Shown here in pieces: positions 1-64,000 of a stretch of 64,000 nucleotides of DNA (position 1 is the first letter of the stretch; each line of letters opens with the position of its first letter). The position numbers were made by a program, and so were the translations under genes. The notes under the pieces were generated by a model. The model was not told where the DNA came from and ran no database searches. It saw only the letters and a list, made by a program, of their open reading frames with translations. The DNA comes from Salminus brasiliensis (taxonomy: Eukaryota > Chordata > Actinopteri > Characiformes > Bryconidae), in contig NC_132892.1 in NCBI RefSeq assembly GCF_030463535.1, positions 34,854,138 through 34,918,137 on the forward strand. Direction: 5' to 3'.

Positions 1-150
1 CTGCATTGGTTAAGACTGGATTAGTTTAGACTGGATTAGTTTAGACTGGAATCGATCAGACTGCATTGGTTAAGACTGGATTAGTTTAGACTGGGTCGGA
101 CTGGCCTGGAATGGACTGGATATGGTCTGACTAGACTAGACTGTCTGTGA
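1..150. repeat. Minisatellite-like repeat at the left edge
   Basis: Two copies of a 60-bp unit start at 1 and 61 (ctgcattggttaagactgga and following). Shorter variants of the 'ttagtttagactgg' core continue to about 150. The array is cut by the window edge. The rest of the stretch up to 418 shows no gene and is probably intron of the F1 gene. Confidence 0.7.
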
Positions 151-418
151 TCAAGACTAAGCTGTGCCCGTGTATGATCTTCTGTCTGCACATGAATAAA
201 CTCCAATGCTAAAGATCCAGTCTCCTGACTCCTGAATCTGCTGTAACCCAGATTTCTAACAGAGGGAATAAAACTTTGAGTTTTATTAGCATGCTAACAT
301 GAGACTATAATCATCTTAATCAGGAATAAAGTAATAGATTTAAAGCATTACACAATATAAATACACATAAGAGATACCAGGAAACTGACCGTGTTAAATG
401 TCCTTCTATGAACGACAG

Positions 419-940
419 GTCTGCAGAACATCTTCCTGATCACCTCTAGGGGGAAGTATGAGCTGAGGGTTTACATGGAGGATTTTGAGAAAGGGAGTGT
501 GTACGCCCATTATAACTCATTCTACATCGACTCTGAGACCTACAGGTACAAGCTGCGCATCTCTGGCTTCATCAATGGAGGGGCAGGTGAGTGATTTTTT
601 TGAACATGGTCTGCAGTAGATTTGGCTGTTCTTTAAACATCTTCTATAGAATGACGTGACTTTATAAAATGCAGAGACTGAAAGCATAAGATCTTTTCCA
701 GGGGAGTCTTTATTCTATCACAATGAAAGGGAGTTTGCGACTTATGACCGAGACACCAACGGCTGTGCAGTGAGCAATTCTGGAGGCTACTGGTTCAACA
801 ACTGCCTCGTATCCAACACCAATGGCCTGTACAAGTGGGCACCTTCAGCTCCACAAAATGCAGCAGTTGTTTGGTGCAACTGGAAAGGCTGCAACTACTC
901 TCTGAAGACCATAGTGATGAAGATCAGACGAGCAGCTTAA
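419..940 (+). CDS. mfap4-like: F1: MFAP4-like FReD gene, 3' part only (last two exons)
   Basis: Two coding exons of a secreted fibrinogen-related-domain protein are visible: 419-586 (168 nt, phase 1 at both ends) and 702-940, ending in TAA. Both have clean AG/GT borders. The first encodes the [17 protein letters not shown] region through NGGAG. The second encodes [17 protein letters not shown] through [11 protein letters not shown]. Earlier exons would lie left of the window. Both exons and the intron between them are almost identical to F2 and F3, but the sequence before about 388 and after about 948 is different, so homology to F2/F3 stops abruptly. It shares the F2/F3 oddities: CLVSNTNG in place of the usual CHxANxNG pocket motif, and an extra WCNWKGC cysteine pair. 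The product is probably a secreted lectin-like or matrix protein; function is inferred from the family. Confidence 0.85.
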
Positions 941-1417
941 GAGCAGGTCTGCAGCTCAAGATTTATAATGATAAATATTCTATAGATTAGAATTTCCTGC
1001 AATCTGTTTAATCAGTAACCTTTTAGGTCATTGCCGAGATGTTTATAAAAACATGCACAGAATTAATCTATGCATCTTCAGACAACTGATATTTTGTAAT
1101 CCTGTTTGTGGTGATTTATAATGTTATACATTTTTGGGGATTATTTTTCCTTTTCCTATCAAAAGCATTAAAAAATGATGATTAACTTTGTTGAACTGAC
1201 TAATTCATTCACTATGATTTATAAGTGTGATCAGAACAGATTTTGGTAATAATAATTTAAAATAGTCTCAGTTATGAAGCACAGACTGGGGATTAGTCGG
1301 AACACACCTGCAGATTGCAAACACATACAATATACACAATCATGTTACATTAGACACATTTAAGACAAACAGGACATTTGGGCAAAAACTGGGGAAAAGA
1401 AAGGAAACTAAGGGAAG
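941..1417 (+). other. 3' flank of F1
   Basis: AT-rich sequence without a coding signal. An ATTAAA at about 1168 could be the polyadenylation signal of F1. This flank is not related to the 3' flanks of F2/F3. Confidence 0.4.
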
Positions 1418-1453
1418 AATTGTTGGTACCCCTCGGTTAATGAAAGAAAACCC
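1418..1453. repeat. Stray fragment of a Tc1 terminal repeat
   Basis: The stretch (attgttggtacccctcgg and following) repeats the inner part of the terminal repeat of the Tc1 element that starts at 1530. It sits outside that element and is separated from it by about 75 bp that form an inverted repeat with the other flank. Confidence 0.65.
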
Positions 1454-1457
1454 GACA

Positions 1458-3150
<1,693 letters not shown>

Positions 3151-3838
3151 AACTTCAATCCCCAGAGATCCTAGGGGTAATCAGTGCCAACCAGACACAC
3201 CTGGTGGTCACAGCATTTAAGGCTTTCACAAATGGCACTTCTCTGTCACACCTTTGTAGAGGGGTGACTGGTACGGTACTCAGAAGTGAAAGAAAGGAGT
3301 TTAACAGGAGAACCAAGAAAAGTTGCAAAACAAGATAGGAGGCTTGCAAAATAAGGAAGCTGAAGAGAGCACAGCTAAAGGGTCTGAGTGAAGCATTGAT
3401 GTTTGTTTTAAGAGCTACTTCAGTTAGCATTTGTTTTTCATCAGTTGTTTTAGTGCTAACTGTCCTAAGTCTGAGCTACGCCATCTTGGCGTCTCCTTTG
3501 TTTGGTTTTCCCGCCTTTTTTATTGCTGGGCAATATGATCTTGAATCTATATCACAATTAATTGTGATTCATTTGACCTTCATTACATTAATATTAATGA
3601 ATACTACTAAAAATGAATGGCTCAGTGAGTTCTCCATGTTGCTTCCATGTCACAGACTGGGCAGGGCATTACTGGGGTTAATGTGACTACACACAGGGTA
3701 TTATGTTTTTAAGTGGGTAGACCATTAACACACAAGGTGAGAAAAGTACTAGCATAATAAAAAAAAGTATAAGATTTTAACCAGGATGGACAACATTACA
3801 TCAATTAGAGACTCTGAATATCTTCTGTTTAAGTTTTG
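3151..3838. other. No gene seen
   Basis: The sequence is open in several frames for short stretches only. I recognise no domain, splice structure or known repeat. It may be an old dispersed repeat. Confidence 0.4.
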
Positions 3839-3839
3839 G

Positions 3840-4790
3840 TTAATTGTCCAGCCATAGCAGAAGTCTGGAAAAACTGGGGACCTTTGGAATGGGTGAGGCA
3901 TAAGCCTGAGAAGACTGTGGACATTTAGAATGGATGAGGCATGAGCCTAAACAAATGAGACCTAGGGAATGGATGATGCAAGCTGGGGACATGTAGGTGT
4001 ACGCTTGAAAAAATGGGGGACTTTTGGAATGGATAAGGTCTACATTTGGCCATATTAGAGATTTGGAATGGATGAGGCATAAGCCTGAGAAGACTGTGGA
4101 CATTTAGAATGGATGAGACATGAGCCTAAACTAATGAGACCTAGGGAATGGATGATGCAAGCTGGGGACATGTAGGTGTACGTTCGGAAAAATGGGGGAC
4201 TTTTGGAATGGATAAGGTCTACATTTGGCCATATTAGAGATTTGGAATGGATGAGGCATAAGCCTAGAAACATGGGATACATTTGCTAAGGATGAGACAT
4301 TAGCTTGGACAAACTGGAGACATTAAGAATAGATGAGACTTAAGCTTGGACAAACTGGGGACATTTTGAATTGATGAGACTTAAGCTTGGACAAACTGGA
4401 GACATTGGAAATGGATGAGACTTAAGCTTGGACAAACTAGAGACATTGGAAATGGATGAGACTTAAGCTTGGAAAAACTAGAGACATTTGAAATGGATGA
4501 GACTTAAGCTTGGACAAACTAGAGACATTTGAAATAGATGAGACTTAAGCTTGGACAAACTGGGGACATTTGAAATGGATGAGACTTAAGCTTGGACAAA
4601 CTGGGGACATTTAGAATGGATGAGACCTAAGCTTGGACCAACTGGGGACATTTAGAATGGATGAGACCTAAGCTTGGACCAACTGGAGACATTTAAAATT
4701 GATGAGACCTAAGCTTGGACCAACTGGAGACATTTGAAATTGATGAGACTTAAGCTTGGACAAACTGGGGACAGTTGTCCACACTCCTGC
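3840..4790. repeat. Minisatellite with 41-bp units and an older 179-bp higher-order repeat
   Basis: From about 4270 to 4780 there are about 12 tandem copies of a 41-bp unit (gatgagacttaagcttgga and following), most carrying an AAGCTT; copies at about 4383, 4424 and 4465 show the 41-bp period. The left part (about 3840-4270) is a more diverged version arranged as two copies of a block with a 179-bp period. Open frames on the minus strand here are by-products of the repeat. Confidence 0.9.
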
Positions 4791-6237
4791 ACTGCATATT
4801 CTTCCAGCTATATTATTTATCTTTTAGTTATGTGATGCGAATGAGATGCACAAACATCAAGCAAACTAATTGATATCATGATCAACAAAATTCAATTATT
4901 ATTGATGTTATTAACAATGTAGATTAGATGTTAATCCTTGTTAAGACACACACACTTTCTTAAAAGTTGTATTAATTGTATTAATTTGTGTTTTCTTTGT
5001 TGTATTGTATGTAATTCAATTTGCAAGTAAGTTGCACAATGTTCCTTCGCATAAATTCATTAGGTTCATTACTCTAGTCTGGAGGATTCTGTAGGTCTGT
5101 GGTAACTTTGAGATGTTTCTTAAGGTGGGACCATTGGTGGGCCAATGACCACAATCATATACAAACTCTGACAGACCTCTCCACTTTAACTACTCAAACT
5201 ATAATCTTGGTAAAATATCTTACCTTAATTTAAAGTGGTACTCAGTACAGTCCAAGCATGGTCCGTGGGACTCCTCTAAATCTTTGGAGATCTTGTCTAT
5301 GCCCTCAGATCTTCTGATAACAGGATCATACCAAAGAATAAGAACAGCTTTGCTACCCAGTGCTTTAGAAAGACTTCCATAAGCATAGGAGTCTTTCTAC
5401 AAGCTCCATGAATGTACTGAAGGAATATAAAGTTTGCTTCGGTAGCTTTGGAAAATAAGGTAGACATTTAAACTCTGTAGTGCATTGGCCAACCAGGAAG
5501 TTGGAATTTCACAATTGTGACCTGGATTAACTATTACGAGTATAAATATCTAACATCTGACAAAGCTGAACAAATGACCTCTGACTAAATACCACTTCCA
5601 TTGAATCTACCTAAACACAGCATGTAGATTCGCATCTTATTACATTCCGAATTTTTTTAAGAGTTTCGTTGAGTCGTTACTACCATGACATTCAATGTGA
5701 GGGAAAAACCCTTTAGACCAGGTTTACAAAAAAAAAACACAAGACTGATGAAATCTGTTGGATGGAGTTAGATAACAGGAGGGAGGAAGGACTTTGGTTA
5801 CTGATTTATAAAATCACTGCAAATATGTCCCATAAACAGGTGTCCAAATCTGAAAAACAAGGAACTTTGCCAAGACAAACTAATATGCTGCTAATGTTGC
5901 TTGGAGTCATGTGACAATGCAGTTGAGCACCTTTGTCAGAAATTACAGCATCAAGGATATGTGGCACAGTATTAAACACTGACTAGGTCAACCTTTTCTT
6001 AGGACCTCTAAATTAAGTTGCTGAGGGTCCTTGACCAACACTAACATACAGCCATTCTGAACTCCTTGTTTTGTTTATTAGATTATTGGTGGACTGAAAT
6101 CGAACAGATGATGAAAGTGTTCTGGAACTCCTCATGTCTTAAATTCTCATCTCAGACATGCAGACCAGTATAGCTCAACAAACATTGCTTTTGCCTTTGT
6201 TTTGGCACAATCGCCACAGTAAAACACCTGTGTTGTG
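4791..6237. other. Intergenic, no gene seen
   Basis: AT-rich sequence with no coding signal. The part around 5690-5830 resembles the conserved block found upstream of F2, F3 and F4 (gagggaaaaaccctttag, then a 'gatgaaatctgttggat' stretch), so this may be the flank of a lost gene copy. Confidence 0.4.
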
Positions 6238-6244
6238 TTAAACA

Positions 6245-6440
6245 GTGCAAAAACATTCAAATTCAAGTTTATTCATGTAGCATTTTGAGATGACCAACAT
6301 CCACAAATCAGCTTTACAGACATCTGTGTCTAAGCCACAAGTGGGCTCCCCCGGATCAGGAGAAAGAAGCCTTGAGAGCAACCAAGACTCAAAAGAGGAA
6401 CCCATCCTTCTCTGGATGACCCCGGATAGCAAAATAAATG
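6245..6440 (-). mobile_element. L2-type LINE, 3' tail relic
   Basis: On the minus strand this matches the 3' untranslated end of the L2 element at 33040-36960: the 'gggttcctctttt...cttggtt' segment, then the 'aaagctg' and 'aataaacttgaatttg' end. Only the last about 200 bp of an element are present, as expected for 5'-truncated LINE insertions. Confidence 0.65.
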
Positions 6441-6526
6441 GAATATGGAAATAACTAATGGATGCACATAATAAAAAAACAAAAAACAAATTAAGAAATA
6501 AAAGTAAACCTAACTGAACCGAACTG

Positions 6527-6565
6527 CTATCTATCTATCTATCTATCTATCTATCACTTTTACCC

Positions 6566-6612
<47 letters not shown>

Positions 6613-6632
6613 GTCTGTCTGTCTGTCTATAT
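6527..6632. repeat. (CTAT)n microsatellite
   Basis: Tetranucleotide CTAT repeat, interrupted once near 6558, ending in CTGT variants. Confidence 0.95.
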
Positions 6633-7099
6633 AATATTTCTTAGAAGTACTTAAACTTAACTACTGTCAAGCTGGTGATTCAGTGACAACGCCACTTATC
6701 AAGACTTGACTTCGCAATGAAGCAAAAATAACGATCACTCCTCATTATGATACTTGTTACATTGTGGTAGCCTCTGCTTTTCTAATGAAGTATTTGGGCC
6801 AGTTCACCAGCTCTCTGATCTGTCATTCTCATCCCTGCTTCTGTAAATGGGAAGTGGTTTGGACTGAGAAACACAATGATGTTCTAGCCAATCATGATCA
6901 GAGGTGAGTTTGTTCTCACACACAGGATGTAATACAATATGAACACAATAGAAGGGTTAACTATTTCATAATACCTAATATTAAAATGCTTGACACATAA
7001 CCTGCCATCTAAGGCACTTTTACAAGTTTGGGCAAAGTTTGGCGATGTTTTCATTAATGTCATTAAAGTTCTGAAATAAAATTAGGTTTTCCTAAATGA

Positions 7100-7530
7100 G
7101 TTGAATTAGATGTGTTAAATGGGGTAGACAGTTGTGATCTAGAGGACTTGCCAGCAGAGTTTGACAGCTTTAATACAGATGACAAAGACTATGAAGCTCT
7201 TATCTTTAGAAACTGACAAATCTAAACAAACTACTCTTTACTTCTAAGTAGTTGAAACAGGAAGGACAGTCCCCAGGAAATGAAAATTAACACCTCTTTA
7301 AATCAGGCTCAACACATCTTTTTCATTCAGAACATTTTTAAAAGTTTTACCCCAGTTGTCCCTTTTTGTCTGTGACAGACGGTATGAGGAAAACCCTTTA
7401 GACTCCCTTTAGCCTAAATCTCAAATTGAAATATGATGACCTTCTCCAGAAAGGGAACAAAACACTGATAAAAGACATTAGATGGATTTATAGAAGCTGG
7501 ATTATAAGCTCTGGTTTATGAGAACACTAG
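7100..7530 (+). promoter_or_regulatory. Upstream block conserved before F2, F3 and F4
   Basis: The stretch holding tgtgacagacggtatgagga (about 7371-7390) and its surroundings recurs before F3 (about 11890-12220) and F4 (about 20160-20416), and weakly at 5690-5830. It contains GAGGAA cores, which can fit ETS/PU.1-type sites. That would suit macrophage expression, but it may simply be shared duplication history. Confidence 0.4.
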
Positions 7531-8130
7531 CATGCAAAAGTCTATGCACCCCCATCATTTGTTTTACTGCAGATAGTTAAGCATGTAGAAGATGACCTAA
7601 TCTCCAAACATCATGACGTTAAAGATTCAATATTTTAATGTTTCGAGTTAATTTTGGAGAAATTATAAGAAAAAAGGAAAGGAGCACCATGCAAATGTTT
7701 AGGCACCCCAATATTAGCTCTCAGATAACTTTTACCAAGCTATTAAGACCTTAATTAGCTTGTTAAGGCTATGGCTTGTTCTCATGTCATCATTGGAGAA
7801 AGCCAGCTGATGCAATGTTTTTATAAAAGCAAAATCTTTTTTTAAATTTTGTTTAAAAAATCAGCAGCAATGGGCTTCGTTAAGGAGCTAATGAACAAGA
7901 TGGTCCAAGAATCTCACAGAACTAGAATCTCTTGCAGGAAGAATGGAAGAATTAGTGAAAGTCCCCAAACAAGAACTGAAAGAACTGAACTAATAAAATG
8001 GAATACAATGGAAATTAAAAGTAATGGTTTTTTTGTTGTTTTTTTTTTTTGTATTTTGGGAATCAAGTAAACTTTTAATCATTTAACTATTCAAAGAAAT
8101 GTAAAAATGGGTCCACAAACTTTTGGGTAT
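7531..8130. mobile_element. Internally deleted Tc1-like element, family B
   Basis: The left end reads catgcaaaagtctatgcacc and the right end carries acaaacttttgggta, a decayed inverted copy. The inside is AT-rich with only short transposase-like scraps. Related copies sit at the matching place before F3 (12221-13510) and F4 (20417-20767), so the insertion predates the gene duplications. Confidence 0.6.
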
Positions 8131-8332
8131 CTTAAACCTATGGTCTTTAAATCTGTATCTCTTTGAGATTTTGCAATGTTCTGATGCACTGATGCACAAT
8201 TGAGATCTGTACATTTTGTTGCATTTCCTTGGGAAATTCCTTGACAGTTTCTTCCTTTAGTGTGAGACAGATCTTTTTTTCAGACTTTATTGGCTATTTT
8301 CCAAAACAACAAAAAAAGATCATATGGGAACC

Positions 8333-8415
8333 TATAAAAGGAGGTGTGGGAACATCACTTCACTGCATTTTGACATAGTTGCATGAGCATTGAGAGGTCC
8401 TCTTTACCTGCCCTG
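8333..8415 (+). promoter_or_regulatory. F2 core promoter and non-coding exon 1
   Basis: TATAAAA at 8333-8339 is followed about 30 bp later by the likely transcription start, then a leader exon ending at 8415 before GTGAGT. Closely related blocks lie at 15274-15349 (F3) and 20961-21043 (F4). The F2 leader contains an ATG at 8383-8385 that opens a short upstream frame; splicing to exon 2 (8571) would close it at a TAA just before the true start codon. F3 and F4 lack this ATG. Confidence 0.7.
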
Positions 8416-8589
8416 GTGAGTGTCTTTCCATTTTCTCTAACCAAATGTTACACAGTGAGAAAACCAACTGTAAACATCTCAATCAGAATTAATTTAAGAC
8501 ATAAATAAAATGTAAAAAATGTAAATTAAATTGCTAATTTTATATATTTAATGTATTTCTTTTTTTACAGATAAAAATACTGCATTAAC

Positions 8590-9900
8590 ATGGTAAGACC
8601 ATAAACTTTATTTTAGCATAAAGATTCATCATTATAAAATATATGCATATTCATATTTTTCTGCATTGATTGTTTAAAGTTTTATTAGTTATTTTAAAAC
8701 TCACTTTTACCTAAACATTAGTTAGTTTGTCTGATTGACACATTTATGTCTCCTGTTTCAGCTGGTGCTGTTCTTAGTTCTTCCCCTGGTGGTGCAGTCT
8801 GCACCTGCCTCCAACGCCTCCACCCTGCCTCTGGACTGTGAAGATGTTTATAACAATGTCTCCGTGAACACTGGTGTCTACACCATCTACCCAGGAGGAC
8901 CCGATAAACCAGTGCAGGTTTACTGTGACATGGGTTGTGATGAAGACCGAGGGAGGTGGACTGTGAGTGGAAAAGCTTAAGACTGAATAAACCTGATAAA
9001 CAATGATGTAATGTCTCATAATAGTGTTTTGGTGACTTTTTACTCTCCACCTGTCTCTCTTAGGTGTTTCTGAGGAGAATGGATGGCAGTGTGAATTTCT
9101 ACAGACCTTGGGAGGAGTACAAGAATGGCTTTGGGAATGCAAGCACTGAATACTGGCTGGGTGAATGAGTGGCATTTTGTAAATACTTTTGTAATCTGCT
9201 GTCACTTTTACCTTGAGTAGAAGTTGCACCACTGATGTTGAAGGTGATAAATAAAGATTTGATGGATTAGATTGATTAGATTCCTCAATCTATTTTGGAA
9301 TTTGGTAATTTGAGTCTATCATTAACTTAAGAGATACCAGGAAACTGACCATGTTAAATGTCCTTCTATGTCTGACAGGTCTGCAGAACATCTTCCTGAT
9401 CACCGCTAGGGGGAAGTATGAGCTGAGGGTTTACATGGAGGATTTTGAGAAAGGGAGTGTGTACGCCCATTATAACTCATTCTACATCGACTCTGAGACC
9501 TACAGGTACAAGCTGCACATCTCTGGCTTCATCAATGGAGGGGCAGGTGAGTGATTTTTTTGAACATGGTCTGCAGTAGATTTGTTTGTTCTTTAAACAT
9601 CTATTGTAGAATGACGTGACTTTATAAAATGCAGAGACTGAAAGCATGACATCTTTTTCAGGGGAGTCTTTATTCTATCACAATGAAAGGGAGTTTGCGA
9701 CTTATGATCGAGACACCAACGGCTGTGCAGTGAGCAATTCTGGAGGCTACTGGTTCAACAACTGCCTCGTATCCAACACCAATGGCCTGTACAAGTGGGC
9801 ACCTTCAGCTCCACAAAATGCAGCAGTTGTTTGGTGCAACTGGAAAGGCTGCAACTACTCTCTGAAGACCATAGTGATGAAGATCAGACGAGCAGCTTAA
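8590..9900 (+). CDS. mfap4-like: F2: MFAP4-like secreted FReD protein, 235 aa
   Basis: Coding exons are 8590-8592 (start codon alone, in leader exon 8571-8592), 8762-8962, 9064-9160, 9379-9546 and 9662-9900 (TAA), all with AG/GT borders. The joined frame is 235 residues. Residues 1-19 form a signal peptide ([11 protein letters not shown]). The FReD runs from the LPLDCEDVY segment to the end, with [37 protein letters not shown] and the C-terminal [11 protein letters not shown]. Differences from a standard FReD are an extra Cys in CDMGC, a calcium loop reading DRDTNG instead of DKDQDS, a pocket motif CLVSNTNG instead of CHxANxNG, and two more Cys in WCNWKGC, giving seven cysteines in the mature part. 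AATAAA at 10139-10144 is the likely polyadenylation signal. Role: probably a secreted pattern-recognition or matrix glycoprotein; altered binding is inferred. Confidence 0.9.
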
Positions 9901-10270
9901 GAGCAGGCCTGATGAGTAGCTTTCAGCTGAAGATTAGAAAAATTTTTAGAAACATCTAATCTGGGAGAAAGCTATAACATATCTATACTCGCAGTGATCA
10001 AGTGATCAATATTAATATAATACCTTATATAAGGCACTGTGTCTTCTATGTTGTTCAAATTTCTTTGGTGACTGTTTACACTGTAGGATTTGTTGTCATT
10101 TCTCTGGGACTTTCTCTTCTTTCTCATGAAAATGGCTGAATAAAAATGTTAAACTAATTTTGTTGGTCGACTTATTTATCTACATTATCTACAGGTCATG
10201 TAGAGGCATGAGCAAACAAGACACTTCAGACTTCTAACAAAGAGAATGCATAAAAACTAGAGAAAGAAAC
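9901..10270 (+). other. F2 3' UTR and flank
   Basis: Matches the F3 3' flank at 16872-17265 closely, up to the point where different Tc1 elements entered each copy (10271 here, 17268 there). AATAAA lies at 10139-10144. Confidence 0.7.
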
Positions 10271-11100
10271 ACACGACAAAATTGTTGGTACCCCTCGGTT
10301 AATGAAAGAAAGACCCACAATGGTCACAGAAATAAATTGAATCTGACAAAAGTAATAATAACTAAAAATGCTATGAAAATTAACCAATGAAAGTCAGACA
10401 ATGCTTTTCAACCATGCTTCAACATAATTATTTAAAAAATGAAACTCATGAAACAGGCCTGGACAGAAATGATGGTACCCATAACTTAATATTTTGTTGC
10501 ACAACCTTTTGAGGCAATAACTGCAATCAAATGATTCCTGTAACTGTCAATGAGACTTCTGCACCTCTCAGCAGGGATTTTGGCCCACTCCTCATGAGCA
10601 AACTGCTCCAGTTGTCTCAGGCTTGAAGGGTGACTTTTCCAGACGGCATGTTTCAGCTCCTTCCAAAGATGCTCAATAGGATTTAGGTCAGGGCTCATAG
10701 AAGGCCACTTCAGAATAGTCCAATGTTTTCCTCTTAGCCATTCTTGGGTGTTTATAGCTGTGTGTTTTGGGTCATTATCCTGTTGCAAGACCCATGACCT
10801 GTGACTGAGACAAAGCTTTCTGACACTGGGCAGCACATTTCTTTCTAGAATCCCTTGATAGTCTTGAAATTTCATTGTACTCTGCACAGATTCAAGACAC
10901 CCTGTGCCAGATGCAGCAAAGCAGCCCCAGAACATAACAGAGCCTCCTTCACAGTAGGGACAGTGTTCTTTTCCTGATATGCTTCATTTTTCCATCTGTG
11001 AACATAGAGCTGATGTGCCTTGGCAAAAAGTTCCATTTTCATCTCATCTGTCCATAGGACATTCTCCCAAAAGCTTTGGTGCTTGTCAACATGTAGTTTG
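10271..11100 (-). mobile_element. Tc1 family A element, 5'-truncated, transposase C-terminal half open
   Basis: One terminal repeat is present at 10271-10460 (gacaaaattgttggtacccc). An open minus-strand frame, 10935-10486, encodes 149 residues of the transposase: GCFAASGTG, then [10 protein letters not shown] and [11 protein letters not shown], with exactly 34 residues between catalytic Asp and Glu (DD34E). Transposase-like sequence continues to about 11100 and stops there; the first catalytic Asp and the second terminal repeat are missing. Confidence 0.85.
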
Positions 11101-12220
11101 ACCCAAATGCTAATAATCCAATTTTCTTTATTTAAAGACCTGAAACTGAAGTATAGTAAAAAAAAAAAAGAATACTAAATTCTAAAAAGTACTATATTAC
11201 AACTAACTAGTATAGTGAAAGTATGGGTACTGTATTGTAATCTAATCCAGTGACAAAACAGAGACTAAAATATCATTCCATTTAATTTTAATTTATTTTT
11301 ATTTTTTACTTTTTCATTTGATGACTGGAAGCTTTTTGTACTCCAAATTGGATATTCTCCTGATAGTAACTTTAGAAATGCTTAATATGTTAATCGCCTC
11401 CTAAGGCTGTTTTTCTAAGCTTAAAGGCATTTGCTAAAATGAATTAATGTACTGTAACCCTCTGGAGTATCAAAGGCATCATTATGTCCAATGCAATGTT
11501 TTTTGATGTTTATATGAATATATTGTTGCGACAATACAGCACAGATATACAGTTGAAACATTTACTGAATCTATAGAGCCAACTCTTCCCATTGCATCTC
11601 ATGCCAGATCTTATATAACTCACATTTGGAGTTACAAGGCCCCCTATTTATAATTGGTGGATTTGTGTGTCCATTTATGGGTTTGTGTGAAACTGACCAG
11701 TGGACACTCAGAAACCCATCTTCAGCCTCTCATCATCTATGTACTATTTTGCTTATATAATCCACTGCTTTTGTGAAGCTAAGACTAGCAAACCCATTTC
11801 AAGCAATGTTTTCATAGGAAATATTAAGAATATCTGATAATTGGTTAAATGAGGGAGACTTCTAATCTCTGCAGTTCTGTAAGTTACCAAGAACTGAGTT
11901 TGTCAGCTGTGATCTAGAAGACTGAGACTATGAAGATCTTATCTTTAGAAACCTAGAAACCTAAACAAACTATGGACAGTCCCCAGGAAACAAAATAGCA
12001 TTTTTCTATCTTCAGATTTTTTTTTATGTTGTGCTTCAGTTGTTACTTATTGCCTGTGACATACGGTATGAGGAAAAATCTTGTAGACAAGGCCATTAGC
12101 CATTGGACTGAAATGAAAATATGATGACAGCCTCCAGGAAGAAAACATGAGAATGATAAATGTTAGATGTACTTATAGATGCTGGTTTCATAGGTCAGGT
12201 TTATGAGAGCACTCCAAATA
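11101..12220. other. Intergenic, duplicated with the region before F4
   Basis: 11101-11200 (acccaaatgctaata and following) matches 19028-19110 downstream of F3. From about 11890 to 12220 it matches the conserved upstream block seen before F2 and F4. No gene is visible. Confidence 0.5.
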
Positions 12221-13508
12221 CAATGGCATGAAACATTTATGCAGCCCTGGTCATTTTCTTTTATCATTATTAGTTAAGTAAGTAAAAGATTATCTTCAAA
12301 AGTTAAAAAGTGAAAGATGAAACATTGTTTTTTAACATTCAAGATGAATGATGTATTGTTGTTGTTCACATAGTTTTCAAATGAAAAAGAAGCATCAGGC
12401 AATGACTTAGATATCCCAAGAGATTTCAGCTCTCTGGTAACATTTATCAAGGTTTCAGACATTAATTAGCTTGTTAGGGTTTGTGCAAAACCAGTGTTAG
12501 GTAAGTCCAGGTCATGCACAATTTAAAGCTCATACCCTGTCCCAAGAATCAGCAACCATGGGTTCCTCAAAGCAGCTGTCTAGTGCCATGTAAATGAACT
12601 AATTGATGCCAACAAAGCTGCAGATAGAAAAGCTGGAGGCTATAAAACACAGCAAAGAGATTTTGCGTGGTTTTCTTACTTCATAATATTATTAAGACAT
12701 GAACAGTGGGGGTCAAGTTAAGGTCTGAAAGACCAAGAGACATTTCTGAGAGACCTTCTCACAGAATTGCTAGAAACAAACAAGATCTTCATGAAAACCT
12801 TGCAGTGGTGGCACACTGTCCTATTGTTTAGAGTCACATGCTGAAGTATGATCTTCATGAAAGATTCATTAGAAGAAAACCCTTATTGGTATGCTCAACA
12901 CTAAATTCAGCATCAGACATTTTCAAAGGAACATCTAAACAAGCCTGGTGCATTTTGGAAACAAGTCCTGTGGGCTGAAGTCAAAATAGAACATTTTGGT
13001 TGTAAATAAAGGTGTAAAAGTATGTTTGGAAAATAAAGGCAGCAAAATTTCATGAAAGCAGCACTTCTTCAACTGTTTAGCACAAGGGTGGATCAATCAT
13101 GCTTTGGATTTGTGTTGCAACCAGGAGCACAGCAGATTTTTTACTGGCAGAGGGAAGAATGAAGCAAGAACTACAAGAATTGGTTTTGCATTGTCCCTCC
13201 CAGTCCCCTGACCTAAACATCATTGAACATCTGTGGATAGACTTCAGAAGAGCAGAGCAGCAAGATGACCCAAAAACCTCACAGAACTAGAATCTTCTTC
13301 AGAGAAAATCTGTGAAAATCCTCCAAACATGAACTGACAAATGTGATTTTCCTATATTGTTCATTTAAAACTGTAAACCAAAAAAGTTAAAAATAATGAA
13401 AATACCAAAGAAGAAAATATTTAATCTTTTTGTATTTTGGAAATCAAGTCATTTTTTACTATGCACAAAAAAGTTGTCCAGGGGTGCCTAAACCTTTGCA
13501 TGCCACTT

Positions 13509-13510
<2 letters not shown>
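12221..13510 (+). mobile_element. Tc1-like element, family B, longest copy, decayed
   Basis: The left end is near 12221 (ggcatgaaacatttatgcag) and the right end near 13483-13510 (ggggtgcctaaacctttgca). Inside, 12700-13290 on the + strand holds transposase scraps: the region around 12940-13010 and the open stretch 13099-13290 with [15 protein letters not shown], the segment carrying the last catalytic Glu. Frames are broken. Copies before F2 and F4 lack most of this interior. Confidence 0.7.
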
Positions 13511-15086
<1,576 letters not shown>

Positions 15087-15273
15087 TGTCTCTTAAACCC
15101 ATGGAATTTAAACCTCCCTGAGATTTTGCAGTGTTCCGATGCACTGATGAGATCTGTACATTTTTTTCACATTTCCTTGTCCTCTTTGTCAGATTCTTCC
15201 TTTAGCGTGAGACGCATCTTTTTTTCATACTGGCTGTATTCCAAAGCCCCAGGAAAAAAATAATTTGAGGACG

Positions 15274-15349
15274 TATAAAAGACGGTATGAGAACATCACT
15301 TCACTGCATTTTGACGTAGAGTATTGAGAGGTTCGCCGTACTTGCCCTG
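15274..15349 (+). promoter_or_regulatory. F3 core promoter and non-coding exon 1
   Basis: TATAAAA at 15274-15280 with a leader exon ending at 15349 before GTGAGC; strongly similar to the F2 promoter, including the 'acatcacttcactgcatttt' stretch about 25 bp downstream. Confidence 0.7.
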
Positions 15350-15508
15350 GTGAGCATCTTTCCATTTGCTATGACACAAAACTACACAGCAACACAACTA
15401 TCAGTCTCAACTAGGATTAACTTAAGAGAAGATTTTTGCAAATTAAAATATTGCTAATTTTATATATTTAATGTATTTCTTTTTACAGATAAAAAAGACT
15501 GCATAAAC

Positions 15509-16871
15509 ATGGTAAGAGCATAAACTTTATTTTAGCAAAAAAAATTGAACTTTATAATATATACAGTATATTATAATACATATATTATATGATTTTACAA
15601 AGTGTCACTAGTTCTTGTAAAACTTTAAAGTTATTGTTACTAAAACATTAGTTATATCATTTTAACTCACTGAGTTATGTCTTTATTTTATTTCTCCTCT
15701 CTCAGCTCCTTCTGTTTCTAGTGCTCCCCCTGGTGGTGGAGTCAGCTCCTGCCTCCATTGACTTTCTGCCTCTGGACTGTGAAGATGTTTATAACAATGG
15801 CTCAGTGAACACTGGTGTCTACACCATCTACCCAGGAGGACCCAATAAACCAGTGCAGGTTTACTGTGACATGGGATGTGATGAAGACCGTGGGAGGTGG
15901 ACTGTGAGTGGAAAAGCTTAAGATAAAATAAATCTGATAAATAATGATGTAATGTTTCATAATAGTGTTTAGGTTCATTCGTAATTGTCCTTCTAGGGTT
16001 TTATAAACACTTTTACTCTCCACCTGTCTCTTAGGTGTTTCTGAGGAGAATGGATGGCAGTGTAAATTTCTACAAGCCTTGGGAGGAGTACAAAAATGGC
16101 TTTGGGAATGCGAGCACTGAATACTGGCTGGGTGAATGAGTGGCATTTTGTAAATACTTTTGTAATCTGCTGTCACTTTTACCTTGAGTAGAAGTTGCAC
16201 CACTGATGTTGAAGGTGATAAATAAAGATTTGATGGATTAGATTGATTAGATTCCTCAATCTATTTTGGAATTTGGTAATTTGAGTCTATCATTAACTTA
16301 AGAGATACCAGGAAACTGACCATGTTAAATGTCCTTCTATGTCTGACAGGTCTGCAGAACATCTTCCTGATCACCGCTAGGGGGAAGTATGAGCTGAGGG
16401 TTTACATGGAGGATTTTGAGAAAGGGAGTGTGTACGCCCATTATAACTCATTCTACATCGACTCTGAGACCTACAGGTACAAGCTGCACATCTCTGGCTT
16501 CATCAATGGAGGGGCAGGTGAGTGATTTTTTTGAACATGGTCTGCAGTAGATTTGGCTGTTCTTTAAACATCTTCTATAGAATGACGTGACTTTATAAAA
16601 TGCAGAGACTAAAAGCATAAGATCTTTTCCAGGGGAGTCTTTATTCTATCACAATGAAAGGGAGTTCGCGACTTATGACCGAGACACCAACGGCTGTGCA
16701 GTGAGCAATTCTGGAGGCTACTGGTTCAACAACTGCCTCGTATCCAACACCAATGGCCTGTACAAGTGGGCACCTTCAGCTCCACAAAATGCAGCAGTTG
16801 TTTGGTGCAACTGGAAAGGCTGCAACTACTCTCTGAAGACCATAGTGATGAAGATCAGACGAGCAGCTTAA
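15509..16871 (+). CDS. mfap4-like: F3: MFAP4-like secreted FReD protein, 234 aa
   Basis: Coding exons are 15509-15511 (ATG, leader exon 15489-15511), 15706-15903, 16035-16131, 16350-16517 and 16633-16871 (TAA). The frame gives 234 residues with a signal peptide ([14 protein letters not shown]) and a FReD from LPLDCEDVY to IRRAA. From exon 3 (16035) onward, exons and introns are almost identical to F2, whereas the signal-peptide exon and the earlier introns differ clearly. The same [19 protein letters not shown] and WCNWKGC peculiarities occur. AATAAA at 17117-17122 is the likely polyadenylation signal. It is probably a secreted lectin-like protein like F2; the two may differ mostly at the N-terminus and in expression. 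Confidence 0.9.
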
Positions 16872-17267
16872 GAGCAGGCCTGATGAGTAGCTTTCAGCTG
16901 AAGATTAGAAGAAATTCAGGTGATTACTGTAGAAATATCTAATTTCGGAGAAAGCTATAACATATCTATACTCGCAGTGATCAAGGGTTACATATCATAT
17001 AAAACCTTATATAATGCTCTCTTCTACATTGTTCAAATTTCTTTGGTGACTGTTTACACTGTAGGTTTTGTTGTAATTTCTCTTGAACTTTCTCTTCTTT
17101 CTCATGAAAATGGCTGAATAAAAATATTATAAGTCATTTTGTTGGTCGACTTATTTATCTACAGAGACGTAGGTTACAAATCTAATTTAAGGTCATGTAG
17201 AGGCATGAGCAAACAAGACTTCTAACAAAGAGAACACATAAAAATATAGAGACAATATAGGTACATA

Positions 17268-18862
<1,595 letters not shown>

Positions 18863-18864
18863 TA

Positions 18865-20160
18865 TTTCCATGATTAGAAAAATTCTCAAAAGTTAGACTG
18901 CAGCCTGGTTTTCTCTTAAACTAAATACAAAAGCATAAACCATTTCTTCTGGACCCCAAAAATTAAACTCACATTTGCTCCATCCTAAACTGTGGTGGCT
19001 GATATTTTACTGTTGTCTTCTTCAGCTTTGACCCAAATGCTAATAAACCCTCTTCTTTATTTAAAGATCTGAAGCTTAAGTATAGTAAAAAATATATATA
19101 TAGGTGCCATCTTAAATCTCAATTTAAGGAGTTTAAACTAGTATAGTGAACTAGTTAACTGAATATAATTCAGTTAAATTTAATTTGATGTCATGTTTGC
19201 CAAATCCTTAGTTATGTTCAGTGGGGGATTATTCTACATTGGAATAGATCAAAACAAACACAGACCTCACTGTTAACCCTGATGACAAAAACTGGTGGAT
19301 CTGGATGTTTAAAGATGGTAGTGGAGTTAAACGCTACTTCTTCCACCTGGAAGTTCTATGCAAGCCTTTTGGCTGTTCCTTTATAGAAATTAATCATAGA
19401 AGCAGTGATACTACTATAACCCCAAATGGACCTATAGTGGAAAAGCCTAAACATCGCTTAAACTCTTTAACAGGAATGGCCAGTTAAGACTTTTTCATCC
19501 TAATACATTAATTATAAAGTAAACCAGTGAAGACCTCCCACACATGCCTGAGTTTCTAGTTCAGGAGGATAAATAAAAATGTCTTGAATATATTCTAAAA
19601 CAACCCAAGTGGATCATGTAAAACATCAATAATTAATTCTAGGAAGACCAATGGGGTGGTATATAGATCAAAAGACATGCCTTGGTATTCATACTGCCTG
19701 TAATTGAAGATAAAAGCTGTCTTCCAATCACATACTACATGTTTCAGATAAGGTTGCAGACACTTCTCAGGTCTAATTGTATAATAATAACCTCATAAAG
19801 CTGTTCTAATAAGATGAGATAAGATAATCCTTTATTAGTCCCACAGTGGGGAAATATCAGTGACAATGGTTGAGAGTATGACTTGGAGATTTGATAGGGT
19901 GATTTTAGCAAACGTTTTAAGGAGAATTTCTACCATAACCTTAAAATTTGGTGGAATGAACTGCTATATCAAGGTAATACAAAACGTTATTATGACAGAA
20001 TGGGGACCAGGATATGAACTCCTGTTAAGACCAAGAGATGAAGGGATCATGTTGTTATAACTGGGAAAATCCTAAGATAACAGCTTATTTGCAGAAGGCA
20101 AATACAAAAAGGCTAAGAAGCTTGGGTTGTGTTTTTCATAGGTTCAGTTACTGTGATAAT
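18865..20160. other. Intergenic; no gene recognised
   Basis: 19020-19110 matches 11101-11190 downstream of F2. A 60-residue open stretch at 19305-19487 has no recognisable domain and is probably chance. 19812-19860 (ttattagtcccacagtgggg) resembles the 3' tail of a common fish retroelement on the minus strand. Confidence 0.4.
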
Positions 20161-20333
20161 GAATACCTCGACACAGCATCTTTTTAATTCAGAACATTTA
20201 GGTTTTCCTCAGTTGTTCCTTTTTTTCTGTGACAGACGGTATGAGGAAAACCTTTAGCCTAGGTTTCAAATCAAAATATGGGGATGGTCTACAGAAAGAT
20301 AACAGAAGATTGATGAAATTCATCAGATAGACT

Positions 20334-20369
<36 letters not shown>

Positions 20370-20416
20370 CAGATAGATACTGGTTAATAAGGTCTGGTTT
20401 ATGAGAGCATCTGAAA
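20160..20416 (+). promoter_or_regulatory. Conserved upstream block of F4
   Basis: Copy of the block seen before F2 and F3, again with tgtgacagacggtatgagga (about 20231-20250). A (TAGA)n microsatellite at about 20332-20385 interrupts it. Confidence 0.4.
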
Positions 20417-20767
20417 TACATTGGCATGTAAAAGTTTATGCACCCCTCATAATTTTTTTTACTGTAGTTCAGTGTCTAAAGTATAAACCAAACTCACAAA
20501 CATCATTAAAGAAGTTAAAGATGAAACATTTTAATATCAATTTTATTGCTTTATGTTCATTTTAGACATTGAAAATTCCCAAAACAAAACTGAAAGAATA
20601 TTATTTCCTGCAAAAGTGTTTATCAGCTGTGATTTTCCTTTTTAAACTGCAATAGATGGAAATAAAATGTAATGTTCATCTTTGTATATTTTGAAATCAA
20701 GTAATAACTATTTAACTATTCACAGAAATTTCAAGGAAGGGTGCCCAAACTTTTGCATGCCACTTAT
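20417..20767. mobile_element. Short Tc1-like element, family B
   Basis: The left end includes ggcatgtaaaagtttatgca and the right end reads gggtgcccaaacttttgcat, inverted to each other, with about 350 bp in total. It is a third copy at the same relative position as those before F2 and F3. Confidence 0.6.
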
Positions 20768-20960
20768 GCATCTTAAACCCATGGTCTTTAAAAACTGTAT
20801 CTCTCAGAGATTTTGCAATGTTCTGATGAAATCATTTTTACATTTCCTTGGAAAATGTCTTGCCAGTTTCTTCCTGTAGCATGAGACACATCTTTTGTTA
20901 GTTCTTTTGGATTTTACTGGTTGTGTTTCAAAGCCCCAGGGAAAAGATCATATGAGAACG

Positions 20961-21191
20961 TATAAAAGGAGCGTTGGGAACATCACTTAACTGCATTTGG
21001 ACGTAGTTGCAAGAGGACTGAGAGGTTCTCTTTACCTGCCCTGGTGAGTGTCTTTCTATTTGCTCTAACAAGATATTCCACAGCAAGAGAACCAACTGTA
21101 AACATCTCCGTTAGGATTATTTAAGACATGATAAGTCATTTTTTGTGTTTTTGTATTTCTTCCTTACAGATAAAAGGACTGCATTAACATG
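20961..21191 (+). pseudogene. F4: orphan promoter plus leader exons without a FReD body
   Basis: TATAAAA at 20961-20967, exon 1 ending at 21043 before GTGAGT, and exon 2 at 21170-21191 ending in ATG are clear copies of the F2/F3 5' end. No signal-peptide or FReD exon follows before the unrelated F5 leader at about 22635. The exon 2 donor carries an extra G (catgggtaag instead of catggtaag), which would shift the frame if GTAAG is used. It is most likely the head of a lost gene copy; it could still fire a transcript that splices into F5. Confidence 0.7.
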
Positions 21192-22540
21192 GGTAAGAAC
21201 ATTATTTTTTGCTGAAAGATTTAGCAATAATAGCCTACAGTATGTTGGTAACCAGTATATAACAAATTACGCACCGCATTCAAAGACAGAGACATGCTGG
21301 ATATGACCTAATTCTTACATAAGTAAATGTATTATTTACCAAGAGGGGAACACATCATCCTGTGTTCCAGGTTGAAAGCTAAGCATTCAGAACTGCACAA
21401 AAAACAAATATCAAATCCAGTAGACAAGATGATTCATGGTGTTTCTCTGAACAACGTCAGTTCCCAAAATGAAAACTGCTGGCCGGTAAGACTGGTGACA
21501 TTTTCGCAACTGTTTGAGTGTTTACCAATGTTTTCTGATTGCCAAATAGACATCCAGGAGGACAAAGTACAATGTTATGCTTTTACCTGTTAACACTGAA
21601 AACTCCCATTAATTCTATAATAACTATAATACAATAAAACAGTTTAACAGTATAGAAATCTTTTTTATATTGAAAGATAGATAGAAGGTTTTATTTTGAA
21701 ACAAAGTAAAGTGCACATATTTATTAGATGAAAACTATTTTGCATTTATTATACTTTAATTGTACAAAATCATTATAAAATCTATTTTAGTGCACTTCAG
21801 TGCACAACTGTACTAAAATTTAACAATTTTAAGTATACTTTGGTAGACTTAAAACATACTATATGTATTCATATGTTTCACATTTACTTAAATTAATTTT
21901 AAAACACATTTAGTAAGTATTATTAAATCACTGCATCACTATTATGATGACTATAACAATGAGTGTTTTAGAAATGTACTAAAATTATATATATTTACAG
22001 AATACAAATATACCTTTCATTCCTGTCCTACCAAAATAACACTTCTAGGGATACTTTGTGGTGCATAACAAATGGATTTGCTTATAATGTATTACACTTT
22101 TAGTATGTTACATCTATACTTTTATCATTTTATTGGGCATTTCACGTGTTTTATGTGAATTACTGTAGAAATTATTTTAATACACTTTGCAAAAGTGTAC
22201 AAAATATTTTAAAGCAAGTGTTTACTAAGAATATTAAATCAAATGATAACTATAAAATATAATAAATAAAATATAAATAAACAAATACATATAAATCATA
22301 ATAAATATAAATAAACAAATAAAATCAAACTAAAACTATATTTATGTGTGATCAAAGTTCACTCATAAGCATTTATGTTGACATATATTAAGTATAAGTA
22401 TTAAGTATATACATTTGCCAGTACCTTTACAACATACCCACTATCCACTGTTTGGTAAGTGTGCTGACTATGTTTCAAACACTTATGGTGATAAATCCAC
22501 CTTTGATGAGTCCTCACATTCAGGAATTTCCAGAATGAGT
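21192..22540. other. AT-rich intergenic stretch, no gene seen
   Basis: Very AT-rich sequence. An 88-residue open stretch at 21327-21593 has no recognisable feature. I found no splice-consistent FReD exon here on either strand. Confidence 0.5.
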
Positions 22541-22580
22541 TAAAGGTCAAACAAAGATATACAAAAGGTCATTAAGAGAG

Positions 22581-22635
22581 TTTAAAGGGGTGGTTGTGAG
22601 CAAAGAAATGAACATTGGATAGCTCGCACCAAATG
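22581..22635 (+). promoter_or_regulatory. F5 core promoter and leader exon 1
   Basis: A weak TATA-like TTTAAAG at 22581-22587 precedes a leader ending at 22635 (caaatg before GTGAGT). The same block with TTTAAAAG lies at 40093-40147 (F7). Two upstream starts exist: ATG at 22608 (four codons, then TAG) and ATG at 22633-22635, which after splicing to exon 2 would stop after seven codons. Confidence 0.5.
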
Positions 22636-22861
22636 GTGAGTTGTATTTTACCTCTTTAGTACAGTAAGTAACCATGATCTGACCAGATTCATAGGAAAAT
22701 GTTTTTAGCAGACTGCTACACTGTCTAAATATTTAGTTTTTTCTAAATATGATTTTAAGTGTTTTATTTAAGTCTAATTTTTATTTGCTTTTATTTTATG
22801 GTCCATTTTAGGTTCAGAAGTTGAACGATTGAGCTACAGAGAAAATATTATAAAGTCCAAA

Positions 22862-25531
22862 ATGACAGTAAGTTCTCTTTTCAACTCAATCCCTGAACAG
22901 TGATTTGAGTTTCCATTTCGCTGAGTTTGATTATTTTGGTATAACTCGAAAATTATATGTTTTCCCTATTTAGAATTACCTATATTGTCATTGGGCAGAG
23001 TACAGGTACAAAGCCAATGAAATGCAGCATCCCACCATTTACTGTGCAAAATACAGTATTATTTACATAAAGTGCAAAATAGAAATGACTATAACAATTT
23101 GGGGGTTATGTGGTGTGCATGCGGTGGTAAATAAAACAAATAATGTAACAGTACATGCAATAACTGCAGATATGAATAGTTCAATATGAACAGATGAGTA
23201 GTGCAGTAACACTAGAGTGTAAATACAGTACAGTGAGGTGAGTGCAACAATGAGGCTAAAGTGACGGTGTAGATTTCAGCAGGGTCACAGCCTCAGGGAA
23301 GAAGCTCTTGTTAGTCCTGTTGGGGAGGGAGTGGAGGCTCTTGTAATGCCTGCCGGATGGAAATAGTGTAAAAAGGTTATGGTTAGGGTGAGAAGGTTCC
23401 TTGATGATTTCATCTTGGAACAATTTGAGTAATAGATAAGGGTTTGGGTAAGAAATAAATTTGTATTTCATTGTTTATATTTTATTATAATTATTTCTTA
23501 CACCTATTAAATAAAGTTGTCATGTCAGTATAGAGAAAGTCATTGAAAAAATCCCTTGAAAACCTTTGAGGATATTTAAACATCTGTAGATCTGTAGATC
23601 TTCATGTGGTCAGCACTGAGAGATAAAGGTAACTAACTAAACTCACTCACCTGAAGAAATGTCTTTAATTATCATTTATAAAATGGAATTATTAGAAATG
23701 CAATTTTCTTGTGAGGACTTTATTCTATTAAACTCTATTGAATGGAAACCCTGCTCATGAAACTTTCACTGTACATGGGCTGAAGGAGGCCTCTTTGTGT
23801 TCCATGGTTTCCCAAAGTTCATTCAAACAACTGCAGTGTCTTTAAAAATGTTGCCTTCTGACTGACGTGAAAGCGTCATAGAGCGAGAAATCAACGAGGC
23901 ATCAAAGAGAGTAGATTCATGCTCTCTCTCTCTCTTTCTTTTTTTTTTCTCTCTCTCTCTCTCTTTCCAAGGCTGTGGTGTTTCTAGGCCTAGTGCTCCC
24001 CCTACTGGTGGGCAGTGTCTCTGTTTCTCAGGACGAGCTTCCAGCAGACTGCTCAGACATATATGATAAAGGACACACACTCAGTGGACTGTACACTGTC
24101 TACCCTACAGGGGACACACCTGTACAGGTGTACTGTGACATGGGCTGTATGGGCTATTCTACCAAAGATGGACGGTGGACGGTACAGACTTTTAACTGTG
24201 AAATCCCCTTAAAATACCCTAAAATTGACCTCGTTTAGTTTAATAAACACCTCCTTCACCCCTGCAGGTGATTCAGAGAAGGATGGACGGCACCGTCAAC
24301 TTCTACAGGCCGTGGGATCAGTATAAGAATGGCTTCGGGAACAGGGATGGGGAGCACTGGCTGGGTGAGACTTTATGCAATAGGGTCATTCTTGTGGATT
24401 CAACATGCATTTTGTAGAAAAGCAGTGGATGGAGATATATGTTTACATTTATCATTTGAAAAGTAGAATTACTGTGATGAAATATAACTCTGATAAAGAT
24501 TAAATATCAATATTACTAAGTACCACAGATGAAATGTATAAAAATTAGTAATTAAGTAATATTAAACTACACTTTATTTAGTTTTTTAGACTGTCAGAAG
24601 AAAGACGTATAAGTTGTTTCAAGTTGATTCTTTAAAAGTTTTTGTTTTGTTCTTTTAATTTTTTATTTTACAGTTTTAAATCGTCACCCTAAATTTAATA
24701 TTGAACAGACCAATAAGTTCTTGTGTTACACGTCACTAGGGCTGGAGTCCCTGTTTCAGCTCACACGGAGGAAGAAGTACGAGCTGAGAGTGGATCTGGA
24801 GGACTTTGCAGGTGGAATGGTTCATGCCAAGTATTCCTCCTTCTCTGTGGACTCAGAAGCTGAGGGCTACAGACTCCACGTTAGCGGCTACGCTGATGGA
24901 GGAGCAGGTGAGGAACAGATGCAGAGCTAATTTTATTTATTTTTTTATTTATTATTACATAGTTCAGAGTTCCAGGACAGTTTACCTTTAGTGGACGTTT
25001 TAAACATTGAGTAATACAGTGTAAAGTAGTGGGGGTGTGTACTGATAACTGTATCACTCTATATAATGACCTAATTATGAGACTATTTATAGATTATATA
25101 TCCTTTTATAGAGATTATATATCCTTTATCAATTTAATATCTATAATGCTACAAAAGTCAGTGTAAATTACGTAGATTCATGTCATCATTTACCCAAAGC
25201 ATCTAATTATTACCTCAAATGAATGACCTTTAATCATGTGACCAATGAACAATGTAAGAACTCACTGCTCGTTCTTGCAGGAGATGCTCTGGTCCACCAT
25301 AATGGACAAAAGTTCTCCACATTCGACAAAGATCAGGATAGTAGCACTGAAAACTGTCCCCTGCTGTATTTTGGAGCGTTCTGGTACAACAACTGCCACC
25401 ATGCTAACATTAATGGGGTTTACATGTGGGGGGCTCACAGCCGCTATGGCTATGGAGTCATATGGAACCAGTGGAAGGGATTTTACTACTCCCTGAAATC
25501 TGTTACCATGAAGATCAGACCAGTTTCCTGA
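22862..25531 (+). CDS. mfap4-like: F5: MFAP4-like secreted FReD protein, 243 aa
   Basis: Coding exons are 22862-22867 (Met-Thr, in leader exon 22812-22867), 23972-24181, 24268-24364, 24740-24907 and 25281-25531 (TGA). The frame gives 243 residues. The signal peptide is [15 protein letters not shown]. The FReD starts at [13 protein letters not shown] and holds [45 protein letters not shown] and [12 protein letters not shown]. It also has the calcium-type loop FDKDQDSS, the pocket motif [10 protein letters not shown] and a KIRPVS end. It has five mature cysteines; the extra one is in CDMGC. The acceptor of the signal-peptide exon uses a CT microsatellite (23921-23967) as its pyrimidine tract. 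AATAAA at 25651-25656 is the likely polyadenylation signal. It is nearly identical to F7 from the third exon on. Probable role: secreted lectin-like/matrix protein. Confidence 0.9.
22975..23470 (-). mobile_element. LINE 3' fragment in F5 intron
   Basis: A minus-strand frame at 23471-23256 ends with [20 protein letters not shown] and [11 protein letters not shown], typical of the C-terminal end of a fish LINE. It continues into a 3' tail ending near 22975 with a 'gcattt cattggctttgtacc'-type terminus. It is a 5'-truncated insertion. Confidence 0.6.
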
Positions 25532-25804
25532 ACTGCACCAGGGCCTTGTTTCTTTTTTGATTTATTTTAATTTATTTTAATATAATTTTATTTTGTAACT
25601 GTTCAAAATGTTGTATTATTAGCATAACCTTTTCTTTGATATACATTTTAAATAAACATGCTTATAGACTGCACTTTGTGTGTTGATCAAATGTTTGCCT
25701 CCATAATTTACTACTCCATCTGGTAATGTGTATGTTGAGCCTGTTGAGCAATAACAAAGAAACCAAGAAAACCAAGGAAGTAGTTATATACACACATAAC
25801 AGAT
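25532..25804 (+). other. F5 3' UTR and flank
   Basis: AATAAA at 25651-25656 and the AT-rich tail of F5. No other gene. Confidence 0.6.
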
Positions 25805-26346
25805 ACACTATATGGACAAAACTATTGGGACACACCTCCTAATCATTGAATTCAGGTGTCTGATTCAGTCCCGTTCAGCCACAGGTGTATAAATCAAGCC
25901 TTTAGCATCAACATCAGTGAAAGAACGGGAGGCTCTGAAGAGCTCCCTGAACTCCAGCGTGGTTCTGTATGTAATAGGAGACAACAACAAGTCAGCTGGT
26001 GAAATCTCCTCCCTCCTAAATCTTCCTCCATCAGCTGTGAGTGGTGTTATTATTGAACAGTGGAAGAGTTTAGGAGGAACAGCTCACAGAGAGCAGCTCA
26101 GCCACCGAGTGTCTGTCAGACCACGTAAAGTTACAGAGCGGGGTCAGGGCCGAGTGCTGAGCTCAGAGCAGAGTGCAGAAAAGCCTCCAACTGACTCAGC
26201 AACTGCAGAGCTCCAGACCTGCTGCTGCTGCTAGAGCTTAGAGCAAAGGGGGATATTAATGCCTGTAGGTTTAGTATGGGATGGAATTAAAAGGTCCAGT
26301 AGGTGGAATGTGGAGGTGTCCCAATACTTTTGTCCATATAAAGTAT
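25805..26346. mobile_element. MITE with Tc1-like ends
   Basis: The inverted ends are cactatatggacaaaactat at about 25807 and acttttgtccatataaagta ending near 26346, with TA borders. The body has scraps that look like a deleted Tc1 transposase (the open stretch 25917-26234), and no working gene. A related element lies at 51299-51750. Confidence 0.75.
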
Positions 26347-28180
26347 ATATAAACATTTGGACATGTAGTGTAACTGTTTCTATTCAGTATACCCTACAAC
26401 CCACAGAAACACGGTTTTGAGAACTTCAGACGAGCCTAAAACTGAAAGTAAAGCTTATGTTGTACATTTTTCAAATACTCTAATCTTCTTTTGTAAGGAA
26501 TATTTTGAGGAATGGCATTTCCCAGTGTGGCCAGATGGTGGCACCATTGTATGACATTTTGTACTTCCAATTCTCTTAAACCCTTCATGTGTTTGCTTTA
26601 TTATTAAAATGATTAAAAATAGCTATGATTAGTTTGTGGAAGTCTAGGTCCAGTACAAATCTCACACAGGAATCTCAGTCAGTTCACAGATGCAGTTTCT
26701 AATGTAGTCTCTGGTCTGAGAGTCTCTGAACTGTGCTAAATCCGACCTCCTGAGGGTTTTGGTACAGTGCAAACTCCAGTGAAATATATATCTGTGAGAA
26801 CAGCATGGCACCACTGGAAAGGCCTCATGGTGTCAAGTTCCTCAGTATGCAGATTAGACCAGGATCTCAGATACAGTGTAGATCCACTAGTTGGGGTCTT
26901 GTTAATAAATTTGCATACATCAATTAAACTATACCTACAGGTAGTATAGAAAAGAATGCAAATTTGCATTTTTCTTTAAATTCTTTAATCATTTAAATTT
27001 TACAGAACCTTTTACAGTCATTTGTATGTAACTATAAAAAGGATTTATGCAGTAAAGCAAAGTGAGGTAAGTTCATTGGTATTTTTAGTATGCAAATTGA
27101 AATAAATAAATAATGAAATAAAAACACAGGCAGAAATATACCACATTAAAAATGTATAAAACACAAAATTAGAAGTATAAAGAACAGAATTTGCAAAAGT
27201 GAGGTTACAAGGTGCATATGGTAGACACTGTCCCATCTCGCTAGCACCCTCGCACCCCTCGTTTGCACATGCCCGCTAGGTCTGCAAGGCCTTTTAGTAT
27301 AAACAGCTGTTTGAAATGAAAAATATGTAAAATAAATATGGCTCCCCAGGTGTACAGAGATGTTATACATATCTTTGCAATGCAGAGGCAAGAAGGCACT
27401 GGATGCAGGTGAAGATTGCACTACAAGGCGATCACTAGGAACAGGAACAAACTCTGTCAATAATCAATGTAGAATTTTGCATGCACAGGTCATGATCTCC
27501 AATGTGCAAGGGCTAAGTTCCACCCTTCATCTGAGGCTCTGGTGGACTGATTACATATACAGATACTCCTCCTGAACACCTGAGTTTGGAGTCACTGTGA
27601 CTCTTGGACGTGTTTAAGTTACTTTGAAGATTATGGGTTCACCTGTGTTGCACCTGCCTGCCAGTATCCTGACCACTTTTTGCCTGTCCTGACAATGAGT
27701 ACTGCTGTAGGCCTAATAAAGTCATAAGCAGCCTGCCTCAAGCTAAATGTTACAATTATACAGATCAATAGTTCTGCTAAACTCTAATTAATGATGCTTT
27801 AAAGAAGAAGGAAGTACAAGGAACTATAACCAAACACAGAGAGGAGGAGTTCCCAAACTTTCTGTCGGTTCTCACATCATCATTTCCCCCTGTGGTTCTG
27901 GAAAACTGACAATACAGTCGCAACAAAAGTAAAAGTGGTGGCTTGTGCATTAGTAGAAGACTGACAAGGTGTATTCCAGTGAAATGTCAGTCTGTCAGTC
28001 TGTCTGTCAGCACCACACCTCCATTGTGGATTGTGGTTGTGACATCATTACTTTTCTGCTGGTTGCTTGTCAGCAGCAAGGGTCAGGAGGCTGATATGTA
28101 ATGACAGTATAGAAAATGATAAGGTTTCAAATAAAATGACCAACTAGCGATTTGAAGGTGTATAAAGGTACATGATAACT
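26347..28180. other. Intergenic, no gene seen
   Basis: No domain, splice pattern or family match recognised. Short open stretches at 26736-26969 and 27146-27460 look like chance. Confidence 0.45.
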
Positions 28181-28184
28181 AACT

Positions 28185-28253
28185 TCGGTCCAACACGACC
28201 AGACTCTGCAAAAGCTTCTTCCCCCAAACCATCAGACTTCTCAACTCCAGAGG

Positions 28254-28297
<44 letters not shown>

Positions 28298-28575
28298 ACC
28301 ATTTACCCCAGACAATATGGGAAGCATTTGCACTAATAACGTTACTACCTCACTGGACTCAATATTTATTGCACACTGCATAATTTGCACACCACCCTCA
28401 ATTATTTATTATTCTCTGTCTGTACTGTGTTGTGTTGTCTGTCTGCACTTGTACTGTGTTGCACTTGTGTTCTGTATGCACTGTGTCTATGTTGCACCAT
28501 GGTCCTGGAGGAATGTTGTTTCGTTACTCTGTGTACTCTGTATGTAGCTGAAATGACAATAAAATCCACTTGACT
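28185..28575 (+). mobile_element. LINE 3' end (5'-truncated)
   Basis: Starts in the last codons of a LINE reverse-transcriptase frame (aagcttcttcccccaaacca encodes SFFPQT) and continues through a 3' UTR to a terminal tail near 28555-28575 (gacaataaaatccacttgac). A (CT)n tract at 28256-28293 interrupts it. It is the same general LINE type as 22975-23470, in the other orientation. Confidence 0.6.
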
Positions 28576-29159
28576 TCACTTAATTAACCCTTTTTATTTT
28601 GATTTATTTTAATTTATTAACAATAATACATACACAATACATGCCATGTTTGACACCTTTTAACCAGACCATATACACCAGCATCTGTAAGACCTTCCTG
28701 CCTCCTGGAGACCTAAAGACCCCTGTAGAAAGGAGTGTTCCTCACACTGCAGGGTCATCAGTATGTAACCACTGAAGCAAATGAAAAATGTTCAGAATGT
28801 AAAAAGGTGTTCAGATAGATTACATCAAAAAGCTTTTCACTTCCTGTAAGATGATCTTTCACTTAAACTAATTATAATACTTCACTCAGTGCATTAAAGG
28901 AGCTCAAACTTCATTCCACAGACTTTGGTGGCAAGTGAACTGTAAAGCCGGTTAGCCGGTTAGGTTGTGCCTGTACAGTTGCAAGAAAGAGTAAAGCGTT
29001 ACCTGGAATGATCTGGATTCCTGCATTGATTCTGACTGATAAAACATGGCCTGAGAGATCATGTATGGATTTTTTTTTTTTTAATATTTAATTTTTAAAT
29101 ATTTTTTAATATTACTTTTGGGACATAGATGTTTTAAGAGCTTAATACATAAACGTTTA

Positions 29160-29398
29160 CTAATTTACCATTTACATTTACAGTATTTAGCTGACGCTCT
29201 TATCCAGAGCGACTTACATGGTTACTGGTATTACAGAGGAGGGCCAATGTAGTGTTAGGAGTCTTGCCCAAGGACCCTTATTGGTAGCGCAGCATGGCCA
29301 CCCAGACTGGGAATCAAACCCCAGTCTCCCACATGGTGTGATAGCTCACTGGCAGGTAATGGTGTTATCTGTTGCACCACACCAACCACTTACCAACA
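29160..29398 (-). mobile_element. tRNA-derived SINE
   Basis: Reading the minus strand, a tRNA-like head near 29395 has an A-box-like tggtgcaacagataa and a B-box-like ggtttgattcc. It is followed by a body and the 3' end gtaagtcgctctggataaga (ending near 29193) and a 'taaatgtaaatg' tail. The same 3' end recurs at about 55335-55390 (+) and in weaker form at about 45283-45370. Confidence 0.7.
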
Positions 29399-29399
29399 T

Positions 29400-31160
29400 T
29401 AATATATAACCTAAGTAGCCTATATGACCAAATCAGACCCTTTCAGAGCCTCACAGTAAAATAAATATGTCACCTTTATCACCTTTCACACAACATATGG
29501 ACATATGGATAAAGGAAATGCAAAACATTAGTGGTTCCCGCTGCCAGGCAGTTTCCAGGCTGTTACTACATAGTCGCAATGGTATCCCAGGTGGTTGCTA
29601 TGGTTTCAGAGTTAGAGGTAGTAAAGAGGAAGCTGTCACTGGTTGAAACCAGATTCCTGTGGTCAAAGTGTGGCAAGCGGTCAAAAACCCTCAGGACCTT
29701 CTGCAGGATTCGGTGGCACTGAGCCGGCACTGAGGTTTCAGTCTGCACAGTAGGGCCCATACTAGCTGGTTGCTGTGGAATCCCCGATGGCTGCTATGGC
29801 GATGGTAGATGGGTGCTACAGTGTGATAGCTATGGTATTTATGGACATTGCCATGATGTTGCTTAGTGGGCCTAAATTCTCCTCAGCCTGATTAAACAGC
29901 TGTACAACACAGTTGGCTCTAGCACAATGATTGCTAGAAGTTTAAGAAGATTTCCAGCTGTTCTGGATCAAGCACAGCATTGTGAAGCTTTGTGAATGTG
30001 AACTATACCCTGGATGGAGCTGGGGTGGCGAGGTGTACTCAGACAGTACGTGGGCTGGAGTTCTAGTCAGTTTCAAATTGAAGAAATAACTAAGATTGGT
30101 TAATGGGCCTTTTGGAGAGTTGTAATTATAAACGAGAATAGAAGTCTAACTTAATATTTAAACCCACTATCTAATCTAACAAATAAAAGAAAAGAAAATA
30201 CGAATAAAGTAACATAACTCCCTATCTAACAAAAAAAAAAACATGAGAAAAGAAAAGAGCTTCTAGATAAAATGCTACTGATCTTCTCACCAGTCTTATA
30301 CAACTTATACAACTGCTCTACCTCCATTTCCAGACAGCTCCCTCTGGTGGTAACCAATCAAGTTGTAAATCGGGTTGCACCATCCCGAATCTGTAGGCAC
30401 AAAAAACACACAGACAACGGGGAAAATACCAGACCCATAGAGTCATAACAGACTCAACCTACTGAAAACAAAATATGATTGGTTGATTCCTTTGTCAGTA
30501 TGTAGTTTTGGGGGTAATCCGACATGTAAGACCTTCGGTCCAGCTCCTGAAGTCCTAACCAATGTGAAAGCTCGCTTGGCTACCAGCGACCACTGAAGTA
30601 CTACTATTGGAAAATGGTCAATTGGTTTCTTAATCTTCACCCTGTTGCTTTAAAGCTTTATAATGAAATAAGTATGATTAGAATTTAAAAACATAGACAT
30701 TTATGTTATTTTTTAGCTTTTAGAAGTCATTTAACTAAAGACTGTGAGCATTCCTTACTTCCTTATTTTTTTGGAGGCTGGGCCTTCCCTTAAATAATAT
30801 AATTAATGTGTTCCTTACAGTCAGTTGATGGTTTTCAATGAACACAAATGGAAACTTCCTCATACTCGGACATGCTCTTCTTTAGATAATTTCCATTACG
30901 TTGGTGGAATGTTGACTGTGTTCATTTTCCTCATACATGAGTAGTCAGGTGTCCATTAAATCAAGACAATATAAATATGTGGCATCATATCACTAGCCTT
31001 TAAAAGTAGAGTAACCTAGTACTAGTACTGTCAGATCTCCAGCATCACAGGACTACCTATGTAGCTTTAATATTAGCTAATTACTGCTTATCCATTTATC
31101 ATATTCATATGTGACTGTATGTTAGTTTTGTTTGATAAATATTTGTAGTTATTTTTTTTA
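29400..31160. other. Intergenic up to F6
   Basis: No gene recognised. 30830-30960 contains several TTCCTCAT/GAGGAA-type motifs, and TTTAAAAG at about 30999-31006 may be the TATA-like element for F6, but I could not fix a leader exon 1 with a convincing donor. Confidence 0.4.
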
Positions 31161-31198
31161 CAGTTCATTAATCAGAAAAAGGAGCCAAGTCACTCACC

Positions 31199-34100
31199 AT
31201 GATGGTGAGTAGAATTTCAGTATTATTTAAAATCTTAATTATTGAAATGAACACTTTGAATAATCTGAACCTTTGTTGACAGTTTTACCTAAAATATTTG
31301 TTTTCTGCTTTCAGATGTACTGCGTTTTGGCTGTACTGCTCCCCCTGGTGGTGAACTCTGCTCCTGTTTTTGTGAGAATCCTGCCTCAGGACTGTGATGA
31401 GATCTACAGGAATGGCACTCGGCAGAATGGAGTGTACACAATCTACCCTACAAGCAACACTCCTGTGGAGGTGTACTGTGACATGAGCTGCTCGGATGAT
31501 CAGTCAGGATGGACAGTAAGAGATTTATCCATGGATTGGTTTTTAGTTTTTAGTGAGTTTACAGCAGAGAATCCACACGGTCTTAAATGCAGTGTCTAGG
31601 TAATATCTCATCTGTTCAAATCAACAAGCAAATTCATAGTAAAACACTGAAAAAATAACAAAAACTGTATATTATTTACCTTTCCCTTTTTATTATTATT
31701 TTTATTATCATAATAGCAGTACAGTAAAATCCAACTCAACAAAACAAATGCATTTAAATAACTTACTAAACCTTTAGTCTTTATTAGTTGTTCTACATGA
31801 TACTTTCATACAACAATAAACACAATTATAGCAAATACTCTGCACAAAGGAGCAGGTAGCGGTCCTGCAGCTGGGCTGTTGCCCTCCTACAGCCCCTCCA
31901 CGCCTCCTGGTTTACTGTCCTGTCCCCTGTCTGTTATCTGCCCCATGCTCTGGACACTGTGCTGACAGACACAGCAAACCTTCTTGCCACAGCTCGCATT
32001 GACGCGCCATCCTGGACGAGCTGCACTACCTGAGCAACTCCTGTGGGTTGTAGTGACCAAAGCATCAGCCAGACAGAATGAGAACCTTTATATGGGTTAG
32101 AGCCCATCTAGAAGATACAGTGGTAATGTCAGACAGTAGGATAAGATGAGTATCATGCTGCAGGGCAACCAAATTAAATTAAACAATGAAAAGCCCTCAG
32201 AAATAAGAGCTGACATCCAGATGATCCAGGTGAACCTCAGCCTGACTATTCCACCCATTTCACCCCCTCCTCAGGTATTTCAGAGGAGAATGGATGGCAG
32301 CATGTCCTTCTACAGGACATGGGATTCGTACAGTAATGGCTTTGGGAACAAGAGTGGGGAATACTGGCTGGGTGAGATTGTTGTTTACTACATTCATAAA
32401 TAGCTCCGGAAAATTAGAGACAAGAGACCACCCTACATGATCAGTTTTACTATTTATAGGCAGTGTGTTTTAGGGAAATGAACATTTGCACTGTATTTCA
32501 TATTTCATGGACAACATTTCCCCTAAATTCCAAATAAAAATATTACTATGCTCAAATAATGCAGAGAAATTATGAAAATAATTATTATAAAAGAAGTAAT
32601 TATTCAGATTTGAACACAGTACTAAGCATTCAGAAATCACTATGATGAAATAATAACCTTGACGGCCAATCCCAGGCTCTCCACTAGTCTCTCACATTGC
32701 TGTTGGGACTTTATGCCATTCATAGTCTGCAGATTCAGATAATTCAGCTCTGTTTCATGAAATGTCTGGAATACAACGGTTGCCAGACATGTAGAGATGC
32801 AAATTTAGGGAAAAAATTAAGTGGTCTCTTAATTTTTTCCAGAGCTGTATGTGATATATGCTTTATATTGTCACTTTCACACAAAAATCTTTTTGACTTG
32901 TAATGTCATAATGCCATAATGTGAATCCAGCAGTTGTTCTTAATATTGCATCAGAATTCCAGGATGAATGAACCAATCAAAGTGCTCCAAAATATATGGA
33001 TTAAAATAATTAAATAATTAAAATAATTAAAATAAAATAGTCAAGTCAAGTCAAGTCAAATTTATTTGTATAGCACTTTTTACAACTGTTGTCGTCACAA
33101 AGCAGCTTTACATAATTAGAACTTAATAAAGAACAGAGACAGAGAAGAAAGAAGGAATAACATGAAGGATCAAAGACCTCCGTGAGCAGCCAACGGCGAC
33201 AGTGGCAAGGAAAAACTCCCTCAGAGCTGGAGGAAGAAACCTTGGGAGGAACCAAGACTCACAAGGGGGACCCATCCTCCTCTGGCCAGACTGTTTTAAA
33301 CATTAATGATAAAAATTACCAAACCAGGTACAACAGAAAGTTGATAGTGGTGATATTAATAGTGTCAGACAGGCTCGAGTCCATCTAGGTTTCAGCACGG
33401 CCACCAAACAGGCAGCAATGGCTGGCGGGTGAGCCATGGGTGGTGGCGGGTTGGGGGGGGACCCGCTGGCCGGACTGGTAGGTGGCAGCTGGTTAGATGC
33501 AGGTAGAGGGGACCTCAGCGGGCAATCTTCCTGCAGATCGGGCTGGGTGGCCATTTACTTGGGGAAGGTAAAGAGAGAGAAGTTAGTTCTAAGAGGAATT
33601 TTATGGAGTGCAGAGAATGTTGAGAATCAGCATCTGGGTATGTCTGATGACTCCGGCAGGTCTGATTATCACAGCATAATTAAAAGGAGAGAGCCAGAAG
33701 GTAACACGGACACGGGCGTACCCTGAGAACACCAGCATCTATCTGCTCCACCGTCAACAAACCTGAGTGATCGCGTGTAAGCAGCAAGACGACAGCTCCA
33801 GCATCTCAGTGTACTACAATTCCCTGGGTCCGCGAACCCCTGGACCTGCAGCCCTTATCTAAGAAACATTAATTACCAAAAGCTAAACTAAACATATAAG
33901 TTTTCAGCTTAGATTTAAAGATTGAGACTGTGTCTGAGTCCCGAACATTATCTGGAAGGTTATTCCAGAGCTGGGGGGCTTTATAGGAAAAGGCTCTTCC
34001 CCCTGCTGAGGTTTTCTGAATTTTGGGAACGCGTAAGAGGCCAGCACCCTGAGATCTAAGTAGTCTTGATGGTTCGTAATATACTATAAGATCCTGCAGG

Positions 34101-37100
34101 TACTCAGGAGCGAGGCCATGTAGGGCTTTATATGTTAATAAAAGAATTTTGTATTCAATACGGAATTTAACTGGGAGCCAATGGAGTGCTGATAGAACTG
34201 GACTGATATGGTCAAATTTTCTAGTTTTAGTAAGGACCCTGGCTGCAGCATTTTGCACCAGCTGAAGTTTATTGAGGTTCCTGCTGGAACAACCTGACAG
34301 TGATGCATTACAGTAATCTAGCCTTGAGGTAATAAAAGCATGTACTAGCTTTTCTGCGTCTTGTAGTGATAAGGGGTTTCTTAGTTTGGAGATGTTCCTA
34401 AGCTGCATAAAGGCTGTTCTACTAATATTAGCTAGATGTTGCTCAAATGATAAATCTGAGTCGAATGTGACGCCAAGATTTTTAGCTGCTAAACCAGGAA
34501 TGATGGGAGAATCAGCCAAGTCTAACATTAAGTCTGATAGTTTATTTCTAGAGTCTTTTAGACCTAAAAGGAGAACTTCGGTTTTGTCACTGTTAAGGAG
34601 AAGGAAGTTATGTGACATCCAGAGTTTTATATCCTTTACACAGTCCTCCATTTTCTGTAGTCTAATTTTATTGTCAGGTTTGGCTGATATATAGAGCTGT
34701 GTGTCATCTGCAGAACAGTGGAAATTAACGCCATGTCTGCTTATAACTGAGCCCAGTGGTAACATGTATAATGTAAATAATAGTGGTCCTAAAATTGAGC
34801 CTTGCGGAACTCCATATCTTACTTCTGCGTAGTTTGAAGATAAATCATTTATCTTTACAAATTGGAAGCGTCCCGTTAGATATGATTGGAACCATGATAG
34901 GGCTGTCCCTGTGATTCCAACCATTTTCTCTAATCTTTCTAGTAATATAGAATGATCTATTGTATCAAAGGCTGCACTAAGGTCTAGTAGGACTAATAAA
35001 GATACGTAGCCTTGATCAGAGGCAAGAAGGAGATCATTCGTAATTTTCACTAGGGCTGTCTCTGTGCTGTGATTGAGTCTAAATCCAGACTGGAATTTTT
35101 CATACATGTCATTTTTACTCAGGTATAAGCAGAGTTGTTGGGCCACAGCTTTTTCTAATATCTTAGATACGAATGTTAAGTTTGAGATGGGTCTATAATT
35201 AGATAATACGTTAGGATCAAGATTTGGTTTTTTGATTAAAGGTTTTATAACTGCTATTTTAAGGGTTTGGGGTACATGCCCAAGGCTAAGGGATGAATTT
35301 ACAATTGTTAAAAGAGATCCGATTATAATTGGGAGAATTTCTTTTAGCAATTTAGAGGGAATCGGGTCGAGTGTACATGTTGTACAATTAGCTGAGGATA
35401 TAATTTTTTCTAGTTCAGGCTGTGGAAGTGGGTAGAAGGCTTCCAGCCTTTGTTCTACAACTAAGTTTTGTTCTAAAGCAACTACATCGGGTGACGGCCA
35501 TGTTTGATTTAATAAGCAGGGTTGGATTTGTTGTCTAATATTTTCTATATTATTATTAAAATAGTCCATAAAAACATGACTAGTTAAAGATGTTGGGATC
35601 TGGGGTTGAGTATCTGCCTGGCTTTTAGTAAGTTTAGAGATCTCATTAAAAAGAACTCTGGGATTGTTTTTGTTTTTCTCGATCAGCGAGGCCAGATACA
35701 CTGAGCGAGCTTTAATGAATGTCTTTCTATATTGACTAAGGCTGTCCTTCCACGCAGAGTGGAACACCTCTAGTTTGGTCGTCCGCCATTTACGCTCTAG
35801 TTTCCGCACTGTTTGTTTTAAGGTACGAGTTTGATCACTGTACCACGGTGCAAGCCTTTTTTGCCTCATCATTTTATTTTTGAACAGTGCTACTTTGTCT
35901 AAGGTTGATCGAAGGGTATTCTCTAGATCGCTTGTTAATTTGACGAGCTCCGTTTGGTCTGACGGAGTGTAAGCTAAGGTCGATAGGGGTGGGAGATTTT
36001 TAGTAAACTGTACAGTTGTCATTGGTGTTATTGTGCGCTTTAGGCAGTGTTGGGGAGAAGAATTTACATTTTGCCTAAGATGTAGCTCAAAGGAGATTAG
36101 ATAATGATCTGATATTACTGAGCTCTGAGGTAGAATATTTAGCTGATCAATGCTAACACCCAGGGTCAGGACTAAATCTAGGGTATGATTACAGTAATGT
36201 GTGGGTCCAGTTATGTTTTGTATAATGCCAACAGAATCTAAAATTGATACAAACGCCTTTGTTAATGGATCGTCTGCTTTTTTGAAGTGAATATTAAAGT
36301 CTCCTACTATTATAACTTTGTCACTGCACACTGCCAAGTCTGCAGAAAAATTACTGAATTCTTTTAAAAATTCAGAGTCGGGCCCTGGAGGCCTATAAAT
36401 ATTAATCAGTGAGAAAACATTTTTATTTGTGGTCGGATTTGATATATTAATGTAGATAAGCTCAAAAGAAGTGAAGGTGTTACAGTGTTTTTGAATAATC
36501 TCTAGTGTTTTCTGGTAGATTATACATACTCCACCTCCTCTGCCTGATAATCTAGGGCTATGTACATATTTATAGCCTGCGGGGGTGGCTTCATTTAGAG
36601 CTATATATTGATCAGGTCTAATCCAGGTTTCAGTGAGGCAGAAAACATCTAGTTTCTGATCACATATAATTTCATTCACGATCACTGCTTTTGAGGATAG
36701 TGATCTAATGTTAAGTAGACCGAGCTTAAGGGTGAGGTGCTGCTGTTATCGTTGAAATGAGAGATTTTAACACTGATTAAATGATTAAAACAAGCTGATC
36801 TAGATGTTCTACGTTTGGGTTTAATTCGGGGCACAGACACAGTCTCAATACAGTGAAACCTGGGTGACGCCTCAAAGCAGCTCGCAGACGGTCGGTTTAG
36901 CCGGTCTGTCTGCGGCCTGGTCTCGGCTCTGGATTGTCAGCAGCCTTTTACACTCCTCTGCCTACAGTTTTGGAAATTTATATATTTGTGCATTTGTGTG
37001 TAGCAACAAACTACTTATTGTCTTAATGAATGATAAAATACTATGTGATGGTTTTGATTGGCTTTGAAGTAGAGTTCATTATTAGGAAACAAAGGCAGGA

Positions 37101-38398
37101 GAAAATTCAAAGATCCTCTAATCTCAGGCACTACTAAACACAAGTCAGTACATACTATATATGGAAGCAGCAACAGTAACAGAGTTGTAAATTGTGGTGG
37201 ACAGCTTACACTCATGCATGCATAAGGAAAACCTAAGAGCCTTTGGTTCCTCTGGTTCCTTTGGTGACTGAAAACATCAGTGCAGGACATGATCAGATGG
37301 TCAGGCAGAATAGTCCAGCCCGATCTTCATGTGGAAAGTGTGGATGAAAGGATCTGGTCATGCTTTACCAAGTGGGTGAGTGCATGTGCAGCATCCACCA
37401 GGAGAGCTCCACAGGCCTTACTGCTTGATCCCTATGATTAGGGGTCCTATGAACCTTGCTGGCATGTTTTAGGTCCACTTGTCTTCTGCAAACCAACACA
37501 GAGTCTTCAAAATTAATCATCTTTCTATCCCCAAGGGAGTGGACTCTTGCAAGATTGCAGTTGCAGGATTTCAGTTTAGTTGAAGACCTGTGGGAGATGA
37601 ACACCTTTGAGTGACGTGTTAGACAGTGATGTGATCTCCACGTCCATCATTTAAACACCAAACAAGGGAATGTGCTCTTACATCCCTCCAGATCTTCTGC
37701 AGATACTGTAGAATTGATGCCAAAGCTGATATGAACCAATGATAAATGCAAGAATAGAGGTAGCGTCTCATTAAAATCTCATTAGTATCTTCTTAACAGC
37801 AGTGTTTTTCAGATTAATGGCTTCAAGAGGCAGGGAGTGGATTCCATAAATGATGACTGTTGTATCGGTGTCAGTTCTATGTCTATGCTCACACCTGCAG
37901 GGCTGGAGAACCTCTACCTGCTGACTCACAGGAGGAACTATCAGCTGAGAGTGGACCTGGAGGACTTTGAAGGGTTGAAGGTTTACGCCCTGTACACCTC
38001 TTTCTCTGTAGACTCTGAAGCTACTGGCTATCTTCTGCGTGTTAGTGGCTTTATCAACGGAGGGGCTGGTGAGCGATGGAGTTTATAATTATTAATTGAT
38101 CTGAACGGTTGAAACTGTGTAGGTTATGGATCTTCTCCTTTCAGGTGACGCTCTTTCTGCCCATAATGGACAGAAGTTCTCCACCATGGACAAAGACCAG
38201 GACTCAACAACAATTAACTGTGCCAGACAGTACCTTGGTGCATTCTGGTATAGTGCTTGTCACTCTACTAACCCTAACGGTATCTACCTAAAGGGCCGTG
38301 ACGATACCTTTTATGCTATTGGTAACGTGTGGCAGCCATGGAAAGGCTACGATTACGGTCTCAAAACCATCATTATGAAGATCAGGCCTGTGCCATAG
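31199..38398 (+). CDS. mfap4-like: F6: MFAP4-like secreted FReD protein, 241 aa, with LINE-filled intron
   Basis: Coding exons are 31199-31204 (Met-Met, leader exon 31164-31204), 31315-31515, 32275-32371, 37901-38068 and 38145-38398 (TAG). The frame is 241 residues. The start could be either ATG at 31199/31202 or the ATG opening the next exon. The signal peptide is [16 protein letters not shown]. The FReD has [12 protein letters not shown] (N-glycosylation site), [41 protein letters not shown] and [12 protein letters not shown]. It also has a DKDQDS calcium-type loop and a pocket motif [13 protein letters not shown]. The fourth intron spans 5.5 kb because an antisense L2 LINE lies inside; the splice sites are undamaged. 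AATAAA at 38636-38641 is the likely polyadenylation signal. It is the most diverged full member of the array. Confidence 0.87.
31840..32060. repeat. GC-richer dispersed-repeat-like patch in F6 intron
   Basis: The patch (ggagcaggtagcggtcctgc to about 32050) stands out from the AT-rich intron. It has the look of an old dispersed element; family not identified. Confidence 0.35.
32400..32848. mobile_element. MITE in F6 intron
   Basis: The left end agctccggaaaattagagac (from 32402) and the right end tggtctcttaattttttcca (to about 32846) are diverged inverted copies. The element is about 445 bp with no coding capacity, and sits just after the 97-nt exon of F6. Confidence 0.7.
33040..36960 (-). mobile_element. 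L2-type (CR1/L2 clade) LINE, nearly full length, antisense in F6 intron 4
   Basis: Reading the minus strand, a 5' part lies at about 36960-36740, the endonuclease/reverse-transcriptase frame at 36739-33869, and a 3' UTR at 33868-33061. The UTR has the typical fish L2 stretch gggagtttttccttgccact (near 33215) and ends in a gtcaa-type short tandem repeat at 33041-33060. An endonuclease, a reverse transcriptase, the 3' UTR and the terminal microsatellite are all present, so this is one long insertion rather than a fragment. Confidence 0.88.
33869..36739 (-). pseudogene. L2 LINE ORF2: endonuclease plus reverse transcriptase, about 940-955 aa
   Basis: The open frame runs from a stop just before 36739 to 33869; counted from the GTG at 36685 it is 938 codons, and no early ATG is in frame. 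The AP-endonuclease part shows FCLTETW, GDFNIHF and SDHYLI. The reverse transcriptase shows [30 protein letters not shown] and [17 protein letters not shown]. Its catalytic box reads CSADDTQ: the usual aromatic residue before ADD is serine, codon 34712-34714. Upstream, family-like coding ([11 protein letters not shown]) continues in another frame to about 36880, which suggests a single-base frameshift near 36730. It is long and otherwise intact but probably inactive. It lies opposite to the host gene F6. Confidence 0.85.
36961..37900 (+). other. Right part of F6 intron 4
   Basis: No gene or clear repeat recognised. The sequence runs up to the acceptor cacacctgcag before 37901. Confidence 0.5.
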
Positions 38399-39114
38399 AC
38401 CCATTAAGCACAGTGATGGGGTTTCCCATGCACAAAAGCAGGGAGTACCAGCTATATCTGTCTTTAATGTTGTCCCTTTAAGGGTCAGTTTCATTTTTAA
38501 TTGATTATTTGTATGTCCTCACTGTCTTGATGTTTCCTCTAGAAACAGTAGATCATTTATGTTCTTTTGTACATAATTCTTAAAAAATTCAATCTGTGGG
38601 CTGTCATGAATTATTTTTCTCTTTTCCTGTAAATTAATAAAATACAATTTTCTAGCGTAGCCACAAGTTTTGATGTTTTCGTTTTGCTTTTCCATTTGCA
38701 TATTAGTAGAATAATAGAAGTGTTACTTTAATTTCAATTAAATTTCATTTTAATTAATCAAAGTTCAAGCAACCTAAAATATATTTTACTGTGAATAGAT
38801 TTTTTGTAATTGCTCAATTTAAGTGCTCTTTAAATTCTGTTTTTTTAACGCTGGGTCAATATTATTTATTTGTTTGTTTGTTGGTTATTTAGTTATTATG
38901 TAACTGAAGTGGCCTGTTGTCTGAATAAGTTCTTATTAGTTGGGTCAACTTCACTTCATTAGTAAATGTACCAGTAGCTTGTTTAGTAAAGTAAGATTTA
39001 GACTAATAGCAGAATGTATTAGTAAAAATGTATTAAGAGAAAATTAAGAATTGCTGTTGTAATCAAATCAAGTTCAAGTTTATTTGTATAGTGCTTTTTA
39101 CAAGCACTATGATG

Positions 39115-39151
<37 letters not shown>

Positions 39152-39360
39152 ATAATGATAATAATAATAATAATAATAATAGCTATAGATCATCCATCTA
39201 AACATTGATACAGTTGGTAATGGAGGGTGGGCAACTAGTCTGAGGCAGGCAGCAGTAGCTGGAGTCCAACAGTCAGTCTTACACCTGTGTGAGGCTGGAC
39301 AGGTGTGCAGTCATTAACTGGGAGAAGTGAATATTAGTTTTGTAATCTTCTACAGAAGAA
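38399..39360 (+). other. F6 3' UTR and flank with a small L2 tail
   Basis: AATAAA at 38636-38641. At 39063-39105 (caagtttatttgtatagtgc) lies a tiny L2 3'-end relic, followed by an (ATT)n/(ATA)n microsatellite at about 39117-39180. Confidence 0.5.
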
Positions 39361-39985
39361 TTTGAGAAAGGCGTTGGCAACAGGTTGTAAAGCATATCTT
39401 ATCACAATGAAGAGGATTGTTCTTCTCCTCCTGGGGCTGTTATGCCATTTGCTACCGGGACTGTTTGTCTGGAAGTTAGGCTCCGGTTTACTTCCGGATG
39501 TACAGTCCTGTGCCTGTGGTGCTCCTATCTCTGAGATATCTAAAGAAACAAAGCAGAGGAATGACCTCACTGCATTCAGATCATGACCAGCTAAAGACTG
39601 GTGGGTGGTGTTTGCCTATACATTAATCTTTGTTGTTCGTGAAAGACTCTGATCACATCATCAACATGGTTCACAGAATAGATCTTTTATCTCCAGACTC
39701 TCAAAAGTGTGTTCTTGGAGACTTTATCCATTGCTCTATAGACAAAAGTCTCAGGAATTCTCAGCAATATGTCTCACATGTCCCACACGCTTTAACACGG
39801 TGTTGGATATGTGATACAGGTCTGTTTGAAAATCCATTATGTTGTTATCTTGGCTCTGTGGAACATAACTCCTATTATGTAGAAATTCATAAAATGTCTG
39901 AAGATGTGTGTCTTCACTTCCGAGAAGGTAATGAATATTTCACAATCTCAGGTCTTGAAGAGTCAACAATGTTTGGTTAGTGTGC
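39360..39985 (+). mobile_element. Degenerate LINE endonuclease relic
   Basis: The + strand frame at 39630-39980 has VLGDFIHCSIDKSLRNSQQY and, later, LGSVEHNSYYVEIH. This spacing recalls the GDFNHC and SDHN motifs of fish LINE endonucleases, with the key Asn and Asp changed. The open stretch 39362-39586 before it has a hydrophobic run (KRIVLLLLGLLCHLLPGLF) and may be another part of the same relic or chance. No function expected. Confidence 0.4.
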
Positions 39986-40092
39986 AGACTAAGTGCTGTA
40001 TTTGAAAAGGCAATAATCCACCTGTGATGGGTCCTCAAATAAAGCTTAAGATAAGATACAGGACAAAGATACACAGAAGATCGCTAAGAGAG

Positions 40093-40147
40093 TTTAAAAG
40101 GGTGGCTGTGAGCAAAGGAATCAACATTGGAACGCTTGCACAAAATG
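40093..40147 (+). promoter_or_regulatory. F7 core promoter and exon 1
   Basis: TTTAAAAG at 40093-40100, then a leader ending in aaaATG at 40147 directly before GTGAGT. It is homologous to the F5 leader, but the upstream ATG of F5 (atgaac) is changed to atcaac, so ATG 40145-40147 is the first start codon. Confidence 0.55.
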
Positions 40148-40518
40148 GTGAGTAGCTTTTTGCCTCTTTACCATGAAATGTAACCATGATCTGACCAGAT
40201 TTAGAGGAAAATGTTTGAGCAGACTATAAAGCAGAATATCGCTGTATCACTGTGACTGTATTCCTGAGTTAATTTGAAGTTGAAAGAATATGCTCTTTAT
40301 TTATTATTTCAGTTTAGGTATAGAAGTTTTTTTGAAAAATCTTAATAGCATTTCATTGTATTTATTTATTTATTTTTGATTTGGTATATTTTTTGTGCTT
40401 TTCCTATTTGAGAAAATTTCCTATCATTTATCTAAAACTCATGTAATTTAAAATTATATTCTGTTATATTCTATTATATGGTTTATATGTGATATGATAT
40501 TATAATGGCAATATAAAC

Positions 40519-40600
<82 letters not shown>

Positions 40601-40859
40601 AGATTATTATCAGACAGTCAACAGTTTCAGTAATAGGGATTAAACTGGTACCAGTCCTATGTACATTTATACCTGGCAATTCTTACATTCCTTACTCTAT
40701 ACTTGCATTCATTACTTGAAAAGTTTATACCAAGTAATAAGAGGAAAAAATACATTTTAATCACTTTACTTATTTGAATGTTATTGTTTCTTATGACTAT
40801 TATTATTACACTTATTATACATCAAAAAAAGTAATGAGATCCACATGTTGATTACCTCC

Positions 40860-40899
<40 letters not shown>

Positions 40900-42774
40900 T
40901 TCTTTGTCTTCAAGGTTGTGTTGGTTCTAGGCCTAGTGCTCCCCCTGCTGGTGGGCAGTGTCTCTGTTTCTAAGTATCAGCTTCCTGCAGACTGCTCTGA
41001 CATCTATGATGAAGGACACACACTCAGTGGACTGTACACTGTCTACCCTACAGGGGACACACCTGTACAGGTGTACTGTGACATGGACTGTATGGACCAT
41101 TCTATCAAAGATGGACGGTGGATGGTAAATACTAACATACAACTGTGAAATCCCCTTAAAATACCCTAAAATTGACCTTGTTTAGTTTAATAAACACCTC
41201 CTTCACCCCTGCAGGTGATTCAGAGAAGGATGGATGGCACCGTCAACTTCTACAGGCCGTGGGATCAGTATAAGAATGGCTTTGGGAACAGGGATGGGGA
41301 GCACTGGCTGGGTGAGACTCAGTGTAATAGTTTAGGCCTTTCACATTAATTTAAAGTTTAGATAAAATTGGCAGAACTCTGTTTGGATCTTCAATATTTG
41401 AGTTCCATTCAATTTGAACTGACCTGACCTTTAGGCCCTGTCCATATATTTTCAACAGGGTCAGGACTTTTTTTTAAAAGCTTAATGTTTTCCTGTTTTG
41501 TTCAATCCACACGACCTCTGATATGTGTTTGGGGTCACTGTCCGTTGGAACATTCAACTGTGTCCAAGTGTCAGCCATCTAGCTGATGGTTTGAGGTTCT
41601 GTTGAAGCATTCTCCAGTAGTCCTCCATCTTCATTTCTTCATCCACTTTGAGCAATGTACCAATTCCACTGGCAGCAAAACCACCCCAGAGTATGTTGCT
41701 CCCACCACCAAGAGTTATTGGAGTTGAATGCATTGGTCATTGTGGTCAAACAACCCAATGTTTGTCTCACCTGACTATAAAATGTTCCTTTTAGAACTTT
41801 CAGCACCACTGAATTAATAATTATGCATGATTTTAACACTTTATGTATAATTTTGACCTGACAAATTTTGAAATCCCCCAAAATTCAAGCTTCAAAAATC
41901 GTGTTTTTTCTGTTAAAGATGACGACAGCAGTTTGTATGTTTGTAGTTGAATAAAGTTGAAAAAAGCCAATTTAGTTCGAGCTAAATAAGTTCTTGTGTT
42001 AAACGTCACTAGGGCTGGAGTCCCTGTTTCAGCTCACACGGAGGAAGAAGTACGAGCTGAGAGTGGATCTGGAGGACTTTGCAGGTGGAATGGCTCATGC
42101 CAAGTATTCCTCCTTCTCTGTGGAGTCAGAAGCTGAGGGCTACAGACTCCACGTTAGCGGCTACACTGATGGAGGAGCAGGTGAGGAACAGATGCACAGC
42201 TAGAGCTAATTTTATTTATTTTTTTATTTATTATTACATAGTTCAGAGTTCCAGGACAGTTTACCTTTAGTGGACGTTTTAGTGGACGTGTAAAATAGTG
42301 GGGGTGTGTACTGATAACTGTATCACTCTATATAATGACCTAATTATGAGATTATTTTACTGTGTCCTTTATCAATTTAATATCTATAATGCTACAAATG
42401 TCAGTGTAAATTACTTAGATTCATGTCATCATTTACCCAAAGCATCTAATTATTACCTCAAATGAATGACCTTTAATCATGTGACCAATGAACAATGTAA
42501 GAACTCACTGCTCGTTCTTGCAGGAGATGCTCTGGTCCACCATAATGGACAAAAGTTCTCCACATTCGACAAAGATCAGGATAGTAGCACTGAAAACTGT
42601 CCCCTGCTGTATTTTGGAGCGTTCTGGTACAACAACTGCCACCATGCTAACATTAATGGGGTTTACATGTGGGGAGCTCACAGCCGCTATGGCTATGGAG
42701 TCATATGGAACCAGTGGAAGGGATTTTACTACTCCCTGAAATCTGTTACCATGAAGATCAGACCAGTTTCCTGA
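40145..42774 (+). CDS. mfap4-like: F7: MFAP4-like FReD protein, about 242 aa, with a probable switched start codon
   Basis: FReD exons are 40915-41124, 41215-41311, 42013-42180 and 42524-42774 (TGA), near-identical to F5. The leader exon that supplies Met-Thr in F5 is damaged here: its acceptor region at about 40310-40330 survives, but the ATG ACA donor part is gone and a long (TA)n/poly-T tract (40519-40598) follows. Exon 1 ends in ATG in phase 0 and would join the third exon in frame, giving [16 protein letters not shown], a good signal peptide, and 242 residues in total. Motifs: [60 protein letters not shown] at 42971-42976 is a likely polyadenylation signal. Alternatively the gene is dead for lack of a start. 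Confidence 0.8.
40519..40598. repeat. (TA)n followed by poly-T
   Basis: A dinucleotide TA run of nearly 50 bp continues into a run of T of more than 30 bases, in F7 intron, next to the damaged leader exon. Collapse or expansion in the assembly is possible here. Confidence 0.9.
41425..41885 (-). mobile_element. Tc1-like transposase relic in F7 intron 4
   Basis: The minus strand reads LGWFCCQWNWYIAQSG within 41881-41639, a decayed GGFAASGIGTL-type glycine box. Further family-like text (second Asp region around 41540) follows in another frame. No terminal repeats were identified. F5 lacks this insertion. Confidence 0.5.
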
Positions 42775-45120
42775 ACTGCACCTTTGTGTCATGCTCTCAA
42801 ACCTTTTACTTTTACAATTTAATTGAAATTTCTTTGACTCTCTACCTAAAATTATCATTCTAATTTAATTCCACTTAATTCAACTTTAAATTGTTAAAAA
42901 AAAAAAAAGTTAAAATGAAGTTTTTGTTAGTCTCTATTTGAATGTGTGGTTAAATTAGCAATGTAATTAAAATAAATTACTTTCAATGAGCCCATGGATC
43001 CAGTTTTACTACAAAACATTTTATAAATCTGACAACTTAAATAAATACTTCATCATTTTCTGAACTCCTGTGTCTTTTACTGTGAAATTGGACCTGAAAT
43101 CAATGCCTATTGAGAAAATGACAAAAAAAAACAAGAAACAAAGCAATTACAGTGGAAAACACTACTAGAAACTTCACTCAGAGACAAAGGAGTGAGTTAT
43201 ATAGTGGTTGACCTGGATGATCAGCCTGACCATACTAGTCCACCAGTATGACCAGCCTGACTAAACCTGGTCAACCTGTATGACTAGCTTCTTTACAACC
43301 AGCTTTCTTAAATTGGCTATGCTGGTGGACCAGCTAGTCCATCAAACTCCATCAAAACATCCTCTATGCTAGTCAACCACGTCAACCAGCAATGGATAAC
43401 CAGCTTTCTTGTGGATGACCAGCTTTTTAATCACCTTGACCTTCAAAGACCAGCTTAGACCATCTGAAACCAGATACCAGCAGACGATGGTCTTGAGATA
43501 GATATCTACCTTAGAAATCTGAATGCTTACACTGTTAACATGATTTGATATTACCATATGAGGTGGAGCACATCTGAAGCTCACTGTGTAGAAGGTGCAT
43601 AGATAAAGCCAGAGCTTCAAATAGCTATGGTTGCCAGATACACTAAAAGTCTTCAGTCCAGACATTTTCTTTAGTTCAAACAACTAGAACATAGATTTTA
43701 GTTTTTTAGAAATATAAATTAGCAGCATTTGCCCTTAACATCATAAAAATAACTTTTAATTTCTATTACTTTAATTGATTATATACAGTGTTCTGTGTGG
43801 CTGTAAAAGTTCTATAAGCACAAGGTCAGAGTGCATCACTGCAATAGTCAAACTGCTGAAATTAATTCATTTAGTTTTGGTCAGTAGTTTCCATTCTCTC
43901 ATCACGGATATGAATGAGTTTCTGTGTTTTTCTGAAATCAAAAACATAAAATGATAAAAAAAAAACATGCACTTGTATCTCTTCTTTATTTGGTACTGAA
44001 GGGCTAAAACTCCTAACTTCCTGTTAGTGATCATGATTGACTACAGCTGGTAGCGCCTCTGTTCCCTCATCAGAAAGGGTTTGTCTGACAGCACATGTTG
44101 AATTGACCAAAACATACAGTGTAAAAAAGGTCAAATTTGCTATAATATACTGGCAGAATTTCAGTGTATATACCACTGCAATTTACATTGCATTTACATC
44201 ATTCTAATTTAAACTTCAAAATGAACTTGGGTGGGGTTTTGTTTGTCTCTATTTTAATTTGTGTTTAAATTAGCAATAAAGTAAAAAAAAAATAAAGAAA
44301 ATGCTTCCAACAAGCCCATGTACCCACTTTTACAGTACTACAAAATGTTGTACATATTTGAATAAATACTTAAATCATTTTCTAAACTTCTGTGAAATTA
44401 GACAGTATAATAAACTATTTTGTGATTGTAAATTTAGGAAGAAAGTTTTGTTTTGTTTGTTTACAATATATTACTGTAAAAAACAAACAAAATAGATACA
44501 CTGCAAAATAAACAATAAACAAATGTGGCTGTCTATGTTTTACTGTTCATTGTGTTTTTTGGTTATGCTTGGAGTTTGATTCCATCTTTATAAAACCTCA
44601 GAGCAGGGTTGAGAAGGATTATCTAAGCTTTACAGAAGTCAGGAACTGGAAGAAGAGCCGAACTGCCCCCCTTAAATGGGGATTCATTAAAAAGCAGTTC
44701 TGGTCAAATATGTGTGAAACCTTGACAGTCTCACAGATCTGACTGCTAGGATGTCAGGAGTGCAGGTTGAAAATGCAGCTGTTCATTTCAATTCAGATCA
44801 GCTTCACCATCTGAATTGTTCCATCAAAGCTATGACATATCTTTTTGACCGGGTGTTTTTATGTGAGGTCATTGTAACATTGTAACACTGTTTCAGAACA
44901 CTGTAACAGAATGTTATCAGATATTTTTATAGGTTGTATTATACTGTCTACAGAGTTTGCCTTTCCTCTGTTAATGTCACTGTGCAAATGTTAGCTGTTG
45001 TGATGTTGCAATCAGGTCCGTAGTTTCTGGTAATTGTGTAAATCCTGTTCAAATATCCGGGAAGATAGTCCATTTAATGCTCTGACAGCCAGTTTTGGCA
45101 GGACTTTTCCCACACACACT
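42775..45120 (+). other. F7 3' flank; older duplicate of 45720-47800
   Basis: About 43990-45130 matches 45740-46300 plus 47570-47800 in order (aacttcctgttagtgatcat in both), the second copy being split by a Tc1 element. Within it, 43200-43460 is built of repeated 'gaccagc'-type words and is probably an old repeat. No gene seen. Confidence 0.55.
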
Positions 45121-45129
45121 GGTTAGGGG

Positions 45130-45200
45130 GGGATTAAGGGTTTCAGAGTGTTGTGAACAGAGGCCTTCCATGTAGGCCATGTGGGTTTTCTTTTTCTAAT
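45130..45200 (+). pseudogene. F8: decayed leader exon 1
   Basis: The stretch attaagggtttcagagtgtt ... gaggccttccatgtaggcca matches the F9 leader (47811-47880), but the TTTAAAAG box is broken. It is the likely head of a dead copy whose only other remnant is the exon fragment at 45501. Confidence 0.55.
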
Positions 45201-45500
45201 CTGTTGTCTGATACATGCACAGGCAGGCAGATTTATTTGCAGAATGGCTTTAAAAAGTGGTAAAGGGGATATTTGTAAAGGCCATTTACATTTACATTTA
45301 TATTAAACGTTCTATTCCAGAGCTACTTACAGAACAGCTTCCCTGTTTACTCAGAAATTACCCTCAGCTAGTCTATATTGGTTTCTTTAGGTGATACCAG
45401 TCACTTTTCAGTTGAAAGAATAAGAAAGTGACCAATGAACAATGTTAGAAAAGATTTTTCACCAACAAAACATTAAAGAACTCACTGCTTGTCCTTGCAG

Positions 45501-45640
45501 GAGATGCTCTGGTCCACCATAATGGACAAAAGTTCTCCACATTCGACAAAGATCAGGATAGTAGCTCTGAAAACTGTCCCATGCTGTATTTTGGAGCGTT
45601 CTGGTACAACAACTGCCACCATGCTAACATTAATGTTAGC
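45501..45640 (+). pseudogene. F8: orphan, truncated last FReD exon
   Basis: Preceded by a good acceptor (ccttgcag), the exon is near-identical to the last exons of F5 and F7: [15 protein letters not shown], then [10 protein letters not shown]. It breaks at about 45635 and reads a stop a few codons later. The break coincides with a perfect 18-bp palindrome at 45623-45640. No middle FReD exons lie nearby. Confidence 0.85.
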
Positions 45641-45719
45641 ATTAACTGATCTATTTTTTGACCTGTTACTGATTGGGTCTCATTAAACCTGTGCTTGATA
45701 CCTAATCTCTGTTTGGAAG

Positions 45720-46306
45720 TCCATTATTATACTAAAACTCTTAACTTCCTGTTAGTGATCATGATGGACTACACCTGGTAGTTTCTGTGTTCCCGCATAA
45801 AAAGGATTTGTATTTGAATTTGAATTGAATTGACCAACACATACAGTGCAAAAAAGGTAAAATTTACAATAAAATGCTGACAGGATTTCAACATATATAC
45901 AGTTGCAATGTATAGGACATTATAATATACTTTGCAATTGGAAATTTAACATCCGGAATATTTTGTTTAAAATATCTTACTGTAAAAATAAAGACACTGT
46001 AAAAACCCATAGTATTTACTAAAAATAAACTTACGTGCTTTTGTAAGTTTTACTGTAGCAAAAATGGTTCAATGTGTCCTGAGATTGATTCTATATTTTA
46101 CCACGCATAAAACCTCAGAGCAGATCTGAGAAGGATGATGGTAGATTTAGGAACTTAAGTCAGGAACTTCTCTTGGTGCCAATTCTGAACAACAAGAAGA
46201 AGACCTAAACTGCCACCCTTCATCAAAGCTATGACATCTTTTTGACCTGGTCATTGTAATGTCGTAATACTGTTTCAGAAGTCATATCATTATATTTGAG
46301 AGGTTT
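45720..46306. other. Duplicate of 44000-44700
   Basis: Non-coding copy of the F7 downstream region, interrupted at 46307 by a Tc1 element and resuming after it. Confidence 0.55.
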
Positions 46307-47412
46307 TACAGTGCCCTCCACAATTATTGGCACCCCTGGTTAAGATGTGTTAAAAGTCTTAAAATAAATTCAAGCATAATATCACACTGAAAACTGTGGA
46401 AAAATGTGACCTTTAACTCAAGTGAATAAAAAACTATCATAAAATCACCTGTTTCACAATTATTGGCACCCCTAACAATTCCTAGAAAATAAATGTCATG
46501 GAGAATTGTCATTTCTGTCATATTCTACTTGATCCAAGTATCTAGGAACCGTTTATTAGTAATCCATCACTTCCGGTTTCTCTGGGGTAAAAACATGATG
46601 TGACACAGAGGTTATTTTTCACAGAGGCTACAAGAAAACAGCCACCCGCCTCCACCTGCCCATATCTACAGTCAGAGGAATCATCCCAAAGTTTAAACAA
46701 CTGGAACGGTGGCAAACCAGCCTGGACGAAGACACAAGGTTATCTTGCCACCGCGCACAGTGAGGCTCCAGAGCTCACCATTAGAGAGTTGCATCAAAGA
46801 GCAGCATCTGTTTGGGAGGCAGGCATGGAAAAGCCTTTTCTCACTTACAAGTGCCTGGAGTTCGCTCAGTGGTTCTGGGACTTCAACTGGGACCATGTGC
46901 TGGGATGAGTAGGCAGAAAAGCAGGAGGAGGATTGGTGATGCTGTGGGCCTGTTTCTCCTCCAAAGCCCCCGGGAACCTTCTTAGGTTGCATGGCATCAT
47001 GAACTCTTTGAAACACCAGGACCTTTTAAATCAGAATCTTCTGGCCTCTGCCCGAAAGCTGAAGATGGGTCGTCACCAGGTCTTTCAGCAAGAAAATGTC
47101 CCTAAACATGTGGCCATGTCTACACAAAAATGGTTCTCCAGACACTCAGTCTCAGTCCTTAGACCTCAACCCGATTGAAGACCTGTGGGGCGAGCTGAAG
47201 AGGAGAGTGCAGAGAAGAGGACCCAGGACCCAGGACCAGGACTCAGGATTTAGGATTTAGAGAGATTGTGGAAAGAGGAATGGTGGAAAATCCCTCTCTC
47301 TGTATTCTCCCATCTTGTGAAATGTTCTGGGAGAAGATTAAGTGCGGCCTTGTTGGTAAAAGGGGGTTGTACAAAGTCTTAACATCAGGGGTGCCAATAA
47401 TTGTGCACATAT
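46307..47412 (+). mobile_element. Tc1-like element, family D, decayed
   Basis: The left end is cagtgccctccacaattatt (after TA 46307-46308) and the right end ggggtgccaataattgtgca (about 47388-47408), inverted to each other. The + strand transposase lies in broken frames at 46600-46908 and 46933-47178, with WACFSSKAPGNL, FQQENVPKH (catalytic Asp replaced by Glu) and a shifted continuation near 47165 (ctcaacccgattgaagacct). Not functional. Confidence 0.8.
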
Positions 47413-47816
47413 GATTTAATGTAAAAGGCTTATTTCTTAATGTGGGATTTTTTCCTACTGAATAAAAGCACTAGAATTAAAGGTTGGATTTTTCTCGTTT
47501 TTGCATTGTTGTCCTACATATTAAAAAATGAATTTATCAGAAGCCTAAGAACATATCTTTATGAGGGCTGTATATTATATCCCTTTCTTCTGTTGATGCC
47601 CCTGTGCAAATGTCAGCTGTTGTGATGTTGCAATCACTGAGTGCATATTTGCTGATTGTGTGGAATCACGTCCACAGTTTCTGGTAAATGTGTAAATCTT
47701 GTCCAAACATCTGATAAGTTTCAGAGTCCATTTAGTGTTCTGACAGCCAGGTGTGACAGTTACAGGAATTACCGTAAGGACTCACACACACCCACTCTGT
47801 TTAGGGGGATTGAGGG
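47413..47816 (+). other. F9 upstream region
   Basis: Duplicate of about 44930-45130 (gttgtgatgttgcaatca in both). No gene. It leads into the F9 promoter. Confidence 0.5.
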
Positions 47817-47868
47817 TTTAAAAGCATGAGTGGTGTGGATGCTTGACTGAGAAGCAGAGGCACTCCAG
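47817..47868 (+). promoter_or_regulatory. F9 core promoter and leader exon 1
   Basis: TTTAAAAGCATG at 47817-47828 and a leader ending in cactccag at 47868 before GTAGGT. The same TTTAAAAGCATG box heads F10 (54346). Confidence 0.5.
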
Positions 47869-48159
47869 GTAGGTCATGTTTTTTCCATTCCATTACATTG
47901 TCTGACACATGCAAGTGTACCATAGAGGACTTATGGGCAGCCTGGTTTCTTTTCAGAATGGCTTTTAAAAGTGGTAAAGGTGATTAGTAGAGGCCCAGAA
48001 AGTAGAAACGCTCACATGCTGTTATAGTAACTATTCACGTTCACATTAAAGGCAACAAAAGACCAAAGTGCCCCACTGTTCACTCAGAAAATACCCTTAT
48101 CTAGTTTGTATTGGCCAGGATCATAGAAACTACTAAATACAGAAGACCAGACTACTTAA

Positions 48160-48625
48160 CACTACACCTCACCCAAGTCCTCTCTGAAGAGGAGGGTCTT
48201 CAGTCTGGGTTTGAGGACAGCAAGCGTTGGACTCTGCTGTTCGGACACCCAGGGGAAGTTCGTTCCACCACTTCGGTGCAGGACAGTAAAAAGTCTGGAC
48301 TCTCGTCTTCCGTGGATCTTAAAGGATGGCGGGTCGAGCCGAGCCGTACTTGAAGCTGGAAGGGCTCTTGGTGCAGATCGGCTTTTGATTGACCATCGCC
48401 ATCAAGTACGGAGGGGCTGGCTGGTCCAGTCTTGGCTTTGTAGACCAGAGTCAGGGGTCTGAATCTGATGACCTGGGCAGCAGCTACAGGAAGCCAGTGA
48501 GGAGAACGCAGCAGCAGAGGAGGAGGAGCTGAACATGACTGAACTTAGAGACGTAGAAGATAACCCGACCCGTGCTGCTGTGTTCTGGGTCAATTGCAGG
48601 GGTCTGATGGTGTGCAGAGGGAGAC
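48160..48625 (-). mobile_element. L2-like reverse-transcriptase C-terminal relic in F9 intron 1
   Basis: On the minus strand the order of motifs fits the C-terminal half of an L2-type ORF2: TQNTAARV (from 'QNAAARV') near 48590, the 'ctggcttcctgtagctgct' stretch near 48480, and an 'agactgaagaccctcctctt' end near 48190. Frames are broken. Confidence 0.6.
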
Positions 48626-48875
48626 CAGAAGGGAGTTGACAGACGTTTTTGTTTCTTATCTGGATGTTTGTATATTTGGGACATCAGTCCTATAAATCTA
48701 ATCTCTGTCAAAAATTGACTGGAAAAAAGACTAAATCTAATAAAAACGAAGACTTAATGTAACCCATCCACGTATTGAATTCATGTAAAATTGACATTCA
48801 AATGTACAGAAAATGAATGTTTAATTTACTTTCTGATCCAGGTCCAGATCTAACATCTGCTGCCAAATCAAAAAC

Positions 48876-50850
48876 ATGACAGTAAGTCTTTAAAACTTTT
48901 TGATTAGTCTAATAGACACTCTTAAAGGTGCCATAGGATGCATGTATTAAATGTTGTTAAAAGTTGTTGATGTTTAAATAGTAAATATGTGACTTTCAGT
49001 TGGTTAGCAGGCTGTTAAGGTTATCCTTTTTTGGGGGGTTTTTGTGGGTAAAAAATGCTAAGCTCTGCTCTGATTGGCTGGTTTACGGCACTGCAGCAGC
49101 TCACAGAAGGCACATGTTATAGCACAGCATAGTTATGGCAGCATCCCTGAGTCTTCCAGTTAGATTCAGCTAAGTGAGTCCAGTTTGTTTTGGTAGGACA
49201 ATGGAGAACAAAGGCGGCTTTTAGCCTAGCAGGGATCCTTTCTGCAGACACTGGCACAGGAAAAGCCACAGTCAGGAGACCTGGTTCCCATAGCAACCCA
49301 TATTCCCATAACTAGCCATCGACATCACGTTTTACCGTTTCATCAGCTTTGACCAGAGTTGTCCCTGGTGGGTGGAGTTTATGTAAATGTTAGGACTGTG
49401 ATGTGACAGTTTTGGGGGTTTGGAATTGGTCCATTTTACAGCTCTGTTGTGGTTCTGGTGGAACACCTGTGGTACCATAACAAAACCACGGCAACCACCT
49501 AGCAGCACCATAACAACCTTATCACAACTACTAAACAACTTTATCCACTTACTACTAAAGCAAATGCTTAGTAACATCATAGCAACCACCTAGCAACACC
49601 ATATCAACCACCTGTGGTACCATTGCAACCACTTAGCAGCACCCTAGCAATCACCTTATAACTACTAAACAACTTTACAGCCACCACCTATGAACATCAT
49701 AGCAACCACTTAAATTATCACAGCAACACAGCTTTGTTTTGTTTTGCTGGACCACCTGTGATACCTTATAGCAACCACCTAGCAGCACCATATCAACCAC
49801 CTCACATCTACTAAACCACTTTTTTCACCTACTACCAAAGTAACCACCTAGAAAAACAGTTTGTGACATCATATCAACCAACTGTGGTACCATAGCAACC
49901 ACCTGAAATACCATATTTTATGGCTATTTTGGGGGTTTTGTTGGATGTGCTTCTGAAGAAGTGTTAGAGGACCGTTTTTTTGTTGTTGTTGTCTTGTTTT
50001 GTTTCGCACTTTTTAGGGATTTTTAAAAACTGTCTTCTCTTTTTCCTCCAGCGCAGAGTGTTTCTGGCTCTAGTGCTCCCCCTGCTGGCTGGGAGCACCC
50101 CAGTTCTTCAGGAGCTGTTCCCAACAGACTGCTCAGATGTCTATGCTAACGGCCAAACACTGAGTGGAGTGTACACCATCTACCCTACTGGTGACACACC
50201 TGTACAGGTGTACTGTGACATGGGCTGTGAGGGCCAATCAGAGGATGCGAAGTGGACGGTATGTTGGACTGTATCTCTTTTAGATTAACTACAGTACTGA
50301 CGTCAAATAGTATCTGACCCAGTTGTTGTTGAATATAATTCACGATTTGTAATTATTATTATTGTTATGAGGGAAGTACTGACTAGCATGCAGTGGTATC
50401 CATGATAAATACGTACAACATACACTTGTTGTACTTCACGCTAGACAGCTCATACCTGCATCACACTTTTGTTTTTAGTGCATTTGTTGCCATTTGTATT
50501 CGTATATATTTGTTATTATCTCTGTATACATTTAATACACTTTACATAATTTAGATTATTTCATTTGACAAAGGTTCAAAGCGTCAGTTTCAGCGACAGT
50601 AATCAAAGCATTTCACTGCTAGTTGTACTGTGTAAAACTTTGAATGTGTGATTTAAAGAATTTGATGTCATACAGTATGAACGATTGTCTTTGATCTGAA
50701 GAAATCAATGTTCTCTGTGAACATCAGATGATCCAGCGGAGGATGGATGGGAGTGTAAACTTCTACAGGCCGTGGGAGCAGTACAAGAAAGGCTTTGGCA
50801 ACAAGCATGGAGAATACTGGCTGGGTGAGGACTTACTGTGATGCCATTCA

Positions 50851-50890
<40 letters not shown>

Positions 50891-52975
50891 TAATTGTAGA
50901 TCTATTATATGTATTTTTAATACTATATACTATAATAAAACAAGCAAATCAAGAGTTAAGAGAACAAAAAATTACAAAATGTTATCTGGACCATCTGGCC
51001 ACACTGGGCAATGTGATTTCTCAAAATATTCCTCAGAAAAGAGGAAAATTTAATATAATTTAAATAATTAAAATATCTGTAAAATGTCCAACTTAGGCTT
51101 TACTTTCAGTTTTAGGCTCGTCTACACGTATCTGCATTGACATGGTAAACAGTGGGATGTCAGTGTTTTGCTCATCCACATAAAACACTGAAGTTCTCAG
51201 AAACCTCCACCCTGGAGAGCGTTTTCAAACACCTTCTTTTTTAGTCTCTTAAAATCGTGTGTTCCTGTGGCTGGTATGGCAAACTGAGTAAGAACAGCTA
51301 CACTACATGTCCAAATGTTTGTGGACGCCCCTTCTTATGAATGCTTTCAGCTACTTTAAGTTGCATTCATTGCTGACACAGATGTGCAAATGCACACACA
51401 CAGCTTGTCTAGTCCCTGTAGAGAAGAAGTACTGCCAATAGAATAGGACTCTCTGGAGCAGATCAACATCATGACCCTATTGGCTCCATGCTGCCTAATA
51501 ATTCCAGGTGTGGACTAGAGGGGTATAAAGCCCCCCAGCATTGAGGAGCTGTGGAGCAGTGGAAGAGCTGTGTTGCTGAACGTAATCAAATTCTCACAGC
51601 AATGCTCCTCCAAACTCTAGTAGAAAGTCTTCTTCTCTGGACAGTAGAGACAGTTGCTCCAGTAAAAGCAGGATCAGCTCTTTTTAATACCCTTGATTTC
51701 AGAAGAAACAGTGAACGAGCAGGTGTCCCAATACTTTTGTCAATATAGTATATCTGGATATGTGTGGATGGGACCTACAAACAATGTTATATATAAAAAA
51801 TAAAAAATAAAAAAAATATATATATATATCGCTGCAGCTTGAAAATAAATATCACCTCTTGCACCTCCTGAACCTTCGCTAATACACCTTCCTCTTGTGC
51901 TCTTCAGGACTGGAGAACCTCTACCAACTCACCCGCAAAAGAAAGTACGAGCTGAGGGTGGACCTGCAGGACTTTGACGGGGCAAAAGTTTATGCTCAGT
52001 ACTCGGCGTTCTCTGTGGAATCAGAAACTGAGGGCTACAAACTCCACATTGCCGGCTTCACCAATGGAGGAGCAGGTGAGGAAGAAGACCAAATAGAAAG
52101 TGGTGTTGGTTCTCCATCACTGTGTTCATCATTAGAACATCTCCAAAGTTCTCCTCATGGAGTCTAGTATTATTTAGAGTTCTCCTCAGATCAACACCTG
52201 GTTTGGTGGTAAATCAGGGCTTAATGATGGTAAATCAGGTGAGCTGCTGCTGCTGCTGCTGCTGCTGCTGATGGAGTTGAACACATCCTCCACGCTGTGC
52301 TGGCTGGACTGGGGGGCGTCCAGGAGAACCCTGGAGGAGTCGAGCTCTGTTCTTCAGACTAGCTCACCGACAAGATCTCACTACTTTCTTTCTTCAGAAT
52401 GAGAAGCTCCTGCTATAGTACAAAACCTCTCTCTTTTTGAGTACAGTTGTGCAGTACACTTCACAGTGATTTGTAAGGTTTGTATGGAAATGCAAAAAAC
52501 TTGTATCTCCAAAACATTACCTTTATAGGCGATAGAAAAAGTACTTTCTATTGGTCGGTTCATCATTAAATTCCGGTACAGTATAAAGAACAACTCCCAG
52601 ATTCACTTTATGGAAAAAAGTGGAAAATTACAGAAATTTGAGATACAAGGTGTTTGCATAACACCAACTAATTGGAAAGTGTGCCTGTAGTGACAGACCC
52701 TCTTGTTTGCAGGTGACTCTCTGGAAATAAGTAATGGACAGAAGTTCTCCACCTTGGACAAAGACCAGGACTCTAATAAAGATGGGAATTGTGCCAAGAC
52801 CTACCTCGGTGGATTTTGGTACAATGCCTGCCACTACGCCAACCCCAATGGTGTATATCTGTGGGGACAGGAGGGCCATGCTTTTGCCATTGGAAACGTG
52901 TGGTACCACTGGAAAGGCCATGATCATAGTCTACAATTCATCAGTATGAAGATCAGACCTGTGTCTCAGACTTAA
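48876..52975 (+). CDS. mfap4-like: F9: MFAP4-like secreted FReD protein, 246 aa
   Basis: Coding exons are 48876-48881 (Met-Thr, leader exon 48842-48881), 50052-50258, 50728-50824, 51908-52075 and 52713-52975 (TAA). The frame is 246 residues. The signal peptide is [16 protein letters not shown]. The FReD begins at [13 protein letters not shown] and has [43 protein letters not shown] and [12 protein letters not shown]. It also has a DKDQDSN calcium-type loop and a pocket motif [13 protein letters not shown], and ends KIRPVSQT. The first residue of the 97-nt exon is Met (atgatccag) where paralogues have Val. AATAAA at 53127-53132 is the likely polyadenylation signal. It is the closest relative of F10. 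Introns carry an L2 relic, a CAACCACCTAG-type repeat, a TA microsatellite and a MITE. Confidence 0.9.
49440..49915. repeat. Tandem-like repeat of 'catagcaaccacctagcaac' words
   Basis: Degenerate units such as catagcaaccacctagcaac and 'cacctgtggtaccat' alternate for about 470 bp within F9 intron 2. Non-coding. Confidence 0.75.
50852..50888. repeat. (TA)n microsatellite
   Basis: Perfect TA run shortly after the 97-nt exon of F9. Confidence 0.9.
51299..51752. mobile_element. MITE in F9 intron 4
   Basis: The left end cactacatgtccaaatgttt and the right end tcccaatacttttgtcaata (to about 51750) are diverged inverted copies. It is related to the element at 25805-26346. A piece of its interior (acacacagcttgtctagt) recurs at about 60383. 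Confidence 0.7.
52243..52270. repeat. (CTG)n microsatellite
   Basis: Trinucleotide run in F9 intron 5. Confidence 0.9.
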
Positions 52976-53199
52976 AGTTTCTCTTGTTTAGACTGGAGGA
53001 GGCGGTATCTGACCTGAGGACACTTGACACCTGTTTATGTTTGTGTCTGTAATGTTTACAGGTAAACATGAAGTTGCATTATTTCCAAAAGGAAATCGTT
53101 TGCTACTTATGAAGTACCTGAAATGTAATAAAAGTGGTATCGTGCATATAAAAATAATGAGTTGTGGTATTATTTCATAAAACAGTCATATCCTATTTG

Positions 53200-54174
53200 T
53201 TAATTGCATTGGATTAAATGTGGATTTATTTAATTTAACTGCAAAAATGTTTAAGTTGCTGAACTACATTTGCTGTCCAGGGAGAAAGACCATCAGCCAG
53301 ACTTCAATGACCAACAACAGCATAAATATCAAAGTAACTCCATCCAGACCTTGTTTTAAGGTCTAAGGGAGTCACCTGGTCAGTAAGGGGTGTCCACAGG
53401 TTGCTGACTGTATTAAGAGAAGGACGTGTTTTCAGGAGGATTTCTGCAGGGGTAGGTACTCGTGGCCTCTACTAGGTTCAGGCCTCCGATCCTCCATCCC
53501 ATCACCGGGGTCCCAAAGCCAACAAAACTAGCTTTTAGTCTCTGCAGTTCAAGGTGGCAACAAAGGGGGTAAGAGTGGACCAGGTGCCTCATGTTCAGGT
53601 TGTTTTAAGCTCGAAAATCCTTACATCCTTAAAACTGGCATTGCCCAATGATCCCGTCTTCAAACTGTTATCTTCAGGAGATCTTTCATCTACAGTCCTT
53701 CACTTCTCCTTTTAAACAAGTGCTGTTGCAATCACAGAGAAGATATTTAACAACTGTAGACTGTAGACTCTCACCTGTATCATCACACCTTCTCCCCATA
53801 CTAACACACTCTGCACCCTGCAGTTACTATTAAACCTGTACATTTACCTGCTTTAAACAAGTGCAGTACTGTAAATAGAGAGTATTCAGAGTATTTCTAT
53901 TGGTGTAAATATTCAGTATAATGTATAAATATTCAGTATTTCTATTGGTGTAAATATTCAGTATTTCTATTTGTGTAAATATTCAGTATTTCTATTGGTG
54001 TAAATATGTTTTCTTTTTATACTATTGTGAGGGACGAAGCACCCAAGTTTTTATCTCATTTTTACATTAATAAAACGTGACAATAAAGTGATGTGATTTT
54101 AATTTGAAGTTCTCCGTTTCTGGTAAAACAGTTTCCTGTTCAAACTAGTTTTGACTCAATGACCTAATGGTCAA

Positions 54175-54241
<67 letters not shown>

Positions 54242-54340
54242 GAGATGAACTATGATTAATTGATATGATTGACCCTAAGGTCATGCCCTAGTTATGGGAA
54301 TTTCCTCAAGAACAGGTTATGCTCTATTAAGGAGGAGTCT
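53200..54340 (+). other. F9 3' flank with repeats; no gene
   Basis: 53620-53760 (ttaaaactggcattgcccaa) matches 60487-60625 downstream of F11. 53880-54010 holds about four copies of a 25-bp unit (gtgtaaatattcagtatttc), and a LINE-like tail ends near 54100 (aataaaacgtgacaataaag). A (GT)n run lies at 54177-54238. Confidence 0.5.
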
Positions 54341-54345
54341 GAGGA

Positions 54346-54401
54346 TTTAAAAGCATGGGAGCAGAAACACTGGAGATGGGTTGAGAAACACTTGAGATAA
54401 G
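54346..54401 (+). promoter_or_regulatory. F10 core promoter and leader exon 1
   Basis: TTTAAAAGCATG at 54346-54357 and a leader ending at 54401 (cttgagataag before GTAAGA). Confidence 0.5.
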
Positions 54402-54673
54402 GTAAGATACTTTCTCCTGGTCATATTCTCATCCTTTTCTGCTGTTGCCTGATTCTGGGGTTCTAGACAGACATGCTATTCAGAAGATCATCTAAGAACA
54501 TGTAGGAAACGTGAACAGAAAACACACTGAATGTTTATGCTAAATGAAAATTCACATTTGTTTAATAATTCATTATTTGTTTATTTAATTAATTACTGAT
54601 TCATTTGACTGTTTTTTTTTTTAGGTTGTCTAATATATCAGACTTCAGAGTCAAAGCTCAAAGTTCTACAAAA

Positions 54674-57600
54674 ATGACAGTGAGTGTTAGCATTCTTTAT
54701 TGTCTTTGTTGAATGTTCTAGCCTATGTATTACCAGGAACCATGCCTTTAAGTGTATTCTGTAACATACTGGTGTAAGGATTTCAGAAAGGGCCTGATGT
54801 GCTCCCTTATTTATCCCTTATTTACTCTTAATTAAAACTCTGGCAGCTGCATTTTCTGAGTCCTGGAAAACCTGGAAAGTCATGGAAAATAAACATGCTA
54901 AAATCCAGTACTGAATAGTAATGAAACATAACAAATAAAATAGTACTTAAAAGTCTTGGACAGTATTGTAATAAGCTCCTGCCATCATTTTACATAATAA
55001 TATAAAACACAAACTTTTACAGTAGCATCATTTTTTTCATTTCATATGACCATGCACGGGTTTGGCTGTGGCATCATGAACGTGCATTAGACAGTCTATC
55101 AGCTGCTAGCGTGGATTTAACATTTTTTGTCCTGGAATTCAAGACGTTGGAATTCAGGACGTTTTTTCAGTACTTGAAAAGTCATGGAAAGTGCTTCATT
55201 TTGAACCAGCTGGGCGAATAGTAGAGTGGTCACCTTACCGACTTTGTTTAGTAGAGTCTAAGCTTAGAGTTATCTTTAAATTTGTCTATTTAAACTAGCT
55301 GAGGTTTTCTTGGGTAAATAGCAAAGCACTTTTGTAAGTCGCTCTGGATAAGGGCGTCTGCTAAATGCCATAAATGTAAATGTAAACCAGCTGAAGCTGT
55401 TTGATTGTCTGATTGTAAAATTCTAATTACAGACCATTGCAGTAATGAATCCTGCTGGAAATAAAGGCAGGGATGAGTTTCTCCAGGTGTGGTTTAGTCA
55501 GAAAATCTCTAATGTTGTTGATCTTCTTAAGGTGAAAGAATGCTGATTTGTGCTTTGGGCACTTACACAGTAAGGGATCGTCATTATTTAAGCTAGGGAA
55601 CAAACAGATCTGTGTGCCATCTGCATAGCTATAGTAAGATTTGGCTATTTCTAAATATATACATTTGAATGTGGCATATATGAATTTGAGTGGCCCAAAA
55701 ATTGAATCCTGGGGGACACCACAGGTCACTGACACGGTTTCAGGGTCGTTTTAGGACCGTTTGTAAAAGTCCAACCCAGTTCTGAAGTCTATCTATGAGA
55801 AGTATATAGTCAATGGTGTCAAACACTTCAGTCTTTAGGTAACATTGGCCGTTATACTGAGCTGTTCCCAGCACTCTGAGATTGCAGATGGTCTTGTGTA
55901 TGAAAAAACTGTGTATCTGTGTGTGACCGCTTTTCCTATCCAGGGCAGAGTGTTTCTGGCTCTAGTGCTCCCCCTGCTGGTTGTGAGTACTCCTGTTTCC
56001 CAGGAGCAGTTTCCAACAGACTGCTCAGACATCCATGCTAATGGGCAAACACTGAGTGGAGCATACACCATCTACCCTACAACTGACACACCTGTACAGG
56101 TGTACTGTGACATGGGCTGTGAGGGCGGCCAATCAGGGGATGGGAAGTGGACGGTATGTTAGATTGTATCTCTCTGTTAGTTTCACTACAGTACTGAGGT
56201 CAAATCATATCTGACCGGTCGTTATTAAATAATGATATTGGTTTTTTCATGAGTGACACTATAGAGATATTAGTGATTATTGTTTTTGACTGAGGAAATC
56301 AATGTTCTCTGTGAACATCAGGTGATCCAGCGGAGGATGGATGGGAGTGTAAACTTCTACAGGCCGTGGGAGCAGTACAAGAAAGGCTTTGGCAACAAGT
56401 ATGGAGAATACTGGCTGGGTGAGGACTTACTGTGATGCCATTCAGTAGCTATTACAGATTAGAAACTCAAAATTATGATCTGAGGAGAAACATGACAACA
56501 AACAAACAAAGTCAATTTTAGAAATGTAACTAAACTATCAAGAATGTATGAAGAAGAATAGATACATTTAACAAACCGTGCACCCAATTTCCCTTAATTC
56601 ACATAATTAGCGTATTCAATTCTCAGTCTTTTGCAAACACAAGACTGCTTGTTTTTAAAATTGATTGTGAAGAAAAGTACAAACATTATGTATGCATGTA
56701 AAACTAATAAAATGAGCACTGTTAGATATCCATCCAAGCAATAGCTACACTGAATTTCATCTCTTTAGACTAGAGGTATTTCATAAAATTCAATAAGGTT
56801 CAAAAGTTTCTTATCATAAACACTAAACTGCTTATGATTTATTGCAATATCCTGTACACTGATGTAGCCTAGTAGCTTTATCATCATTTTATGTAGTCAA
56901 CCACTGAAGGTTAAATCAAATTGCAAATTCAATTTCAACAATATTTATGGTCAGTTTTCACACTGAACTGGAAGAATTATGAATAACAAATACTCTAAAT
57001 AAATGTTTTTTAGTAAAAATAAAAGTAAATAAAATAAAATAAAATAAATAAATTGATTGAAGAGCAGAACTTTATCCATAAACAGGCGCCATATTGAGAG
57101 TTATGAGTACTCCTATACATAATTTAACCAGAGACCAACTAGAGCAGGCTCTGCAGTGATTTTCCTAATCACACCAAATTTAGTTGTTAAATGGGATAAA
57201 GTCGATCTTAGTATTTCATCTCTTTAGACTAGAGGTATTTCATAAAATTCAATAAGGTTCAAAAGTTTCTTATCATAAACACTAAACTGCTTATGATTTA
57301 TTGCAATATCCTGTACACTGATGTAGCCTAGTAGCTTTATCATCATTTTATGTAGTCAACCACTGAAGGTTAAATCAAATTGCAAATTCAATTTCAACAA
57401 TATTTATGGTCAGTTTTCACACTGAACTGGAAGAATTATGAATAACAAATACTCTAAATAAATGTTTTTTAGTAAAAATAAAAGTAAATAAAATAAAATA
57501 AAATAAATAAATTGATTGAAGAGCAGAACTTTATCCATAAACAGGCGCCATATTGAGAGTTATGAGTACTCCTATACATAATTTAACCAGAGACCAACTA

Positions 57601-59344
57601 GAGCAGGCTCTGCAGTGATTTTCCTAATCACACCAAATTTAGTTGTTAAATGGGATAAAGTCGATCTTAGTATTTTAACAGTTCAAATGAACTAAAGTAA
57701 ACTATCATGAAACTTTCATGAAAATAAATAAATAAATACAAAAAGAAAAAGAGAAACTGAATTAAAAGCTAAATAAAGAAGTGTGTGCTGAGCATGCACG
57801 TGTAATAAAGGGTAGAAAAGCTTCTACTGTTTGTATAATTTATGAAAATGATTTGCAGAAAAAGTCAAAACATAGACAGATGCTCAGTAAAGTTTACAGA
57901 TGCTCGGCCATTAAGAGCTTTAAACACACTTTAACCCTTACAACTCCATTCTCGAAGATAACCAGTAACCAGTGCAGCTCTCATAGTACAGGGATGAAGT
58001 GCTGTGTCCGGACCAGTTTAACCGGGTTTATTCGACTGAAATAAATCAGTTCAAGGAAATAATGATTTAGAATTTAGTTAAATGTTTCTTTAAAAAAAAA
58101 ATAGTTCATCCGTTCAACCCAAAACAATGACTTCATGTATTAACAAGCATTTTTCAACTGTAGCATTTTTAAGCATTTTTCAACTGTAATTAAATTAAAA
58201 ATTATATTTAGTTAGTAAATAAATAACCTCTTTAATTTTAACTTTAATTTCTTGTTACAATGTAAAGTAATTTCTTTATGTTGAACAGCTGAACCACTTT
58301 CTCAAATTGTAAAAAGCTACTTTAGTGACTGCATTTACCAGAGAATTTATACAGAGAAAAGTGCAGAGTCTGGTTGCATACAGTAAAACTATCACATCAT
58401 GTAAGTGTATTTTTAAATGAAAACTAAAAAACATTGTGCAATGGCGCCACCATTTGGTCACACTGTGTAATGTGACTTAGCATTCCTCTTTACATTCAGT
58501 TTTAAGGGAAATAATATGAATACTGGAAAATGATTTTATACCACAGATTTGACATTTTATGAACCTTACTTAATAACCAAAAATCATAATACCTTAATTT
58601 TATACTTCCTAGGACTGGAGACCCTCTACCAACTCACCCGTAACAGAAAGTACGAGCTGAAGGTGGACCTGCAGGACTTTGAGGGAGGAAAGGCTTATGC
58701 TCAGTACTCGTCTTTTTCTGTGGAATCAGAAGCTGAGGGCTACAGACTTCATGTTGGTGGCTTCAGCAATGGAGGAGCAGGTGAGGGAGAATAAAATGAA
58801 CAGAAATAAAATTTGTAGCCAAAAATGTAGTAAAATGTGTAGTCATAAGTTCAGCTGTTCCATTCATGCTAATGCATAGGCACTTGTTCTCAATTATTAA
58901 GTCATTTTTAGGTCTTAAAAACGTAGTAATTAGAACAATAAGCTTTCAGATGTTTTAAACCCTTTACATAAATGTTTTTTATTTAATTAAATCACTTAAA
59001 GAATCCTTTAGAACATCTTCATTTAGACAAATCTAATAAATACAGAAAATACATCCATGCTTTTCTAACGGCCAAATATGTCTGTAGGTGATTCTCTGGA
59101 AACAAACAATGGGCAGAAGTTCTCCACCTTCGACAAGGACCAGGACTCTAATAAAGCTAGCAGCTGCGCCAAGGCCTACCTCGGAGGGTTTTGGTACAGT
59201 AGTTGCCATCATGCCAACCCCAACGGCATATATCTGTGGGGACAGGACAAAACCTATAATGCCATTGGAAATGTGTGGTATCACTGGAAAGGCTATGACT
59301 ATGGTCTCAAGGTCATCAGTATGAAGATCAGACCTGTGCCTTAG
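54674..59344 (+). CDS. mfap4-like: F10: MFAP4-like secreted FReD protein, 245 aa
   Basis: Coding exons are 54674-54679 (Met-Thr, leader exon 54625-54679), 55944-56153, 56322-56418, 58613-58780 and 59088-59344 (TAG). The frame is 245 residues. The signal peptide is [17 protein letters not shown]. The FReD begins at [13 protein letters not shown] and has [44 protein letters not shown] and [12 protein letters not shown]. It also has FDKDQDSN, the pocket motif [13 protein letters not shown] and a KIRPVP end. Intron 4 is enlarged by a perfect-looking 459-bp tandem duplication. No AATAAA is seen between the stop and the F11 exons 190 bp downstream; the first lies at 59806-59811. Confidence 0.9.
55315..55392 (+). 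mobile_element. SINE 3'-end relic
   Basis: gtaagtcgctctggataagg followed by 'gcgtctgctaaatgccataaatgtaaatgtaaa' is the 3' tail of the same SINE family as 29160-29398. Confidence 0.6.
55427..55810 (-). mobile_element. L2-like reverse-transcriptase relic in F10 intron 2
   Basis: The minus-strand frame 55735-55427 reads [24 protein letters not shown] and [12 protein letters not shown]. These match [19 protein letters not shown] and the F-SRLDYCN region of L2 reverse transcriptase, but the catalytic DD has become DG and several parts are missing. Confidence 0.75.
56754..57674. repeat. 459-bp direct tandem duplication in F10 intron 4
   Basis: Copy 1 is 56754-57212 and copy 2 is 57213-about 57674 (both begin atttcatctctttagactag). 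By eye the copies are identical base for base over nearly the whole length, so the event is very recent or an assembly artefact. Confidence 0.9.
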
Positions 59345-59533
59345 TTCCAAGGATTGTAGGAGCTGATATCTGGCGGTGTGTTTTTTGACTGTTGTTTAAG
59401 CAGTAACATCTGAAGAACATCTAGGAACATCTGAGCAAATTGAAAATGAACACCTCCACAATCTCCAGAATGTTTATGTTGAATAGAAATTTCCATTTGT
59501 ACATAATTACTGATTCCTTTGATCATTGTTTAG

Positions 59534-60141
59534 GTTGCCTAACACCTTCAGAATCAATGACAGTAAGTGCTGCCCCAGTGAACATGTCCATGTGGGCTCT
59601 GGATGGTCAGTCCAACAGGGAACCAGAACTTTTTGTCCTCAGGTTCCATGTTGGCCCCACATATGGATGCCCACCAGGGTCAGTGATGGGTCTAGGAGGT
59701 GTTGAACATGGGCCCCATCTGGGTTGTACACTGCATACAGGGCCCATGTGAGATTAAGATGTGCAGTAGTGATGGGGCCCATTTGGGAAGTCCAACTAGG
59801 TCCCAATAAAAATACAATGTACAAACCCACTCAGAGCCCATGACCACATGGACACCACCTAGCCCACCCAGATTTTCATTGATTTTCTTTATGTGTGTGT
59901 GTGTGTGTGTGTGTGTGCATTACTGTTTGCCCTCCAGGCTAGAGTGTTTCTGGCTCTAGTGCTCCACCTGCTGGTTGGATGCACCCTAGTTACTGAGGAG
60001 CCAATAGACTGCTCATACATGTACACTAACGGCCAAATTTTCAGTGGGGTGTACACCATCTACCCTACAAGTGACACATCTGTACAGGTGGACTGTGATA
60101 TGGGCTGTGATGGAGGTCGGTCACAGGATGTGAAGTGGACA
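59534..60141 (+). pseudogene. F11: truncated FReD gene (leader exon and signal-peptide exon only)
   Basis: Exon 59534-59562 ends in ATG ACA before GTAAGT, like the F9/F10 leader. Exon 59938-60141 encodes [37 protein letters not shown] and DVKWT before GTATGT. No 97-, 168- or last exon follows; telomere-like repeats come instead. The region before the leader resembles F10 intron 1, so the duplication joined F10's 3' end directly to F10-like intron sequence and left no promoter. Tyr before the CDM cysteine is replaced by Asp. A second partial copy of the exon end lies at about 60295-60345. It is probably a dead fragment, or an alternative 3' part of F10 transcripts. Confidence 0.75.
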
Positions 60142-60380
60142 GTATGTTAGACTGTACCATTATTAAATTATTTGCAGGATGAAGGTCACTAGTTCATTAG
60201 TTGTTGAATATGGGCCCCATCTGGGTTGTACACTGCATACAGGGCCTAGATGGGACCCCTGTGAGATTAAGGTGGGCTGTAGTGATGGGGCCATATGATA
60301 TGGGCTGTGATGGAGCTCGGTCAGAGGATGTGAAGTGGACGGTATGTTAGACTGTGCCATTATTAAATTATTTGCATACA
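59650..60380. repeat. Duplicated block around the F11 exon
   Basis: The stretch atgggccccatctgggttgt and its surroundings occur at about 59708-59780 and again at about 60208-60290, the second followed by a partial copy of the exon end and its donor (60297-60350). A (GT)n run lies at 59892-59917. Confidence 0.7.
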
Positions 60381-60739
60381 CACACAGCTTGTCTAGTACT
60401 CGTAGAGAAGTAATGCCAATAGAATAGGACCCCTAAAATTGTTCTAACTTTACCCCCATATGGCGCTCCGGGTGCAAATGTTAAATTCTTAAAACTGGCA
60501 TTGCCCAGTGATCACTTCTTCATGCTGTTATCTTCAGGGGTTCTTTTATCTACAGTCCTTTACTTGCTTATCGACTTGTGCTGTTTCACTGTTGTAGTCA
60601 CAGAGAAGATGTTGAGCAACAGTGGTGAGACAGCAGTTCAGCTTCTGGTCAGGGTCTGGTCACAGTACGTTCTCTTTTCTACAGCCTTTCATTTCATTCT
60701 AAATGTTAGCTGCTTGGATCCTTGCTCAGGATCAGGGTT

Positions 60740-61815
60740 AGGGTTAGGTTGTGGGTAAGGCTGGGTTAGGCTTAGGGTTGAGGTTGAGGTTAAGGTTAGG
60801 ATTAGAATCAGGGTTAGGGTTAGTTTTTGGGTTGAGGTTAAGGTTAGGATTAGGATCAGGGTTAGGGTTAGTTTGTGGTTGAGGTTAAGGTTAGGATTAG
60901 AATCAGGGTTAGGGTTAGTTTGTGGGTTGAGGTTAAGGTTAGGATTAGGATCAGGGTTAGGGTTAGTTTGTGGTTGAGGTTAAGGTTAGGATTAGAATCA
61001 GGGTTAGGGTTAGTTTGTGGTTGAGGTTAAGGTTAGGATTAGAATCAGGGTTAGGGTTAGTTTGTGGGTTGAGGTTAAGGTTAGGATTAGAATCAGGGTT
61101 AGGGTTAGTTTGTGGGTTGAGGTTAAGGTTAGGATTAGAATCAGGGTTAGGGTTAGTTTGTGGTTGAGGTTAAGGTTAGGATTAGGATCAGGGTTAGGAT
61201 TAGTTTGTGGGTTGAGGGTAAGGTTAGGATTAGAATCAGGGTTAGGATTAGTTTGTGGGTTGAGGTTAAGGTTAGGATTAGAATCAGGGTTAGGATTAGT
61301 TTTTGGGTTGAGGTTAAGGTTAGGATTAGGATCAGGGTTAGGGTTAGTTTGTGGGTTGAGGTTAAGGTTAGGATTAGAATCAGGGTTAGGGTTAGTTTGT
61401 GGGTTGAGGTTAAGGTTAGGATTAGAATCAGGGTTAGGGTTAGTTTGTGGGTTGAGGTTAAGGTTAGGATTAGAATCAGAGTTAGGGTTAGTTTGTGGGT
61501 TGAGGTTAAGGTTAGGATTAGGATCAGGGTTAGGGTTAGTTTGTGGGTTGAGGTTAAGGTTAGGATTAGAATCAGGGTCAGGGTTAGTTTGTGGGTTGAG
61601 GTTAAGGTTAGGATTAGAATCAGGGTCAGGGTTAGTTTGTGGTTGAGGTTAAGGTTAGGATTAGAATCAGGGTTAGGGTTAGTTTGTGGGTTGAGGTTAA
61701 GGTTAGGATTAGGATCAGGGTTAGGGTTAGTTTGTGGGTTGAGGTTAAGGTTAGGATTAGGATCAGGGTTAGGGTTAGTTTGTGGTTGAGGTTAAGGTTA
61801 GGATTAGGATCACTT
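60740..61815. repeat. 48-bp minisatellite with telomere-like TTAGGG cores
   Basis: About 22 units of 47-48 bp run in tandem. Each holds a 'tcagggttagggttag' core and a 'gaggttaaggttaggatta' part. The 48-bp period is a multiple of three, so long open frames of repeated 16-residue words (VRIRIRVRVSLW) appear on + and mirrored ones on -; these are not genes. Units ending 'gtggttgagg' are one base short and shift the frame. Confidence 0.95.
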
Positions 61816-62128
61816 TGTGTAAAGGGTTCGCCAATTATAATGATTTTACACTCACATCTCTTTTGCAAAAGTGTTTTATCTATGGCATCACTCACAGAAC
61901 CCTCTGCAGGACCTTTTTCAACAGTGTAGATGATCTGTAGGAGCTCTGTTCTGCAGTTTAACAGCTGGGTACCTGAGCTGTACCGTACAGAAATGAATGC
62001 TAGCAGTTGAACTGCGTCAGCTTGTGTGAAATCAGTCGGCTTATCTGAAGTACATAAAAAAACAGGTGTATAAACTCCCACACAGTATGGGCACATGCAC
62101 CCACTTGATAAATGTCCTTCAACTGGCC

Positions 62129-62178
62129 TATAAAAGCCAGAACCACCCAAAAAGAAAACCCAGAAAATGAAGATGAAG
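62129..62178 (+). promoter_or_regulatory. F12 core promoter and first exon
   Basis: TATAAAAG at 62129-62136; ATG at 62167-62169 and the donor at 62179, so the first exon is short and carries Met-Lys-Met-Lys. The leader is unlike that of any other array member. Confidence 0.7.
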
Positions 62179-63737
62179 GTGAGTATGTACCATAGCAGCA
62201 GATCAGGTCTGCAGGTCTTTTTTTTTTTTTAAAGTTAAACTCCAAAAAGTGACGGTAACATGAAAAGCCAAAGCTTCTGGCTATAAATGAGAATTAATTA
62301 AAAATCCAATATCAGCCTTTATTGATCGTATTACTTCATTAAGACCGCAAATGAAAGGTTTTAATTAACCATTTACTTCCCTCTGTAAACAGGCTTTTGC
62401 TGCCCTGCTGTTCCTTCTCCCCATTGCCATCCACTCTCAGCTTTCGCTGCCACTGGACTGCACCGACATCCACAACCATGACAAAACCCAGCCCAGCGGA
62501 GTGTACACCATCTACCCAATCGGAGCCACATCAGCTGTTCGGGTGTACTGTGACATGGACACAGGGGGTTGGACTGTGAGTATTGATTCAGATCATCCAA
62601 TCACGAAGTGCACCCTCTATCACATATCACAATATGTATCACAATGCTGACCTCTTTCAGGTCTTTCAGAGGAGAATGGATGGTAGTGTCAATTTCTACA
62701 GAGGCTGGGACTATTATAGAGCAGGCTTTGGGTTTGCAGATGGAGAATACTGGCTGGGTGAGTCAAGCAAATTTGGTAGTGGAATTTATAGTAGATACTG
62801 AATAATTTATAGTAGATACTGAATAATTTATAGTAGATACTGAATTATTTATAGAAGATACTGAATAATTCATAGTAGATACTGATTTTTTTATAGAAGA
62901 TACTGAATAATTCATAGTAGATACTGAATCATTTATAGTAGATACTGAATCATGTATAGTAGATACCAAATCATTAATAGTAGATACTGAATAATTCATT
63001 GTAGATACTGAATCATTTATAGAAGAAAATGAATAATTCATAGTAGATATTGAATCATTTATAGAAGATACTGAATAATTCATAGTATATACTGAATCAT
63101 TTATAGAAGAAAATTAATAATTCATAGTAGATACTCAATAATTTATAGAAGATACTGAATAATTCATAGTAGACACTGAATCATTTATAGTAGATACTGA
63201 ATCATTTATAGTAGATACTGAATCATTTATAGAAGATACTGAATAATTCATAGTATATACTGAATCATTTATAGAAGAAAATGAATAATTCATAGTAGAT
63301 ACTGAATCATTTATAGTAGACACTGAATAATTCATAGTAGATACTGAATCATTTATAGTAGATACTGAATAATTCATATTGGATACTGAATCATTTATAG
63401 TAGTACTGAATAATTCATAGTGGATACTGAATCATTTATAGTAGATACTGAATAATTCATAGTGGATACTGAATCATTTATAGTAGATACTGAATTATTC
63501 ATCGTAGATACTGAATCATTTATAGTAGATACTCTGCTGCTGGTCACCATGCATGTGTGTGGTGTTCAGGACTGGAGAACCTCTTTCACCTGACTCTGAG
63601 GAAAAAATATGAGCTGAGAGTAGACATGGAGGACTGGAATGGAGAGAGGGTTTTTGCTCAGTACTCCTCATTCTCTGTGGATCCAGAGAGCTTTGGTTAC
63701 ACTCTGTATGTGAGTGGTTTCAGTGATGGAGGAGCAG
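62167..63737 (+). CDS. mfap4-like: F12: MFAP4-like secreted FReD protein, 3' end beyond the window
   Basis: Coding exons are 62167-62178, 62393-62575, 62661-62757 and 63570-63737 (donor GTCAGT); the last exon lies beyond 64000. The signal peptide is [19 protein letters not shown]. The FReD starts at [12 protein letters not shown] and has [39 protein letters not shown] and [14 protein letters not shown]. It is the only member with the standard CDMDTGGWT junction, without the extra Cys and insertion seen in F2-F11, so it looks like the ancestral type or a separate orthologous group. A 21-bp minisatellite fills most of its third intron. Confidence 0.88.
62785..63540. repeat. 21-bp minisatellite in F12 intron 3
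   Basis: Units 'gatactgaatcatttatagta' and 'gatactgaataattcatagta' alternate, about 35 copies, partly in 42-bp pairs; degenerate copies continue after the next exon to the window end. Minus-strand open frames with NYSVSTIND words are by-products. Confidence 0.95.
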
Positions 63738-64000
63738 GTCAGTATTGGTTGTAAACTATAGATTAAATACTGAATCATTTATAGTAGAAACCCCATAATT
63801 AAAATCATAATAAACCCCATATCATACTGAACAAATCATATTTGATACTGAATCCTTTTTATGTACCCATATTAATGGGTATTGAATAATTCATAGATAC
63901 TATTGAATCATTCATATGGGGTGCTGAATAATTTAAACTCCATGCTGAATTCATAGTGGATATTGAGTAATTCATAGTACAAACTGAATATGTCAGATTA

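Follow-up and report, generated by a model that had tools for sequence, protein, structure and literature searches.

The stretch of Salminus brasiliensis DNA considered here, a window of 64,000 nt (GCF_030463535.1, NC_132892.1:34,854,138-34,918,137, forward strand), raises the question of which gene family is repeated along it and of how the copies have come to differ. The plus strand carries seven complete FReD genes, two more truncated at the edges of the window, and several relics, all arranged head to tail, with the span of 419-63737 running from the first base of exon 4 of gene A to the last base of exon 4 of gene J. With high probability, in our judgment, these are tandemly arrayed teleost MFAP4-like genes that have grown in number by duplication, are held under constraint, and have been reshaped by conversion. 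The genes and relics are as follows.

419-586 (exon 4) and 702-940 (exon 5), plus strand: gene A, partial, with exons 2-3 upstream of the window
8590-8592, 8762-8962, 9064-9160, 9379-9546, 9662-9900, plus strand: gene B, complete, 235 aa
15509-15511, 15706-15903, 16035-16131, 16350-16517, 16633-16871, plus strand: gene C, complete, 234 aa
20681-21202, plus strand: relic, A/B/C-type promoter and exon-1 region, DNA match
22633-22635, 23972-24181, 24268-24364, 24740-24907, 25281-25531, plus strand: gene D, complete, 242 aa
26731-26871, plus strand: weak relic, H/I-type exon 5, DNA match to exon 5 of gene H
27302-27444, minus strand: relic, A/B/C-type exon 2
31199-31204, 31315-31515, 32275-32371, 37901-38068, 38145-38398, plus strand: gene E, complete, 241 aa, start codon uncertain
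40145-40147, 40915-41124, 41215-41311, 42013-42180, 42524-42774, plus strand: gene F, complete, 242 aa
45500-45634, plus strand: relic, truncated D/F-type exon 5
48876-48881, 50052-50258, 50728-50824, 51908-52075, 52713-52975, plus strand: gene H, complete, 246 aa
54674-54679, 55944-56153, 56322-56418, 58613-58780, 59088-59344, plus strand: gene I, complete, 245 aa
59557-60344, plus strand: relic with a possible exon 1 (59557), an exon 2 (59938-60144), and a weak match to part of another exon 2 (60297-60344)
62167-62178, 62393-62575, 62661-62757, 63570-63737 (exons 1-4), plus strand: gene J, partial, with exon 5 from window position 64534 on

All seven complete models (B, C, D, E, F, H, and I) are open from ATG to stop, each of their introns has a GT donor and an AG acceptor, and exons 3 and 4 are 97 and 168 nt long throughout, with matching phases—as described in the initial annotation, which had counted seven loci with full exon sets and two cut by the edges, and had noted the shared exon sizes and phases. 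Exon 1, placed solely by position and splice consensus, amounts to a few codons at most in the complete window genes. Upstream of gene B lie a TATA box and what looks like a non-coding exon, and intron 3 of gene E extends over 5.5 kb with an antisense LINE inside. In the source genome, the array overruns both window edges, with 12 genes on the plus strand over ~100 kb and a further copy, inverted, at 93 kb beyond this row, for a total of 13 genes (A, B, C, D, E, F, H, I, J, K, L, M, and Z). None of the 13 contains a stop codon from exon 2 to the terminal stop, exon 1 having been sought in B-F, H, I, and J, with A, K, L, M, and Z read from exon 2.

Exon peptides from one copy were found to retrieve the remaining copies by tblastn. 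Exon profiles scored true exons at 5e-22 to 3e-48, having been made from those very exons, and in 20 dinucleotide shuffles gave 59 matches below 1, none below 1e-3, and a best value of 0.086; profile matches in the window at 0.5-1.2 are thus at noise level. The protein profile scan was accordingly not significant (1.2) for the relic at 26731-26871, of which the segment 26806-26871 matches exon 5 of gene H at the DNA level (7.5e-9). The minus-strand exon-2 relic was detected by both profile (1.2e-5) and DNA (2.6e-8), and that at 45500-45634 by tblastn, profile, and DNA, the last as a 160-bp match with 97.5% identity to D as to F. No exon 2 was found downstream of the promoter and exon-1 relic at 20681-21202, nor were exons 3-5 found for the relic at 59557-60344. 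The three relics counted initially, which we take to be 45500-45634, 59938-60144, and the weak 26731-26871, are joined by two more traces (27302-27444 and 20681-21202), and the description of the array as same-strand holds for all genes and most relics in the window, but not for the relic at 27302-27444. Elsewhere in the window, the tRNA scan found none, the Rfam scan detected a LINE 3' element alone, and the PU.1-type promoter word GAGGAAGT was not enriched (2 occurrences versus 2.28 expected).

With respect to family identity, Pfam Fibrinogen_C was found in both proteins scanned (1.6e-65 and 7.9e-76), and human MFAP4 was the best PDB match for gene D (2e-79) and gene B (1.3e-63). A family tree, some long branches of which drew warnings from the software, unites the array with human MFAP4 and with a further MFAP4-like gene from the same genome, located on contig C2 (support 86/85). 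Judged by sequence comparison, the closest named relative of the array genes is MFAP4, and the MFAP4-like identity first proposed is upheld by the whole-protein best match and the tree. With exon 5 of gene I alone, techylectin-5A scored 77.5 bits versus 75.6 bits for MFAP4. Human MFAP4 (7zmk, 8un7) has a signal peptide, one FReD, and four conserved cysteines, as do the array genes, which contain no other domain (N-terminal hydrophobicity having been judged by eye), and domain identity is 46-57% across the nine window genes, A and J being partial. Binding to elastic fibres and assembly into a calcium-dependent octamer are further marks of MFAP4. FIBCD1 and ficolin-2 (40-54% identity) also have in common with the array an FReD with what we take to be the S1 pocket and calcium site. 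In ficolin, a collagen-like region precedes the FReD, whereas no collagen-like or coiled-coil part was found in the array gene models, exon 2 passing directly from the signal peptide into the FReD. FIBCD1, with two genes in the source genome (assembled from separate exon stretches), forms a separate clade (100/99) that leaves the array outside.

Three features of human MFAP4 are nevertheless absent from the array: RGD, found in none of the 13 genes from exon 2 onward; C34, the N-terminal residue that serves the dimer disulphide, with no Cys between the signal peptide and the first FReD Cys (gene E has one Cys within the signal peptide); and a five-residue insert in exon 4, missing from all 13 genes yet present in human MFAP4, FIBCD1, and the contig C2 gene. 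Also unlike human MFAP4, 12 of the 13 show the CDM motif followed by an additional Cys. PMC9265350 reports teleost MFAP4s to be without RGD. These absences favor a tentative alternative, which we hold to be possible—that is, that the array represents a fish FReD lineage of its own rather than orthologues of mammalian MFAP4, with the single contig C2 gene as the true orthologue, and with a function that may differ from that of MFAP4. The tree argues otherwise in uniting the contig C2 gene, human MFAP4, and the array, as does rejection of a grouping of the MFAP4s with FIBCD1 to the exclusion of the array (p 0.034); moreover, human MFAP4 and the contig C2 gene did not come out as a pair, although this pairing was not rejected either (p 0.19). 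The array as a single clade without the contig C2 gene was likewise neither recovered nor rejected (p 0.44). Because the source genome holds a separate MFAP4-like gene elsewhere, caution is called for, in that the name mfap4 on a fish gene may not signify orthology to the human matrix gene.

More detailed comparison of exon 5 showed altered pocket residues in the array. The calcium-loop residues D191 and D193 are retained in D, E, F, H, I, and Z, and gene J has E in place of D191; in A, B, C, K, L, and M (6 of 13), the loop is shortened, with D191 staying and D193 gone. The pocket histidine is absent in four genes (A, B, C, and J), and F241, mutation of which in human MFAP4 left binding to tropoelastin and collagen I strongly reduced or absent (PMC11091212), is retained in D and F, 2 of the 13. 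It is improbable that the array is mainly structural, encoding extracellular matrix proteins rather than immune lectins: human MFAP4 is indeed a matrix protein with fibrillin-1 and tropoelastin as partners (PMC11091212), but the array is without RGD and mostly without F241, and a review describes fish MFAP4 as macrophage-expressed and the tilapia protein as agglutinating and promoting phagocytosis (PMC9265350).

The ratio dN/dS between groups was 0.11-0.32 in 65 of 68 pairs, a comparison that also includes A/B/C versus K/L/M, with dS saturated in the other three, demonstrating purifying selection on the array coding sequence. For pairs that do not fall within one of the close groups (A/B/C, D/F, H/I/Z, and K/L/M), silent divergence is 0.85-3.1, and thus the gene groups are old and have been kept under constraint. 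Birth, death, and conversion of copies, as initially suggested, are evident from the relics and tracts; turnover can be called active for the tracts and some pairs, which alone are recent, but not for the groups. Constraint between B and C was considered as a sign that the changed pocket is kept, and was set aside as too strong, exon 5 of the two differing by two silent changes and nothing else.

Conversion tracts are clear in the array. An identical run of 443 bp in B and C takes in the last part of exon 3 together with intron 3 and exon 4, a length reached in 0 of 2000 shuffles; these take no account of slower exon substitution, but the tract nonetheless spans the whole intron, and upstream of it the identity drops to as low as 67%. 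Near-identical tracts were also observed among A, B, and C. Between H and I, the exon-3 tract is identical at 165 of 170 positions versus 637 of 751 in the other three matching stretches (Fisher 1.2e-6), as tested from local matches, global alignment having gone astray across the long introns. That copy number is partly an assembly artefact of split haplotypes is very unlikely, for although a perfect 459-bp tandem duplication at 56754-57675, the near-identical A, B, and C tracts, and four runs of N, possibly gaps, that separate M from Z would fit it, the 67% identity of B and C upstream of the shared tract is hardly expected of two haplotypes, and the groups stand apart by dS of at least 0.85.

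The exon trees of the 13 genes conflict. The exon 2 tree groups D, F, H, I, and Z (97/94) and rejects E, H, I, and Z (p 0.009, post hoc, uncorrected), whereas the exon 5 tree groups E, H, I, and Z (91/92) and rejects D, F, H, I, and Z (p 0.029, post hoc, uncorrected). Earlier, smaller trees already showed the conflict, with exon 5 just short of rejecting D, F, H, and I (p 0.058). The conflict is probably due to recombination. A chimera of gene E alone was dropped as an account of it: with 13 genes, it involves E, D/F, and H/I/Z together. In 62 of 78 pairs, moreover, dN is higher in exon 5 than in any of the other three exons of the domain.

Under the preferred reading of a duplicated, constrained, and converted MFAP4-like array, each gene would yield one signal peptide plus one FReD protein, with the last exon encoding the calcium loop and ligand (S1) pocket. 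If MFAP4 proteins studied in other work on fish are a guide, the products may be secreted, oligomerizing, and mostly macrophage-made, and may bind microbial or matrix ligands; the innate-immunity or matrix role first suggested would likewise draw on publications about other fish species. Duplication would have enlarged the array and purifying selection preserved the reading frames, with gene conversion and probable exchange of 3' exons reshaping the copies, such that, within the domain, it is the binding-pocket exon in which the copies are most different. More speculatively, and with little confidence, exon 5 could be a swappable binding-pocket cassette, traded between paralogues without affecting the separate descent of their 5' exons. 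Roughly half the array, namely A, B, C, K, L, and M together with J in part, could then form a distinct FReD class, marked by a shorter calcium loop, by cysteines new to the pocket, and by the lack of the pocket histidine in A, B, C, and J, and serving calcium-independent binding or modulation of intact copies. If so, the array would parallel, in a vertebrate, the diversified fibrinogen-related immune repertoires of invertebrates. The exon-resolved array of intact, converted, possibly mosaic, and broken copies leads to a direct question, namely whether pocket diversity is selected.

By gene-naming practice, the numbering of zebrafish mfap4 genes would denote tandem duplicates. Zebrafish has several MFAP4-type genes per genome, as does the host of the array, and mfap4.1,.2,.4,.7,.8, and.10 belong to a macrophage cluster gene set (PMC10427629). 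According to PMC7366704, there is just one MFAP4 orthologue in zebrafish, a statement not easily squared with these numbered genes. Among the matches listed in a literature search, no title named a fish MFAP4 gene array. The link of the family to zebrafish macrophages is already known; an altered, perhaps exchanged, pocket exon in several copies is less expected. In the review cited above, teleosts are held to be without ficolins, for which MFAP4-type proteins may substitute (PMC9265350). Five MFAP4 transcripts of channel catfish (Niu 2011) are reported in the same review (PMC9265350), the catfish genes being several, divergent (36-51% to human), and infection-induced; the array likewise comprises several divergent genes.

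Searches of the window by tblastn with exon peptides and by exon profile scans showed four coding FReD exons recurring along the forward strand, and, in models with exact splice sites, seven genes are complete (B, C, D, E, F, H, and I; 234–246 residues) and two (A and J) are cut by the window edges. The introns of these models start with GT and end with AG, and the first coding exon, placed by consensus and by recurrence between copies, is short, encoding M, MM, MT, or MKMK. The uniform exon sizes described in the initial annotation hold in every window gene possessing the exons concerned: 97 nt for exon 3 (8/8) and 168 nt for exon 4 (9/9). Twenty dinucleotide shuffles gave 59 profile matches below 1 and none below 1e-3. 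The FReD array is real, as that annotation had well described it, and ordinary in kind.

Scanning of the flanks with the exon profiles, covering 60 kb before the window and 140 kb after it, completed A and J, and added K, L, and M on the forward strand and an inverted copy, Z. Twelve genes thus follow one another head to tail between window positions −776 and about 98917, with Z on the opposite strand at 191967–195017; this total of 13 is a lower bound, because the interval from M to Z contains four N runs totalling 17,666 bases. The six genes completed outside the window have an open frame from exon 2 to the stop. A weak exon-3 trace (profile score 0.003) was observed between J and K at 65982–66035, and the 60 kb upstream of A contained no exon-profile match at 0.01 or better. 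In the 1.07-Gb genome, where the window is C15:34854138-34918137, an exon-5 query gave 42 matches (60/60 candidates scored), 14 of them at the array locus, namely the 13 genes and a truncated exon-5 relic at 45500. Eighteen matches score at least as high as the weakest array gene, including four outside the array: one gene each on contigs C2 (MFAP4-like), C1, and C6 (both with FIBCD1-like exons) and an intronless frame at C15:6.90M. Two further loci, on C9 and C20, resemble tenascins by similarity. The remaining features of the locus are as follows.

Repeats and neighboring frames (window positions; L022, L023, L024, and L028 are stretches outside the window)
17265–18865, reverse strand: Tc1/mariner element with an uninterrupted transposase frame (ORF within 17484–18620)
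2250–2654, 10486–10983, and 13854–14252: partial Tc1/mariner relatives with Pfam hits
33869–36745, reverse strand: LINE frame of 958 residues with endonuclease and reverse transcriptase, antisense in gene E intron 3
55321–55374, forward strand: UnaL2 LINE 3′ element in gene I intron 1
56754–57675: perfect 459-bp tandem duplication in gene I intron 3
60734–61812: 48-bp minisatellite with telomere-like GGGTTA words, shortly past an exon-2 relic
62783–63533: 21/42-bp tandem repeat occupying most of gene J intron 3
L022:3974-4912, L023:3141-3896, and L024:7287-9023, reverse strand: two frames of intermediate-filament (keratin-like) type and one of CAMSAP type, located between M and Z
L028:9103-9999, forward strand: fish-type NLR frame with FISNA and NACHT domains, ~8 kb past Z

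The full Tc1/mariner element has 205-bp inverted ends (88.8%) with TA at both ends. The 459-bp duplication either arose very recently or reflects an artefact of assembly.

Among solved relatives, genes D and B match human MFAP4 best; for exon 5 of gene I alone, techylectin-5A is just ahead of MFAP4. A tree of 20 sequences unites the 13 array genes with human MFAP4 and the C2 gene in one group (86/85), with FIBCD1 (100/99), ficolin-2, and the C20 gene falling outside. The earlier MFAP4-like assignment is supported, but not as simple membership: RGD is found in none of the 13 array genes, they contain no equivalent of MFAP4 C34, and a five-residue exon-4 insert common to human MFAP4, FIBCD1, and the C2 gene is missing from all 13. 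Therefore, the array is named MFAP4-like rather than a set of MFAP4 orthologues. The C2 gene (L029, C2:55899900-55903700, reverse strand), which has the human MFAP4 insert, may be the true orthologue. Its pocket region is shortened.

A review reports several teleost mfap4 genes, with macrophage expression and an infection response, and, in tilapia, agglutination and phagocytosis-promoting activity (PMC9265350). Macrophage-cluster genes are reported to include mfap4.1,.2,.4,.7,.8, and.10 (PMC10427629), and mfap4.1 is listed as upregulated in M1 macrophages (PMC11505477). Thus, a multigene mfap4 group in a fish is of a known kind. Among the open-access matches listed, no title concerned an array of this sort, a class with altered pockets, or conflicting exon trees, a weak indication that earlier descriptions are absent.

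Within the array, clades are formed by A, B, C, K, L, and M (100/99), by D and F (100/99), and by H, I, and Z (91/94); the attachment of E to D/F/H/I/Z is weak (81/83), and J has no placement in the 20-sequence tree. Of the 68 pairs between groups, 65 have a domain dN/dS of 0.11–0.32, with dS of 0.85–3.1; inside close groups the ratio is 0.09–0.60 (10 pairs), highest for K versus L and M. Exon 5 has the highest dN among the four domain exons in 62/78 pairs, with no exon-5 dN in the close pairs of A/B/C and D/F.

B and C are identical over 443 bp (9142–9584), including the whole of intron 3, with identity around this run decreasing to as low as 67% upstream and being 88–100% downstream. Between D and F, a stretch of 259 bp reaching from intron 4 into exon 5 is identical. 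Silent divergence between H and I is 0 in exon 3 and 0.59 in exon 5, and the local tract test for this pair gives 1.2e-6. All three tracts are consistent with gene conversion, in agreement with the conversion among copies proposed initially. The 13-gene exon-2 tree unites D, F, H, I, and Z and rejects a group of E, H, I, and Z (p 0.009), whereas the exon-5 tree supports the latter group and rejects the former (p 0.029); these p-values are post hoc, because the contrast was first noticed in smaller trees, where exon 5 gave p 0.058 only. Exon 5 of E, H, and I has a common inserted residue and AIGNVW stretch, and exon-2 tails are longer in D, F, H, and I than in E. Trees of exon 3 alone and of exon 4 alone do not decide between the groupings.

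In human MFAP4 numbering, the D191–C199 loop is shortened in 6 of the 13 genes (A, B, C, K, L, and M). Cysteines occupy positions 236 and 241 in A, B, and C, and a single one occupies 237 in K, L, and M; in human MFAP4, binding of tropoelastin and collagen is reported to depend in part on F241 (PMC11091212). An extra Cys follows the CDM motif in every array gene except J (12/13). The altered-pocket class is not decaying: exon-5 dS is 1.0–1.4 against a dN of 0.37–0.40 in all nine pairs between A/B/C and K/L/M, and the 13 genes have no stop codons from exon 2 on. The pattern in the binding exon is of interest, and expression and binding data could make more of it. At the position after C212, four array genes (A, B, C, and J) have leucine; the remaining nine have histidine, as do human MFAP4, FIBCD1, and ficolin-2, and in other FReDs this histidine contacts acetyl groups.
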